Shown here piece by piece: positions 1 to 64,000 of a DNA stretch of 64,000 bases. The position numbers and the translations under genes are program-made. This DNA is from Chloranthus sessilifolius (Eukaryota > Streptophyta > Magnoliopsida > Chloranthales > Chloranthaceae): the NCBI GenBank assembly GCA_021018995.1, contig CM037595.1:92826491-92890490 (forward strand), given 5' to 3'. Numbering within the stretch: position 1 is the stretch's first letter; each line of letters opens with the position of its first letter. The notes beneath the pieces are model-generated. The model was given only the letters and a program-made list of their open reading frames with translations, was not told the DNA's origin and did not search any database.

Positions 1-1424
1 ATTTAAGCTGTATATATATTGTATACTGTTGTGATCTCAATTACAAATACATGAGAGTATATTGTAGCTGTAACCAGTGACCCATCCTGGAGAAGAAGAG
101 GAGATCACGGGTGGGAGTTATGTAGTGTGCTAAGCACTCCCTTCTCATATTATATAGCTATAAAAATATATCTATATATATACCTACTTTCCCTTTAATT
201 TTTAGGTTGCAAGGTCTTTGTGAGAGAGACGTGAGTGCAAAGGAGGAAGAAGAATTGAAAGGAACTTAGACCCTTTATTAAGCCCACACATTCAATAGAT
301 CATACATAAACTTGGGTGCTTAAATTTGTAAAATCCATACCCATATATATATATATATATAACTGTTTTTGTAACAGTAAATGGAATGGAGAAGAAGCCT
401 AAGGTGCAGGAGTGGGCTTTCCTTTGTGTGCTAACGCACATTTTTCATAGTGCACATTTTTCATAGTATATAACAACACACACATAAATATCTTATATTT
501 CTATATATATACTTTCCTTTCTTTTCTTTATTTATTTATTTTATTTTTATTTTTATTTTTATTAAAAAATAAATAAATAAACAAATAAACTCTGTTACAG
601 ACTGTAACGTGTGAAACTATGGAGAAGGAGAGGGAGGGTTTGATTTGGAGTAACCATATGCACACTTATAACTGTGTGTATTAATAGATTTTGAGTACCA
701 ATATTTTATAAATAAAAATTTATTTATTTATTTATCATCTTCTTTTTCATATTTATACCGCCATTAATGGAGTAATTATAAAACATATATTTTTCTTTTA
801 TTTTTCAAATATATTTTAAGATGGATTGAGGGGCACCCACCTGTCGGAGCGTACACGAGTTGATTTCGGTCGATTTGGCGACACAGCACTTGACGCGTTG
901 TTTCGGCGATGCGAGAGATGCGGCAACAGCCCACGCGTCGATTCGACGATGTGATTTCTGTGGTGGGTCGGCGGGGTGGTAGGTTGGTCGGATGCGAGAG
1001 GAAGAAGATGATTGTGATATTGGTGGTGTCGCGAGTATAGGCACGCTTAGGAAGAAGATGATTACGATATTGACGGTGCCGAGATGCTCTTAGAGAAGGA
1101 ATGAGAGGAGACAGATGAAAGAGGAAGAATGCTATGGGTATTAGGACTTATAGAGAGAAGGTTAGAGGTTTAGTTGGCAAGCTTTGCCGAGAAGGCAAGA
1201 GTCTAAAGTCCCCAAATTTCCTTCTAAGTTTAGAGGATTGTGAGGCACTCAACGGCAAGTTTTTGTTTCCTAAATTACACTAAATTGCTAGCTGGTAGTC
1301 GAAAGATTGTGAAGTTTTTTAAATGTGAGTGAATTGGGTTTGAGTGTAGAGGAATCATATGGGATTCGGCGTTCCACCCCATCTTTTACCACATGATGCC
1401 TTTTTAAGGTTCGGGTCATAGCAG
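1..1424. other. AT-rich intergenic DNA, no gene seen
   Basis: No coding region with recognisable homology. The stretch is AT-rich with short (TA)n runs near 345-361 and an A/T-rich run at 520-590. The open frame on the minus strand near 805-1044 has no recognisable domain and low-complexity composition, so it is not called a gene. Confidence 0.6.
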
Positions 1425-1731
1425 TTTATCCTCCGAATCTTTCACACGATGGATCTTGAGATCATGGGCGTACCATCAGACGGTCAATGTTTTATTTCAC
1501 GTGACATACATCTCATTACATCACATGTACGCTGAAAATTGATTTTAAGGCTACTTTTTTGGGTGTGTTCTACATGAAATAAAAAATCGACCGTCTGATT
1601 TTACACCTATGATCTCAAGATCCATCGTGTGAAAGATTGGAACGATAAACAATCTCCATCATCTGATTCAATGTAGTAAATGTGTTTCAGACAGTAAACT
1701 CAAAGATTTTGTGGGTGAATTTAAAGGTACT
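1425..1731. mobile_element. Foldback MITE, family F1, copy a
   Basis: The left half, reading from TCTTTCACACGATGGATC (about 1438), returns as its reverse complement ending near 1660. Each half contains GATCTTGAGATCAT followed by a CAGACGGTC block and a TTTTATTTCA block. The right end carries a tail ending AATTTAAAGGTACT, which also terminates family copies near 40440 and 41928. No coding capacity. The inverted arrangement and repeated occurrence identify a non-autonomous foldback element; superfamily and TSD are not resolved for this copy. Confidence 0.6.
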
Positions 1732-1777
1732 CAATACTGGTTAATGTGAAAAGTACTTTTGCATAAGAAAAATTATA

Positions 1778-1928
1778 ATGAGCGGACCTCAAACAGCATA
1801 CCAATAACGAATTGTTTATGTGGCGTGATACAAGTGGTTGGCCCGACCTGCATTATTGGGACCCACTGCGCTTGCATCAAGCCACATAAGCAGTCCGTTG
1901 AATAACCTATTGTTTGAAGTCTGCCAGA
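1778..1928. mobile_element. Small MITE with about 50-bp imperfect inverted repeats
   Basis: The left arm (GACCTCAAACAGCATACC... to TTATGTGGCGTGAT) pairs with the right arm (ATCAAGCCACATAA... to TTGAAGTC) on the opposite strand, separated by a short centre. It has no coding potential. Family unassigned; the target duplication is not clear. Confidence 0.5.
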
Positions 1929-1931
1929 TAT

Positions 1932-2851
1932 CAGGGTCCTTCCTATATCCAGGGGGTTTTAGGACTCTAGATATAGGAAAATGACGGATTGAGAAGGGTC
2001 GGATTTATAAATCCGCCATTTTCCATCATTTTGATTGTAAATATGGGTTGGAAAATATAATCCTAACTTCCCAACTTTTACGGACAAAAAAATCCGAGGG
2101 GGACACTGGCAATATCATTTTCGTCCCCACAAAAAATTGTACGGGCTCCATTTTTAAAAGGTCCTTACTTTTTTTTGAGTATCATTATTTACATCTTGTG
2201 AAATTGTTTCCTCAACCTATCACCACCAATATGCATGCATTGACCACTTTAACTTAGACAGTAGAGATCATTTTTTATCCCATTTTTTTTTTATCAAAAT
2301 CGATCTTGAGATCATGGTCATACCCCATCATACGGTCAAATTTTCTTATACAACCCTAAATGTGACTAAAATCACATGGCACATATGACACTCAAATATG
2401 ACTTTAGGGTCACTTTTTGAGATGTGTGTCTCGTGGAATTACAAAGTGACCATTTGATAGTACTCTCATGATCGTGAGGAAAGTTTAAACGAAAAATGAT
2501 TTCTATCGTCTGAGCCAAAGCAGTCATTGCATCTATACCGGAGGAGATGGGTTGAGGTCAATGTTTCACAATATATAAATAACTCCATTTTTTTAAGTGC
2601 TAATTCACTCCAATCTGCATGTTATAACTATATATCTCTCTCTCAGTTCACGCTCTGTCGCCTCATTCTCTCTCTCATATATTATCTTTCCACCATATTT
2701 ATATGGCTAGCCACTAGCCAAACAATGGAAAGTGATGAAAAATGAAAAGAATCTTGTAGATTCCTACAATTAAAAATTCATCAGTCGGAAAATATATATA
2801 TGGTTTCCCTTCATTTTCTCATGTTTTATCGAAAGTCGTAACACACTCTTA
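1932..2851. other. Intergenic DNA with degraded F1 foldback MITE
   Basis: Between about 2296 and 2520 lies a diverged F1 copy: ATCGATCTTGAGATCATGG and a CATACGGTCAAA block, with the mirrored half ending in a degenerate TTCTATCGTCTGAGCC block. The rest is AT-rich without recognisable coding sequence. Confidence 0.5.
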
Positions 2852-4041
2852 GGGTCTATTTGGTTTCAAGGGAAAATAGGGGAAAGAAGGAAAAACTGGT
2901 AAACGGAAAATAAATTGCCACATTTCCTGTTGTTTGGATGACATCGGAAAGGTCGGAAATTATCTTCCCATTTTCCGTTAAAACCCTACTACAAATGCTG
3001 AGGGGGTCCCTCGGTTTTCTATTTACCCACCCTTCGGACGTTTCATCCGGATGACTCTTCTCACCATTTAGTAATACAACACAATTTTTTTACGGACGAA
3101 AAATATTGACTGATTTGAATAAGATGATGGAGATTGTTTTTTTCTTCAATCTTTCTCATGATAGATCTTAAGATCATGATGTCCCTATCAGACGGTCTGA
3201 TATTAATTCTATATAGCACACATACCCAAATATTATAAGCAAAACTACGTTATGACAATTGACCACCCAAACTTTTTAAAAATTTATTACTAAGCTTTAC
3301 GGGTGTTAATTTATATTAGTGGATTCTCATCCATCCAAAATTATCTTGACCACCCAAAATTATCAAAAATCTTCAAACAAATTTTTTTATGGTATTTATT
3401 TTCATAACAAATATTTCTTCTTTAATTTTATTTAACTAAATCCTACAATTTTGGCCTATTTTTAAGCTCCCCTCCATCTATTTCGGTGTTACACGAACTT
3501 AAAGGGGCTCTACTATGTTGTAGAGTTATATACTCATATATATGGTGTATATGCTCTAATATAATTAATTTAAAAAATTAAATACCACAAATTTAGCCTA
3601 TTTTTAAGCTCCCCTCCATCTATTTAAGTGTTGTGATATATATGTTCTAATATAATTAATTTAAAAAAATATACAATTTATTACATGTAACAAGATTTGA
3701 ACCTAGGACCTAACCTTCACAAAGCACTAAGTCTATCACTAGAGCAACTCACTAATATGTGTGAAGATAAAAAAAAACTTAATACATATATAAATTTTTG
3801 GTCATTTGGCTATTTTTTCTGTTAAGATATGTTATTTTCTTACAATCTTCTACATATGTATCCAAACGCAAGATTTAATTAATCTTGTATTTTCTCAACT
3901 AGCAATGTGATTATCCAAACAGCGTAAAATAAAGGGAAACAAAAGAATATCATGATTGCCTATCAATTAAATATCCATGAAAAAATATAAGAATATTATT
4001 TTACTTTCTCACGTTTTCTGTATTTTTATTAAAACAAGCCC
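2852..4041. mobile_element. Tourist/PIF-Harbinger-like non-autonomous element, TSD TTA
   Basis: The left terminus GGGTCTATTTGGTTTC and the right terminus, read in reverse complement as GGGCTTGTTTTAAT, form short terminal inverted repeats. They are flanked by TTA at 2849-2851 and 4042-4044, the usual 3-bp duplication of PIF/Harbinger MITEs. No transposase is visible. Inside are two diverged copies of a roughly 130-bp segment (CTCCCCTCCATCTATTT near 3464 and 3607), half an F1 MITE (3119-3230) and a tRNA-like patch. It could also be a fortuitous pairing of older MITE ends. Confidence 0.5.
3686..3765 (-). other. tRNA-like patch, possible SINE head
   Basis: On the minus strand the patch reads TAGTGAGTTGCTCTAGTG (box A position) and then GGTTCAAATCTTG, close to an RNA polymerase III box B, at tRNA-like spacing. 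No cloverleaf, CCA-ready acceptor or A-tail is clear, so a functional tRNA is unlikely. It may be a degraded tRNA-derived SINE. Confidence 0.25.
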
Positions 4042-4044
4042 TTA

Positions 4045-5164
4045 AAAGGATTTAATAGCGTGAAAATAAAAAGGATTTAATAGCATGACAATAAAGTAAT
4101 TAGTCATGCAACTCACGCCAAATGGTGAAAAGTCAACTAATTAATGTAGTGGTAAATGCTCTTTTGGTGTTTAATTTTATGATTTTGAAAATTCAACTGA
4201 TACTTCAAATCTTAAAAATGGTAACAAAGTGTAGAAATAATGATTTTAAGTTATTGCATTTCCTTATATAGGAATGTATGTAATAGTTCTCTAACAAAAC
4301 ATCCTCTTCATTCCGTAAAGTGACATCGGGATGCTACATCATGTGGCATCTAATCGGATGATGAGGTGTCACGGAAACATACACAAGATTGATCAAGATC
4401 ATCCAAATAAAAATACATTATCTACGTTCAATTATTGGTCAAAGTTGAAAAAATTCAATGCAACAAATTTGGAGTGCGTTACATGATATTTAACTTGTAA
4501 TTTTAAGAGATTAATTTTAGAAAAGAATGTTTATTTTAAATGCCTAGAAAAGTGAGTGAACCTTACAAAATGGGTGCCCTGGGATGCTATGTGGCATGTG
4601 ATCTCACTCAGGGGTAGCATTCAAATGCTACAACTTTTATGCAGGCACTCCAGTTACATAACTGTATATATAAATTTGTAGATGGTAATGGACCTCAATC
4701 ATTATGTATACGGGAAATTTTTTTTCTTAAAATTGCACTAATAAGTTTCCCCACCATGCGATTGTTCCCCTAATTGATATGGGTCCGACTACTAATAGTT
4801 TAAAATTATAGTCTCAATCAATTTAAGGTAAATATTTGGTATTTTTAGAATTTGTGTCAAATTTCAACAACATCTAAGCCGTCTGATTGAAAAGCCATAA
4901 TCCAAAGATCTTTATTGCAAAAGATTGGCATAAAATCTAGTCTCTATAATTGATTTAACATAATCTTTGGCATAAATTAATGGTTGAGTGTGTTAAATTC
5001 AATGATAGAGAGAATAATAATTTAGATAATGACCTTGAAATAGATGACTTATATGGTGTTCCCATGTAACACAAATCCCCAAAAGACCAAATCTTTAAAA
5101 AAGAAAGAAAGGATAACAACATAATTTTGATTTGCAATTAGATGGACCCTTGATATAAGAGTGC
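4045..5164. other. AT-rich intergenic DNA
   Basis: No coding homology seen. A GGGATGCTAC/T..GTGGCAT motif occurs twice (near 4329 and 4584) as a diverged direct repeat. Confidence 0.5.
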
Positions 5165-5173
5165 ATATACAGT

Positions 5174-5598
5174 GGGTAAAGGTAGCCTGCTACTATGGAC
5201 TACGAAATTAATTTACCTAGTCCTATATTAATTTGTTGCCACGTGGCACCAAATCTCATAATCGGGTGTCATGGATAGGAGCGACTTGATTATTATAACT
5301 ATTTTATAAAAAATATTAAAATAAGAAAATATAAACTTGTAGAGTTAATTAATGGTATCAACAGTCCTAAGAAATAAACGGTAAAAAACCTAATGTGATT
5401 TTAGCGTGCATTTCTATGTGCAATTGACTCTTTTAACGGCATGATTTTATATAATCTCTTAATTCTTTTTTAAATTAATTATGATCATCGACCCTCTCTT
5501 GTCCATAACACCCGATCATGGGATTGGTGCCACGTGATTGCAAATTAGTGTGGAACCATTCAAATTGCCCGGTCCAAGGTACCATGCTACCTTTACCC
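5174..5598. mobile_element. Mutator-like MITE with about 110-bp terminal inverted repeats
   Basis: The left end GGGTAAAGGTAGCCTG and the right end GCTACCTTTACCC are inverted repeats. Homology continues inward through a CACGTGGCACCA-type block and a CGGGTGTCATGGA-type block. The flanks are 5165-5173 (atatacagt) and 5599-5607 (atatataat), which agree at 7 of 9 positions; both differences are transitions. A 9-bp duplication is typical of Mutator-like elements. There is no coding capacity. Confidence 0.65.
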
Positions 5599-5609
5599 AT
5601 ATATAATAT

Positions 5610-6440
5610 AGAGAAAAGTACCAGAATTCGCCCCTCAAACATTTTAAATACGATTTCGGTGGATATTTTTTAAAATTGTGGAATAGCGCCCCAAACAGCC
5701 AAGAGACGCCCGTTTTTTATGCACTAAGGTGGAAGGCTCAATCTCAGGTACAAAATTGCCCCTATGCTCTAGTATAAAATTGACGCCCATTTGTGCTTCA
5801 TTTTTAACAGCATTAAAGGATTTCTTGCTGGAGTTCACCGCTTCGTGAAGCGACAATGGCTTTGCCGGAGATCAAATGAATAACGGGAAGAGACGACGGG
5901 TTCGTCGGAGTTGAAATAAATGCCAGGAAGAGATCTACCGTCGTCTTCTTCTCCAAAAACCCTCTGGTTCACCGGCTATAAAATAGCCGTCGTGAAGATA
6001 CGATGGCTCCGCCGGAGCTCAAATAAACACCGGGAAGAGAAAAAGGGTTCGCCGTAGCTGAGCCATCGTCGTCTTTTTCTCTTACATATGCGTGGATTTC
6101 GATATTATGGCTCAACGTCAAGTTTGGAGTGAGGAGGAGAGGGTTTGAAGTTAAGGTTCGCACGTTGCAAAAAGATAGAGAAGAAAAGATAGCTTCAAGT
6201 TTGGAGTGACGAACAGAGGGTTGGAAGTGATAAGAGTTTAAGTTGATGGCATAAACATAATTTAAATGATTCTTAAGGGGACATATGAAGAAAGGGCAAA
6301 AAAGTAAACTACATAAAGATTTTCAAGTGTTCTACGTGAGTTAAACTCTTCAATCACCCGTTTCAGGGGTGCTTGGGCACTATTTCAAAATATAAAAGTG
6401 CACACGATTTTTTGATAATAAAAAACGATACAGGGCACTG
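5610..6440. mobile_element. Possible non-autonomous element with internal duplication
   Basis: A block with GCCGGAG..CAAAT.AA..CCGGGAAGAG and the CGTCGTCTT.TTCTC ending occurs twice in tandem (about 5835-5960 and 5980-6085). The outer sequences (GCGCCCCAAACAGCC near 5690 and GGGTGCTTGGGCACTATTTC near 6370) are weakly inverted relative to each other. The region is more GC-rich than its surroundings. Termini and target duplication are not resolved. Confidence 0.3.
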
Positions 6441-8642
6441 TTATGTACAACCCCCTATAATGTATGGGTAAAAAAGAAAGGACTCCAAGTGTGTCCCTAA
6501 TCTAATGGTCTACACTAACTAATGGGGTTGATGCCAGGACTACACCTCAAGAAGCGGAGGTTATGAATACCCCTCATTCGCCATTTAATTTGTCCCCATT
6601 AACTAGGAAGCCAAGAACCTCCCTCTTGACTAATACGTGTGAAGTGCATGACTTGCATGTACTCAAAGACTTAGTCAGGTGCTCTAAGAGATTGGATGCC
6701 TCGTTAGAAAAAAAATAAAAAATTAATAGTCTACCTCATAACATCATTTTTGTTATGTCATTTGAACATTTTTTTTAAGGAGCCATTGCTTGCACACACT
6801 TTTCTAGTAATTGCACAAGGTCTAGTAATTGCACAAGGTTGCACCGAATTTAAACGAAGTACTTGCAAGTTTGGGAACCTCTACCATGTGAAAACGCTAT
6901 CTAGGTCTTTAGATTTGAAGGCCATGATTTAAAGATATAAATTGGAAAAGAATAAAGCAAAATAAAAATTTCATCATTTGATTAAATGGAGTCAAAGGCT
7001 ATTATATAATTCAACAGTTGGCTACAAAAGATCATATGACAAGTATCGTGTTTTGCTCCAATTTTATGTACCAAAGATCTATTGATCATGAACTTCAAAT
7101 CAAACGGCCCATATTGTATATTTACATCTCACATGTCCCTAAAATACCAAGTCTTTCTTTAAATTCGATGCAATCACTTGAAAAGCGTGTGCAAGTAATG
7201 GCTCCTTTTTTATTTATAACAAAAGTAGATTCATAAATAACAACGTCAAACACAGGAGGAGGAATTTCCTCCACCCACACAGATGTCAAACCGACTTTAA
7301 AATGTATATCGACGACCTTTTTTGCTAATCTACGGATAGATACGTAATGGAAATTTTTGAGATTGAGCCCAACCTTCGGTCCATTTAAATTTCGAACTTA
7401 AAGTGCTAGCTTAGGCCCCACTTGAGGGCTTTATGTCAGGCCCGAACCCTCCTAAAATTGGGCCGGTCCGGGCTAGTCAGCCCATCCCGACCCCTAAGCA
7501 AGCCCCTCTAACTCAGATATTCCTGGGTAAATTAGGTAGTTGAGAATCAGGAGTGGCATGCATACAATATAAGTATATAACAGATGGTGTTAATCAAAAT
7601 CTTTGTTTAATGAATTACAGTACAAAATCACAGCCGTTAAGAGTGTCTATAATACGCCCGATGGATGCCTACTTTTTGACCGTTAAGGAAAGTGTAAACA
7701 AAAGTAGACAAAAAGTTAACGCATCACTCAGGATGGACGTCATTATTTGATCAGAGCTCTGCCCTGCAGATGTGCGTACTTAAAGGCCCATGCACAGAGT
7801 GGTCCAGAGTACAAATGGAAGGACCATTTTGTCTGTAGTTAGGCTTAGGTGTTGGGCCCGCAGTGGCTCCGATGCTTGCATCCTCTATACCATAAGCGAG
7901 CACAGGAAGCCGAGATGTCCGGTGGACAGACCTCGCCCTAAAACTGGTGCGGATGAGAGAATTCCAACCATCTGATCAAAGCAACTTTGTACATTTGCCT
8001 GCCCATAAATGTTCTCTTTGGAGGACTTGATTCGACTGTTTGGTTTCTTCAATGGTGTAATTATTGTTAAGGCAGTGACATTGTGTAGGTGAGGGTTACC
8101 GAATATGCTAACCCCCGTATAAGAACCCTCAGAGCATCTCCACATCTCCACTGGTCTATCACATTTTCTTGATTATGTGACAAATATGGGATGGCGTAGT
8201 CCAACCATAATAACAAAATTTTCGGGTTTTCAGGGGGGGATTTGGAAAAAATTCGAAAAAGTTTTGAGGATTAAAAATATATTTAATATTTTTTAAAAAA
8301 ATTACTATAATATATACTAAATTACTATAAAAATAATAATTATTATTAAACATTAAAAAATATATATCAAAATTTCGTCGAAAAATACTAAAATTTTCCC
8401 GAAATTTTCGTTTAACCCCCTTTTCAGCGAATTTCGATGAAATTTGTCACTATGACTCTAACTAGTGCTCTCAATGGGACGGGTCAGACTGGATTTTGGC
8501 CTAAACCTAACTCGAAAAAAGCGGGTATATTTTATAAAGCCAATCAAGCCTGATACCCGACCCGGGCTAAGCATGTGGAGACCCGAATTGATTTGGGCCG
8601 GGCTTGGATTGAATGTTCCAACACTACCCTCACCTAGCCCGG

Positions 8643-8644
<2 letters not shown>
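6441..8644. other. Intergenic DNA, no gene recognised
   Basis: Short open frames here show no recognisable domain. A GC-rich patch at 7360-7500 contains GGGCC/CCCGA motifs resembling hAT-MITE ends, as does 8470-8640. Confidence 0.5.

Positions 8645-8704
<60 letters not shown>
8645..8704. repeat. (TA)n microsatellite
   Basis: About 30 uninterrupted TA dinucleotides. The array is self-complementary and probably polymorphic in length. Confidence 0.95.
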
Positions 8705-8706
<2 letters not shown>

Positions 8707-9506
8707 TTGAGAGTCGAGAAAAGAAGTTTTATGGGAGGGGGTGGGAAGGGGAGATTTAATCCCTTTCCATCCAATTTTTTTATGCTTTCAATAAATCGAT
8801 CATTTGGGGATCGTATTTTGCTTGGAGGCTACGGCTCTCCATGTTTTTCTTCTTGTTTTTTTCTTATTTTAGGGATAGAATATGGGAGTTTTATCCTCTC
8901 CTTGGTGAGAATTTTCTTTTCCAAGGAGATCGATTCTGTGAAGACTTTTTTGTAATTCATACTTGTTTCTAAAACGATTTTGGTCACCGATTTTACCAAC
9001 GTTTTGATGGCTTCGTTATTGCGCAAACACATGTACTATTTCTACGTCATGAGACATTGTTTAAAAGTTTCAATTGAAGCGATGTGTGAAGCTTTTGGTC
9101 GGTGTTTACCCTCATTTCCAACGTGGTGGGAGTTTTTATGGATCGTAAGTTTGCCGATAGTGATGGCGTCTCTTCGGATGGATCTTCGGTGTTGGTTATC
9201 GGTGGATCTTCGGGATGGCAGTGGATTCTTGAATTTTTACCTTACTTTAAAGGTCCCTGAATTATGTGTCGGTGTTAGATGAGTCTTAGATTTCATTCAA
9301 TGTATTTTAATATTAGTTATTGTAACTATCACTATTGTGGCCCTCTACTCTGTAGCCATTCTCCATTTCAAATGAAAGGGATAAATTTTTATTTTAAAAA
9401 ATAATAATAATAATAAATTTCAAGGCTTAAAAAATACATGGTGGAAACAAGTTTTCCATTTTATTTTTTTGTTAAATATGATCTAAGCAATGCACCTATG
9501 CTTTTA
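8705..9506. other. Intergenic DNA, no gene recognised
   Basis: Open frames on both strands (8707-9282) lack recognisable domains. The 3' part (9300-9410) ends in an AT-rich run with ATAAATTTTTATTTT, which could be the 3' end of an old LINE, but no LINE protein motif could be read. Confidence 0.35.
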
Positions 9507-9650
9507 CTACAAAAAATAAGACTATTAACGGCAGTTTCTTGTAGTAAAAAAGTGTCGCTATTAGCAAAATAACTATTGAGACTATTAGCGGCAGTTTTAT
9601 TATTAATAGCAGTATTTTATGACTGTCGCTAATAGTCTTTTTTTTTGTAG
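9507..9650. mobile_element. MITE with CTACAAAAAA termini
   Basis: The 144-bp segment starts CTACAAAAAATAAGACTATTA and ends in the inverse (TAATAGTC then T9GTAG). Internal GGCAGTTT / TGTCGC blocks are also inverted. CTACAAAAA ends resemble CACTA-type termini (CACTACAAGAAA), but the expected 3-bp duplication is not convincing. Confidence 0.55.
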
Positions 9651-10890
9651 AGTTTGTGTGTAAGCAATTTGGTGTCATGCTGCCAATTAGAAGTTTTCCG
9701 TAATCTTGGAAGACGCTTGAGCGTCCTCCAATGAAGGACAAACACCTTTTCCTATATATATATATATTAAATTAAGAGCATTTTACTTAAATGTCTTGAG
9801 ATTAAATCGTTGAACCGTTTAAAATCAAGGGCATTTAAGTAAAAATGCCCTTACAATCTCAATCGGTATTAGTGTCATAAATAGAAACCCCAAAATAGGG
9901 TATAATCCCAATTGGTATTGGTCTCATAAATAGAAACCCCAAAATAGGGTTTTTATTTAGTCCTAATCTCTTCCATCACAAGAAAGTCTTTTGTGAAAAA
10001 TTGATGTGAATTTTTTTTACCAAATTTTATTAAAAAAATAAAAATAATCACCCAAAAAAAGCCCAAAGAAAAGCCCAAGCCCGGCCCTGCCCGCTATGAG
10101 CCAAGCTTGGGCTGAGTCATTCCAAGTCGAACCCCAGCTTGGCCCTAACCCGGCCCATTGAGACCCTAACTCTAACAATGTATCCTAAATTTATTACTTT
10201 ATTGTATTTTCAAATTTATTTTAAATAAAATAATATATATTTAAACAATACTAGTAAATAAAAATTAAATAAATATGTATTGTTGTAATAAAATATAGTA
10301 TTTACAAAAAATTTTGGATACCAAGTTGGTATCCTATATCCACGCTGGATATAGGATGACCATCGGAGGGGTGGTAAGCAAAGTGGTATCCCAAATATAG
10401 TCGTCTCCAACCCATTGACCATCCATGTAAAAGGCATTTTAAAAAGTTCAAGTATGGTCTTTATTAGGTAAATAGTTTTAAACTTTACCACGTTTGATGA
10501 AAAACAAAACTTGTTGATTAGTATCGTTCACAGCCGTCTATATGGTCGTCTTATACCAAGTTTTAAACCTCCATCTTGTTCTTTTAAAGTCTCATGCATG
10601 TCATGGAGTCGCACAAATGTGTGGACACTCATTATAAGCTAACTCTTAAGAAAACAAAAGGTTCTTCCCTCTTTAGCGCTGGGGTCAATGGGTTGGAGAT
10701 TTAAGGTTGGGTTATAGGGCCAAGCTTTAGAGTCGGACCGGATCAGGTCCGGTTGGAGGTTGAATTTGACCCCATCCCCGAGTTAGCGGGAGCCAAGCCA
10801 ATTCAAGTTAGACATGAAAAATGTCTTCTCACTCCCACCCTAAAGATCATGCGGGTGTGTCAATAATGGGTCAACCCAACCCGTTAACAA
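9651..10890. other. Intergenic DNA with a small palindrome and a 49-bp duplication
   Basis: An imperfect palindrome lies at about 9775-9850 (GCATTTTACTTAAATG pairing with CATTTAAGTAAAAATGC). A 49-bp tandem duplication, CATAAATAGAAACCCC..., follows at 9876 and 9925. GC-rich CCCGGCC motifs occur at 10075-10160 and 10730-10800. No gene seen. Confidence 0.5.
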
Positions 10891-11590
10891 CCCTAGTTGC
10901 ACCCCCAAATGGATCCATGGGTGAAACTGTTCCTATTCAAGGAACACAAACAGTCTCACTTAGTGTCACTGACGTTTAGGGTCCTGGGCTGCGATAAATG
11001 GGAGCTGCTCACTTAGGGTCACTGATGTTTACGGCCTTAGTTGCACCCCCAAATGGATCCATGGGTGAAATTGTTCCTATTCAAGGAACACAAACAATCT
11101 CAGTTAAGATCACTGACGTTTACGATCCTGGGCTGCAATAAATGGGGGCTGCTCACTTAGGGTCACTGACGTTTACGGCCCTAGTTGCACCCCCAAATGG
11201 ATCCATGGGTGAAACTGTTCCTATTCAAGGAACACAAGCATTCTCACTTAGGCTCACTGACGTTTACGATCCTAGGCTGCGATAAATGGGAGCTGCTCAC
11301 TTAGGGTCACTGGCGTTTACGGCCCTAGTTGCACCCCCAAATGGATCCATGGGTGAAACTGTCCCTATTCAAGGAACACAAATAGTCTCACTTAGGGTCA
11401 CTGACGTTTACGATCCTGGGCTGCGATATATGGGAGCTGCTCACTTAGGGTCAGTAACGTTTATGGCCCTAGTTGCACCCCCAAATGGATCCATGGGTGA
11501 AACTATTCCTATTCAAGGAACACAAACTGTCTCACTTAGGGTCATTGATGCTTACTCCTGGACTGCGATAAATGGGAGCTGCTCATGAGT
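10891..11590. repeat. 144-bp tandem array, about five copies
   Basis: The landmark CCCTAGTTGCACCCCCAAAT (CCTTAG in the second copy) starts at 10891, 11035, 11179, 11323 and 11467, exactly 144 bp apart each time. Each unit also contains the word CACTTAGGGTCACTGACG twice, so the unit may have grown from an internal duplication. 144 is divisible by three, so a 48-codon frame runs through; most units carry TAAATG at the junction, which stops and restarts that frame. No known protein is recognised. It behaves like a minisatellite whose period is close to nucleosome-core length. Confidence 0.9.
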
Positions 11591-11887
11591 CATGCGTTCC
11601 CTTCTAGCCCCAAGATGGACAACGGAGTGGGGAGGACTCGGCTAGGACTCTCTCACTTGTGTAATTATTTTGCTACATGGTGCATATCATGCTCCATCCT
11701 AAGTTACCCATGCTGCAAATCATGAGTTAATGTGAGCCTATAATAGGTTTCCGCAAAATGTTTCTAACCTTCCAATCCGTACTTAATATAGAGTTAGTCT
11801 ACAATGGGAGTCTGCCCATCATGTGCGTTAAAGCAATCCACACTTTTGTGTGACTATGTGACGTGCATAGACTTTTATGCATTGGAA
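11591..11887. other. Flank of the tandem array, no gene seen
   Basis: Unique-looking sequence. GAGTTAGTCTACAATGGGAG near 11791 is matched in inverse by a similar run near 12431-12450, suggesting an older element surrounding the solo LTR. Confidence 0.4.
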
Positions 11888-11892
11888 GCTCG

Positions 11893-12360
11893 TGATGGGA
11901 TCTAAAGGGATCTAACGATCCGATCATCCAAAATTAAGCCTAAAGATCTAGGCGCACGATCAATAAAAAATAATAAATATATAATCTATAAATATGCGCA
12001 CCTTGAGCGTTAGCCATTGATGGTTGCCGATCTTCAACGATCTTCTCGCGTTCAATATCTCCTAGCACAATGGGGTTGCTCTCGCCAATAGGGAGAATTG
12101 AATTCTGTCGAGCAATCGTTGGGACCAGGCACCCCTTATATTTATAGCCAAAGAGTCCTATCCTATTAAGGACTGAAATTGTTAATTGTAGTGTGATTAG
12201 AAATCACAATCATATCTTAACTGAAAGACTCAACAATCAGTTGCCTATTCTCTTCAAACTCACAAGAATAGCAATTATACATCTCAAGGTTGATCTTATA
12301 CCATTCACTGGTCAACGGATTTGACCATAGTGATGGCCACCAAAATAGGAACTTCTAACA
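11893..12360 (-). mobile_element. Solo LTR, 468 bp, TSD GCTCG
   Basis: It starts TGATGGGATC and ends TTCTAACA, and is flanked by GCTCG at 11888-11892 and 12361-12365, a perfect 5-bp duplication. On the minus strand it starts TGTTAGAAGTTCC and carries a TATA-like GGCTATAAATATAAGG near 12140-12155. There is no internal retroelement sequence on either side, so this is a solo LTR left by LTR-LTR recombination. It does not share the palindrome cluster of the other LTRs in the window. Superfamily not determined. Confidence 0.8.
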
Positions 12361-12365
12361 GCTCG

Positions 12366-13799
12366 TGTATGACATGTAGTCATACAATGTGGATTGTCGT
12401 GTACACCTATGATAGGTGGACACTCATTGTAGACTAACTCTAATATAAACTATTGGGGTTCGTCGGGCCAACCGATATAAACTCATTTAAAAATCCTTGA
12501 ATAAGGAATCTTGACTTTAATTTTGGTAAGTTAACATCCATGTTTCGATCTCCTTCATCTAATTGTTAGTTGACTCGAACCCTATTTAGGGGTTCAATTG
12601 ATTGGACCTGACCAAAATCTTAAACTATTATTCAAATTTTCAAATAAATCCCTGAACTTTAACTCCAATATCTCTAACACACTTAAAAATCTAAGTGTAG
12701 TGCTTGGTGTATTGATATGGATACAATACAAAATCAGAATATATTTCTTTCTGCTAATAAAGCTAATAAAAGAGACATTCCATTGATTAAATATATATTG
12801 GGGTGACTCTTGTTAATGACTAATTAATGATTCAGTGAGTTGTAATAGAGTAATACATTCTATGTAGCTATTTTTGTATATTCAATGTACTTTACGAATA
12901 GAGGAATACATAGAGTTGAACATAGTAAAATAAGAAATTAAAAGAATTCGTCTCAGGAAAACCAGTTACAGTACCTATCAGCCAAAGAGGAATCCTTTAA
13001 TTAATAAGTATCGGCCATTTACCGCACTTCTCTCCACATTTCATTTTTGATGCAACAAGTAGTGGGAAACACTTCTCAATAGTCAGTATAAAAAATAAAG
13101 TAATGGATTCAGTAGAATCAGCTCCAATAAGGCTCAGTGTCATTATGTTGATAAAAAAAATCATATCAAATCCAAACCAAACATTGGGTCTAAAAAGAAT
13201 AATTGTGTATTCCAAAATGTTCTAATAAAAATATTAAAGTGAAAGAATTGTGAGTTGAGTTTCATATGTATCGCATAAAAAATCCTCAAGTAACCTCTTT
13301 ATTTTTGAATGGCGGTTCCAAAGAACCGTACTTCTATGTCTCAACCATAAGCTTTTTTTTTATTTTTCCTAATAAAAAAATCACTACTTTTATTATCAAC
13401 GCAATATTCTTTCTCCTCAACTTGAGTTTTACTTCCTTACGATGTTGACTGCTTTGAATTTGGTCATGGAAATTGTTTTTTTATCCCAAACTTTCATAGG
13501 ATAGATCTTGAGATTGTGGCCTAACCATCAAACGATTAACTTTTTTATTTCATGATATATTCGTCCTGAAAAGTGATCCAATAATCATATTTGATTATGA
13601 ACCTATTGAGTTAAAGTTGCCAAAGATTAGAACTAAAAACAATTTCCATCGATTCAAAGCACTCAATGGATTAAGCATGTGAAACTTGGGTTGAGAAGAA
13701 AGAATCTTGGGCTGTAAATAAAGGTATCAAAAGAGGATATATAACTAAGCATATGCATTAAAGAGAATAAATATAAGGAAATAAAAAAAGGAAATTTAT
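12366..13799. other. Intergenic DNA with F1 foldback MITE copy
   Basis: A diverged F1 foldback copy lies at about 13449-13680: AGATCTTGAGATTGTGG and CATCAAACGATTAAC, with the mirrored half ending ACAATTTCCATCG. No gene seen in the remainder. Confidence 0.5.
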
Positions 13800-14122
13800 A
13801 TTTTTAACCCTATAAGTTTGCGTATTTACAAAAATAGCCCTATAGTTTTAAACTTTGCAAAATAGGTCAACTCCAGGCCAAGCTGTTTCCACGTCAACAC
13901 CGACCTCTGAAATGTTTAAAAAACCCCTGACTTTTAAAATTCTTTATATATTTAAACTTTATTGCATTTGTTACTTTGTACTTTTAACTTCTGTAAAAAT
14001 CGAGAAAACGACAATATATCGATTGAGAATTTTCAAGTATTTTTTGTTTACTTTTTGTAAATATACTAATACGCTATCTTCCCCACACAATCCGCTATCT
14101 TGTAGCTAACTTAAGATAGTGG

Positions 14123-14142
14123 CCGCTATCTTAAGATAGCGG
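14123..14142. repeat. 20-bp perfect palindrome CCGCTATCTTAAGATAGCGG
   Basis: Perfect palindrome in the left subterminal part of the Mutator-like element, between the terminal repeat and the Ulp1-type gene. Diverged relatives recur at 17434-17495, 20505-20640 and 24328-24425. Confidence 0.9.
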
Positions 14143-14241
14143 CAAGATATCGGATTATTTTTATCCTCTTTTTTGTTAAGTGTTTCTTATGTTTTTTGCA
14201 GATCTCACTAACTGATTCTAAGATGACAAAGTCTTTAAAGG

Positions 14242-16027
14242 TGATGAGTACTGAAAAATGAGGATATTTCACCCCTAAATACCTATATTTAGCTGTCCGA
14301 TGAAGGCTATCTGATGAGATTGATTAGATTTGAAGTGTTTCAGATAAATACAAGCCAAGTATAGAAAACAGTACAAGAATTCTGAATATAATGCCAAAAC
14401 ACTGCAACTCGGGTAATCAAGAACTTGGTGCGACTTGCGGCTAAATTTGGACCTTCAAGATGGCCGAATTACAAAATTATCAAAACATGAAAGTTGTAGA
14501 TCTTTTCGTCAGCTTTCCAACGGCGTAAGAATCGTCTCAATACGAGTTTGGGACAGAAAGTTATGGCCAAAATACCGAAGCAGTGTCTGAACCGAGAAGA
14601 AGTGCTGAATTTCACGGATTTTTGGGGTCGATGCATCGACCCTACAGGTCGATTAATCGAGCCAGAATTTAAGTCTGACACGAATCTGACACTGTGAACC
14701 TGTTTTTTGGGACTCTCTGTCGGCTCGATGCATCGACACTTATTGGTCGATTAATCGACCCGAAAATAAATGCTTGGGAGACCTCCGCGCGACGGGTTCT
14801 ATTTAAAGACTCAAACACTTCGGGAAAAGAACAACGTAGGAGATTAGAATTAGAGTTTTTTTTAGAGAGTTTTAGTTTTTAGTGTTCTTAGTTTTTAGCC
14901 ATTATTTTTCATAGTTAGACCTAGAAATAGGGAAGTTTTATTATTTCTTTTTAAGAGCTTTGTTCCCTGTAATTTTTCAGTATTCATTCCTAAATTTTGT
15001 TCAAAGTTAATTTCCTGCATTTATTTCGTTTCTGAAGATTATCATCCGTGTGGATCAACGTAATTTATTTTGAAGTTTGAGGTAATTTTAATTAATGTTA
15101 TTTTCCCGTCTTTATTTATTTATGTCATTTACTTACAATATGTGTGGCTAAATTTATAGGGATGGGGATCTAATGATTCCCATCCGAGGGATATACTTTT
15201 AATAATATAAATTTAGGATTAAAATATGAGATTTTACTTTATGGTTGTTGTGCTATCATGAACGGATGAAATCCCCGCCACTAACCGGGATCGCGTGTGC
15301 CGAGTCATGCCCGGGATCTCAGATCTGTGATTTAAAATCATTGTTATGGTCTTTTTATTTTATCGTGGATCTAATTACGATTATGTTATCGGGATCGAGT
15401 GCCGAGCCATGCCTGATCTTGGTTCTGTAATGGTAATTTTATCTTAAATAATCCCTAATCTGAATAAAGTGTGTCGAGCCATGCCCTTGATTTCAGATTT
15501 GTAAGTGGTATTCTTGTTGGAATTTTCACCCACCTTGGGGATGATTTTTATTTGAACCTGAGATCATGTGTGCCTAGCCGCGTCTTGATCCCCATCTATA
15601 TATATGAAAATCATCTAAGTCCTGATTGCAGGGATGCAACGTGGAACCTATTATGGTGTTGACCATTGATCTTCCATAAAAGATGTTTGTTACCAATGAA
15701 ATATCTCATAATTTAATCCTTAGATTTATATTATAGGAAGAACGGACCAAAGATGGGAGGATTTAGCATCTTCATCTTTATCATCATCTTCACTTTTATT
15801 TGTGAATCATCAATTGAATTTTAGTTTGTAGTCATTAATTACCATCAACCGCTTAAATCATAAAACTGGTAGAATACTGTTAGATCTTAATAGATTTCTA
15901 GAATTGCTTGTCTCTTTTTGATGTTTCAACATTAATCCTCGTGGAAACGATCTCGTACTCCGCACCCACTATATACAAACCGTTTCGTGCACTTGCGAGT
16001 AAAACATTACATAAAAAAATCACATCA
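14242..16027 (+). mobile_element. Solo LTR, 1786 bp, TSD AAAGG
   Basis: It starts TGATGAGTACTGAAAAATG and ends ATCACATCA, and is flanked by AAAGG at 14237-14241 and 16028-16032. It sits inside the first recognisable exon of the MULE's peptidase gene. The start resembles the LTRs at 17937-19477 (read on -) and 63048 onward, so all three belong to one group. A palindrome cluster (14625-14760) lies 40 bp upstream of TATTTAAA (14800-14807). Downstream, four diverged copies of GTGCCGAGCCATGCCC occur between 15296 and 15590. No internal retrotransposon region remains. Confidence 0.85.
14625..14760. promoter_or_regulatory. Palindrome cluster in LTR U3: TCGATGCATCGA / TCGATTAATCGA
   Basis: Four palindromes alternate: GGGTCGATGCATCGACCC (14625-14642), TCGATTAATCGA (14649-14660), TCGATGCATCGA (14725-14736) and GGTCGATTAATCGACC (14745-14760). 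They precede the TATA-like TATTTAAA at 14800. The position matches the clusters in seven other LTR loci here, but the word is different. A binding-site or hairpin role is inference. Confidence 0.75.
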
Positions 16028-17433
16028 AAAGGCCTTCGGGAAGTATACTAGAGTTAGTGTTAGGAAATTTTACATACATTGTAACGAAAAGAGAAAGATG
16101 ATACTAAATGAATTAATTTTCGGTCATCTAGTTGGGATTTATGAGAAATTAGTGTTTATTGGAGACTTGATTGACGCGATTTTGAGCTTCTAAGTTCAAG
16201 ATAACATGTTCAAGGTCAAGAACACTAAAGTAGTGATGTAGGAGTCTGATATAGAATTGATTTTAGGCCTTAGCATAGTGACGGAGTCTGAGTTTGAGCA
16301 TGTGTTAGTGTCAGAGCAAGAAATCATTCGATACAAATTCTTTCGGGGGCAGCCGGCTAAAAAGGGTCTTATTGAAAAAATAGTGGATAGTGCTCAGCTC
16401 TCTAACGATGAATTTTTAAAATTATCATTGTTATTTCTCGTCTGCTCCTTCTTACTTACGGACATATACCAGGAAGTGGATAGTCAACACTTGAACTTAG
16501 TCGATAACCTCAAAAAGTTTAACGAGCTGTCGTGGGGCTTGGTAGTTTACAAAAATTTAGTAGAGTGCATATCGAACGCGTAGTCAGAAGGAAAACGACC
16601 AAAACATCGGCAAATGGGCAATATAACATCTACGGGTGTACTATCGCCCTACAAATTTGGGTGTTAGAGCACTTTCTAAGAGTCACCCCCTTGCACTCCA
16701 TTAAAAAATTCATTTCTGATGATGATGAAATGGGAAGCCCTGAAATTCAATCGGACTCTAAATTTTTTTCGAGAAAAAATTCTTAAATCTTCAGTCCTCG
16801 TAGAACTCGATGTTGACAAATACGAGTTACAGTATAGATTAGTTCGTCTCTTCTTTTTGGAAAGAGAGATGGCAAGGGAACGAGAAAGAGAAAATCCGAC
16901 CTAAGAAAAGATATATGAAGACAATGTCCCAACTTACGAGACCCATCCACAAAAAAGAGCTCAGGGGCCTCACGATGATGATAATGGTGATGACGATGAG
17001 GATAATGAGGATGGCGATGATAACAATGACGATAACGACGAGTACGAGGTCGTTATACATCAACAGTCGAAATTAAAGGGCAAGCAACCGAAAAAAGTAG
17101 GCAGCAGCCAACCAGGGAACAGTTGGCTAGGCAATCCCAACTTATAAATGAAATAATCGAGCTGAGGAATGAGTGCATATCTCTCCAGATGGCGGTTAAA
17201 GAGATGAAGGGTAATTTCAAGTGCGCCTTTACGATTTTGAAAGGGCAATCTATGGTTATTGAGCAGTTGGGGAGATACAAGAAGACCCTACAAGAGCAAG
17301 TAGAGTCTCTATAAGATCGGGTAGCCTATTTAACAAGTGAAAATATCGTAATACGAAAGGGTCTTGACGCTGTTAAGGCTCATTTATCAAAAGTACTAAA
17401 TCCCTAACTTAAACCCACATTTAAGTGTTCGAA

Positions 17434-17495
17434 AAGGTGTTGGCTAACCTAAGATAGCAATCCGCTAACTTAAGATTGCGGTCCGCTAAGATATT
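17434..17495. repeat. Diverged CTAACTTAAGAT palindrome repeats inside the MULE
   Basis: GGCTAACCTAAGATAGCAA, CCGCTAACTTAAGATTGCGG and CCGCTAAGATATT follow each other. They are diverged copies of the 20-bp palindrome at 14123, in a segment that looks non-coding between the coiled-coil and peptidase parts of the Ulp1-like gene. Confidence 0.7.
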
Positions 17496-17936
17496 TAGGG
17501 AAATTCAATCTTTATTTAGCCTTCAAGTTTTTGTCATTTTTGTATAGATATAGGATGATATTCTTTCTTCCATTGTCTTTGATGCCTTCGTTGCCCCCAA
17601 CCCCCTGCACCCCAACCTTCTACCTCTCAACCCCCTGTCCCAACCTCTGGTCTAGGGCTTGGACCTAGTGGTCGATGCTCCACCTACCCAACCTTCTCAC
17701 TAGTCACAGTTGGGATCACTGAAATCCTTACTAATATAACTATTTACATAAAAGAGTAAGGCCAACGGACAAGGGAAGGGCACAAGATATGACCTGCGAG
17801 CACGAAAGAAGAGAAAGATGTCAACTAGCAAAGTTTGTATAAAATAACTAAGAGTAGTCGTGGATGAGGTTGAGTCACAGTTCATGAAGCATAAATTTAT
17901 GCTCAGTATTTGGAACCTGTCTGCGGCCAACGATAC

Positions 17937-19477
17937 TGATTGATTTTAAAATGTACTCTTGCAAGTGCACAAGATCTATCGTAGCACGGTGAAATCAAGG
18001 TGTCGAACTCACAAGGAAGCGAGAAATTTAATTAATTTCTAAAAGTGTCAAACGAACCTAAGGAAGTATCAAAGGCGAGATTTTTATCACGATAAAAATT
18101 AACAACTACACAAACATAAAAATAAAAAGATCTAAACAAAGCTTAAGCAAGAAAAATAATAAAAAATTAAACAACGATGAAAAGATGATCAAGGAGTCCG
18201 CTAACCTTAGATTTATAATTTTTCTACCAACAATCAATCACACATTTCTATGTCAAATTATATACCATCATTTATTAAGAAGAAAAATTAATCGTAAAGA
18301 GTGTGATTATTGATCTAGCATACCCTATTAAAAACTATGACTCAGCCTATCATTGCAGTATGAATCATGTAAAAAGCATAGCGTATCTCAAAATTCGAAA
18401 CCACAACATTAAGATCCAATCGTACGGCCTGAAAGCTGTATGATTCAATAATTATGACAATGAATATAAATATTAACCCTCATTTTACTACAAGCAAAAT
18501 GATTCGAAAAGAATGTGATTATTGATCCGGCATACCCTATCTAAAAGCTATGACTCAACCTATCATTAAGGTATGAATCATGTAAAAAGCATAACGTATC
18601 TCAAAATTTGAAATCACAATATTAAGATCTAATCATACGGCCTGAAGGTCGTACGATTTAATATTTATAAAAAGAAATGATTGAATGAAAATAAATTAAC
18701 TACTTATCTAGGAGTCGCTTTCTCCTTGAATGAATGGTTTTAGTCGTTCATCTTTGATCCACACGCAAGGCACAAATTCAAAATCATCAAACACGTTCTT
18801 TAATTTATCAAATGTTCAGATCTTTTAGGAAAAGATCCGAAACCTTACAAAGCTTTGGTTCTTAATTACAAACTAATTATCATAAATTAAAACTAAACAC
18901 TAAAAATAATAAAGAAAAACCTAAGTAGAAGACTAAGGAAGTTGGCCAAGAAGGCCACTAAAAGAAGCATCCCCAAACCCTTAACACTGCTCTGTTTATA
19001 TAGGGCTCGGGTGAAAAAGTTTTCATGTATAGGTCAATTGATTGAATTCTAAGATTCAATCGATTGAATTCAAATTTTGAATTGTGGCGGACTTATTTGA
19101 ATTTACATCTCAATCAATTGAAATCTAAATCTCAATCGATTGAGTTCAAATTCGAATTTATGAGGGAAACAGTTATTATCCAACTCAATCGATTGATTTC
19201 TAAATTTCAATCGATTGAGCCTGACATGTGGCATATCCATTCTCTTGCTTGTGGCTAGACCAATCAATTCTTTTTACGAATTTCAGTATTTTTATTGGCC
19301 CTTTGGTCCAATATTCTCATATTGTCCTTAATTATGCTTTTTTATGCCTTTGCAAGATCCAACGGTCACGAACACCTGAAATCACTAAAACTACATAACA
19401 GCCATCAAAATGCCTTCATCAAATAGTCAAATGTTGGTATTAGGGCACAAAATATGATCATATTTCAGTGTCGATCA
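17937..19477 (-). mobile_element. Solo LTR, 1541 bp, TSD GATAC
   Basis: In + orientation it runs from TGATTGATTTTAAAATG to GTGTCGATCA, flanked by GATAC at 17932-17936 and 19478-19482. Joining the flanks across one GATAC keeps the peptidase reading frame (NLSAAND then TVIVNTLLGID), which confirms the boundaries. On the minus strand it starts TGATCGACACTGAAATATG. Palindromes of the TCAATCGATTGA type (19034-19218) lie upstream of a TATA-like TATATAAA (about 18997-19004, minus). A tandem duplication of about 212 bp (near 18299 and 18511) lies toward the 3' end. Confidence 0.88.
19034..19218. promoter_or_regulatory. TCAATCGATTGA palindrome cluster in LTR U3
   Basis: Six copies of TCAAT(C/T)(G/A)ATTGA-type words, including ATTCAATCGATTGAAT at 19054-19069 and TCAATCGATTGA at 19207-19218. 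On the minus strand the cluster ends about 30 bp before the TATA-like box. The same word recurs in the LTRs at 28299 and 63048. Confidence 0.75.
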
Positions 19478-20504
19478 GATACTGTGATTGTCAATACTCT
19501 CTTGGGTATTGACATCACCATTGAAAATTTAAGGATTCTTAAAGGATCGTGGCTCAACAATGAAGTCATAGACGCGTACTTCATGATCCTTGAGAAAAAG
19601 AATGACTCTATGTTTCCCGAAAAGGAGGACTAGAGCTGGTTTGCTTCTGCTATGCCCCTGATAACGTTTTGATTCTTTATTATTTTCTTTATTTATTTAC
19701 TTCATTCATACCTTTCAATTCATGACTTATTTTAATGACAAATTTCAGACCCTGATTATAGCGGACCAAGTAAAATTTGAAAATTTTGTTCATGATGAAA
19801 ATCTGAGAGCACTCAACGACTTTGAGAAGTGGTAGGCCTACTATGACAAGTGGCAGGTTCATTACCATTGTAAGCAGCTTACGAGTACGACACGCGGTAT
19901 TCATGCTGTCAATTGTGGGACGGTAAGTTCTTTTTTAAGTTACATTAATGCCTTTTATGTTTTTTATTTAACACTCCACTGATTAGATCTTCAGTTGCAT
20001 GTAGATTTATTTTCCAATGTATAGTAAAAAATACCACCATTGGACCTTGGCTATTGTGTTCGTAGCGGATCACGTTGTGAAGGTGATAGATTCGGCTGAC
20101 CGAGAGTGTTTATAGAAGTTTGATGCGCACAGAGAATGTTTGCTGCATCATTTGTCGCGACTTCTCCACGTTGTCGATATGAGTTCTGCTCTCGATCAAC
20201 CGTATCGGCTAACAGTCATGGATAGTGTCGATCTCCCGTGCTAACACAACGATTGAGACTACAATATTTTTTTACTAAAGTATATCCAATACTTCTCTGA
20301 ACAATGGGCTATTGATTTCGAGGAGAAAGATATGAAACAATTTAGAGCCGAAATCGGACATTCGTTGTCCACGTTTGGGTTTAAATTTTTTGGCCTCTTT
20401 TTCTTCACACTATATATTTGGTAAAAATTAACAATTGTATAGGTTAAATTATTTAATAATTTTTTGTATCCTTTTGTGTATTTTTTGTATTTTTTCTTCT
20501 TATA

Positions 20505-20640
20505 TTAACGGTCCAACAATAAGTTAACGGACCTCCATCTTACAATAGCGGACTACTATCTTATAATAGCAAACCGTATGGGTAACTTAGGGGACTGTTA
20601 TCTTAAAATAGCGGACCGCTATCTTAACTTAGCAGTCTCT
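20505..20640. repeat. CTATCTTAAGATAG-type repeat cluster between the two MULE genes
   Basis: Several diverged copies (ATCTTACAATAGCGGACTAC, ATCTTAAAATAGCGGACCGC, TATCTTAACTTAGC) lie between the 3' ends of the convergent peptidase and transposase genes. They are related to the perfect palindrome at 14123. Confidence 0.7.
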
Positions 20641-20693
20641 GGCCATAATCCCTTATTTCAAGGTGACAATTTACACTAATTTTTTATTTCATT

Positions 20694-23431
20694 TCATATT
20701 CTAAGAAATTTACACGAGTGGCGGTTATGTTTATATTCGTTATAATTTTTACACCATAGTAGTTGACTTTCGCCTTTAGATTTAATCCTCATTTTCTTCG
20801 AGCGACCGATTTGACGTATCTTGTGCGAAGGTAAAACCTCAATATCCTCCCTTAGAATGGTCCATTGGTGCTTATCAATGGTCAGAATAAAGTATTTTTT
20901 ATAAGTTTTCCTAAACAAGGTACTGGTAAATCAATGCTCACAAAACTGAGGGATCTTTCTTTACCTGTTCCGGCGCGATAATGCAACGATCGCATGTGAG
21001 CATAGTAATTCAAGGATAGCCCAATGTCGACATGTACAGATTCATTTATCTAGATTGACACTGTGAGTGTATTTCTCCCGTTTAACTAGAAATATATTGC
21101 GATCATAGGGAACAACGTTCTTTCGATGGACTCATCCTGAATTTCGTATTATATGCTCTTCTGCCATTGGTGTCAATACGTGCGTCATTTTATTTCCTTT
21201 CTCTTAGCGTCGAAAGTAAAATTCAGCTATCTTCGTGTGAATGGTTTCTAATATGGTCACTATCGATTCCTCCCTGACTGTCTTCAATATATTATGAATG
21301 CTTTCAGCTATATTCGTTGTCAGCATATCATAACACCTCCCTGAAAAATAGGCGCGCTAAAAAAGGTCACCGATTTCTTTAATCCATGTTGTACATTTCA
21401 GGGGGCCTCGTTTTCGATTTTTAGTAAAATTCGTTTAAATTTTACCTCCGAGAATGTACAGGCAACATCCCAGAATAACGGTTGGGAGATCATATCCTTA
21501 TATGTATAAAAAAGATTCAAAGTTAGGTGTCGCATATAATAGCTATGAAAGACGTTAAGGAAAACTTTCTTCACAACTTCCATCAACCCTTTCTGCCGGT
21601 CCGATATCAGCACAAACCGCTCTTGAAAGTCCTTGAATACGTGACTCCCTAATAGTTCAAGAAATTATGCCCAATGATCTTTGTTCTCTTTAGGTATAAC
21701 GCCGAACGTTATGGACAATAAATGTTTATTCCCGTCTATCCCCGTAGCTATTACCAATACTCCTTCGTATCGTCTACATAAATGCGTCCCATCTATCGTA
21801 ATTATTCTTCACAAAGTGTTAGGAAAGCTTCTAATAAAAGGTCCAAATGCCATGAAGAACCTCTGAAATACATTATTAGGCTCACGACACAATTCAATCT
21901 GTACGTCTGGATCAATCCGCTCTAATTCTGTGATATAGGACGATAACATTTTAAATTACTCATTTCAGCTACTTCGCATGTCATTTAACGTAATTTCTTT
22001 CCCTCTCCACTCTTTCCAGTAACCTACTGTTATACTATATTTTTTTTCAATATAAAAATTATTGAAGCAGGACTCTCATTAAAACCTTTTAACAACTTAT
22101 CTCTCATGAAGGAAGTTATCCACGATGTCGTGCCCTGACGATGTCCGCTTTCGAAAGCTGGCCTTTCGCACGTATTTTTTAGACGAAAAATTTCACGATA
22201 AACGTGTCCACACCCACCAATTTCGATGCATGTATTCGCCAAACACATTATACTTCAATACACCTCGCCGTAAGAAAATGACTGATTTTTATTGGTTTAA
22301 TTTGAAAATTATTTGCTATGACAAACTCTTTAAGGGCTTTTTGAAAAAATTTCTTATTTCTAAATGTTTGACCAACAATTATTAACCTTCTATCATACAG
22401 TTTCTTATCATCCGAATACATATACTCGCGTTTCGAGTTATTAAGATCATAGTCTTCGTCCACTAAAGATTGGTCAATTCCCCTATTAGTTTTAATACGC
22501 GAAGTCAGCGATGGCGGTGCTTTATTATCATCAGGATCACTATCACCGTCATCGACTTAATGATTATTACGTGTCTGGGGTTGAGTTCGTAGATGTACGG
22601 ATGGTTGAGGTGTAATTGTTTGGGTTGCAGTTCGCTAAGGTGGGGATGTTTGGGGTGCGATAAGCTGTTGTGTTGTGGCCTCGATTATCGTTGATTTCAA
22701 AGCTATTGGTTCGGAAGGCCATTAGTATGGACTAATGTCTCCCAAAAAAGCATCCCATTGATTCCAATCAAATATATTGTTTATCAATTGAAAATTAAGC
22801 TGACCTGCATTATACATCGGATCTAGTTGAGGACAATATCCTTGATCCTCATCGTCTTGTCTCATCAGAATGTCTGAAGAGGGTTGTTCCCATGGCCTAT
22901 GGTATGTGCGAAATTCTATATTCATATTTTTATCATCGTCAATTATTATCGGTGCAACAATGTTCTTATCTTCAAACTGTATTATTTTATTTTCAATCGA
23001 ATGTTTTGATTCCACACCGTCATCATCTCCTAATCTGATGCTTTCCTCATAAAGTTTATGATCCTCGTTTGGTTCTTGAAATGGTTGAAATGTTTCGAAA
23101 GAAGATACAAATTTTTGTGATTGGAGTGGCTACTGATTTTTCGATATAAATATTTATCACACCATCATCAATACGATATACTTTAAATAAGTTTGCAAGA
23201 TCATCGGAGTCCGACAATTCGGTAAACACCAACTCCTTCCCTATGCGCAGAGACCGATAATGTAATAGAATGTTCTTTCGGTCGAGTCATACTGACCTTG
23301 TACATTTTCTGCATGAATTGATCAAATGATATATTCTCTGTAATAGCGACAATCCTTCGATGTGCATTGTTGTAAGTATTATCGTCGATACGGACACCAT
23401 CAAAATGACAAAGAAGGAGAACATGTATTTC
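20694..23431 (-). pseudogene. MURA-like (MULE) transposase, broken
   Basis: This is the transposase of the Mutator-like element; in active relatives it cuts at the terminal repeats with a DDE catalytic core. Reading on minus, the N-terminal region near 23431 (FDGVRIDDNTY... ISFDQFMQKMYKVS) resembles the PB1-like start of plant MULE transposases. IIVGQTFRNKKFFQKALKEF (about 22385-22330) matches the MuDR N-terminal domain. ITIDGTHL (about 21779-21800) contains the first catalytic Asp, and LISDRQKGL (about 21585-21611) the second conserved Asp motif. The C-terminus (20694-20918) has a basic RSKKMRIKSKGE stretch and an eroded zinc knuckle with only some of its Cys/His residues. Multiple stops and frameshifts separate these blocks. 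Confidence 0.85.
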
Positions 23432-23517
23432 ATCCTAAAATATCAAACTAATGAAAATTAGCGGATTAAAAATGATATACTTAACAAACACAGTCTAAGA
23501 GTTGGCGGGCGCTAGGG

Positions 23518-24312
23518 CTGTACAGAAACCGACCCGAACCGACCAAACCGACCGAAACTGACCGGAAATTCCGTTCGGTTTCGGTTTTGGGACATATTGG
23601 TTCGGTTTCGATTTTAACGTTAAAAAATCGAAACTAAACCGATAAGAGACCGATAGTGGTACTACACGGCTGCATAAGTGCGTAGTGCATACAAAACTTA
23701 GGTTGCAAATAAAGAAGTCTATTTTTTCCCTTTGAAATCTTATATTCTCATGTGTTTTTCTGTTGTTGGAAGAACCATTTAAGTTAAAGGCTTTGGGGAG
23801 TGGTATTTGAATATGTGATTTTGGGTTTTCTTAAGACTCTCTTTGTAGTTTGTATTTGTGTGGATTTGGGTTTTGGGGTTTTGCATTTGGGATTTTGGTT
23901 TCCTGAATTGTTCTCATATATTTGTCATTTTTTATTTAAAATAAAATTATATAGAAAATATTCATCGATCTAGACTGTCTGATTGGTGCATTAATTTCTG
24001 GGATATGTTCTTGGTCATCTGATCAATCACCTACTTTTGGATGATTAATAACGAATTAGCGATATAGGCAACAACCTATAGAATCTTCAATAGTCCGACT
24101 CTTATGAATTAACAATGACTTTCTAATAAAAAAAAATATAAAATTGAGGTTTAGAAACCGAAAACCGACCGAACTGATAGTTATTGGTTTGGTTTTGGTT
24201 TTGAATCATATCGGTTCGGTTTTGATTTCATAAAATAAAAATCGATAGTTATCGGTACGGTTTTGGTTTTGCCCCAAAACCGACTCGAACCAATAACTAC
24301 CAGTTATTGAAC
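23518..24312. mobile_element. hAT-like non-autonomous element, 795 bp, TSD CGCTAGGG
   Basis: A segment rich in ACCGAAACCG/CGGTTTCGGTT words is flanked by identical 8-bp CGCTAGGG at 23510-23517 and 24313-24320. The left end CTGTACAGAAACCGACCCG and the right end rich in inverted CGGTTC words give poor but visible terminal symmetry. An 8-bp duplication is typical of hAT elements. No transposase. It is nested in the Mutator-like element. Confidence 0.65.
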
Positions 24313-24327
24313 CGCTAGGGGTTTCGA

Positions 24328-24425
24328 TTGATAGCAGAACACTATCTTAAGATGACGTCCTACAATTGTAAGACAACTGGTGCTATTGTAAGACAGTGGG
24401 TGCTATCTTGCAATAGTACACGTTA
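24328..24425. repeat. ATCTTAAGAT / CAATTGTAAGAC repeats in right subterminal MULE
   Basis: ACTATCTTAAGATGACG, TACAATTGTAAGACA, CTATTGTAAGACAG and CTATCTTGCAATAG follow in series. The first resembles the 20-bp palindrome at the other end of the element. Confidence 0.6.
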
Positions 24426-24572
24426 CCTTGTGACTCTATCATACAATTTTTGATATTTAATCTTACGTTTGCTATGAAGGATTTTAGATTACCAGTGTTC
24501 GGTTGTCGTTCACTGAGCTACCTATTCTAGTCGGATCTGGAAAAAGAATGAAAAAAAAAACAATGAAAAAAA

Positions 24573-24573
<1 letters not shown>

Positions 24574-24628
<55 letters not shown>
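24574..24628. repeat. (TA)n microsatellite
   Basis: About 27 TA dinucleotides just inside the right terminal repeat of the Mutator-like element. Confidence 0.95.
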
Positions 24629-24630
<2 letters not shown>

Positions 24631-24745
24631 GGAAAAACATGTCTGTGCTGACATGGAAACGACTTGGCTTAGAGTGGGCCTATTTTTTAAAGTTTGAAAC
24701 TATAGGGACGTTTCTGCAAATACACAAACTTATAGGACCGAAAAT

Positions 24746-25177
24746 AAAAATAAATAAATCCATAGATGTAGCTGAAAGCAAACCAGCAAACGGAGAGGGT
24801 GCAGGAATTACTGAAGCCTCATCAAGGTGTGTAATCATTACATTTTTAAATCCTCTTTCTATGATGGATCCATCGATTAATCGTATGAAAGTCACCATTT
24901 AATATGAATCTACCAATTCTGGTTCTTTTTCTTTTTTCCAATAAATAAAGGGAATTTTTTAATGGCAAATGCAATTTTTTGGGCTTTTTTTAAAATTTTG
25001 TTTTAAATAAAAATAAATGCTTGATTTCTTGATGCTAATACTTTTAGGTGTTCTGGACTGTTTATTTATGTGCTACATGTTGAATATAAATCTTGGTTTT
25101 GGCGGTTTCAGAATAGTTCACCTTTGAAGTTTGGTAGGATATATATTTTTTTTGTTTTTTTTTTAGAGTTAATGATA
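24746..25177. other. AT-rich spacer, no gene seen
   Basis: No recognisable coding region. The overlapping short open frames at 24639-24902 lie across the MULE terminal repeat and have no domain. Confidence 0.5.
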
Positions 25178-25527
25178 TGTTGGTAAGAGTGTATTTAGAA
25201 ATGTGGGTCTGTGTTTCAATTTCGGTCCTTTTAAAAGAGCAATTTGATCCTGCTCTTTTAAGTAGACTGCTCTTTGCCTCCAAAGAGCAATCCCAAGCAC
25301 AAGACTATATAGTTAGAATTAGATGCATAACGTTCTCTTGCTTCAAATCTTCTTCTTTGTAGTTTTAAGATTATTTATTAATATTTACATGCTATCAGAG
25401 CGGTATAAATCCGCCCATCCTACCATTTCTGCTGTCCTAAGATCACTAAGGCCCCTTTGACAAATTTCATCAAACACTTTGAGTGCTCCATAGGGAAAGC
25501 TGTCCATTTCTGTCTAAAGAAGCAGGT

Positions 25528-25528
<1 letters not shown>

Positions 25529-25590
<62 letters not shown>
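25529..25590. repeat. (GA)n microsatellite in copia leader
   Basis: About 30 GA repeats between the primer-binding site and the gag ATG of the copia remnant. Confidence 0.95.
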
Positions 25591-25591
<1 letters not shown>

Positions 25592-25619
25592 CACTGGGCA
25601 CCCCACGGTCTTTAGATCA

Positions 25620-26267
25620 ATGGCTTCATCCCGCAAACTACAACACCTTCCCAAACATCCAAAACAACCTACCCTCGAACTGACCTCTCACCAATTACAT
25701 CCTTTGGAATTCTCAATTCGCCCCATTACTTTGCAGCTATGATTTAGTGGGTGACATGGCACCACCAACAGTCCTGAACAGTTTCTTCCATCTGATATGG
25801 AGATGTCGAGCCCAAGATTAATCCTGTCTTTGTCTTGTGGCAACGACAAGACTCTCTTTATTCACATGGATTATCTCATTGCTCACTGAAGGAGTTCATG
25901 CACAGATCATAGGGCTGCACATCTCATGAAGTGGACTGCGCTAGCCGGTGCCTACTCGAGCCACTCCAACATCGGCATCATACTACTATACCTACAGGTG
26001 CAGACTCTCACGAAGGGTAACTCGACAAATAATGAATGCTTTCAACTGGCAAAAACTTTGGCTGGTCAGCTTGCTGCCATATCACGACCGGTTGCAAGTG
26101 AAGACCTTGTTCTCCATATTCTCGGTGGCCTCCCTCACCCAGAATATGAATCCTTCGTAAACTCAATCACTACCAGATCAGAACTGGTTTCCATTCAAGA
26201 ACTATCCGGGCTACTGCCCAGTCAAGAGATCCGCCTGACTGATCATGCCAAAAACGCAGCTAAGTGA
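25620..26267 (+). pseudogene. Copia gag fragment (UBN2-type)
   Basis: Gag packages retrotransposon RNA into virus-like particles. The frame starts at 25620 but meets stops around 25740-25890. The best part, 25926-26267, shows the copia gag pattern in which a hydrophobic helix is followed by D.VLHIL.GLP.EY..FV..I.TR. It has no zinc knuckle and ends at a TGA. It is a degraded fragment, and no gene-like neighbours suggest domestication. Confidence 0.7.
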
Positions 26268-26877
26268 GGGTCTGAGCCTCTACCACGGTCGGAAGGAGAC
26301 TGAGAATCAATAAAAAAGGCAGCATTCTTGCAAGGGACAAAAGCAGGAAGCCATAATGGCACAACATTTCTCCTCAAAAAAGGAGTTCCCATAAATAGGG
26401 ATCTGGTGGTTAGTGGCCTTGAAGAGTAGTTTCAATCCTTTAGTTCTACCCATAGTTGTTAAATGCGTCAGGCAGATCCTAGGTGGTAGACCCCCCTTGG
26501 AGCTAAGCGGGGCCTAGGCGGTAAGGTCTATTAATATTTCAATTATTTTGTTACTTGTTATATTAATCTATAGAGGATTTATAGTAAATATTAAATACGT
26601 GAGAATAACATATAATGATAAAAATGTGATTATTCACTCATTAAGTATCAATCATTATGTAAAATTATAAGTTGAAAGCGTCAAATAACAAATGACAATT
26701 AACAAGCAACAATTAGAAAATTAAATAGACAAACAACAATACTAGGTAAATCATTTGTTTGAAAACATAATATTTTCAAAGTTTTTAAATGTCAAAGGCA
26801 TTTGTTGGTCAATAATGGTCAAATCTGAAGTCAATTCGATATGGTTGAAATTTTTTTAGAAAAAATTTCAAGATAGT

Positions 26878-27949
26878 TGACATGCGACAATGACCCCGAA
26901 ATGCATATGAGATGATAATTGACGAAATTAAGCTAATTAAGTGAACAATTAACCCAAATTAAAGCAATACCTTAGGGCTTTATGGATTTCTGCTTAGGTA
27001 GCCATGTTAGGTTCGACTAGGGTCCAATTTGGCGCCCGAGCTTTGTTAGATTTGAGGAAGGGGTGATCCTAGAGATAGAACTCTAGCATCCTCTAGGTCG
27101 GCATTCGCTCGACATGTTTCAAGGTAGAATCGTGTGGCCCCTTGCTAGGGCTTTGAAACAAATGCTCAATCAGTTTTGAATTGAGTGACCTCGAGCTCAA
27201 CTTCGGTCGAGGATTGACAGGCAGAGGTTGGCATCAAACTACAAGGTTGGGCATCAAGATAGCTCTAGGATTAGGGTTATGAGGATTCATGCAAGTAGAA
27301 GGAAAAGAAATAGATACAAGATCTAGCAAGCAAATAAAAAAAGTTAAAAGAGATGATCAAAGGAAACAAATGGGCATCACACCCTTAGCCTCATACCAAA
27401 CCCACATGGGGAAGAAGTCTCACTCTCAATTAAAGCTCATCTTAAGCTCAAAATGTTTGCACTTTCATTCAATAACTATCAATGCCAAAAATGGCTTGCA
27501 TAAGGACCTTTTATAGTAAATACAAAAGAGAAAACCTTAAAATAGAAAAGTACAAACCCTAAAAGGTAACCTAAAAGCTTTGAAAATATTAAAAGAAAAA
27601 TGAAGAAAATAAGCCCAAACAGGCAATTGTGTCACTTGACTCGCTCGAGCGGGATTATTCTCACTTGAGCAAGAACTCTTGTAGTTCACGGCCAAATCTC
27701 CGGTGAAGCTCGCTAGAGCAGGAACCGAGGTCGCTCGATTGAGTTTTGACTGAAAGTTTGGCCTAACTCTTGCTTCAACCTCGCTCGAGTGGGAATCCCA
27801 CTCGCTCGAGCAAATCTGGGCAGAAAGTCCCTTTTGCAGATCCTTAGGCTTCCTTCCCGATAGATGCTCGTTGGGTCCTCCGCTTCTTCTTTCGTCGGTG
27901 GACTTGATGTGGCCCAAAGCCGGTGTCCACGATGTCGGCGTCCCCGCCA
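26878..27949 (-). mobile_element. Solo LTR, 1072 bp, TSD ATAGT
   Basis: It starts TGACATGCG and ends GTCCCCGCCA, and is flanked by ATAGT at 26873-26877 and 27950-27954. On the minus strand it begins TGGCGGGGACGCCGACATC, matching the start of the LTR at 28299. Its internal order resembles the LTRs of the chromovirus at 46087-52710 (ACCTTAGGG, GGGTCCA, CTAGAGATAG, GACTCTAGC-type blocks). A CGCTCGAGCG palindrome cluster (27642-27812) precedes TACTATAAAAGG (about 27507-27518, minus). Confidence 0.85.
27642..27812. promoter_or_regulatory. CGCTCGAGCG palindrome cluster in LTR U3
   Basis: CGCTCGAGCG at 27642-27651, degenerate CTCGCT.GAGC and GTCGCTCGATTGAG words, and near 27785-27806 a CGAGTGGGA..TCCCACTCG inverted pair flanked by CGCTCGAG on both sides. 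On the minus strand it lies about 125 bp upstream of the TATA-like box. Confidence 0.7.
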
Positions 27950-28017
27950 ATAGTGACTTGATCTGATTTCATTATGATTACTTTATAAAAGATTAGAATA
28001 TTGGGGCTCTTAAGGGA

Positions 28018-28095
28018 TTGGGCCTTAGCTCAATTGGTGATGCACATGTAATTTGAGGTTAGGAGCCTCAATTGCAACCCATAGTAATGATTTAA
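28018..28095 (+). other. tRNA-derived SINE-like patch with A-tail
   Basis: GGGCCTTAGCTCAATTGGTG resembles the acceptor and box A of a tRNA. It is followed about 30 bp later by a poor box B-like region (GTTAGGAGCCTCAATTGC) and, after a short spacer, by a run of 11 A. This is the layout of a short tRNA-derived SINE. Box B is weak and no duplication was identified. Confidence 0.35.
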
Positions 28096-28298
28096 AAAAA
28101 AAAATCATTTGTAAAGTTTGGTTGCAGTGTTTATCATCTCACTTGGTACCTTGTAGCAGTCCTCAGTAGGTCCAGCTAAATGCCCTTTAGAAGTTCAATA
28201 TCTCTACTTATGATGCCAAAGGCGGATAAAGCAGAAGCGAGCTAGGCTTAGGTGGTCATCCTCTCTTAGCGGCCTAGGCACAACTTTTGACAACAAAG

Positions 28299-29292
28299 TG
28301 GCGGGGATGCCGACACTGTAGACATTGGATATGGACCGTTTTGTGTGTACCGGCTTCGGAAGAAGCGGAATGGAAATGGAGATCAAAACCCAAAATAAAG
28401 AATTGGACGTGCTGGAGCAATGCCAGTCAATCGATTGACACTTGGGTTTTAATCAATTGACTAGGCCTGTGAGGAATTAATTCTGACGATATATATGTAT
28501 GTCAATCGATTGAATACTATATGTCAATCGATTGACTGAGGAGCTAATTCTGACGATATACATGTACGTCAATCGATTGAATACTATATGTCAATCGATT
28601 GACTGCGTCAGAATTTGAATTTGAATTTTGAAGGGCATACTTGTCTTTGTTTATTTTTGTTTTAGGGTTTTATTTTTCTTTTGTAGGGCATCCTATATAA
28701 GGTCTCTAAATAAACATTGTAAGGGATGATGATTGATTATGAATGAAAGCTAATGCTTATGTGCTTGAGATGAGCCATTGTTGAAGAGTGATTCTTCTTT
28801 GCTTCCCGAGAAGGGTTTGGTGTGAAGCCAAGGGTGTGATGCTCAAAATCTATCTTCTACCTATTTCTTCAATTTTCATTTTTCTTTCTCCGCTTGTTTT
28901 AGATCCCACAAACCACAATCCCAGCCATTATCCTTTTTCCAAAACCCTCAAAATCAGAACCATTGATTCTAACCCTAGATCTTATACAAGCCATTAAACC
29001 AACCGAATCAGAACCCTTAGAGGACTCATGATTCCACCATTCAATCTCGAGCGGTGCCCTAATATGAAAAAGCTAAAGTTCTATCTCTAGAACCGATCTA
29101 CACCGCGAATCTAACGGGTCTAGCGCATGGACCGGACCCTACTCGAATCAAGCGCGATCTTTCAGTGGAAAACTATGAAACCCTAAGGTATCCGCATTAA
29201 CTTCATGGTTTATTGTTTAATTAATTTAGTTTAATTTCGGCAATTAATTAAATCATGACATTCACGTAGTTTGAGGTCCTTGTCCCGCATCA
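28299..29292 (+). mobile_element. Solo LTR, 994 bp, TSD CAAAG/TAAAG
   Basis: It starts TGGCGGGGATGCCGAC and ends GTCCCGCATCA. The flanks are CAAAG (28294-28298) and TAAAG (29293-29297), one C/T change apart. The start is the same family type as the LTR at 26878 read on minus. TCAATCGATTGA palindromes (28426-28603) precede TATATAA (28694-28700). It is inserted at or near the right terminus of the hAT-like element. Confidence 0.75.
28426..28603. promoter_or_regulatory. GTCAATCGATTGAC palindrome cluster in LTR U3
   Basis: GTCAATCGATTGAC occurs at 28426-28439 and 28590-28603. Between them are TCAATTGACT, two GTCAATCGATTGAATACTAT copies and another GTCAATCGATTGACTG. A 67-bp unit is duplicated here. 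The cluster lies about 90 bp before the TATA box at 28694. Confidence 0.75.
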
Positions 29293-29305
29293 TAAAGTTT
29301 CTACT

Positions 29306-29879
29306 AAGTTAGGAGAATGTAGTAGGACGCAAACTATCGATTTCGGTTCTCAGGTGAAATTGGAATCTCTCTCGACCTTGCTGCCGTAGCAAGACAGGAT
29401 TGATAACTTGATTGACCTTGGTAAGGGACTCGGAATGTCCTTTCAAGGTTCTGACCAGAGCCACAGAGCGGTGTTTGGCACCATTGATGAGAGTAGAGAC
29501 AATCAAAGGTTCAAAGTCAGAAAGGGGAGGGAGCTTAAAAAATTTCAATGGGGCCTCTCGTATGCCAAGGCAAAAAACAAGTCCAAATCCAAGTATGGGA
29601 TGGAGAGGGAGGACAACGAGGACCGACGAAGTGGGACTTTTGGGCGTTGGGGAATCTTTTTTAGGTTTTTTGTTGTTATGTTGTCTTTTTCTGATTGTTA
29701 GAGGTTTGGGGGATGCAGATAGGAGGGCCATTACCAAGGGTATGTTCAGAATCTTGAGGTCGGATGTTCTCACCTTCCAGGAGACTATTTGGGATTTTTT
29801 CGATGATCGGAAATTTTAGCTCTGTTGGGAAGTAGAGGCAGCCTCCTGCCTGAAGGGGTTTCTGGAGGAATACACGTCG
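29306..29879 (+). pseudogene. L1-type LINE fragment, start of endonuclease domain
   Basis: L1 LINE ORF2 proteins begin with an AP-like endonuclease that nicks the target DNA. Around 29696-29816 the + strand reads VRGLGDADRRAITKGMF... DVLTFQET, matching the N-terminal W-N-x-R-G-L-G and LQET pattern of plant L1 endonucleases; the Trp-Asn preceding it is lost. The upstream 29412-29690 is continuous open sequence, probably the region before the endonuclease. The frame stops at 29819 and a hAT MITE begins at 29888, so the rest of ORF2 is missing. Confidence 0.6.
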
Positions 29880-29887
29880 ACTGAGAT

Positions 29888-29965
29888 AACTGTTGTCATA
29901 TGCGATCACATATGCGATAGTATGCCATCGCATTCAGTGTATGCCATGGCATACTTCTCCAACAT

Positions 29966-30037
<72 letters not shown>

Positions 30038-30445
30038 GCTTTTAGGCTTCCCCAAGCCCTATTAATAGAGGGTTTCTCTTCCTAATGCATACCACAACTC
30101 TCAAAGGTATATTTTGGATTTCTTTCCTTCTCTTTTGTATGATCCACTTTATTTTTGTATTAGTTGGACTTAGTTTTTATATTTTTCCTTCTAATTTATG
30201 GGTTATATACTTATATTATATACTTTTATTTCTAATTCTAGACACTACAAAATTAATAGAGCACAAAATTAACACAAACATATTACTTTTCAATATGGGG
30301 AACTTTGAGAATTTTTGGGAATTTTTTAAAATTTTAAATTTTTTTTTTAATAATAATAATAATAATTTTTTATGCCATGGCATAATGGCATATGCGATGA
30401 TCCTATGCCATCGCATAGGGTCGCATATGCCATTTGACTACATTG
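29888..30445. mobile_element. hAT MITE, 558 bp, TSD ACTGAGAT/ACTAAGAT
   Basis: The termini AACTGTTGTCATATGCG and (reverse complement) CAATGTAGTCAAATGGC match the ends of the element at 31760. The flanks are actgagat (29880-29887) and actaagat (30446-30453), 7 of 8 identical. The subterminal regions are packed with ATATGCGAT / ATCGCATAT / GCCATGGC palindromic words. The centre contains a (TA)n tract. No transposase. Confidence 0.75.
29968..30035. repeat. (TA)n microsatellite inside hAT MITE
   Basis: About 33 TA dinucleotides. Confidence 0.95.
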
Positions 30446-30453
30446 ACTAAGAT

Positions 30454-30682
30454 GTTTGAAAATTGGTTCGTAGTTGGGGAGGCCGAGGGCCTCCAGACCA
30501 GGCCCGTCACATTGGACGCTTGGGATTGTTTTGGGCCCAACTTGCATCTTGTAGCCCCATAGTGTAGCACCTTTCTAGGGTTGGTGTTGTCCATACCCTT
30601 TCGATCCGGCCCGACTTCCGTGAGGATGGGTAGCTACTCACTACCCTTCTCTCCTTCGTTTGGGCTTGATCCAGTTTGACCA
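30454..30682. other. Spacer, no gene seen
   Basis: Relatively GC-rich (GGCCGAGGGCCTCCAGACC near 30480). No recognisable domain. It may be the continuation of the LINE or copia remnants on either side. Confidence 0.4.
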
Positions 30683-31190
30683 TCATTGTCGGGGATGTAC
30701 CTTCATATTTTGTCTTTTGATAAAATTTCTTTTGTTATCGATAAAACAAGTTAAAAAATAAACAATGCTAAGTGTGGATAGAGGACGAGTCATAAGAATC
30801 TGAGTCCGAGCCTTCTCATACCCAGGACGGAGGCCTCCCAAAAACATATAAATCCGTTGAAGCTCATGCCGTCGAGCAAGCGTGGCTTCTACCTCCTCAC
30901 CGAACTGAGAAATAGGCTCATAATGATTGAACTCCTTCCACATGTTCTGAAAGGTACTAAAGTAGTTCCTCATAGACATATCACCATGGTTACACTTGGC
31001 AATACCCCGAGTAAGCTGATAAATTCTTCTATCATGTTTCGCTAGGGCAAATGTCTCTTCAAGTGCCGTAATAAAGTAGCAAACTCATAGAACATAAAGG
31101 TTCACAAAATATTTGGATCCATAGAGTTAAACAACCAGCTAAGAATAATAGCATTGTCAACTTCCACTCAACAAGATTGGGGAATCCAAG
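30683..31190 (-). pseudogene. Copia gag fragment (UBN2-type)
   Basis: The minus strand at 30683-30979 reads MSMRNYFSTFQNMWKEFNHY, then YMFLGGLRPGYEKARTQILM. This is the copia gag pattern in which an S/T-x-x-YY-x-x-L-x-x-L-W-x-E-L-D segment is followed by F-L-x-G-L-x-x-x-Y-x-x-x-R-x-Q-I-L. Upstream sequence to about 31190 (RIYELTRGIAKC-like) continues the homology with frameshifts and stops. Gag binds element RNA; this copy is degraded and lacks the zinc knuckle. Confidence 0.7.
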
Positions 31191-31426
31191 TATATGTTTA
31201 GGTATTAATTTGTGAGAAGACCAATTTTCTTCCTACCTTAGACCTATAGAGTAATAGTCCTTTTCCTTTGAAGATAACTCGAAGAATTTAGATTGATGGT
31301 AATTATACTTCAAATGGAAGATTCTCAGTACTCGTAGAAATGTAATTTTCACCCATAATGGAGGTATGCTACCACACAAGCTACTAACTACTAAAGTGAA
31401 CAATCTCAACCAAAGACAAGGTTGAT

Positions 31427-31510
31427 AACAACCAATAAACAGAAAACAAGTTTGGTAACAACCAATAAACAGAAAACAAGTTTGGTAACAACCAATAAAT
31501 AGAGAGAAAT
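31427..31510. repeat. 30-bp minisatellite, nearly three copies
   Basis: The unit TAACAACCAATAAACAGAAA with a CAAGTTTGG tail repeats at 30-bp spacing, with one or two changes in the last copy. Confidence 0.85.
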
Positions 31511-31759
31511 ACTCTTAGCACATTCAGATTGTAGAAGATTCAACGTGCAGCAGACAAAAAAATACTGGCAGCAAATAAAACACCCCAAATACCGTAGACA
31601 TTGAAGGTAGTCGAGAGATCAAAGAATGGAAATCGAAGCTTATCATCAAAAATACATGCAGCAACCATATTTTAGTGTTTGAATATCGTATCACACATCA
31701 GAAAATGCCAAATATGTGAAACACATGTGAAGGGAGGCGATAGACCATGGAAACATGAG

Positions 31760-32364
31760 CAGTGTTGTCATAACTCATAAGCGTCCGCTTAAGCGACCAA
31801 GCATTCGCTTAAGAGATCCTGAGCAGCCAAATAGCATGGCTTACGCGATGCAGGAGACTGAGCGATCACATACTGATGTATGCGATCGCTTAAGCCATGT
31901 TTTATGGCTTATGCGATCGCAAACTCAGTATGCGATGGCATAATGCTCCAACGATCATAAATATGACCATTGAAGCACTTTGTTAAATTTTTTTTCTTTT
32001 TTGGGGTCCCATTACCTCTATAAAAGGGTGTGTTGGGTCCTATACTCTTCACAAAACTATTTTGGCTCATACTTCCTCTCTAATCTCCATTCTAGACTCT
32101 CAATCTCCTCTCATTAGTATGTATGACATTTCAAAAAAAAATATAAGAATGTATATTTTTTCTCTTTTTTGTCATTGACTCATTTTTGTTAGTGTTACTT
32201 TAGCTGTTAGACTTAGATACTTTTATTATATAATTTTTTTTAAAAAAATTATAAAAAAAAGAAAAAAGAAAAATCATTAAGCCATAACATTAGCGATTAA
32301 GCGATTTCGCTTAAGCGAAATGCAGTCAAATGGCTTAGCATGGCTTAAGCGATTGACAACATTG
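31760..32364. mobile_element. hAT MITE, 605 bp, TSD AACATGAG
   Basis: The left end CAGTGTTGTCATAACTC and right end GATTGACAACATTG are inverted repeats. Identical AACATGAG flanks lie at 31752-31759 and 32365-32372. The subterminal regions carry GCTTAAGCG, GCGATCGC and TTAAGCGAAATG palindromic words. The element is inserted in the leader of the minus-strand copia remnant. No coding capacity. Confidence 0.88.
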
Positions 32365-32748
32365 AACATGAGAGAGTTGTGGCCACGAGAATATAAATCA
32401 CGACCTCAGATCTCAATCAAATCTACTGCTGTAACTTGCAATAGGTTCCTGGGAAAATTCCGAACCATCTCCAACAGGTTTGCATTGACAAAAATTGCCC
32501 TCGAGATCTGTGGGATGGATAACATGAGATTCAGTGCAGAAAACCTTCACTAAAAGATGCCTTCGAAACAATGTTTTACAGTTTTCAAATCAACATGCTA
32601 TAGTAGCAAAGATGTAGAGCTCTCAAAATTGATTATCGTACAAATTGGGTCAACCCGAGGTCAATGATTTGACTATACTGATGTCAGCATGACATCATAC
32701 TGGCATCAGCTGGGAAAGAGATGATGTCACTCCTAAGGTTCTGGAGAG

Positions 32749-32764
32749 CCTTGTTCTGATACCA
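32749..32764 (-). other. Copia primer-binding site
   Basis: On minus it reads TGGTATCAGAACAAGG. The first ten bases are the standard complement of the 3' end of initiator-Met tRNA, used to prime minus-strand synthesis. Confidence 0.75.
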
Positions 32765-33001
32765 AGAAGTCCAAAATATAGAGATAGATTACTGTATAGG
32801 TTAGATTAGGGTTAGGGTTTGTGAGAAGAAGAATAGGAAGAAGGAAAAGAAAAAGAGATTAGGGTAAAATGACTTAGTGAGGATATGCTCCTCGTTAGCC
32901 TTTATATTAAGTTACTTAATATTACATACACACCCAATATTAAGTAACACACACCACAATGATTAATAGACCGCACATACGTCACAACAAATGTACTAAC
33001 A

Positions 33002-33517
33002 ACTACTACATGAATGCAAATTTTATTGAAGCTGACTTCTACCCAACCAGCCTCAACACTCTGCAGGTGATACATGGCCTCTCAGGGTTTGAATTTCAAT
33101 CATATTCGCAAGTTATTCTTTTATTTACTGTAGATGATTAATTTTGGGTGGAGAAGGTGATGTGATGTTGGTTTTGGTGACTGGTTTCTTGTCATTTATC
33201 TTTTAGGGAAAGTTTATAGTAGTATGTGACTTTGCAGGCTTCTTTTAAATGTGATTTTTTTTGTCATGTAGATTTCAATGAGTTAGCATAAAGCACATGA
33301 TATCAATTTAATCAGTAAAATGCATAGAAGATATGGAGTTCAAGTTCTCACGTATGTAATTTTTTTCTAACCATGCTGAAGGGATTAGGTCATTTCTTAA
33401 ATCCCTTGGTAATAACTTCTTAATAAAGTTGGATATGAATTTATGTCATATTGTGAATGCCAATTCCTCTACCTTAGCTTAGCATGTGATTTAGGTTCTT
33501 GTTTTCATGCATGTACA

Positions 33518-33570
<53 letters not shown>

Positions 33571-33889
33571 TATAATCTAATTTTTCCAACTTAATTGAGA
33601 AACCTTATTTCATAGACCACAAATAACACATCTTTACCTTCAAGTAAGAAGAGGATGGCAGATTTGATATTAGCAAATTCACATTTAATGCATGATTTAC
33701 AGGTTCTTAAATCTTTCCCCCATGATGCCTAAGTGTTGTACTTTGTACAAAATAAGGCAAATATTTTCATATATTTCTTTAGAAAGAGTTTTGTGGATAA
33801 CATGGATGCATTTTAAAGATCCCATAAATAATATTTATACTTCACTACTATGCTTGATATGTGAAGATTTTATTTCAGCAGGTTTAAGA
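33002..33889 (+). promoter_or_regulatory. Upstream region of RGTB, likely promoter and 5'-UTR intron
   Basis: No coding homology is visible. A (TA)n tract (33519-33567) lies in the middle. The sequence just before the ATG reads TTTTATTTCAGCAGG, a polypyrimidine tract and tandem CAG acceptor, so the ATG exon probably starts with spliced 5' UTR and the true promoter lies further upstream. A possible donor (CTCTGCAG|GTGATAC near 33064) is the only candidate 5'-UTR exon end noticed, and it is weak. Confidence 0.4.
33519..33567. repeat. (TA)n microsatellite upstream of RGTB
   Basis: About 24 TA dinucleotides. Confidence 0.95.
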
Positions 33890-33943
33890 ATGGGGGAATT
33901 GGAAGTGGAGAAGCATGTTAAATACATTCTATCTGTTGAAAAG
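33890..33943 (+). CDS. RGTB: RGTB exon 1 (coding part)
   Basis: ATG at 33890 is preceded by TTTAAGA and an upstream acceptor (TTTATTTCAGCAG). It encodes 18 residues ending ILSVEK. The donor is GTTTGT at 33944, phase 0. The following intron is 89 bp (33944-34032). Confidence 0.85.
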
Positions 33944-36900
33944 GTTTGTAGATAATAGATGCGATGTTTATTAGTTAAAAGCTGCACTATGTTGTAGATT
34001 TAATGAACCTTTCACTTGTACTTTGTCATCAGAAGAAGGATGATTTGGAATCGCTGGTGATGGAGCATCTAAGATTGAATGGTGCATATTGGGGCTTGGT
34101 CACTTTGGATCTTCTGTACAAGCTTGGAAGTGTTGATCAAGATGAAGTTGCTTCTTGGATTATGAAATGCCAACATGATTGCGGTTTGTGAATTGACCTA
34201 CATTTTGAGTTTAATTAATTGTGTCCCATGTGCCAATTCGTACTGTCATGCTGTTTGATGATGTAAACAAACTACATTAATTAGGTCAATTCATATCAGT
34301 AGTGCAAAATCCGACAAAGTTCTTGGTGAAATATTTATTTTTTATTGTTTGGTTCAAACATTAAGGCTATGCTTGATGGGGGAAAGTAAAAGAAATGGAC
34401 GGAAAGGAAACTAAATTCCTCCCATTTCTCGTGTTTGGAGAAGACTTGGGCATTGGAAAAGAGGCCCACTTTCTGTTGGAGGGACTATCGGAAATGAGTC
34501 TTACCCTACTCACTCTCTCTCCCATCTAATATGTCGGAACTCGTTTTACATCTCTGATGGGGACATCCGATTCAAGCAGCCACCCGTAACCTATTGAAGG
34601 CGAAAGAAGAATGTGAAAGCGTCCCGGAAGAATTGATGCGTGCTTTAGTCGATCGATCGATCCCAAGCATTCGATCGATCGATTGAGGACAAAGGACAGG
34701 GTCTTTTGCGCAACTTATTCTTCTCAGTCGATCGATCGATCCCAGACTTTTGATCGATCGATTGTGGACAGTCTTCGGGGAATTTATTATTTCTCAGTCA
34801 ATCGATCGATTCTAAAATCGATCGATCGCGTGAGATATGTCTGCCAAAAGACGGGATTTCGATTTTCTTTGGCAAAACTTGTCATTTTAGTGTTTTAAGT
34901 TTTTAGGACTCTTTTATTTCGAGTTAGGGTTTGCTTTGCCTATTTAAAGGCTTGTAAAAACAACTTTATGAATGAATGGTTATTATATTATTGCTTTTGC
35001 AAACTTGAGAGCTTTTGAATAAATTTTCTGTGAGGGTGTGATTCTCTAAACCAAAGAACGATTCTTTGTCTCGCATGCAGTTTGGTGCGAGACAAACTCT
35101 TCTCTCCTCTCCATCTTCATTGATCTGCAACTTGCGTAAGTGTTCAAATTTTAACCTATCCCGTCATCATTAAAATCATTATTTGCCTTTCTTTTCGCAC
35201 GGTATCGAAAGAACCTACTTGTGAGTTCGTTCAAAACCCTAAAACTGTCGGAGATTTAGTCGTTCGCTAAGAATCCTAATCTTCTAGATCCGATAGGGAA
35301 CGCATGCTAAAATAACACTAGTTCGGGCTAGAAGCCTAGAATTAAATTATTTAATTGATCTATTGTTATTTTATGTGATAAACTTTTAAGGAGAATTGTC
35401 TTTTAATTATTCATATTAATTTTCTATTAATCTCAGCCCTAGCATTGCATTGTGTTAGTTTCCGCATCAATCAATCTCTCTCTCTCTCTCTCCTAATCTC
35501 GCCATAATATGTTGGGATTGCTTCTACAAGCCTCTCTCTCTCTCTCCCAATCTCGCCACCAACCTCTCTCTCTCTCTCTCTCTCTCCTCTTTTTTGGTTT
35601 GATGTATGCTCCATTCTATTTCCCATGTGATATTACACAATCCAAACACCAAGAAACTATGAATTCCTATTGATTCCAAAAAGGTGGGAATCCATGGTAT
35701 CTTTAAATCCATTTCCGCCCTTTTCCTTCAAACATCCAAACAGAGCCTAATTGTCTTTCTCCTTTTCTTGGTCTTTGAGTGGCTGCCTTCCATAGAATAA
35801 CTCTTTATCTTAACGACAAAGTTCAAGTTAATTGCATTGGTGGAGCCACATGGAAGAAAACTCCACTCTCATTGTTGTACAAATAAACTGGCCAGTTTTA
35901 GATTACTGAAGCTTCTACTATTGAAATTCAATAAAAGCACCAATTTGAAGGGCATACCACAAAGAAACTAGTGGCCAACTTAACACATATAATCAAGAGA
36001 CTCCTTGTCTCTTCTCTATGAAATTATTACCGATTTACCACTGTTTTGAACAATATTTATATATTTTATGAGTAAATCTGCTTTAATACCACCTTAGAGG
36101 CCTTGCCGATGGACACATGAATCGAAACTCTTCACCCTAAACCCTGTATCATGAATCTTGATAACTTTAGCATGCTATTATGAAGTTATTACTTCCAATT
36201 CATGTTTTGACAATGTTTATATATCTAACGAGTTATATGCTTGCTGCCCACCCTATGGCTTCTGTTCTCTCTCTAATTAGACGAGATGTGCTGATGGCAC
36301 AAGGAAGAAATACAGCACTCTTATCATTGTAAACACTGTAGCTAGATGAGTGCAAAAACCTATTATTCTGGAGAGGCCCGAAGGAGTGGGTATTTCACAA
36401 ACCAAACTATTCCGTCCAATCTATTTAATGATACAATACTTGAGTTGGAGTTTTTTTAGGGACTTTTTTTCGCTTTAAAACCCCAGAAAATCATGAACAA
36501 GCTTTTTTCCTCCAAAAGTGATTATCCACAGATCGAGGATTGTTTGGAAAGGCTGGATTCTCATTTCTAGTTTTCAAAATTCCGCCATGGTTTTGTAGGG
36601 GTAGAAATTATGATGTTTGTCTAGATATTTCATTTTTTTAAGCTACTGTTGAAGGTCTATTGTTTTCTTTGGAAAGGAAAGATGCTAAACAGTGGTGGGC
36701 GGCCGGTGTTGCTGAAGTCGGTTTTGTCGTCGATGCCGATGTTTTACATGTCTATGTTTAAATGCCCGAAGCAAGTTATCAAGCGCCTCGAACAAATCCA
36801 AAGAAGCTTCCTTTGGGAGGGCTCAGGGCCTGCTAGAAGGTATCATTTGGTCAATTGGGGGACTGTTTTTTGCCGATCAGTGCTGGGGGCCTGGGTATAC

Positions 36901-39900
36901 GCAGTTTGCAGTCTACGAATATTGCGCTGCTTGGGAAGTTGTTTTGGCGGGCTGGGAGGGATGAGGAAGTGAACAGTCTTTGGCGGGTGGTGCTGAGCGA
37001 GAAATATGGCACCTTGGTGGGTAATTGGGGCATTCGGGTGTGCTGTCATAGGAGCACCTTCGCTTGGTGGAAGGCGATGTGCAGCACATATGGTCACTTC
37101 TCCAGGGGCCTGTGTTACAGTTGTGGCTGCGGTACTAGGATTCGGTTATGGGAGGATGTTTGGGTGGATTGCGAGCCTCTAAAATCTTCCTTCCCGGATA
37201 TTTACTCCATTTCGGTGAATCCTCATGGGATGATCGACGAGTTTACCTCTGAGACGGAGGGGGGGAGAGTGTGAACTGTCACTACTAGAAGGTTGTTGAG
37301 GGATGATGAGATGTCGTTCTCTAATCTGTTGCAATTGCCTTATGGTGCTCAGAGCAATCTCGGCGGGTGCGATGCGCGTCGGTGGAGGCCGAATAGAGAG
37401 GGCAATTTCTCTGTTAAGTCCTATTATAAGATGATGTCGTCTCGGCCCTTGATCAGGTTTGAGGGTGCCGGTTTGTGGAAGGACATTCCGGCTAAAATCA
37501 GTTTCTTCGTGTGGACCTTGTTCAAGAACCGAATTTTAACGATGGATCAGCTCCTTCGCAGGGGAAAGAGGTTCAGAACTACTGTGTTATGTGTAGAGAG
37601 GAGGAGTCCGCTGCTCATCTGCTGTTGCATTGCAAAGTGGCACTCGCGATTTGTGTATTGTCACTCTTTCCTTTGGTATGTGTTGGGTTAAGCCGGCATT
37701 GCCTCTTACGTAGTTCGTGATGTGGGAGTCAGTTCGCCTTGATGGACCTTTGTCTGATTATTGGAGGGCTGCCCCTTTTGCCGTGCTCTAGGCTTTGTGA
37801 GGCGAAAGGAACCACCGGATTTTTGAGAATAAAAGTCGCTCGGTGGGGATGATCATGAGACATGTCTGCGATCTGATGTGGTGCTGGGTTGCTAAGGGGA
37901 ATGTTGGATCTGGGGATGATGTAATCGTGTGGGATCCGGGCTAAGTGCATGGGGTGGTAGTTGGGTGTTGTCTTGTTTTTTATCTATTTTTTGGTTGTGT
38001 GCTTTTCGTATTGATCTTTCGTCAGCGTCTTGCTGTTTATCAATATAGATTCCTTATTACAGATAAAAAAAAAAGAAAAAGACAGGGACCCTCGGGACCC
38101 CTTTTAAACCCCCTGATCTTATATCTAAGGTAGGCAAATGGAGTAGTCTATTTCCTGATAGTAAATCCACGGGGAGCTTCTCAAAGCTTGAGTTTCTTCT
38201 TGGAGGGTGTGTCTGGACAACCTACCTGCCAGTGCACTGCAGTTCCCCACCTGCTCCCCGTCAGAGCAGATTTTTTCTGCTTTGGAGGGGAGCTCGTTTT
38301 TCGCTTAATAAAGTTCCTTGCCAGCACAGATGGGGCAGGGATCTGGTTTAACAAATACACTCCAGGCTTAAGAGTGCCGAACCGGAGCCTGAGAGCCGCT
38401 CTTGTCCCCGGGAGCTAAGCCAAACGCACTCTGATGAGTGCTTTGAGAATGAAGTTGTGTTGTGCCTGGAAAGTGAAATCAAAGTGGTGCCATCTACTTA
38501 TATCGTTTAGTCCATCTAAATCAAAATTATAAACGATATGTTTTGTGGCCTAGGTGCCACACATCCATAATATAAGAAAACGTTAATCCAATTCTATCGT
38601 TCCATAAAACTGTCCCATGAGTAAAAGCATAATGAATCCTACAGAGAGTAACCTTCAGGTTGAGCCTCCTCATCCGTGGGGAAATAATGTGGATCCTCTT
38701 CTTCGGACACCTCGTCATGCGGAGCATGACGACCAAGAGTGTTGCAAAAGAAAAACTTGCCATGGTGCTCAGTACGGAGGCATTAATTACCTTCCTTCCG
38801 TTGAGACATTAAATCATTAAGCATTCATGTATACATCATTAAAATAATATGATAACAATCATGAGATAGGATTGTTATAAGTATATTATCACTATCTTTA
38901 CGAAATTGGTGAGTTAATAATCGTGAGATCACGAGGAATTTATGTTCCTACAGTTTTACATCTCACTTTTATAAATGAGAGTTATGCATATTCAGTGTAA
39001 CATGCACATGGAATAATATCTTGTCATGGTATCACGTGTCTTGTAGTTAATGCATGAATTAATTATAATTTAAAATAATCGATGCACACGTATAGATGTC
39101 ACAACTACAATACTTATTCACACCAATGGATCCCATTGGTGCCTGGTCGGGTGGACCGGATACCCGTCCTGACCCGATATTTTACTAGGTCGAGTACATA
39201 AACTTTACCCATGGGGTCCGGTATGAGATGTCCAACTCAATCTTCAGGTCAGGTTGACCAAGAGGTCGTTGGTGGGTTGGATAGTTTTTTGGTTGATCCA
39301 ACCCGACCAGATCCGATACTTTATATGTAAAAGTATATAAATAGGGCTTTTTTACCGGGTTGGCTCTGCTGTCGGGTCAGGCATTTGCGATTTTTTATTG
39401 GGCAGCCAAAATTTTGACCCGACTTGACCTGACCCCTTGATAGCCCTAGATCCCATCCGCTGTCGCCCATGGACAATTTTCCCGATTAGCTGTAGCCCCA
39501 AGTGAGGTGATTTGTGCTTGCTCCGTGTCTTGTGATTTCAGATGGGATCCTATTTGTATAAAAATCATAAACTATTCATGCATAGGGTCACTTGCGCTCT
39601 TAGCATAAAAATAATTATAATACTTGTCTTGTCATAGTTTCCTTGTCATGTCATGTCATTTGAATTCATGCATGCTTTTCCATATCTTTTAATGTTTTCA
39701 AACTTACTTTTTCGTCACTTGAATCATGTCTTAAAGTTCTTGCTTAAAATTCATGTGGATAGCCATGATGCCACAAGGTTACCAAGCACATCTATGAGGT
39801 AATCACAAGGAAGGTACCACCAATGGCGTCCCATACCACCATGGCTCTCACAAACCCCTATGGGTCCATGACAAGGGTCCAATGCGATTCACAACAATAG

Positions 39901-42900
39901 TGCACCCTGAGGAAGGCATGTCTTGATATTTTTCATCATACTTTTATAAAATACATAAACATACATCAATAACCATATTGTATATCATATGACATTTCAT
40001 AGAACTAAGATTTTCGCTATCATGTATTCATAAACATACATCAATAACCGTCTCATCATTTTGGTCAAACTCAAGTATTCATGCGTGTAAAAAATGATTG
40101 GGTTTTTTGCATATACCCCCCTGAGATATGCCAATATTGAATCAAACCCCCTGAGTTGTGGGTATTTATTTTGCAACCCTTACTTTTGTGTTTCTGTTTC
40201 ATATACCCCTGCCGTTAATTAGCCGTGAGTTTATGGACTGAAACGACTATTTTGCCCTTAATAAAACTAATATTATAAAAATTCCACTATTCTAAAAGGC
40301 CCTTCATTCATCTATATTTACAAGTCATGCCATTATAGTTTACCACGATTCTTAAAGGCCCTTTATTCACCTTTATTTACAAGTCATGCCATTATAGCTT
40401 ACCACCATCATTTTAAAAGGAGTACCTTTAAATCCACCCACAAAATCTTTGAGTTCACCCACGCTGAAACACATCGTCTGCATTGAATCAGACGATGGAT
40501 ATTGTTTATCGTCCCAATATTTCATGAGATCAATCTTTAGATCATGGGTGTACCATTAGATGGACAGGGATCAAGGATCATGGTAATGCCCTCAATCTCT
40601 ACTAGAAATCAGTGCATGTTCGCTTGGATTTAGACCATAGATTTTATGCCTCTGGTCAATAAAATATATGCAACAATCCATACAAAAGTAGTTGATGAAC
40701 GATTATGATGTCTAATACATGCAATTTCCAATATATGGTTCATAAAAGAAGTGGTCAATTGATTGGACGGTTGGGATCAATGATCGAAATATCAGTTTCG
40801 TTTTCGGTTTCGGGCATGACCGAAACCAAAAATTTGAATGAAAATTTCAGCCATAATTTTGAATTTTGGGGGAAAATTTTATTGCTATACATAATTTGAT
40901 CGAAATTTCAGGGGTTTTCGTTTCGGTGAGGACCAAAACCGATAAATTTTGGCTGACAGTATGAATTATCGGCCGAAAGTTTGAAACACGGTTGGGATGG
41001 TTCCGCTTGTACAATCATTGGAGATTAATGATCACACCAGCACAAGAGGGTTTCAACCCGTCGGGTCAACTCGATGGGTCAAAGTCAAACGACCCGACCC
41101 GCCATAGGTTTGGGCTTGGGTTCAGATTTCAAAGTCCCAACCCATTAGGTCGGGTTGAAAATGATGACTCATTTATTTCCAAATTCCACTCAACCACTGA
41201 ATTGTTTATTATTTAATTCCCAATAACATTACTCATAAACCCAATATAAAAAACCACCAAAATTTTAGATACTTAAAATTAAAAATCATCCCAAAATAAT
41301 AAAAAAAACCTACAAAAACTTTTAGATACCCAAAATTAAAAATCATTCCAAAATTTGGTTATTAATCTAAGAACATATAGATTGAAAGTTTTCTTTACAA
41401 GAATAATTGCATGGTTTGCTACAAATCCTCTATTGGTTGAGGATTCGTCCAAACGTTGACATGTTTTAATGGGGGAATCACCCATCTGATGGGTGAATGA
41501 AAGGCCTTTTAGAAGAGTACCTTTAAATCCACCCACCGAATCTTTGAGTCCACTTACGCTGAAACCGTTGATTGAATTGAATTGAACGATGGAGATCTTT
41601 TATCCTCCCAATCTTTCTGGAGATCGATCTATAGATCATGGGTGTACCCTCAGACGGTTGATTTTTTATTTCACTTGGCACACATCTCAGAAAAGTGACT
41701 TTAACATCACGTGCATGCTTAAAATTGAGTTTAAGGCCACTTGAATGGGTGTGTACCACATGAAATAAAAAAACTAACCGTCTAATGGTACACCCATGAT
41801 CTAATGATCGATCTCATGAAATATTAGGACGATAAACAATCTCCATCGTCTGATTCAATGCAGTCGATGTATTTCAGCATGGGTGAACTCAAAGATTTTG
41901 TGGGTGGATTTAAAGGTACTCCTTTTAGAATGGTGGTGGTAAAACTATAATGGCATGACTTGTAAATAAAGGTGAACGAATGACCTTTTAGAATGGTGAT
42001 AAACTATAATGGCATGATTTGTAAATATAGATGAATAAATGACCTTTTAGAATGGTGGTATTTTTAGAATATTGGTTTCATTAAGGGCAAAATAGTCGTT
42101 TTAGTCCATAAACTCATGGCTAATTAACGGCAGGGGGGTATATGAAACAGAAACACAAAAGTAAGGGCTGTAGAATAAATACCCATAACTTAGGGGGTTT
42201 GATGCAATATCGGCATATCTTAGGGGGGTATATGCAAAAAACCCAAAATGATTTGTGTAGGTTGTGAAATGACTAGTCAAATTTACAGGGTTAAACCGGT
42301 CAATAATTTTCATAATTTTCTAGAAAATTCAAACCGTTAGATGTAATGATTAGTAAAACTTGGGAGGGGTGAGCCTGCTAATTTTTTTTGTGAATCTTCA
42401 CTAATAGGGCAAAGCTGAAACACATAATACTTCACATATTTTCTGTTTCACATTTCCTGCGAATTTCGAGGCATCTAGAGACTGATTTAGCCTCAGGTAT
42501 CTAAAGGAATTTTGCAAAGGTATTGCCCCCCTCTACATCACATTTTTGAAGGTTCGTCAAACAGAGGTGTATAACAATTTATACAGACTTGGAAAGTTGT
42601 TGGAAAGTCTCAACTGGTCACTATTTTTTTTACATACTAGTTGGGATTTGATTTCATCTCCGAGGCCTTAGGGGCTGATTCAATTTAAGGTCAAATCACA
42701 GACATTGATTAAATGGCTTCAAGTTCCTAATAGAGGGGTGACACTCCATTTAAACTCTGAAAAACATGGATCTCATGATGCACAAGATCACAGCCCAATA
42801 AATAATGGAGAAGCGAATTGATGACGATTTGAGGCACCGATTGGCATCATATCTTCTTCTATCACTGTCATATAATTGTTAGGCATAATATTATATGGGC

Positions 42901-45900
42901 TTACATCTAATAAAATGTCTCAAATACTTTCTCATGCTTCAAACTACGTGATTGAATGAATCAAGTCCCACCAAAAATAATTGAAACCCCCTACCTCAAC
43001 TTCTAACATCGAAGGAGTCGAATTGATGATTCTGCTCCTCCTTTAATTGTTGTCTCTTGATCCACACCTTTTCTTCATTAACCACAATCAAATTGAGTCA
43101 TCCTCGATCGTTCTCGTCAACAAAATGCTAGAATTAGCCCTCTATATAGCATAATGCTTAATAAAAATTAAATCGATTAACTCTTTATTTAAAAGAGTTA
43201 ATCGATTTCTTAACCTCAATTTCAAATATCAAAACTAAAGAGATAGAGATAGGCCGTGAGTATGAATCGTATACATTGTCATATTCGAGGCTGCGAAGAG
43301 GGCACGAGAGTAATCTCGCGCTTCTTCTTCTTCTTGTATCAAATCATGAGAGAGGGAATTACGCATGTGGCCGTCTTAGTGTTGTGCACCATACAATTTT
43401 GATGTCTGTATAGGATTCTTTAAGAGGTTCTGTTTGTGGAGAACTTGAGGGCTGTGAGGTTACATAAAGAGGGCTGTTGGTGTTGCCTTCGTAAGAGAGC
43501 AAGGAGAGAGAGAGAAGGGGAGATGTGAGGCAGAGGTGCTTGAGAGAATGAGCATGGTGATCAGAGGAGTGTAACTGCTTTGTTATTGCACTCATCATCT
43601 TTTCTTCCATATTTAATCCAAAAAGAGACGGAAGAGAGTCGGAAAAAACATGACTAGAAGAAGACAAAACACGTACGCTAGAAGCAAGGGCAGCAACTCC
43701 TATCATCACCAAAGTAGTAGAGACCATCCCTTTCATATCCCGGCCCAATAGCCCTTTTAGTACGCAAGTCACAAAAATTGACATGAAGATATGGAACATG
43801 AAGAACATTAGTAAGGGAGAGATCAGCAGATAAGGGAAAATCACCTATGCTGAAAATCGGATAAGCCTTTGGCCAAGCGTACTTGATGAGATAACGTGTG
43901 TGGAGCTGACGTGATATGATCCGTGGCACCATAATTTATAATCTAGGTAGAAGAATGGGGGGAATACACTGCAGGATATGCAGACAATGGATAAGCACAT
44001 GGTATCCCAGAAGTGGAAGTAGTCAGGGCAGTAGAAGTAACACTCCCCCCTGAAACTGGCAAGTTCTTTACTCAAAGAGTTCCCTCAAATCGGCACACAA
44101 AGAACACAAATCTGCCATAAAAATGAAATCCGTCTTTGATCCAAATAAAAATAATAAAATAAAGAGCAACTCAAATCCAACTTAGTTAGGACAAGAGTCC
44201 CTACTGCCTTTATATTAAACCTGAATGACAAGTATGCCCTTACAACACACACACACGCACTCACACCCAATATCAAAACTTACACACCACTATTTATAAC
44301 ATTACCTACATATATCCCAGCAGGTAAGTGACACCTTCCTCCTCCAAATATGCTTCAAATGCAACGACTTTCGAACAAAGTCCTTTGTCATAAAATTCCA
44401 ATTCAACAATTTGAAGCTGAAGTGATTTGGAAGCAAAATCTTATTGGAAAGTTCTCCAAATCATATTGGTGTGTGATTAGGGATCAAGGACCAAAATTAA
44501 ATTGGAAATAGTTCATTGGACATTCTAAATACTATTTTTTGCGCATGGCTAGCTATTAATTGTAACCTTTTAACTCTTGAGAACCTAGTGAAAAGTGGGT
44601 TAGTGATCACCTCGAGGTGTGTACTTTGTTGGATAGATAGTGAATCCAACGGTCATGTATTCTTCGAATGTTCCTTCACATGTTGGATTTGGAGATCCAT
44701 TCTCCATAAAGTTGGGATTCAAAAAGACTTGGCTACCAATATTGAGCATGAGCTGGAGAACTGATGGTCTGAGGCTACTAGGGAAGGGGGAACATCCTTT
44801 TTGATGAAATTGCATTCTCAGCTACAATTTGATGGATTTGGAACAAGAGAAAATGTAGGATCTTTGATAATGAGTGCACCTGCTATAAAAAATTGTTCTC
44901 AAATGCATTATTGAAGACTTTATATGCTGCATCGATGGTGTCTCTTTAATGGATAATCCAGATGATAACCAATCCATTCTTAATTGATGGAACATGCATT
45001 CTAGCCACGCGTTCCTCCAGACACTCCATGTAGATGGATGAAACCTTCAATTGATTTTGTTAAGCTTGATACTGGTATCTCTTTAACCACTATTAAGTCT
45101 AGTGTTGGACTATTTTGGGATGATCAAGGAAATACAGCTAACCAATACGGAATCCTTCTGGTGACATTGGTGGTATATAGCACTTATTGAAGATATAAAC
45201 GACCTTTGTCGATATTTCTTGTCTATTTCCTTCACACATCTGGAGGGAATCTGATAGGTGTGGCGACTTTCTTGCCAAACAAAGAGCATTTATTCCCCCT
45301 CCATTCACCTGTCTTGTACTTGAAGATTTGTGCACTATCTGCTATCAACTTTGATCTTCCTTTACTTTTAATAGAAGAGTGATGAGGACCCTAAATCCTC
45401 AAAGCTTAATAATGGGAAAAAAATATAAATATACACTTGATCACTTCTATAATTGCTTATTACCACCGATCTTTGCTTTCAACACTCTTTACATATGTAC
45501 CTGATCCATTCTTTCTCAATTTTTATTTAACCATTATAAATCTTTATTCTCTTGATATGACTACTACTGGAACTTGTTAGCAAATTGCTATTAGAGAAGT
45601 GCCAAATCCCTAAAACCAAGTAGTGTGGTCTTGAAATTATTTGCAACACCAACTGCATTTTGGTTCATAATGATGGTATTTGTTTATTGAAATTGCTTTG
45701 AAATATAATAGCCTTTAATCTTGAAGTTACATTTTGGTTCATAATGATGGTATTTGTATTAAACATTGGGTTCTTTGTTCTCCTTTCCAGTGGCGGAGCC
45801 ATGAGTTTCTTCCAAGGGGACAAGTTATGGTGGACATAGAAAATCAGTTAGTATTAGGTAAGCGACATGAGTTCCAGATGGCTTGGTACTTGGGTCACTT

Positions 45901-48900
45901 CTTGGGATGTGTAGCATGTGAAGCTAACATATGTACCGTCTGATAAGTGCGCCATGATCGAAAGTTCCAGTGTAAAAGATTGGGATGAGAAATGATCTTC
46001 GTCATTTGATTTAAAGCTGTCAAATGCCATCTAAAATTAATGGCTACCATGTAAAGCCAACATATCGTTAATTTTGGATGGCATTTTGACGCGGGACGGT
46101 AACCCTAAAATGCGGAATATGATTTTATGTAGAATTTTCCGAAATTAAATAAAGTAATTCAAGTTTAATCACAAAATTATCTTAAGATACCTTAGGGTTT
46201 GCAGAATTTTGATGAATAGATCACACGAGATCCAGGTAGGGTCCAGTCCTATGCGACAAGTACTTTTAGAGTCGAGGCAAGATCGGCCTAGAGATATGAC
46301 TCTAGCTTTTCCAGGATTAGGCACTTGTCTGCGGTCCGATGTAGATTCACGGATTCCAAATTGGATTGTAAAAGAGAATTAGGGTTTGTAAAAGGCTTAT
46401 GACTTTTAGTCGGTTTATGGTTTTGGAAAGGGTATTGGCTTTGGGTGGTTTAGGGCTTCAAAACAGATTTAGGGTTTTAGATTTGAAAGGAAACAATTAG
46501 GCTATGGTTTAGAAAAGCAAACACAGATCGAAAGGAGCAAATAGAATAGAGAAGATAACAATGGCTTTTGGGAATCACTCCCTTGGCCTCACACCAAATC
46601 CATCTCAGGCAAAAATTATTCAAGCATAAAAGCATTCAAATAATCAATCAACTAATTAAAAGTCTTTACAAGCCTCTATATATAGGCCACCAATAATTAA
46701 GTTCGAAATAAAGAGTTCTAATACTAATAAAACATAAAAATGAAGTTTTCGCATGAAATCCCATCTTACTGGCTCGCTCACGCGAGATTTATCATCGCTC
46801 GAGTGAGTTTAAGTGATCGCTCGCGCGAGGCTCCCTCGAGCGAGTTTAAGTACTCGCTCGTGCGAGGGTTCTCTGCAGCGCCATTCCCTTGCTTGCAGCG
46901 TTGTTCTCCTCACGGTTTGTGTTCGTTCCTCCTCTGAGGCTACGGTACTCGGGCTTCCTCTACGCTTCTTCCGACGTCGATAGAACCGGTGCGGTCTAAA
47001 TTCGATGTTCATATATGTGGTGTCCCCGTCAATTCCCCTGGACCAAAAAGGATTCATCACCGATGAAACACGCTCGTGGTAGATGTCTAGCAAGTCTGGG
47101 TTCAAACGCCGAACTTCATTCTTGTGGACCCACGTGTTTTCGGACTCCGGTTTGCCGACCTATTTGACCAAGTACTTCTGGAATCCCCCATCATGTGTAG
47201 AGACGACATGATCGTTGATTATATCCTCTATCTCATCCGATCTCTGTCTGCGTGAGGAAGGAAGAGGTATAGGTTGCAAGGTTGAACTGGGGCTGGGACT
47301 AGGGGGTGGCTGGAGTGGGTTTTTAGGAGATGGGGTGAAACCCAAGTAAGGAACCAAGTCCTCCACATTGAACGTTGAACTAACCCCTGTACCTGGAGGA
47401 AGCTCAAGCACGTATGCATTAGGATCACTCTTAGCCAAAATTCTAAAAGGACCAGCGCCTTGAGATTGGAGCTTCTTTGCGAATCCCGATGGGAACCGCT
47501 CAAGCCTAACCCGGACCATCACATAATCACCCACGTTAAATTCTTTAGAACGCCTGTGAGCATCTGCAGATAATTTATATTGATTGTTGCTTGAATTAAT
47601 TTTCTGTTTAATTTCGGCATGCAAATTATGAATGTGTTGTGCAAATGCATCGGCAGACTCTGACACTATGGGATGCAGACATGGGGATCAAGTCTAATGA
47701 GGTCCTATGCCTATGACCATGCACTACCTCAAAAGGACTCATGCCTATGGACCTATTGACATAATTATTATATGCAAACTCAGTTGTGGGTAAGATGGTA
47801 TCCCAGGTCCTAAAATGATCACCGACAAGACTACGAAGGAGATTCCCAAGGCTCCTATTGGTGCTTTCAGTTTGACAATCCGTTTGAGGGTGGTAAGCTG
47901 TAGAGAATTGGAGCAATGTGTCCATCATGTGCCAAAGGGTTTTCCAAAAATAACTAGTAAATTTAACATCCTTATCAGACACAATGGTTTTGGGTAGCCC
48001 ATGAAGACGCACTACCTCCACAAAAAATAATTTAGCAATATGAGATGCGTCGGAGGTTTTGGAACAAGGAATGAAGTGGGCCATTTTGGAAAATCGGTCC
48101 ACTACGATATAGATGGAGTCGTGCTTCCTAGGGGTCTTAGGAAGTCAAAGCATGAAATCTATAGAGAGGTCTTGCCACGGTGTGTGTGGCACGGGTAACG
48201 GAGTGTACAAGCCGGTATTTTGTTTTGTCTATTTTGACACTTGGCAAGTACGGTAATGCTTAATGACCCGGGCGACATCTCCCATTAAGCTAGGCCAAAA
48301 GAACCTATCCTCTACGAGCGCAACAATTTTATTACGCCCGAAATGTCCGGCCATCCCTCCAGCATGTAACTCCCAAATGAGAAAGTCACACAATGAAGTG
48401 CGAGGAATGCAAAGGTGATTGCCTTTGAATAAGTACTCATCCTCGATGGTGTACACGGAGTGTGTGCTGGTCGGGTTACTAAGGAAAGCAGTGTACTCAA
48501 CTCCAAAATCTGGGCACACGGGGTACTCATCCTTTAACTTTTCGAACCCGACGACCTCGGTGCTCATTGTGCGCAAAGTTACCACTCGCAGACTAAGTGC
48601 GTCAGCGGCCTTATTTTCAGCATCGGCCTTATGCTTTAACACGGATGTGAACCCTTGAAGGTACTCAACCCACTTCGCGTGCCTTGTGTTCAATTTCTTC
48701 TGTGAAGCAAGAAAGTGTAAGGCTTCATGGTCAGAAAACAACACAAATTCCTGCGATCTAAGGTAATGTTTCTAATGCCAAAAAGATCGAACGACTGCAT
48801 AGAACTCCTTGTCATAGGTGGAGTATTTTTGCTTCGCCTCGTTAAATTTTTCACTAAAATAGGCCACGGGGTGACCCTCTTGGCTAAGCACTCCTATGCC

Positions 48901-51900
48901 TACACCCGATGCGTCGCATGCGACTTCAAAGACTTTAGAAAAGTCTGACAATCACATGACGGGTGCACTATTCATTTGTTGTTTGATCTCAGCGAAAGTT
49001 TTTGTCGCTGTTTTGCCCCATTTAAAGTCCCCCTTTTTCATGCAATTAGTGATTGGGGCCATAATGGTGCTAAAGCTTCTGATGAAGCGACGGTAAAAAG
49101 TAGCCAAGTCATGGAAGCTGCGAACATCGTGCATGTTCTTAGGTTCGGGCCACTCCACAATGGCTTTAATCTTTTCAGGGTCCGCGACCATTCCATTGGC
49201 CGAGATAATGAATCCCAAGAAGACAATGGAAGGTTGCATGAAAGTGCACTTCTTGAGATTGGCAAACAACTTTTTGCCCTTGAGGGTTTCACTAACCAGC
49301 CTAAGGTGGGTCAAGTGTTGATCCTTGTCGTGACTATAGATCAAGATGTCATCGAAATAAACAACAAGGAATTTGCCTAGAAACAGCCTCAACACTTGGG
49401 TCATGAGTCGCATGAAGGTACTCGGGGCGTTAGAAAGCCCAAATGGCATGACCATCCACTCATAAAGACCATCCCTAGTCTTAAAGGCTGTTTTCCACTC
49501 ATTATTGGGGTGGATGCGGACTTGATGGTAGCCACTCTTAAGGTCTATCTTTGAAAAGATCGTGGCACCAACCATCATATCAAGCATGTCATCGAGCCTT
49601 GGTATGGGAAACCGATATTTAACAGTAATCTTATTGATCACACGACTATCCACACACATGCGCCACTTACCATCTTTCTTAGGAGTGAGTAGGGCAGGTA
49701 CGACACACGGGCTCAGACTCTCTTGGATGAATTCCTTTTAAAGGAGCTCATTGACTTGCCGAGTCAGCTCGGCGTGCTCAACTGGATTCAAACTATAGTG
49801 GGGTAGGTTCGATAAGGTAGATCCAGGAACCAAGTCTATTGCGTGTTGGATATCACGCAGGGGAGGAAGTTCGTTTGGTAAGTATTTAGGGAAGACATCC
49901 GTGAACTCTTTTAAAATCGGCTCAACCTCCTTGGGACACTTGCTCACTGACTCGGGAGCACTGACAACTACGTACACCACTCTCTTCTATCGATGCTTTC
50001 TCGAACTCAGAAGGGCTCACAATATTAATGGACTTAGAAGACTCACCCTTCTTTTCGACGGTGTTGGTCGATGGTGTTTTGGGAGGCAAAGGGTATAAAA
50101 TGATCTTTTTGCCCTTATGCATGAACGTGCATATGTTTGTTCGACCAGAAAGAGTCACGTCCATGTCGTAGAGCCACGACCTTCCCAAAATGATATGACC
50201 CACATCCACCGGCACCACATCGCACCATAAGGTGTCCAAATAAGAGCCTAACTGAATCGGTACACGACACCTTTTCGACACGGGAATGGATGAAGAATTG
50301 ACCCATGCGACTTTATAAGGTCTCAAGTGGGCTTCAGGTGTAAGCCTTAAGTGGCGGACTGCATGAGTGGATTTGACATTAGTACAACTACCGCTATCCA
50401 CGAAACCCTACAATTCTTTTCACAAAATCTGGCGTAGGTGTGGAAGATGTTCTCCCTTCGCTAGTCATCCTTTTCATCCCGTTGAGGCTGTGCAAGGGCA
50501 CACATCACAACTAAAGCATGACCAATAGCATCACCCTCCTTATCACTGGGTGTGCTAACCGGTTCAAATACTTCTTCAACCACTACCTCATCATTATCCT
50601 CCTTTCCCTCAATGAAGAGAGTCCTTTGGGGGTTCTTTCGTAGGGCATTAAGCGGTAAAGTGTCCCATCCCATGACATTTATAGCACTTTACTTGAGAAT
50701 TAACCCTTGAGGATTCCCCGACTACACCTTTTCCCTTTTCAAACCCAGAATTGGTAGGGGCGGATTGTGTAGGTTTGAGAGGAGGATTAAATCGTCCCTC
50801 ACCGGATCGTTGACCGCTATATTGTGGCTCGGTCCTCTTCACCACCGCAGTTTTCAAATACCGTTCAAGTTCTTGCACAATGGCATAACATCTTTCAAGA
50901 GTTTCTACGGGGTGAGAAATCAATTCTTTTTGCAAATCCAGCCGCAATCCGGTGCGGAATCTAGAGAGAGTGATTTCAGGGTCTTCCGATACTTTTGCCC
51001 TCATCATGAACTCTTCAAATTTGACAATGTGATCGGTCACGGGCATACCACCTTGGCGTAAATTTTGCTACTGGTCGAGGAGGCGTTGGTGGTATGATAA
51101 AGGAACATACTTCTCAGTAAGTCGTTCCTTTATGTAGTCCCAACGGGTAATGGGAGGACAACCCGCGTTCACCCTAATGCGCTCAACATTGAGCCAGAAA
51201 AGTCGAGCTTGACCAATCAATTTCATTTTCGCAAGTCTAACGCAACGGTCGTCATTCATGGCATACTAATCAAAGTGTTGGTCCATATCAGAAAGCTAAT
51301 CGAGGAAGATGGTATGGTCCATTCTTCCATCGAAAGTCGGAATCTCAACTTGAATGTTCTTAAGGAGTTGAACTTCGGGGTCATAGTCATCTCTACGATG
51401 ATCCTTACGGTTCCGGTTGTCTTGGCGACCATTACGTTCAAAGTGTGGACGCTCCCGCTCTTAGTGTTGATTTTCAAGTCCACCCATCGCTTCCAGTTGG
51501 TTGATTCGATCACGTAGTCTATCATTACCAACTCCTAGAGATGTTTGGGCTTGCTCAATGGTATTCAGACGTGCACTAATCGCACTTAACTCTTCTCGCA
51601 TACCGTTAAGGGCATTGAGAATCGCACTCGAGTCCATGGTGATTATAAGGTCTATTAGGGTTCTAATATGGTATGCAATATGGACTCACAAAAACAATGC
51701 AATAATATAAATATGACAAGCAAGGATGCCATAACCTAGAAATCTTAGGGCTCTGATACCAAAACTGACGCGAGACGGTAACCCTAAAATGCGGAATATG
51801 ATTTTATGCAGATTTTGCCGAAATTAAATAAAGTAATTCAAGTTTAATCGCAAAATTATCTTAAGATACCTTAGGGTTTGCAGAGTTTTGATGAATATAT

Positions 51901-53304
51901 CACACGAGATCCAGGTAGGGTCCAGTCCGATGCGCAAGTACTTTTAGAGTCGAGGCAAGATCGGCCTAGAGATAGGACTCTAGCTTTTCCAGGATTAGGC
52001 ACTCGTCTGCGTTCCAATGTAGATTCACGGATTTCAAATTGGATTGTAAAAGGGGATTAGGGTTTGTAAAAGGCTTATGGCTTTTAGATCGGTTTATGAT
52101 TTTGGAAAGGGTATTGGCTTTGGGTGGTTTATGGCTTCAAAACAGGTTTAGGGTTTTGGATTTGAAAGGAAATAATTAGGCTATGGTTTAGAGAAGCAAA
52201 CACAGATCGTAAGGAGCAAATAGAATAGAGAAGATAACAATGGCTTTTGGGAATCACTCCCTTGGTCTCACACCAAACCCATCTCAGGCAAAGATTATTC
52301 AAGCATAAAAGCATTCAAATAATCAATCAACTATTAAAAGTCTTTACAAGCCTCTATATATAGGCCACCAATAATTAAGTTCGAAATAAAGAGTTCTAAT
52401 ACTAATAAAACACAAAAAGAAAGTTTTCACATGAAATCCCGTCTTACGGGCTCGCTTGCGCGAGATTTATCATCGCTCGAGTGAGTTTAAGTGATCGCTC
52501 GCGCGAGGCTCGCTCGAGCGAGTTTAAGTACTCGCTCACGCGAGGGTTCTCTGCAGCGTCGTTCCCCTCGCGTGCAGCGTTGTTCTTCTCACGGTTTGTG
52601 TCCGTTCCTCCTTTGAGGCTACGGTACTTGGGCTTCCTTTACGCTTCTTCCAACGCCGATAGAACCGGTGCGGTCCAAATCCGATGTTCATATATGTGGC
52701 GTCCCCGTCACATTTGATTGCATTGAATCAGATAAGGGAGATCAATTTCGTTCCAATCTTTTGCAAAATAAATCTTGAGATCATGGGCGTCAACTCACAC
52801 TGAACACATGATAGTTCCGCATGGTACACATCTTAAAATGACCCAAGTACCAAGAGGTGTCGGTGCGCAGTCACATACCTAATACTAAGTCAATTTCAAA
52901 AGAGGGCCAACCATAGGTGCAAAGGGGGAAGGGCACCTAAGAGGCCTTTGCTTTTGGTTTCAAAAGTTTAGGGGGTAACTGCGCCCCAAGCTCTATCTGG
53001 CTCCGCCCCTACTCGTTACCTTTTTTTGTAGTCAAAATTATGATTTACAGTATTCTTTTAAGTACTTAAATTTAATAGCTTACATTGTGTGAAAATTGAA
53101 TATTACTGAATGTTTTGTCGTTTTGCATTAGAAGCTAGTACCTTTAAAGATGTGGATGTAGAATATAATATGACCTGGATTTTGCAGGAGGCTTTGCTGG
53201 CAGTATTGGACATGATCCACACATTCTCTATACTCTTAGTGCTGTTCAAGTGTTAGCTCTTTTCAACAAGCTGGATGTTCTCGATGTCGATAAATTGACA
53301 AGTT
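33890..53304 (+). CDS. RGTB: Rab geranylgeranyltransferase beta subunit, partial gene (exons 1-3)
   Basis: The beta subunit of Rab geranylgeranyltransferase (GGTase-II) forms, with the alpha subunit, the enzyme that attaches geranylgeranyl groups to C-terminal cysteines of Rab GTPases presented by the Rab escort protein. Three exons encode the N-terminal part: residues 1-18 ([18 protein letters not shown]), a 151-bp exon with [13 protein letters not shown] and [11 protein letters not shown], and a third with [20 protein letters not shown]. This is the start of the alpha-alpha barrel with its prenyltransferase repeats. Catalytic zinc ligands lie in later exons outside the window. The frame is open across all three exons and splice phases agree (0, then 1, then 1), so the gene may be functional despite a 19-kb second intron. 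It could instead be a truncated copy. Confidence 0.85.
34033..34183 (+). CDS. RGTB: RGTB exon 2
   Basis: The acceptor TTTGTCATCAG precedes 34033. The exon encodes [19 protein letters not shown] through MKCQHDCG, with the donor GTTTGT at 34184 splitting a Gly codon after its first base. The Trp-Gly and Asp-Leu-Leu spacing fits the first prenyltransferase helices. Confidence 0.88.
34555..35473 (+). mobile_element. Solo LTR, about 919 bp, TSD ATCTC
   Basis: It starts TGATGGGGACATCCG and ends TCCGCATCAATCA, with ATCTC at 34550-34554 and 35474-35478. Relatives end at GCATCA, which would put the end at 35469 and leave an extra ATCA before the duplication. The start equals that of the LTR at 54363. 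A CGATCGATCG palindrome cluster (34649-34829) precedes TATTTAAA (34941-34948). Confidence 0.78.
34649..34829. promoter_or_regulatory. CGATCGATCG palindrome cluster in LTR U3
   Basis: Six runs of TCGATCGATCGAT-type sequence at about 34649, 34671, 34729, 34752, 34799 and 34817, about 110 bp upstream of the TATA-like box. This is the same place as the clusters of other LTRs, with a different word. Confidence 0.75.
35751..36639. other. Intron sequence, no element identified
   Basis: AT-rich, without recognisable coding homology. GCCTTGCCGATGGACACATG near 36101 and TGCTGATGGCACAAGGAAG near 36290 have the feel of an old repeat, but no pair was found. Confidence 0.4.
36640..38075 (+). mobile_element. 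5'-truncated L1 LINE with zf-RVT domain and A-rich tail
   Basis: Plant L1 LINE ORF2 C-terminal part. [20 protein letters not shown] at 36675 onward, then [19 protein letters not shown], is the segment after the reverse transcriptase. [20 protein letters not shown] (frame shift near 36850), then [11 protein letters not shown] follows. [18 protein letters not shown] and [20 protein letters not shown] (37390-37560) are the zf-RVT domain, followed by the Cys-rich knuckle ([17 protein letters not shown], frame shifted). The 3' end is AGATTCCTTATTACAGATA followed by an A-rich tail (38065-38080). It is inactive. Confidence 0.85.
38081..39128. other. Intron sequence with a GC-rich block
   Basis: 38180-38420 is clearly more GC-rich than its surroundings (TGCACTGCAGTTCCCCACC, GAGCCTGAGAGCCGC) but shows no recognised protein or RNA. 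It includes self-complementary words (TCAGAGCAGATTTTTTCTGC). The rest is AT-rich. Confidence 0.4.
39137..39448. mobile_element. hAT MITE, 312 bp, TSD GATCCCAT
   Basis: Identical GATCCCAT flanks lie at 39129-39136 and 39449-39456. The left end TGGTGCCTGGTCGGGTGG and the right end (reverse complement TAGGGCTATCAAGGGGTC) carry reiterated GGTCGGGT/ACCCGACC words, a common make-up of plant hAT MITEs. Confidence 0.75.
39457..40090. other. Intron sequence, no element identified
   Basis: ATACATCAATAACC occurs twice (39961 and 40034) as a short direct repeat with surrounding similarity. No coding homology. Confidence 0.4.
40100..42244. mobile_element. Foldback Mutator-like element, 2145 bp, TSD AAAATGATT
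   Basis: The two ends are long inverted repeats: the left arm from GGGTTTTTTGCATATACCCC (40100 to about 40574) and the right arm (about 41778-42244) read as its near-perfect reverse complement. Both keep landmarks such as GCCGTTAATTAGCC, CTATTTTGCCCTTAAT and AAGTCATGCCATTATAG. Identical 9-bp AAAATGATT flanks (40091-40099, 42245-42253) indicate a Mutator-type insertion. The arms include a terminal half of the F1 MITE. The centre holds a second F1 foldback (about 41517-41928) and a GGGTCGGGTT patch (41050-41155). No transposase. Confidence 0.92.
41517..41930. mobile_element. F1 foldback MITE nested in the foldback element
   Basis: GTACCTTTAAATCCACCCAC at 41519 is mirrored by GTGGGTGGATTTAAAGGTAC ending near 41928. 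Between them, GATCATGGGTGTACC..CAGACGG and the reverse complement form the stem. Its right half is also part of the right arm of the larger element, so the larger element probably acquired F1 sequence. Confidence 0.7.
42254..43679. other. Intron sequence with hairpin; possible LTR remnant
   Basis: A 17-bp-arm hairpin lies at 43170-43208. On the minus strand it is followed about 20 bp later by GCTATATAGAGG (43140-43151), the same palindrome-then-TATA order as in the LTRs. LTR ends were not found. A frame at 43359-43844 minus belongs partly to the copia remnant. Confidence 0.35.
43170..43208. repeat. Perfect hairpin, 17-bp arms, 5-bp loop
   Basis: The left arm AAATCGATTAACTCTTT (43170-43186) and the right arm AAAGAGTTAATCGATTT (43192-43208) pair exactly around ATTTA. 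Confidence 0.9.
43680..43945 (-). pseudogene. Copia protease / pre-integrase fragment
   Basis: On minus: [15 protein letters not shown], followed by [26 protein letters not shown] and RDGLYYF. This is the order of the copia aspartic protease and GAG-pre-integrase region, which normally begins with a D-S-G-A-T-D-H-M motif. Here the catalytic Asp and the next residue are changed (N-Y-G). Protease and downstream blocks are in different frames. Other pol domains are absent. Confidence 0.7.
43990..44320 (-). mobile_element. Copia LTR-like remnant
   Basis: CTGCCTTTATATTAAACCTG (TATA on minus) and CACCCAATATC..AACTTACACACCAC resemble the LTR at 32767-33001 (GCCTTTATATTAAG, CACCCAATATTAAGTAACACACACC). 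It is probably a diverged member of the same copia family, truncated so that no primer site is visible. Confidence 0.5.
44400..45385 (+). pseudogene. L1 LINE remnant: zf-RVT plus RNase H-like C-terminus
   Basis: 44516-44764 reads [20 protein letters not shown] and then [18 protein letters not shown], the zf-RVT zinc-binding pattern of plant LINE ORF2. About 45030-45130 reads [20 protein letters not shown], and about 45255-45340 reads [17 protein letters not shown], the two ends of the RNase H-like domain that follows zf-RVT in some plant L1 elements. Stops interrupt the frame. It lies on the same strand as RGTB but inside its intron. Confidence 0.7.
45386..45789. other. Intron sequence, no gene seen
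   Basis: TTTTGGTTCATAATGATGGT occurs at 45659 and again at 45731, a 72-bp-spaced direct repeat. No coding homology. Confidence 0.45.
46087..47031 (-). repeat. 3' LTR of the chromovirus, 945 bp
   Basis: Bounded by the CATTT duplication on the left and the purine tract on the right. It contains CTCG(C/A).GCGAG palindromes (46770-46865) and TATA (TATATATAG near 46675-46685, minus). Same length as the 5' LTR. Confidence 0.95.
47032..47039 (-). other. Purine tract (plus-strand primer) of the chromovirus
   Basis: On minus it reads AGGGGAAT directly before the 3' LTR TGACGGGG, the usual place for the polypurine tract. Confidence 0.6.
47050..47235 (-). pseudogene. Chromodomain at the integrase C-terminus, interrupted by TAG
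   Basis: Chromodomains of chromoviruses steer integration to marked heterochromatin. Here [12 protein letters not shown], then FQKYLVK, a TAG (47160-47162) at the position of the conserved Trp, then [15 protein letters not shown]. The surrounding residues fit the family closely, so identification is firm although the domain is broken. Confidence 0.8.
47050..51637 (-). pseudogene. Chromovirus gag-pol, degraded
   Basis: Gag starts at ATG 51637 ([17 protein letters not shown]) and includes [13 protein letters not shown] and a C-x2-C-x4-H-x4-C knuckle at 50645-50686, in which a TAA occupies the position before the last Cys. Protease-like sequence with D-S-G-S at 50390 and HIILGRSW follows. The reverse transcriptase has YFDDILIYS (about 49335-49360) and RNase H has [11 protein letters not shown]. 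Integrase has [30 protein letters not shown] and a C-terminal GDYVMVR.RLERFP, and the chromodomain has [16 protein letters not shown]. Several stops fall where relatives have Trp: about 51296, 51266, 48772 and 47160 (TAG). Others lie at 50648 and 49738. A frameshift lies near 47660-47670 and another just after the knuckle. Confidence 0.92.
51750..51761 (-). other. Primer-binding site of the chromovirus
   Basis: On minus it reads TGGTATCAGAGC, a perfect complement to the 3' end of plant initiator-Met tRNA, four bases after the 5' LTR. Confidence 0.92.
51766..52710 (-). repeat. 5' LTR of the chromovirus, 945 bp
   Basis: It starts TGACGCGAGACGG and ends GTCCCCGTCA (plus strand). CGCTCGAGCG, CTCGCGCGAG and related palindromes (52449-52545) lie upstream, on minus, of CCTATATATAGAGG (52352-52364). 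It is also the promoter of the element. Its layout matches the solo LTR at 26878-27949. Confidence 0.95.
52449..52545. promoter_or_regulatory. CTCGCGCGAG / CGCTCGAGCG palindrome cluster in LTR U3
   Basis: Within about 95 bp lie CTCGCTTGCGCGAG, ATCGCTCGAGTGAG, ATCGCTCGCGCGAG, GCTCGCTCGAGCGAG and CTCGCTCACGCGAG, separated by repeated GTTTAAGT spacers. It is very CpG-rich compared with the rest of the LTR and lies about 85 bp upstream of the TATA-like box. Confidence 0.8.
53188..53304 (+). CDS. RGTB: RGTB exon 3
   Basis: The acceptor GGATTTTGCAG precedes 53188. The first two bases complete the Gly codon left by exon 2, then [20 protein letters not shown] continues to DKLTS. GTATCC at 53305 is the preferred donor (one T left for a Tyr codon, as expected at this place in the family). 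GTTGTA at 53302 is the alternative. Confidence 0.87.
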
Positions 53305-53789
53305 GTATCCTTCCAGAACGGATTTGAGCTTTTAGTTTCTTTTTCATTTTTCTCACCTTATCTTGCAAAGGTTTATACAAAATATGTAGTATTTGATATA
53401 CATCTTTCTCAGGTTCTATTTATTTTGAATCTTGTGGTAATAGGACAGGCACCATCTAATTGATCAAGTCTAAATGTTTGAGAACTAATTTACATTCTTC
53501 GTACAACTGTGTGAAATATTGAGCAGTTACATTTCCGTAGTGACTCCACAGAGGATTGCCAATATTAATATCATGAATTTTCTCAAACTTCCGAAGTCTG
53601 TTTGTTATGCAAAGGTCTTGTTATGGAAAGGTCTTGTTATGCAAAGGTCTTTTCAGATTTTTCTTTGTTTATGGAATTTCTGACCTTCCCTGCAATTGTG
53701 TTTATCGTCAAAATATTATGTTCAAAATTATTGTAAATTTTGAACTTATTGAAGGAAGAGAATCTGCTAAAATATTTTCCATATCATTG

Positions 53790-53884
<95 letters not shown>

Positions 53885-54357
53885 TCAAGATGCTTGTAGC
53901 TTGACTGTTTCTGGATTCCAACTACATGTATAATGGATGGTGCAAATGTAACTGCTGCTGAATATGCATAAATCACAGTAATAATGTGCTTTAAAATAAA
54001 TTATTTTGAAGACATAATTCATGCTATAGGTTTGTTCCCTTGTTGCGAGGATGGGTGTCAAATATGGCATGATTCACTTAAAGTCATGTAGGCATTTTAT
54101 TTCAAAATTACTCATTCTATTACAATTCCTATTTGAAGTATTTTGGTAAAGTTTGGTATAATTGAATGGAAATTAATGTATTGAATACGTGAAACAACCA
54201 ACCTATCTAAAAAAAAGGTACGACGTGAAACAACTTTCTTCATTGATAAGTCCTATAGGATATGCAAAATTTCTTTGTTTTACTTACCTTTTTCATAGCT
54301 ACTTGCCAATGCGGTGTAGACAAGCGAGCTTTCATGGATTGATAGTTCATGTAGAGA
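53305..54357. other. RGTB intron 3, start; no further exon in the window
   Basis: A (TA)n tract at 53796-53881 and a short CTTGTTATG.AAAGGT duplication (53615-53645). No sequence matching the next expected block of the beta subunit was found here or downstream. Confidence 0.55.
53796..53881. repeat. (TA)n microsatellite
   Basis: About 43 uninterrupted TA dinucleotides, the longest in the window. Confidence 0.95.
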
Positions 54358-54362
54358 AGGGC

Positions 54363-55484
54363 TGATGGGGACATCAAACGCTACAAGGTGTATACGAAGT
54401 GCAAGAAGAAAGATTCAAAGCTCCGGAACACCTTGAAGACCCATGTGTACTCATGCGACATGTGAGAAGACCCAATACTTATAAGGCATTCATGTGGGAG
54501 CAAAGAAAAGAAAGAAAAAGTCGTCATATGACGAATGCCCATGGTTTCAAGACAAACTTCCGTGAAAGAAAGCAGTTATGGAAATCGAGGCAAGGACTTT
54601 TATGCGACATCCGTGCCCAAGGATCCGTGCAACTTTCGTGCCCAAGGACGGACTTTCGTGCGACTTCCGTACCTAAGGAAGGACTTCCGTGAATAAGACT
54701 AATGCTGGTCTTAAACGAATCCATCAAGGACGGACGTTCGTGGACATAGGACGGACATCCGTGAGTTTCATCCTCAAATTGGCTGCTAGTCGAGTTTAGA
54801 GGCAAACTTGTCGTTTAGGTATTTGTTTAGGTTTAGAACTTTCTTATTTCGAATTATATGTTTAGTTTGGGTTTCTTAGCCTATATAAAGGCATTGTAAA
54901 CACACTAATTAGTTAGTTGGTGATTAATAAAGTTTTTGAGTTTTGCTTTCTGCGAATTTTAGAGAACATGAGATGAGTTTCACCGAAAGAGTGATTCTTT
55001 CAAATCGAAAAGCGACTCTTCTTCCGTGTGCGGTTTGGTGTGAGACCAACTATCTTTCTTAGATCGATTCCTTGGATCTTTTATACTTTCTATTTTATCT
55101 TTTGATTATTGTCAGGTAATTGATGCATTTATTTTTTTTACTGAAAATCAAACTTAAATATCTTTTTTCATATATTGTTGTTGGGATATATTTTCTAATT
55201 CCTAATCCTAATTCTTGAATTCCCTTTGAACGATTTAAACCCTTTGGACCTTAAATTATTCAAATTCTCGTAAGGAGTCAAGAGACAACATCAAGATTGT
55301 CGCTTGGTGCCCCAAACTAGATCGAAACTATAGTCTATCTGTAGACCTATTTTATAGGTCGGGAAAGTTTATATGCTAAATCGGATCAATTAAATTTCCC
55401 TGATAAAGTTATTAAATATTTTATGTGTTTTGGGATTAATTTCTATATCTCTGATGCTCAATTAAATCTCAAATTACTGCATCA
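54363..55484 (+). mobile_element. Solo LTR, 1122 bp, TSD AGGGC
   Basis: It starts TGATGGGGACATCAAACG and ends ATTACTGCATCA, with AGGGC at 54358-54362 and 55485-55489. It shares its terminus type and downstream blocks (CCTATATAAAGGC, GTGATTCTTT, GTGCGGTTTGGTGTGAGA) with the LTR at 34555. The repeat cluster upstream of TATATAAA (54882-54889) is made of ACTTCCGTG/GGACGGAC words instead of CGATCGAT. Confidence 0.88.
54595..54765. promoter_or_regulatory. GGAC-TTCCGTG repeat cluster in LTR U3
   Basis: About eight copies of (ACGGA)C.T.CGTG-type words, among them GCGACATCCGTGCCC, GGACGGACTTTCGTG, GGACGGACGTTCGTGG and GGACGGACATCCGTG, the last an imperfect palindrome (ACGGA/TCCGT arms). The cluster lies about 120 bp before the TATA box. 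Confidence 0.65.
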
Positions 55485-55489
55485 AGGGC

Positions 55490-55830
55490 TTTAATCAATA
55501 GTAGTAGAATAAGTTGTGAGATCCATAGTACCCTGTGGATAATTATGCTCAGATATGACTATGCTATATGATGCACAAGGAACGAGTTACAAAGAAAACA
55601 TAATGAGGCTAGAGTACTAGGAAGAAGACTTGTGGAAGGTGTTATTTTTTATAGTCGTGATAAGGCATCAAGCCCATATGGCTTTCCAATGGCATTTTCG
55701 TGATTGATAGGAGATCGTTCTGTGAGCCCTCTTTGAAGTGATGGAAAAATTCTATGGCTACGGTTTGGGGAGCAAAAGATTAAAGGCCCCATTTGTAACT
55801 GTGATACCCGAAAAAATGGGACCATGGAGG
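55490..55830. other. Spacer, possibly LINE upstream sequence
   Basis: No clear domain. It may be the eroded part of the LINE reverse transcriptase that becomes readable at about 55845. Confidence 0.35.
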
Positions 55831-56880
55831 TGAACAATTTAGGTCTATTAGCTTGGTGGGAAGCGTTTATAAAATTGTGATTAAAATTTTAATATAGTTT
55901 AGAAAGGTCCTCGGGATAATCATTTTACCTTTGCAAGGTGCATATATTTGAAGTTGAATCATGACACAATTGTTTCTTTCTAGGGAGGAGTGTTATTTGG
56001 GCACAAAGTTGATTTGGAAAAATTTTATTTGACCTTGTAGATTGGGTGGTGATCAAATTTGTCCCATGTTTTGGTATTTGTGAGAGATCTTAGAAAATGG
56101 ATATGTAGGTGCATGTCGATCATTTCATCCCCATGTTATCTATCATTGTGGATGACCCTCCCATAGGCTTCTTGAAGAGTTGAAGGGGTCTTCGAGAATA
56201 TGATCTCCTTTCCCCTTTCTTCTTAACCGTTGTGGTCCGGTGGATTGTTGAACAAGGCCAAACTTTAAAATTCGATATGGTCTATCATTTCGGTCAACCT
56301 CCATTATGTTTTTTCGTTTTCAAGATATATCATACCAAGGGATTCCGTGTTCCTATTTTCATTGATATGTATGAACATTGCTGTGCAATATTGCATATAC
56401 GTGTTGGTATCAACCGATACCTCTGGACACTAATAGGCATTGACTGCTACCAAGGGGATCTCTAGACTAATACGAATTAATGATATTGTATAGTAACACC
56501 AATATGTGCAAGCATTAGTCAATGCCTGCCAATTCTAAAAAATTCCAATAGATATTGAAACATTGAATAAAGACCTAGGGTTTGTCAAAGATGTTCATGT
56601 GTGGGTTGATTATCACACATCTACATTACATTGATGTCCCTCCTCTTTTGTGGCCTATCAGTTATTGCTAAACCTAGTTTGGCACATAAGACATTAATAG
56701 GTGCTTTGAAGCAATTTTCGGATTAAGAATTAACCTTGCCAAGAGCCTTGCGATAGTGGTTGGTGTTTTGAATGCCTTATTGGGTGAATCTATTGAGGAA
56801 ATGCATTGCGTGTTGGGTGCTCCATCATGTTTATTTGAGCCTCCCATTGTTCATTTCGGAATCCTTCAAATGTGGGTTTT
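55831..56880 (+). pseudogene. L1 LINE reverse transcriptase remnant
   Basis: FRSISLVGSVYKIVIKIL (about 55847-55900) matches the conserved start of the plant L1 reverse transcriptase palm (F-R-P-I-S-L-V-G-S-x-Y-K). About 850 bp downstream, FEAIFGLRINLAKSLAIVVG (about 56710-56770) matches the later F-x-x-x-S-G-L-x-I-N-x-x-K-S segment. The catalytic F-A-D-D region between them could not be read, and many stops intervene. Confidence 0.7.
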
Positions 56881-57740
56881 GACTCCATAATTGTAGGAGT
56901 TAATAAGCATCAACATCATCATAGCCATATTCCATCTACTTGGGGCGACATTGCGAGTCTTATTTCTCCACTCATTTCTGATTAGCGTCAAGCTCTCTGT
57001 AATTTCACAATCCTTCATATCCCTTCTCATGGCTTCCATCCAGGTCTTCACTGGTCTTCCTCTTCTTCTACGTCCTTGTGCTTATAGAGTTTCAACCCTT
57101 CGTGTAGGATCTACTTCTGTCCTTCGATGAACCTGACCAAATCACCTCAAGCGACACTCAATAATTTTTTATAGGTGCCACTCTCAAATTTTCTCTAATG
57201 TACTACGTATTTTATCCTTTCTTGTTACTCCACACATCCATCTCAACATATGCATCTCAGCCACATCTACTCTATCTTCTTACCACTTTTTTGTAGCCCA
57301 GCATTTCGCACCATATGATATGGCAATTCTAACCGCCATCTTATAAAAACGTCCATTCAATCTAAGTGGAACTCTTGGGTTGCACAATACTCCGCTAGCT
57401 TGCCTCCATTTCATCCAACCGGTATTAAACCTAATTGAGAAATGTCCACTGATTGTAAGTAGAGCTTAAGTAGCGAAATCTATGGCAATGTGACACTAAA
57501 TGATTTTCTATTTTGACTAAATCCTCCTCCAGACTATTTTGTTCATTCTCCATGTATTCGGTCGTTCTTCTACTAATTTTCAAACCCCACTCCAAAGCTT
57601 TTCTCCATAATTTCACCGTATCATTTATTTCTTCCCTTGTTTGGGCATCTAAACTACGTCGTCTGGAAATAACATGCACCACAAGATTTGATGAGTATAT
57701 ATTATGGAAAGTGAGTGTCTCCATTAGTCGAGATTAATTG
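56866..57740 (-). pseudogene. RTE-clade LINE, C-terminal part of reverse transcriptase ORF
   Basis: On minus, WRKALEWGLKISRRTTEYME (57600-57540) and HRFRYLSSTYNQ match the K-x-x-Y-L-G region of plant RTE LINEs. In the 3' part, KTWMEAMRRDMKDCEITESL (56866-57051) followed by RNEWRNKTRNVAPSRW matches the conserved C-terminus (K-T-W-x-E-x-x-x-x-D-M...D-R-x-E-W-R). Stops and frameshifts separate the blocks. It is adjacent to, and opposite in orientation from, the L1 remnant. Confidence 0.78.
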
Positions 57741-58369
57741 ATGCTTCTCGGGTGTTTAGTGAGAAGAAATTTTGTATTTTTAGCCCTTTTAACTGAGGAG
57801 ATGTACATATTTTGTGATTACACGTATTGTATCATATGGTCATATGTGTTTGATTATAATTTGGTGATGGATGATGTGCTATATAGCATATTCTTTGTTG
57901 ACACAAAAGAGAACCATGTATGAGCATCTTATGTGGGATTTGTTTTAGTAGTTGGTAGTTACCTTAGTTGATTAACTTACTTTCCTCTTGGTGGTAAACC
58001 AAAACACCATTTTGTTTGGGAATTAGTTTGTTGAGTTGTTGGTTAAGTAATTAGTTGATTGTCCATGCAACCAACATGAGAAGGTTTCTTAGTGGTTAAG
58101 CAATTAGAAATGCCTATAAATAAGGAGTTAGTTAGCACTAATCTTCATAATTAACAGGCTAGCCTACTAAGAAGTTTTTAGAGACTTCAAGGTTTTTTGG
58201 GGAGAAGTTAGAAGATTTTTTAAGCATGTGAATTTTATTTTTAGTATTATTTGATAAATGATAGTTCATTAAAGGAATATTGGCAAATGATATATTAAAA
58301 AAAAATGGTAAATAATCTTTTGATATTTGAATATCTTCATGTACACTTCTTTTGTAATTCTTATGTGTG
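57741..58369. other. Spacer with LTR-like promoter features
   Basis: AAATGCCTATAAATAAGGAG (58110-58130) is a good TATA-like box and the flanking TTAGTTGATTAAC / AGTTGTTGGTTAAG words resemble a small LTR, but neither ends nor a duplication could be fixed. Confidence 0.3.
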
Positions 58370-59480
58370 TTTTTTATTTTATTTATTTATTTATTGCAAA
58401 AGGCATTAAACAAATAGAAAACGATATAAGACAATACAAGACCACAAGGGTAGAGAGAAGCAATCCCAGAAACCCCAATCTCACACTAATAAAAAGAAAT
58501 CTCCCCCCCCCCCCCCCCCTCTCTCCTCTTCACTCTTATAAGCCAATCTGATCCAGCTGACCACGAAGTCCCCAGCAGATTTCCTAACCACTTTGAAAGA
58601 CCTCCCAACTCTTTTGAACACTCTTGCCATTTCTTTCTAGCTAAATAGCCTAAAAGACAGCATAGACAGTAATCTCTAGAAGTGCCTTTTATCCCATCGA
58701 ACTTCATTCCACCCCATTGTTCAAGCAATTGACCACAATCCTCTGGTAAGACTCAAGTGGAGTTAAAGGTGCCGAGCGCCACCCCTCAAATCTCCTTGAG
58801 AAACCACAGTGAAGTTAAAGTTACAGAGAGAACATCTATTTCGCAACTCAACAACCCACTTTATCAGCTGATCAATAGTTAAAATTTTCCCCCAGGAAAC
58901 ACTTTCGCTAAAAAAGTGATTTTAGGTGGGATTTTCACTTTCCAAAACTTGGTCCAGATCTATCTCATCAAAGGTTGCCTACAAAGGAACCTAGAGAAAG
59001 ATTTCACAGAGTAGTGCCCTTTGAATGCCTGGTCCCAAATCCGTATATCTATGTTGACCCTGTTTCTGTTCACTGAGTTAAGGATTTCAATGAGCATGGC
59101 AAGATCCTCACATTCATCATCCTTTAAATTTCTTCTAGTACAAATGTTCCAACTGACCTCATTGTAATAATCCACCAAGTCCCCAATTTTAACGGCAAGA
59201 TTAATGAAGATCTGAATTTTTTTCGAAAAATCCTCCTTTAGTCATATATTGACCCCCTATCCTCCCAAAAACTGATTCTTTCTCCGGATTCCCAGTTGAA
59301 TTTAAGACACCTGTGGAAATCGAAAGCCACTGATATATCCCACCCTGAGTCATGTCTGCCGTCCATACCAATCCCCCTATCATTATATTCCTATTCATAT
59401 TTATTGGAGACCACCTATCCACATAGGTTCTCTCTTTGCTTATCATCTCACAACCTCTACAGCCATTTGCCAAGTAGAGC
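58370..59480 (-). mobile_element. L1 LINE 3' region on the minus strand, zf-RVT
   Basis: On minus the block runs from about 59480 (GGLVWTADMTQGGIYQWLSI) to a 3' end with TTTTGCAATAAATAAATAAA (58402-58370), an A-rich LINE tail. AFKGHYSVKSFSRFLCRQPL (about 59020-58970) then KIPPKITFF and WGKILTIDQLI match the zf-RVT region (G-x-Y-S-V-K-S-F..., P-P-K-x-x-F-F, G-K-I-L-T-x-D-x-L). GIKGTSRDYCLCCLLGYLAR lies further downstream. Stops break the frame. Confidence 0.72.
58502..58520. repeat. Poly-C tract, about 19 C
   Basis: An uninterrupted C run within the 3' untranslated part of the minus-strand LINE. It reads as poly-G on the sense strand of the LINE. Confidence 0.9.
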
Positions 59481-59740
59481 TCTATTCTTTCATCTAGAAG
59501 ATTTTATTCTCTTAAACCTTCTATAAACATGAAGTTTTATTCAATTCCATTTAATCTCCTCTTTATTTTTCTATCATTACAGGGTTCTCTCTCTGCTTAT
59601 CAACTCCCAGCCTCTACAGCCATTTGCCAAGTAGGGTTCTATTCTTTAATCTAGAAGATTTTATTCTCTTAAACCTTCTATAAACGTGAAGTTTTATTCA
59701 ATTACATTTAATCTCCTCTTTATTTTTCTATCATTACATG
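59426..59740. repeat. 157-bp tandem duplication
   Basis: GGTTCTCTCT.TGCTTATCA begins at 59426 and again at 59583. Both copies continue through CCTCTACAGCCATTTGCC and end CTTTATTTTTCTATCATTAC. About 10 differences separate the copies. Confidence 0.9.
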
Positions 59741-60177
59741 CTGGATTACATGTTGACAAATAAAGGGTAGGAATTAGAACCTCAAAAGAACCAGGGTCAC
59801 CCTCATTTATCATATTTCGTGTTGATATTTTGGGGTTTTGTGAAGTTGGATCTAGTTTAGATGAAAAATCTTTAGACTATTTATATGTTGAAACATTTTC
59901 TAGTTGCATAACTAGTTAGCAACATTCTTCCATCGGTTGAACGCACAACCGTTTAACTAATTAAATAATAACTCAACAACTAACTTCATGACCAGAAGTT
60001 GCCAAGTGTTGGCATCCTATTGGAAGGGAATTACGCTATTCAACTAACGTAACTATTAAATGCTTAACAAATCTCACTTGAGAGTGCCCATACATGGTGT
60101 TGGTAGAATATGGATAAAAGTGAGAAAAATAATTTATAATAGTGACCACTGCGAAGACGCAAGGCACGTTCAATGCC
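59741..60177. other. Spacer, no gene seen
   Basis: AT-rich, no coding homology. Words such as AACAACTAACTTC recall the region at 57960-58080 in inverse orientation. Confidence 0.4.
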
Positions 60178-61850
60178 ATCTTTAAGTCTTTATTCACCCC
60201 CACCTCTTATCTACAACAGGATATGACAAGGAAGACTTCAGGATTGCTAGGACATTGTGAGTATTGTACTAAAAAATTTGACAAGCAATGTCAAATTGTT
60301 GCTTGAACACTAGTTACCACAAGAATGCCCTGGAATAGAAAAGTAGAACAGAACAAAAATTTGAATGTTAGAGTTATGTACGAATGTTTTCAGGTCCTTT
60401 AAATAGGTGCATATGACACCTTTGGTGAAAAGATGCATTCCTTGTTGAAATGGACAGTCACAGATGCTTGCCCATTTAATCAAGGGTGAAAGATTTAATT
60501 TAGAAATGAATGGTGCTTAGAGCACCTTTCATTTGAATTGCACACACCAAAGGACGCATCCTTTTAAAATACATTTTCAAAACATACAACTTTTCATACA
60601 CACATGTAAACACACTTTTTCCAAACACAACTTTTCCACCAAAAAGTTTTATACGAAGTAGTGCTGTTCAGAAAACATCTTTTTGCTTTTTACCTACTAA
60701 AAGACAAATATACATTTATAAAGCTCAAATACAAATAGATGCATATACTATTATATTTTATTTAAAATATCTTGTAATCCCCTACTATTTTAGATTAAAC
60801 CTACAATTAATCCAGAACATTCTAGGAAATTTAATGTGTACGGAAATGGTACCTTATGGGTTTGAACCATTCCATAGTATGCAAATTCATGGTTCACTAA
60901 TGTCATTAGTGACCTTTGTTTGAACTACTTATACTATACGATGAAACGAAATTACCATGTACATTTATTTTTAAATGACCTTCATGTTCATTATGTTAGC
61001 ACTTTTACGCCGATTCGCTCCAATCTTGGTTTATGTGAATGTTTATGAGAAAATCCTAATTTAACTTAGAACCGGTCAAACTTCCACATCCATATGGGTA
61101 CACTTATTGGAGTGTTCCTATAAAACCCAGTTCCCCTTTGTCATTACAATTTATGTACTACGATGCCTTCGGATGATTTGTGTAGTTCCTATCACGTGTT
61201 CAACTTATTTTCCCTTTGAACTGGGTTAATTTCGAAGTAGGGTTGCCATTGTAGGTGATACTGTTGGATATTTTAAATAAAATAAAATCTTATATCCTAT
61301 ATTTATATTAATGTTTTGCAATGTATATTTTCCTTTTAATAGCTAAAAAGTAAAAGTGGTTTTTTGAATAGCACTACTTTGGTAGAAAATTTTACGGGTG
61401 GAAAAGTGTTTGAAAAGGTGTTTTAAAAGGGTGCTCTTTTGGTGTGTACAATTCAAATGAAAGGTGCTCTAAGCAACCTTTCATTTCTAAATTAAATTTT
61501 CACTCTTGATTAAATGGACAACTTTTGTGACCATTCATTTGAATACATATTGTTATCGAAGGTGTCATATACTTCTGTTGAACATCTATTTAAAGGGACC
61601 CAAATTAAGCATTTAAATAGACATAATTCTAGCGTTCAAATTTTTGTTTTCTTTTAGTTTTCTCTTTTGCGTTCTTCTAGTCCAGAGCGTCCTTATGATA
61701 ACTAATGTTTGGCCACTGATTTGGCGCTGCAAGTAGAATTGCAAGTAAACATTCATTGTGTCCATTGTATCCTGGAGTCATTCTTGCCATATCCCGTTGC
61801 AAATCAAAGGAGGGGATGGGTAAAGACTCAAAGATAACATGTTACAACGA
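60178..61850. mobile_element. Long foldback repeat, arms about 530 bp
   Basis: The left arm (60178-60712) and right arm (about 61335-61850) are inverted copies. Landmarks are GGATATGACAAG..GACT.CAGGAT, AGGTGTCATAT, GTGCTCTAAGCA.CCTTTCATTT, CTTTTGGTGTGTACAATTCAAATG and CCACCCGTAAAA-type blocks. The centre is about 620 bp. No coding capacity and no clear outer duplication. It may be a foldback DNA transposon. Confidence 0.75.
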
Positions 61851-62299
61851 GAAGTTTAACCGTCACATATAGTGGATTTTACTCTCTCCTTCCCGGTAAT
61901 ATTTCTTTAACAGTTTAGTTATTGTGGTTTATGTTTGCATGTTATGCATAATAATTGTAAAAAAATAGAATATTTAGAATATTCTAGTGTTTCATAATTA
62001 CTTATGATGTTTTCATATGTGAGTTAATATGCGGGGGTATTAGTGATGTAGGGGTGTTATTACCTAAGGCATGATATGCAAATTGCACATACATGCTATC
62101 ACCTTTTATTACGAAAAATGAAAATTATGATTGTTATTAATCTTAATGTTCGATGTGTACTTTTGGTTCAATCAATACCTGCATTACATCTTAATTTATA
62201 TATATCTAATTATGACTCAAGGGATTAAGTTTCTTGTAAGCACTGCAGTATAACAAAATCCGATTGAAGTGAGAAGTAGGCAAAGGTTGGCTAGGGTGT
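61851..62299. other. Spacer, no gene seen
   Basis: AT-rich, no recognisable coding sequence. Confidence 0.45.
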
Positions 62300-62350
62300 T
62301 TTGTTCCCTGTAAATGAAGCAATACGACGAAGTCCAGTTGTGAGAAGTAG
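62264..62350 (+). repeat. Short direct repeat GTGAGAAGTAGGCAAAGG
   Basis: GTGAGAAGTAGGCAAAGGTTGGCTA occurs near 62269 and again near 62339, about 70 bp apart, just upstream of the LINE endonuclease. Confidence 0.8.
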
Positions 62351-62439
62351 GCAAAGGTTGGCTAAGACTTTCCTTGTAAGCGAAAACCAACAATGATGTC
62401 AAATTGTTGCAAATAGTAGGTCTAGAAGCTATGTAGGCC

Positions 62440-63047
62440 TTTTGGATTTTAAGTATATCAATTGGGAAGAGCGCCTAGTTGATGGATGTTGTAAGGAGAA
62501 GGAAGATTAATATAACATGCTTGCAGGAGAAAGTAAAAAAGAAGAGAAGGCTAAGTACCTAGTTGATGGGTTCAAGCTTTACTACTTGGGGAAGAATAAC
62601 TCTCCTAATGACGTACGTATTGTAGTTGATAGAGATTTGGAGAATAAGATTGTTGAGTTTAAGAGAAAGAGCGATCAAATTATGATGGTTAAAGTTGTTT
62701 TAGATAAAGTGATATTAAATGTCATTAGTGCTCATGAACCCCAAGTTGGACTATGTGAAAGCGTGGAAAGAGAATTTTGGCAAATGATGGATGAACTAGT
62801 ATAAGGCATACCCTATAGTGAAAGCATAGTGATTGGAGGTGACTTTAATGGACACACAACGAGGATAGGAAACGGTTATGAAAGGATGTATGAAGGATAT
62901 GGTTATTTATTTATTATTATTATTATTATTTATCATTATGGAGGATATGGTTTTGGTGAAAGGAATGAGATAAAGTAGATATCCTTGATTTTTGCAGTGG
63001 CTTTTGACCTTACAATAGCAAATATCTTTTTTAAGAAGAGAGAAGAT
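62440..63047 (+). pseudogene. RTE-clade LINE endonuclease remnant
   Basis: RTE LINE proteins start with an AP-like endonuclease. RRRKINITCLQE (about 62499-62530, frame shifted) contains the C-L-Q-E motif. 62560-62804 reads LVDGFKLYYLGKNNSPNDVR, VRIVVDRDLENKIVEFKRKS, then VILNVISAHEPQVGL (the A-Y-A-P motif is changed). About 62830-62870 reads VIGGDFNGH, the catalytic G-G-D-x-N motif. A (TTA)n stretch (62904-62934) interrupts, then FAVAFDLTIANIFFKKRE. The frame is cut at 63047 by an LTR insertion. Confidence 0.82.
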
Positions 63048-63053
63048 GATGAG

Positions 63054-63081
63054 GTGTGAAATATGATCATATTTCACACCC
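63054..63081. repeat. 28-bp perfect palindrome at the LTR start
   Basis: GGTGTGAAATATGA (63054-63067) is followed directly by its exact reverse complement (63068-63081). The related LTRs have diverged versions around AAATATGATCATATTT. Confidence 0.92.
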
Positions 63082-63304
63082 TAAAACCTACATTTAGCTA
63101 TCCGATGAAGGCTATTTAATGACTATTGTGTAGTTTTAGTGGTTGCAGGTGTTCGTGATCGTTGGATCTTGTAGGAGCATAATTGAGCATAATTAAAGGC
63201 TACATGGGAGCATTGAACCATGAAGCCAACGGAAGCACCGAAAATCGTGAAGGAACCGATTGATTCAGTCAAAGATAAAGAGAACTAAATTTGTCGCATG
63301 CCAA

Positions 63305-63493
63305 AATCAATCGATTGAGATTCATATTTCAATCGAATGACTTTTTGACAACTATTTGGCGCTGAAGATTTGAATTTAAACTGAATCGATTGAAATATGA
63401 AAATCAATCGATTGATTTTTGAATTCAAATGAATCCGCCAAAACTCAGAATTTGAATTCAATCGATTGAATTCTACAATTCAATCGATTGACC
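63305..63493. promoter_or_regulatory. TCAATCGATTGA palindrome cluster in LTR U3
   Basis: About six copies, including AATCAATCGATTGA near 63305, AAATCAATCGATTGATTTT near 63401, TTCAATCGATTGAATTC near 63457 and TTCAATCGATTGACC near 63479. The last ends about 30 bp upstream of TATTTAAA at 63523. It is the same word and spacing as in the LTR at 17937-19477. Confidence 0.75.
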
Positions 63494-64000
63494 CTTAAAT
63501 GGAAGTTTTCTTATCTGCACCCTATTTAAACAATGATATGTTTAGGGTTAGAGAGTTTTTTTTTACCTTTTCTTTTTGGGCTGAATTTTCTTATTGTTAT
63601 TGTGATTCCTTTAGCATTTTTAGCATAGTTTCCTTTCCTCTTTCAAGCATTGTTCTTCCATTTTCTTAGATCTAGATTTTAGATTAGTTTCAATTTTTGC
63701 ATCTGAGGAAGATTTACCCGCTTGGATTAAAGCTTTTGTGGATTTCTGTGGAGCATCTTGTACGGTATTTTAATGTTTATTTTGATTTGTCTTTCAATTA
63801 TGTTGTTCATTTCTAGCATGAGTAACTAAATCTTTTTGAGGTTGGGGATCTAATGAACCCCATCCAAGGTTTTTCATCTATAATGATGTAGATCTGTGAT
63901 TGGGATATTATTTTATCATAGATGCCTTGATCTTTAATGCCTTATTGCTCTTGCCGAATTAGTAAATTTCATTTGCCATCTAAGATAGGGGTGCTAGATA

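Follow-up and report, generated by a model that had tools for sequence, protein, structure and literature searches.

The closest described counterparts of the arrays analyzed here are the RM boxes of Sireviruses (Ty1/copia), which were reported by Bousios et al. (2010) in 13 Sireviruses and found to be absent from the classic retrotransposons of that paper (PMC2829016). According to its account, RM boxes are dyad-symmetric words particular to each element that recur in many copies within the upper LTR half, shortly before the TATA box, and in all of this they resemble the arrays of Chloranthus sessilifolius. The RMs are also described there as forming CpG islands. Even the words overlap: the RM boxes of Tnd-1 (ACAATCGATTGT) and Usier (GTCGGACGTCCGAC) contain 10-bp cores, CAATCGATTG and CGGACGTCCG, respectively, that recur identically within two of the words found here (PMC2829016). 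Likewise, work from 2016 on maize Sireviruses describes palindrome clusters that evolve fast and occupy the regulatory portion of the LTR, as here; there, small RNAs were mapped in the other superfamily, whereas in our analysis folding potential alone was computed (PMC5311732, PMC10760457). Unlike in Sireviruses, where 12 of the 13 RMs have a CGG-CCG core, this core occurs here only in ACGGACGTCCGT (the array at 54.6 kb and L028), and the RM section of PMC2829016 gives no spacing rule. A second difference lies in the host elements, since the arrays described here are found in Ty3/gypsy elements, a class assigned to the chromoviruses L019 and L022 and to the element with its pol remains at positions 47163-49737.

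Two other groups invite comparison, namely Tnt1 and Retrolyc1, which are Ty1/copia elements, and the VANDAL elements, which are DNA transposons. Like the LTRs described here, Tnt1 and Retrolyc1 are related elements that differ mainly in the regulatory modules of U3, whose BII boxes bind defence-induced factors; the passages on these modules in PMC1838419 and PMC3316501 describe no phased palindromes. VANDAL elements carry arrays of short motifs that are bound by the sequence-specific VANC protein and diverge between related elements, much as the words do here, but the reader is encoded by the element and the motifs have a single orientation (PMC5735166). Beyond the Sirevirus work, the open-licence literature on LTR palindromes yielded a paper on palindromes at insertion sites (PMC6911290), and 25 papers in that literature matched when six of the words were looked for, none of them on retrotransposons as judged by titles and the starts of abstracts.

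The window, that is, the whole stretch of 64,000 nucleotides that was analyzed, had been described in an initial annotation as carrying palindrome clusters at eight LTR loci and in a twin LTR, each 30 to 125 bp upstream of a TATA-like box. All of the clusters were located where they had been placed, and in 9 of 9 the TATA-like box lies 27 to 126 bp away and on one side only; by chance, such a box is found within 200 bp on either side of 24% of random places. Among the arrays outside the window, 6 of 11 have a TATA-like box within 200 bp, and in L024 the box is on the strand opposite to the nearby pol ORFs. When perfect 12-bp palindromes with at least two G/C were counted, the window contained 52, compared to 19 ± 4 in 60 Markov shuffles. 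Five loci (14.6, 19.1, 28.5, 34.7, and 63.4 kb) have three or more such palindromes within 200 bp, a density reached anywhere in only 1 of 100 shuffles; the clusters at 27.6, 46.8/52.4, and 54.6 kb stay below this bar and consist of imperfect copies of their own words. The palindrome clusters upstream of TATA in the window are confirmed as real, and they are stronger than originally claimed.

The word TCAATCGATTGA forms three pairs at 19034..19218 (minus strand; gaps of 22, 53, 22, 54, and 22 bp in LTR sense), at 28426..28603 (plus strand; 22, 53, 22, 45, and 22 bp), and at 63305..63493 (plus strand; 22, 53, 22, 54, and 22 bp). The TATA-like box CTATATAA is found about 30 bp past the first of these arrays in LTR sense (18996..19003, minus strand) and 90 bp past the second (28693..28700, plus strand), and CTATTTAA about 29 bp past the third (63522..63529, plus strand). 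Three pairs of TCGATCGATCGA make up the array at 34649..34829 (plus strand; gaps of 22, 57, 22, 48, and 20 bp), about 110 bp before the box CTATTTAA (34940..34947, plus strand); chromoviruses are the relatives of this array (L022) and of that at 28.4 kb (L019). At 14625..14760 (plus strand), two pairs built from TCGATGCATCGA and TCGATTAATCGA (centre gaps of 21, 76, and 22 bp) lie 39 bp before CTATTTAA (14799..14806, plus strand). The word CTCGCTCGAGCGAG occurs as three pairs with up to 3 mismatches in a decayed array at 27636..27816 (minus strand; gaps of 20, 49, 21, 50, and 21 bp as read on the plus strand), which is 126 bp from the box CTATAAAA (27509..27516, minus strand). It recurs at 46771..46868 (minus strand; 21, 22, 15, and 22 bp as read on the plus strand), inside the LTR 46087-47031, and in the twin array at 52449..52546 (minus strand), inside the LTR 51766-52710; these two are accompanied by the boxes CTATATAT at 46678..46685 and 52356..52363, respectively (both minus strand).

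The latter LTRs, with 94.2% identity over 947 alignment columns, belong to the only element for which paired LTRs were demonstrated inside the window (46087-52710), and its Ty3/gypsy pol remains are present at 47163..49737 (minus strand) as separate ORF pieces (RVT_1, RT_RNaseH, Integrase_H2C2, and SH3_Tf2-1). For the families at 28.3 and 34.6 kb, paired LTRs were demonstrated on relatives (L027/L019 and L028/L022, respectively), and the loci at 14.6, 19.0, and 63.3 kb are taken as LTRs because they share LTR-like starts. In the homology search with the RT of the window, the top match had 74% identity and the maximum was 79% among the best 120 of 7961 matches; no Rfam family matched the window when gathering scores were applied. 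The remaining array, at 54595..54768 (plus strand; gaps of 31, 51, and 21 bp, the single close pair being that at 21 bp), lies about 115 bp before the box CTATATAA (54881..54888, plus strand). Its word, initially recorded as an imperfect palindrome of its own, has to be revised to a decayed ACGGACGTCCGT, whose intact form is present in the related LTR-like stretch L028:1418-1522.

A feature absent from the initial annotation is that the words are paired, with centres mostly 19 to 22 bp apart, and this applies to almost every word. Among 152 adjacent gaps in 18 arrays, 98 measure 19 to 22 bp, 4 measure 12 to 18 bp, 6 measure 23 to 30 bp, and 44 are longer. Same-word pairs at 19 to 22 bp were present in 7 of 25 blindly placed 10-kb stretches but in 0 of 250 shuffled ones, and each of six control spacing windows gave such pairs in 0 of the 25. 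Furthermore, distances between perfect palindromes in blindly placed stretches totalling 200 kb peak at 19 to 22 bp, with echoes at 40 to 42 and 60 to 62 bp, compared to approximately none in 10 shuffles. Genome-wide, we counted 22,664 pairs of TCAATCGATTGA and 33,275 pairs of TTGATCGATCAA, and 0 pairs of the reversed-word controls; together with the shuffles, these zero counts rule out simple chance. The spacing depends on the word, the listed values peaking at 22 and at 20 to 21 bp, as seen in the first matches listed on contig C1: among 50 listed for TCAATCGATTGA, 35 are at exactly 22 bp, 3 each at 21, 23, and 42 bp, and 6 at 25 to 41 bp, while among 50 listed for TTGATCGATCAA, 44 are at 19 to 21 bp and 6 at 40 to 42 bp. 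For the pair of a GC- and a TA-centred word, 82 of the 100 matches listed are at 21 to 22 bp within an allowed range of 16 to 32 bp. The layout of three pairs, with gaps near 22, 53, 22, 54, and 22 bp, is common to LTRs with different words. Deviations were seen in L022, whose best word matches have gaps of 52, 26, 48, and 26 bp and none at 19 to 22 bp (its relative w34 has such gaps), and in L007, where regular spacing is confined to the first four words; at the longer gaps between pairs (30 to 150 bp), helical phase gave no clear signal. The spacing is nearly independent of the spacer: spacers at exactly 22 bp have a mean identity of 0.383, compared to 0.328 ± 0.007 after shuffling, and are thus nearly unrelated, the weak likeness above the shuffled level indicating that some shared descent remains.

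Between different insertions, the words outlast their linkers (palindrome versus linker conservation of 0.944/0.611, 0.776/0.628, and 0.877/0.549), an excess that is slight or absent when the LTR pair within a single element is compared (0.917/1.000, 0.958/0.942, and 0.815/0.812). In w34/L022, the advantage is over linkers only, the palindromes (0.776) being no better conserved than the LTR flanks (0.773). As to the methylation-sensitive switch suggested in the initial annotation, CpG sites are present in the words and proved less conserved than the other word sites in each of 6 LTR comparisons. As already noticed in the initial annotation, LTRs with like starts (34555 and 54363) have different words, and the clusters at 19.0 and 28.4 kb have a common word although their LTR starts differ. 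Indeed, related LTRs exchange words, in part by symmetric double changes, which in word copies aligned in register amount to 6 of 15 for L012/L020, 3 of 7 for L014/L015, and 1 of 5 for w28/L019, and to 0 of 6 for w19/w63, which have the identical word. The interpretation in the initial annotation is partly supported: a modular promoter element whose position is constant while its word can be swapped fits well. Of the functions suggested for it, dimeric transcription-factor sites gain from the kept spacing, the symmetry of the words, and the partly symmetric swaps between homologous LTRs.

With modest confidence, we favor a reading in which the LTR arrays of the window, with 10- to 14-bp words paired mostly at 19 to 22 bp and lying 27 to 126 bp upstream of a TATA-like box, are putative paired sites for dimeric host DNA-binding proteins that would turn on the LTR promoter. 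Two dimers would bind next to each other, facing the same side of the helix. A word swap would then change the factor that drives a family, and perhaps it also aids escape from small-RNA silencing of the old word. That a protein reads the words, comes from the host, and activates transcription is what we infer from the DNA sequence. In L019 and L022, a chromodomain and SH3_Tf2-1 adjoin the LTR, which identifies them as Ty3/gypsy chromoviruses, and the chromodomain ORFs either extend into the LTR or stop no more than 90 bp short of it, so that no additional gene would fit after pol and before the 3' LTR. Furthermore, two or more LTR lineages share each of the words TCAATCGATTGA, TCGATTAATCGA, TCGATCGATCGA, and CTCGCTCGAGCGAG (the last at least as its core), although blastn links these lineages at most through the arrays. 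Because of both observations, the reader is probably host-encoded, and a reader private to the element is disfavored.

RNA hairpins that feed small RNAs remain the main rival to protein sites, or may be a side effect. The arrays would then act in the transcript, where U3 forms the 3' terminal part, by feeding small RNAs or in another RNA role, and neighboring identical palindromes would pair as stems of about 12 bp with loops of 7 to 10 nt. Consistent with this option, which had also been raised in the initial annotation, 18 of 19 arrays fold as RNA with more stability than their shuffles (z < −2, median −8.1), and the palindrome clusters of maize Sireviruses are small-RNA hotspots (PMC5311732, PMC10760457). 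Within single arrays, changes inside words are 81 times one-sided and 3 times symmetric; between neighboring words, 89 changes are one-sided, and the double changes are complementary in 9 cases and non-complementary in none, which, if anything, leans toward pairing between neighbors. However, stability requires neither palindromic arms nor a step of 19 to 22 bp, so that the strict step is left unexplained, and in the 14.6 kb family, which pairs GC- with TA-centred words, the symmetry inside each word is intact but the complementarity between the two words is broken. Moreover, the 54.6 kb array has no excess structure (z −0.2), and an element is under no selection to feed silencing. On balance, we regard RNA hairpins as the function of the arrays as rather unlikely.

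Passive tandem-repeat growth, in which a palindrome-bearing unit of 20 to 22 bp is copied by slippage or unequal exchange and the spacing is inherited without selection, is improbable. Block duplication is visible in the pairs at 28502 and 28569, which are 67 bp apart, and in the self-similarity of the L024 array, and since blocks of arrays also spread in this way, array copies are not independent. The likeness of spacers, weak overall, is strong in L015 (0.90). Yet most spacers are nearly unrelated while words and spacing persist, one ruler applies with different words across LTR lineages unjoined by blastn, and it is between insertions, hardly between the LTRs of one element, that words are conserved over linkers. 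Equally improbable are anti-silencing arrays, read by a host- or element-encoded factor that removes DNA methylation, as VANC proteins do on the rapidly diverging arrays of VANDAL elements, since the similar evolutionary style of short noncoding motif arrays differing between related elements (PMC5735166, PMC10398659) is opposed by the single orientation of the arrayed VANC21 motifs, by the absence of the word "palindrome" from PMC5735166, by the position of the chromodomain ORFs at or nearly at the LTR in L019 and L022, and by words common to separate lineages, which would be unexpected for a private element-encoded reader.

In sum, paired sites for dimeric host proteins are the reading that we prefer for these arrays. 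A broader model is more tentative: different superfamilies of plant LTR retrotransposons may use one palindromic alphabet, read by a host family of dimeric proteins that tiles the LTR in steps of two helical turns, the exact pitch depending on the word (22 or 20 to 21 bp), and drivers may change via symmetric paired word changes. Palindromic LTR boxes, reported as Sirevirus specific (PMC2829016), are now extended to Ty3/gypsy chromoviruses, and the arrays described here follow a new, measurable rule of near-rigid, word-dependent two-turn spacing. This makes two specific questions accessible: what host protein reads a given word, and do retrotransposon families acquire new expression through word swaps. 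The tens of thousands of word pairs in this one genome would constitute a large store of ready-made double binding sites, available for co-option in the vicinity of genes.

The palindrome arrays are real and widespread in our sample: they are phased palindromic boxes in chromovirus LTRs. The initial annotation had claimed eight palindrome clusters and a twin in the window, and all were present at the claimed places. Perfect 12-bp palindromes with at least two G/C numbered 52 in the window compared to 19 ± 4 in shuffles, and at five loci at least three lie within 200 bp, a level reached by 1 of 100 shuffles. The clusters at 27.6, 46.8/52.4, and 54.6 kb are imperfect and fall below this bar of three perfect palindromes per 200 bp. 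The claimed TATA-like box was found near every cluster (9/9), at 27 to 126 bp and on one side only. Long (TA)n runs (8645-8705, 24576-24628, 29968 onward, 33520-33566, and 53794-53881) dominate any raw palindrome count in the window.

When the window clusters were printed with centres marked, the words (the short palindromes repeated in an array) were paired about 22 bp apart, and the distance histogram of window palindromes peaks at 22 bp. The window is one stretch of a 2.17-Gb genome in 32 contigs; from contigs C1 to C12 we chose 25 ten-kb stretches blind at round coordinates (L001 to L025), and L026 to L028 adjoin three of these. In the first 20 blind stretches, in which there was no selection for palindromes, pairs of perfect palindromes numbered 2, 9, 16, and 2 at 19, 20, 21, and 22 bp (about 0 in shuffles), with echoes at 40 to 42 bp (13) and 60 to 62 bp (7). 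Same-word pairs of 10-bp palindromes at 19 to 22 bp occurred in 7 of 25 blind stretches compared to 0 of 250 shuffled ones, and in none of the 25 when any of six alternative 4-bp spacing windows in the range of 12 to 35 bp was used instead. Adjacent centre-to-centre gaps in 18 arrays (n = 152) comprised 98 at 19 to 22 bp, 4 at 12 to 18, 6 at 23 to 30, and 44 longer; one array of the 18, L022, has no gap of 19 to 22 bp at its best word matches and 26 bp instead.

Exact counts over the whole genome gave 22,664 pairs of TCAATCGATTGA and 33,275 of TTGATCGATCAA (at most 30 bp between) and 7,382 mixed TCGATGCATCGA/TCGATTAATCGA pairs (4 to 20 bp between; 3,743 in one orientation and 3,639 in the other), compared to 0 pairs for reversed-word controls, which are palindromes too. 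The pairs listed, all of them the first ones on contig C1, were spaced at 22 bp in 35 of 50 cases for TCAATCGATTGA (3 each at 21, 23, and 42; 6 at 25 to 41), at 19 to 21 bp in 44 of 50 for TTGATCGATCAA (6 at 40 to 42), and at 21 to 22 bp in 82 of 100 for the mixed pair. Since these peaks differ between words, the pitch is word-dependent. The listed pairs of TCAATCGATTGA include a crowded run of 13 kb at G000:C1:2899376-2912636, perhaps made up of nested or tandem elements.

One three-pair layout is common to three different words in five window LTRs, here named by kb position: the gaps are 22, 53, 22, 54, 22 (w19 and w63), 22, 53, 22, 45, 22 (w28), 22, 57, 22, 48, 20 (w34), and 20, 49, 21, 50, 21 (w27, at most 3 mismatches per 14-bp word). 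No clear helical phase was seen in the longer gaps of the arrays. Spacers of exactly 22 bp around TCAATCGATTGA (28 distinct among 35) have a mean best-strand identity of 0.383 compared to 0.328 ± 0.007 after letter shuffling; they are nearly unrelated, with a weak likeness left. Equal-length spacers are 0.33 to 0.90 identical inside arrays and 0.33 between arrays. At such divergence indels should blur spacer length, with 37% of lengths unchanged by a rough estimate that assumes one indel per ten substitutions. A 144-bp tandem repeat at 10882-11601, with ATGGATCCAT in its units, is an ordinary repeat and not a phased array.

Between separate insertions, identity in words/linkers was 0.944/0.611 (w19/w63), 0.776/0.628 (w34/L022), and 0.877/0.549 (w28/L019), and non-CpG word sites reached 0.967, 0.872, and 0.961, respectively; in w34/L022 the words are no better kept than the flanks (0.776 versus 0.773). 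Within single elements, whose two LTRs diverge through decay after insertion only, the values were 0.917/1.000 (flank 0.944), 0.958/0.942 (flank 0.916), and 0.815/0.812 (flank 0.883). The second of these (L027/L019) has 24 word columns gapped because the 5' LTR is without two of the words. Word copies were recognised by likeness to the word (at most 2 mismatches), a bias favouring words, with the same rule in both comparisons.

The element at 46087-52710, whose two LTRs are 94.2% identical, is of the Ty3/gypsy type and contains an SH3_Tf2-1 domain; the pieces scanned gave no chromodomain. ORFs with SH3_Tf2-1 and chromodomain adjoin the LTRs of L019 and L022, relatives of the 28.3-kb and 34.6-kb LTRs (second LTRs in L027, 86%, and L028, 82%), and chromoviruses therefore make up at least two of the LTR groups. 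The pol ORFs of L024 run in PR-RT-integrase order, as in Ty3/gypsy; the L024 array was not assigned to these ORFs because its TATA-like box is on the other strand. By eye, chromovirus-like LTR starts read TG, arm, GGGGA, and a matching or near-matching arm (TGATGGGGACATC, TGGCGGGGACGCC, TGACGGGGACGCC; window 34555, 54363, 28299, 27949(-), and 52710(-); L028:1327), the arms varying between families in a paired manner. The LTR-like starts of the w19/w63 lineage are themselves palindromic (63053-63080, the 28-bp perfect GGTGTGAAATATGATCATATTTCACACC; 19450-19465, 16 bp). Palindromes around ATCTTAAGAT lie at 14122-14143 (22 bp, perfect) and, as the 12-bp TATCTTAAGATA, at 46178-46189 and 51857-51868, one in each LTR of the Ty3/gypsy element. 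L008:412-2554 is a 2.1-kb LTR-like unit (ends TGTGACA...TGTGACA; by eye, an apparent 5-bp TTGAA target duplication) inserted within another palindrome array; its own CGCTCGAGCG array (L008:1843-2037) has no TATA-like box within 200 bp. The window further holds a weak DUF1985 match at 16242-16580 (+) (26.1 bits, below the 35.1 cut-off), sequence that looks Ulp1-like by eye at about 19500-19600, a copia gag fragment at 25890-26264 (+), and a LINE-like zf-RVT fragment at 37275-37688 (+).

That homologous LTRs carry different words, as proposed for w34/w54, was borne out by flanks 71 to 76% alike and by further pairs: L012 (TCGATTAATCGA) and L020 (TCGACTAGTCGA), 72 to 78% identical; L014 (TTGATCGATCAA) and L015 (GTGATCGATCAC), 71%; and w28 (TCAATCGATTGA) and L019 (mixed with TCGATCGATCGA), 71%. 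w27 and w28 have different words and are 68% alike over 201 nt past the array; the LTR starts of w14 and w63, whose words likewise differ, are 82% alike over 92 nt. When word copies were aligned in register, double changes of the symmetric kind were seen in 6/15 (L012/L020), 3/7 (L014/L015), and 1/5 (w28/L019), and in 0/6 for w19/w63, which have their word in common; half-changed words are also present. The converse claim, one word in different LTR lineages, likewise holds: TCAATCGATTGA occurs in w19/w63 and w28, TCGATTAATCGA in w14 and L012, and TCGATCGATCGA in w34 and L019; w27/w46 and the LTR-like insertion in L008 each contain CTCGCTCGAGCGAG or the core of this word.

Palindromic RM boxes upstream of the TATA box are described for 13 Sireviruses and termed Sirevirus-specific (Bousios et al. 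2010, PMC2829016), whereas the boxes described here lie in chromovirus LTRs and are phased; the part of that paper available to us contains no spacing rule, and a 2016 paper may contain one. Two RM boxes given there have a perfect 10-bp core in common with words found here, Tnd-1 (ACAATCGATTGT) with TCAATCGATTGA and Usier (GTCGGACGTCCGAC) with ACGGACGTCCGT, which is intact in L028. By a post hoc hand estimate (about ten words, five even-length RMs, 1,024 possible 10-bp palindromes), about 0.05 such matches are expected by chance. The matches agree with a host-side reader common to the superfamilies.

In their dyad symmetry, their steps of two helical turns, and their place in the promoter, the arrays resemble paired sites for dimers along a single face of the helix, and they may act as such. 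The arrays would also form RNA hairpins: folding z is below −2 in 18 of 19, and palindromes of maize Sireviruses are small-RNA hotspots according to the available parts of PMC5311732 and PMC10760457. However, an RNA stem can form without a strict step and from arms that are not themselves palindromes, and in the 14.6-kb family a GC-centred word is paired with a TA-centred one. Covariation within arrays (3 symmetric double changes inside words, with 81 one-sided; 9 complementary double changes between neighbours, with 89 one-sided) does not settle the choice between dimer sites and hairpins. Both may apply together, the sites being kept for transcription, the hairpins being their cost, and word swapping being the result of the conflict.
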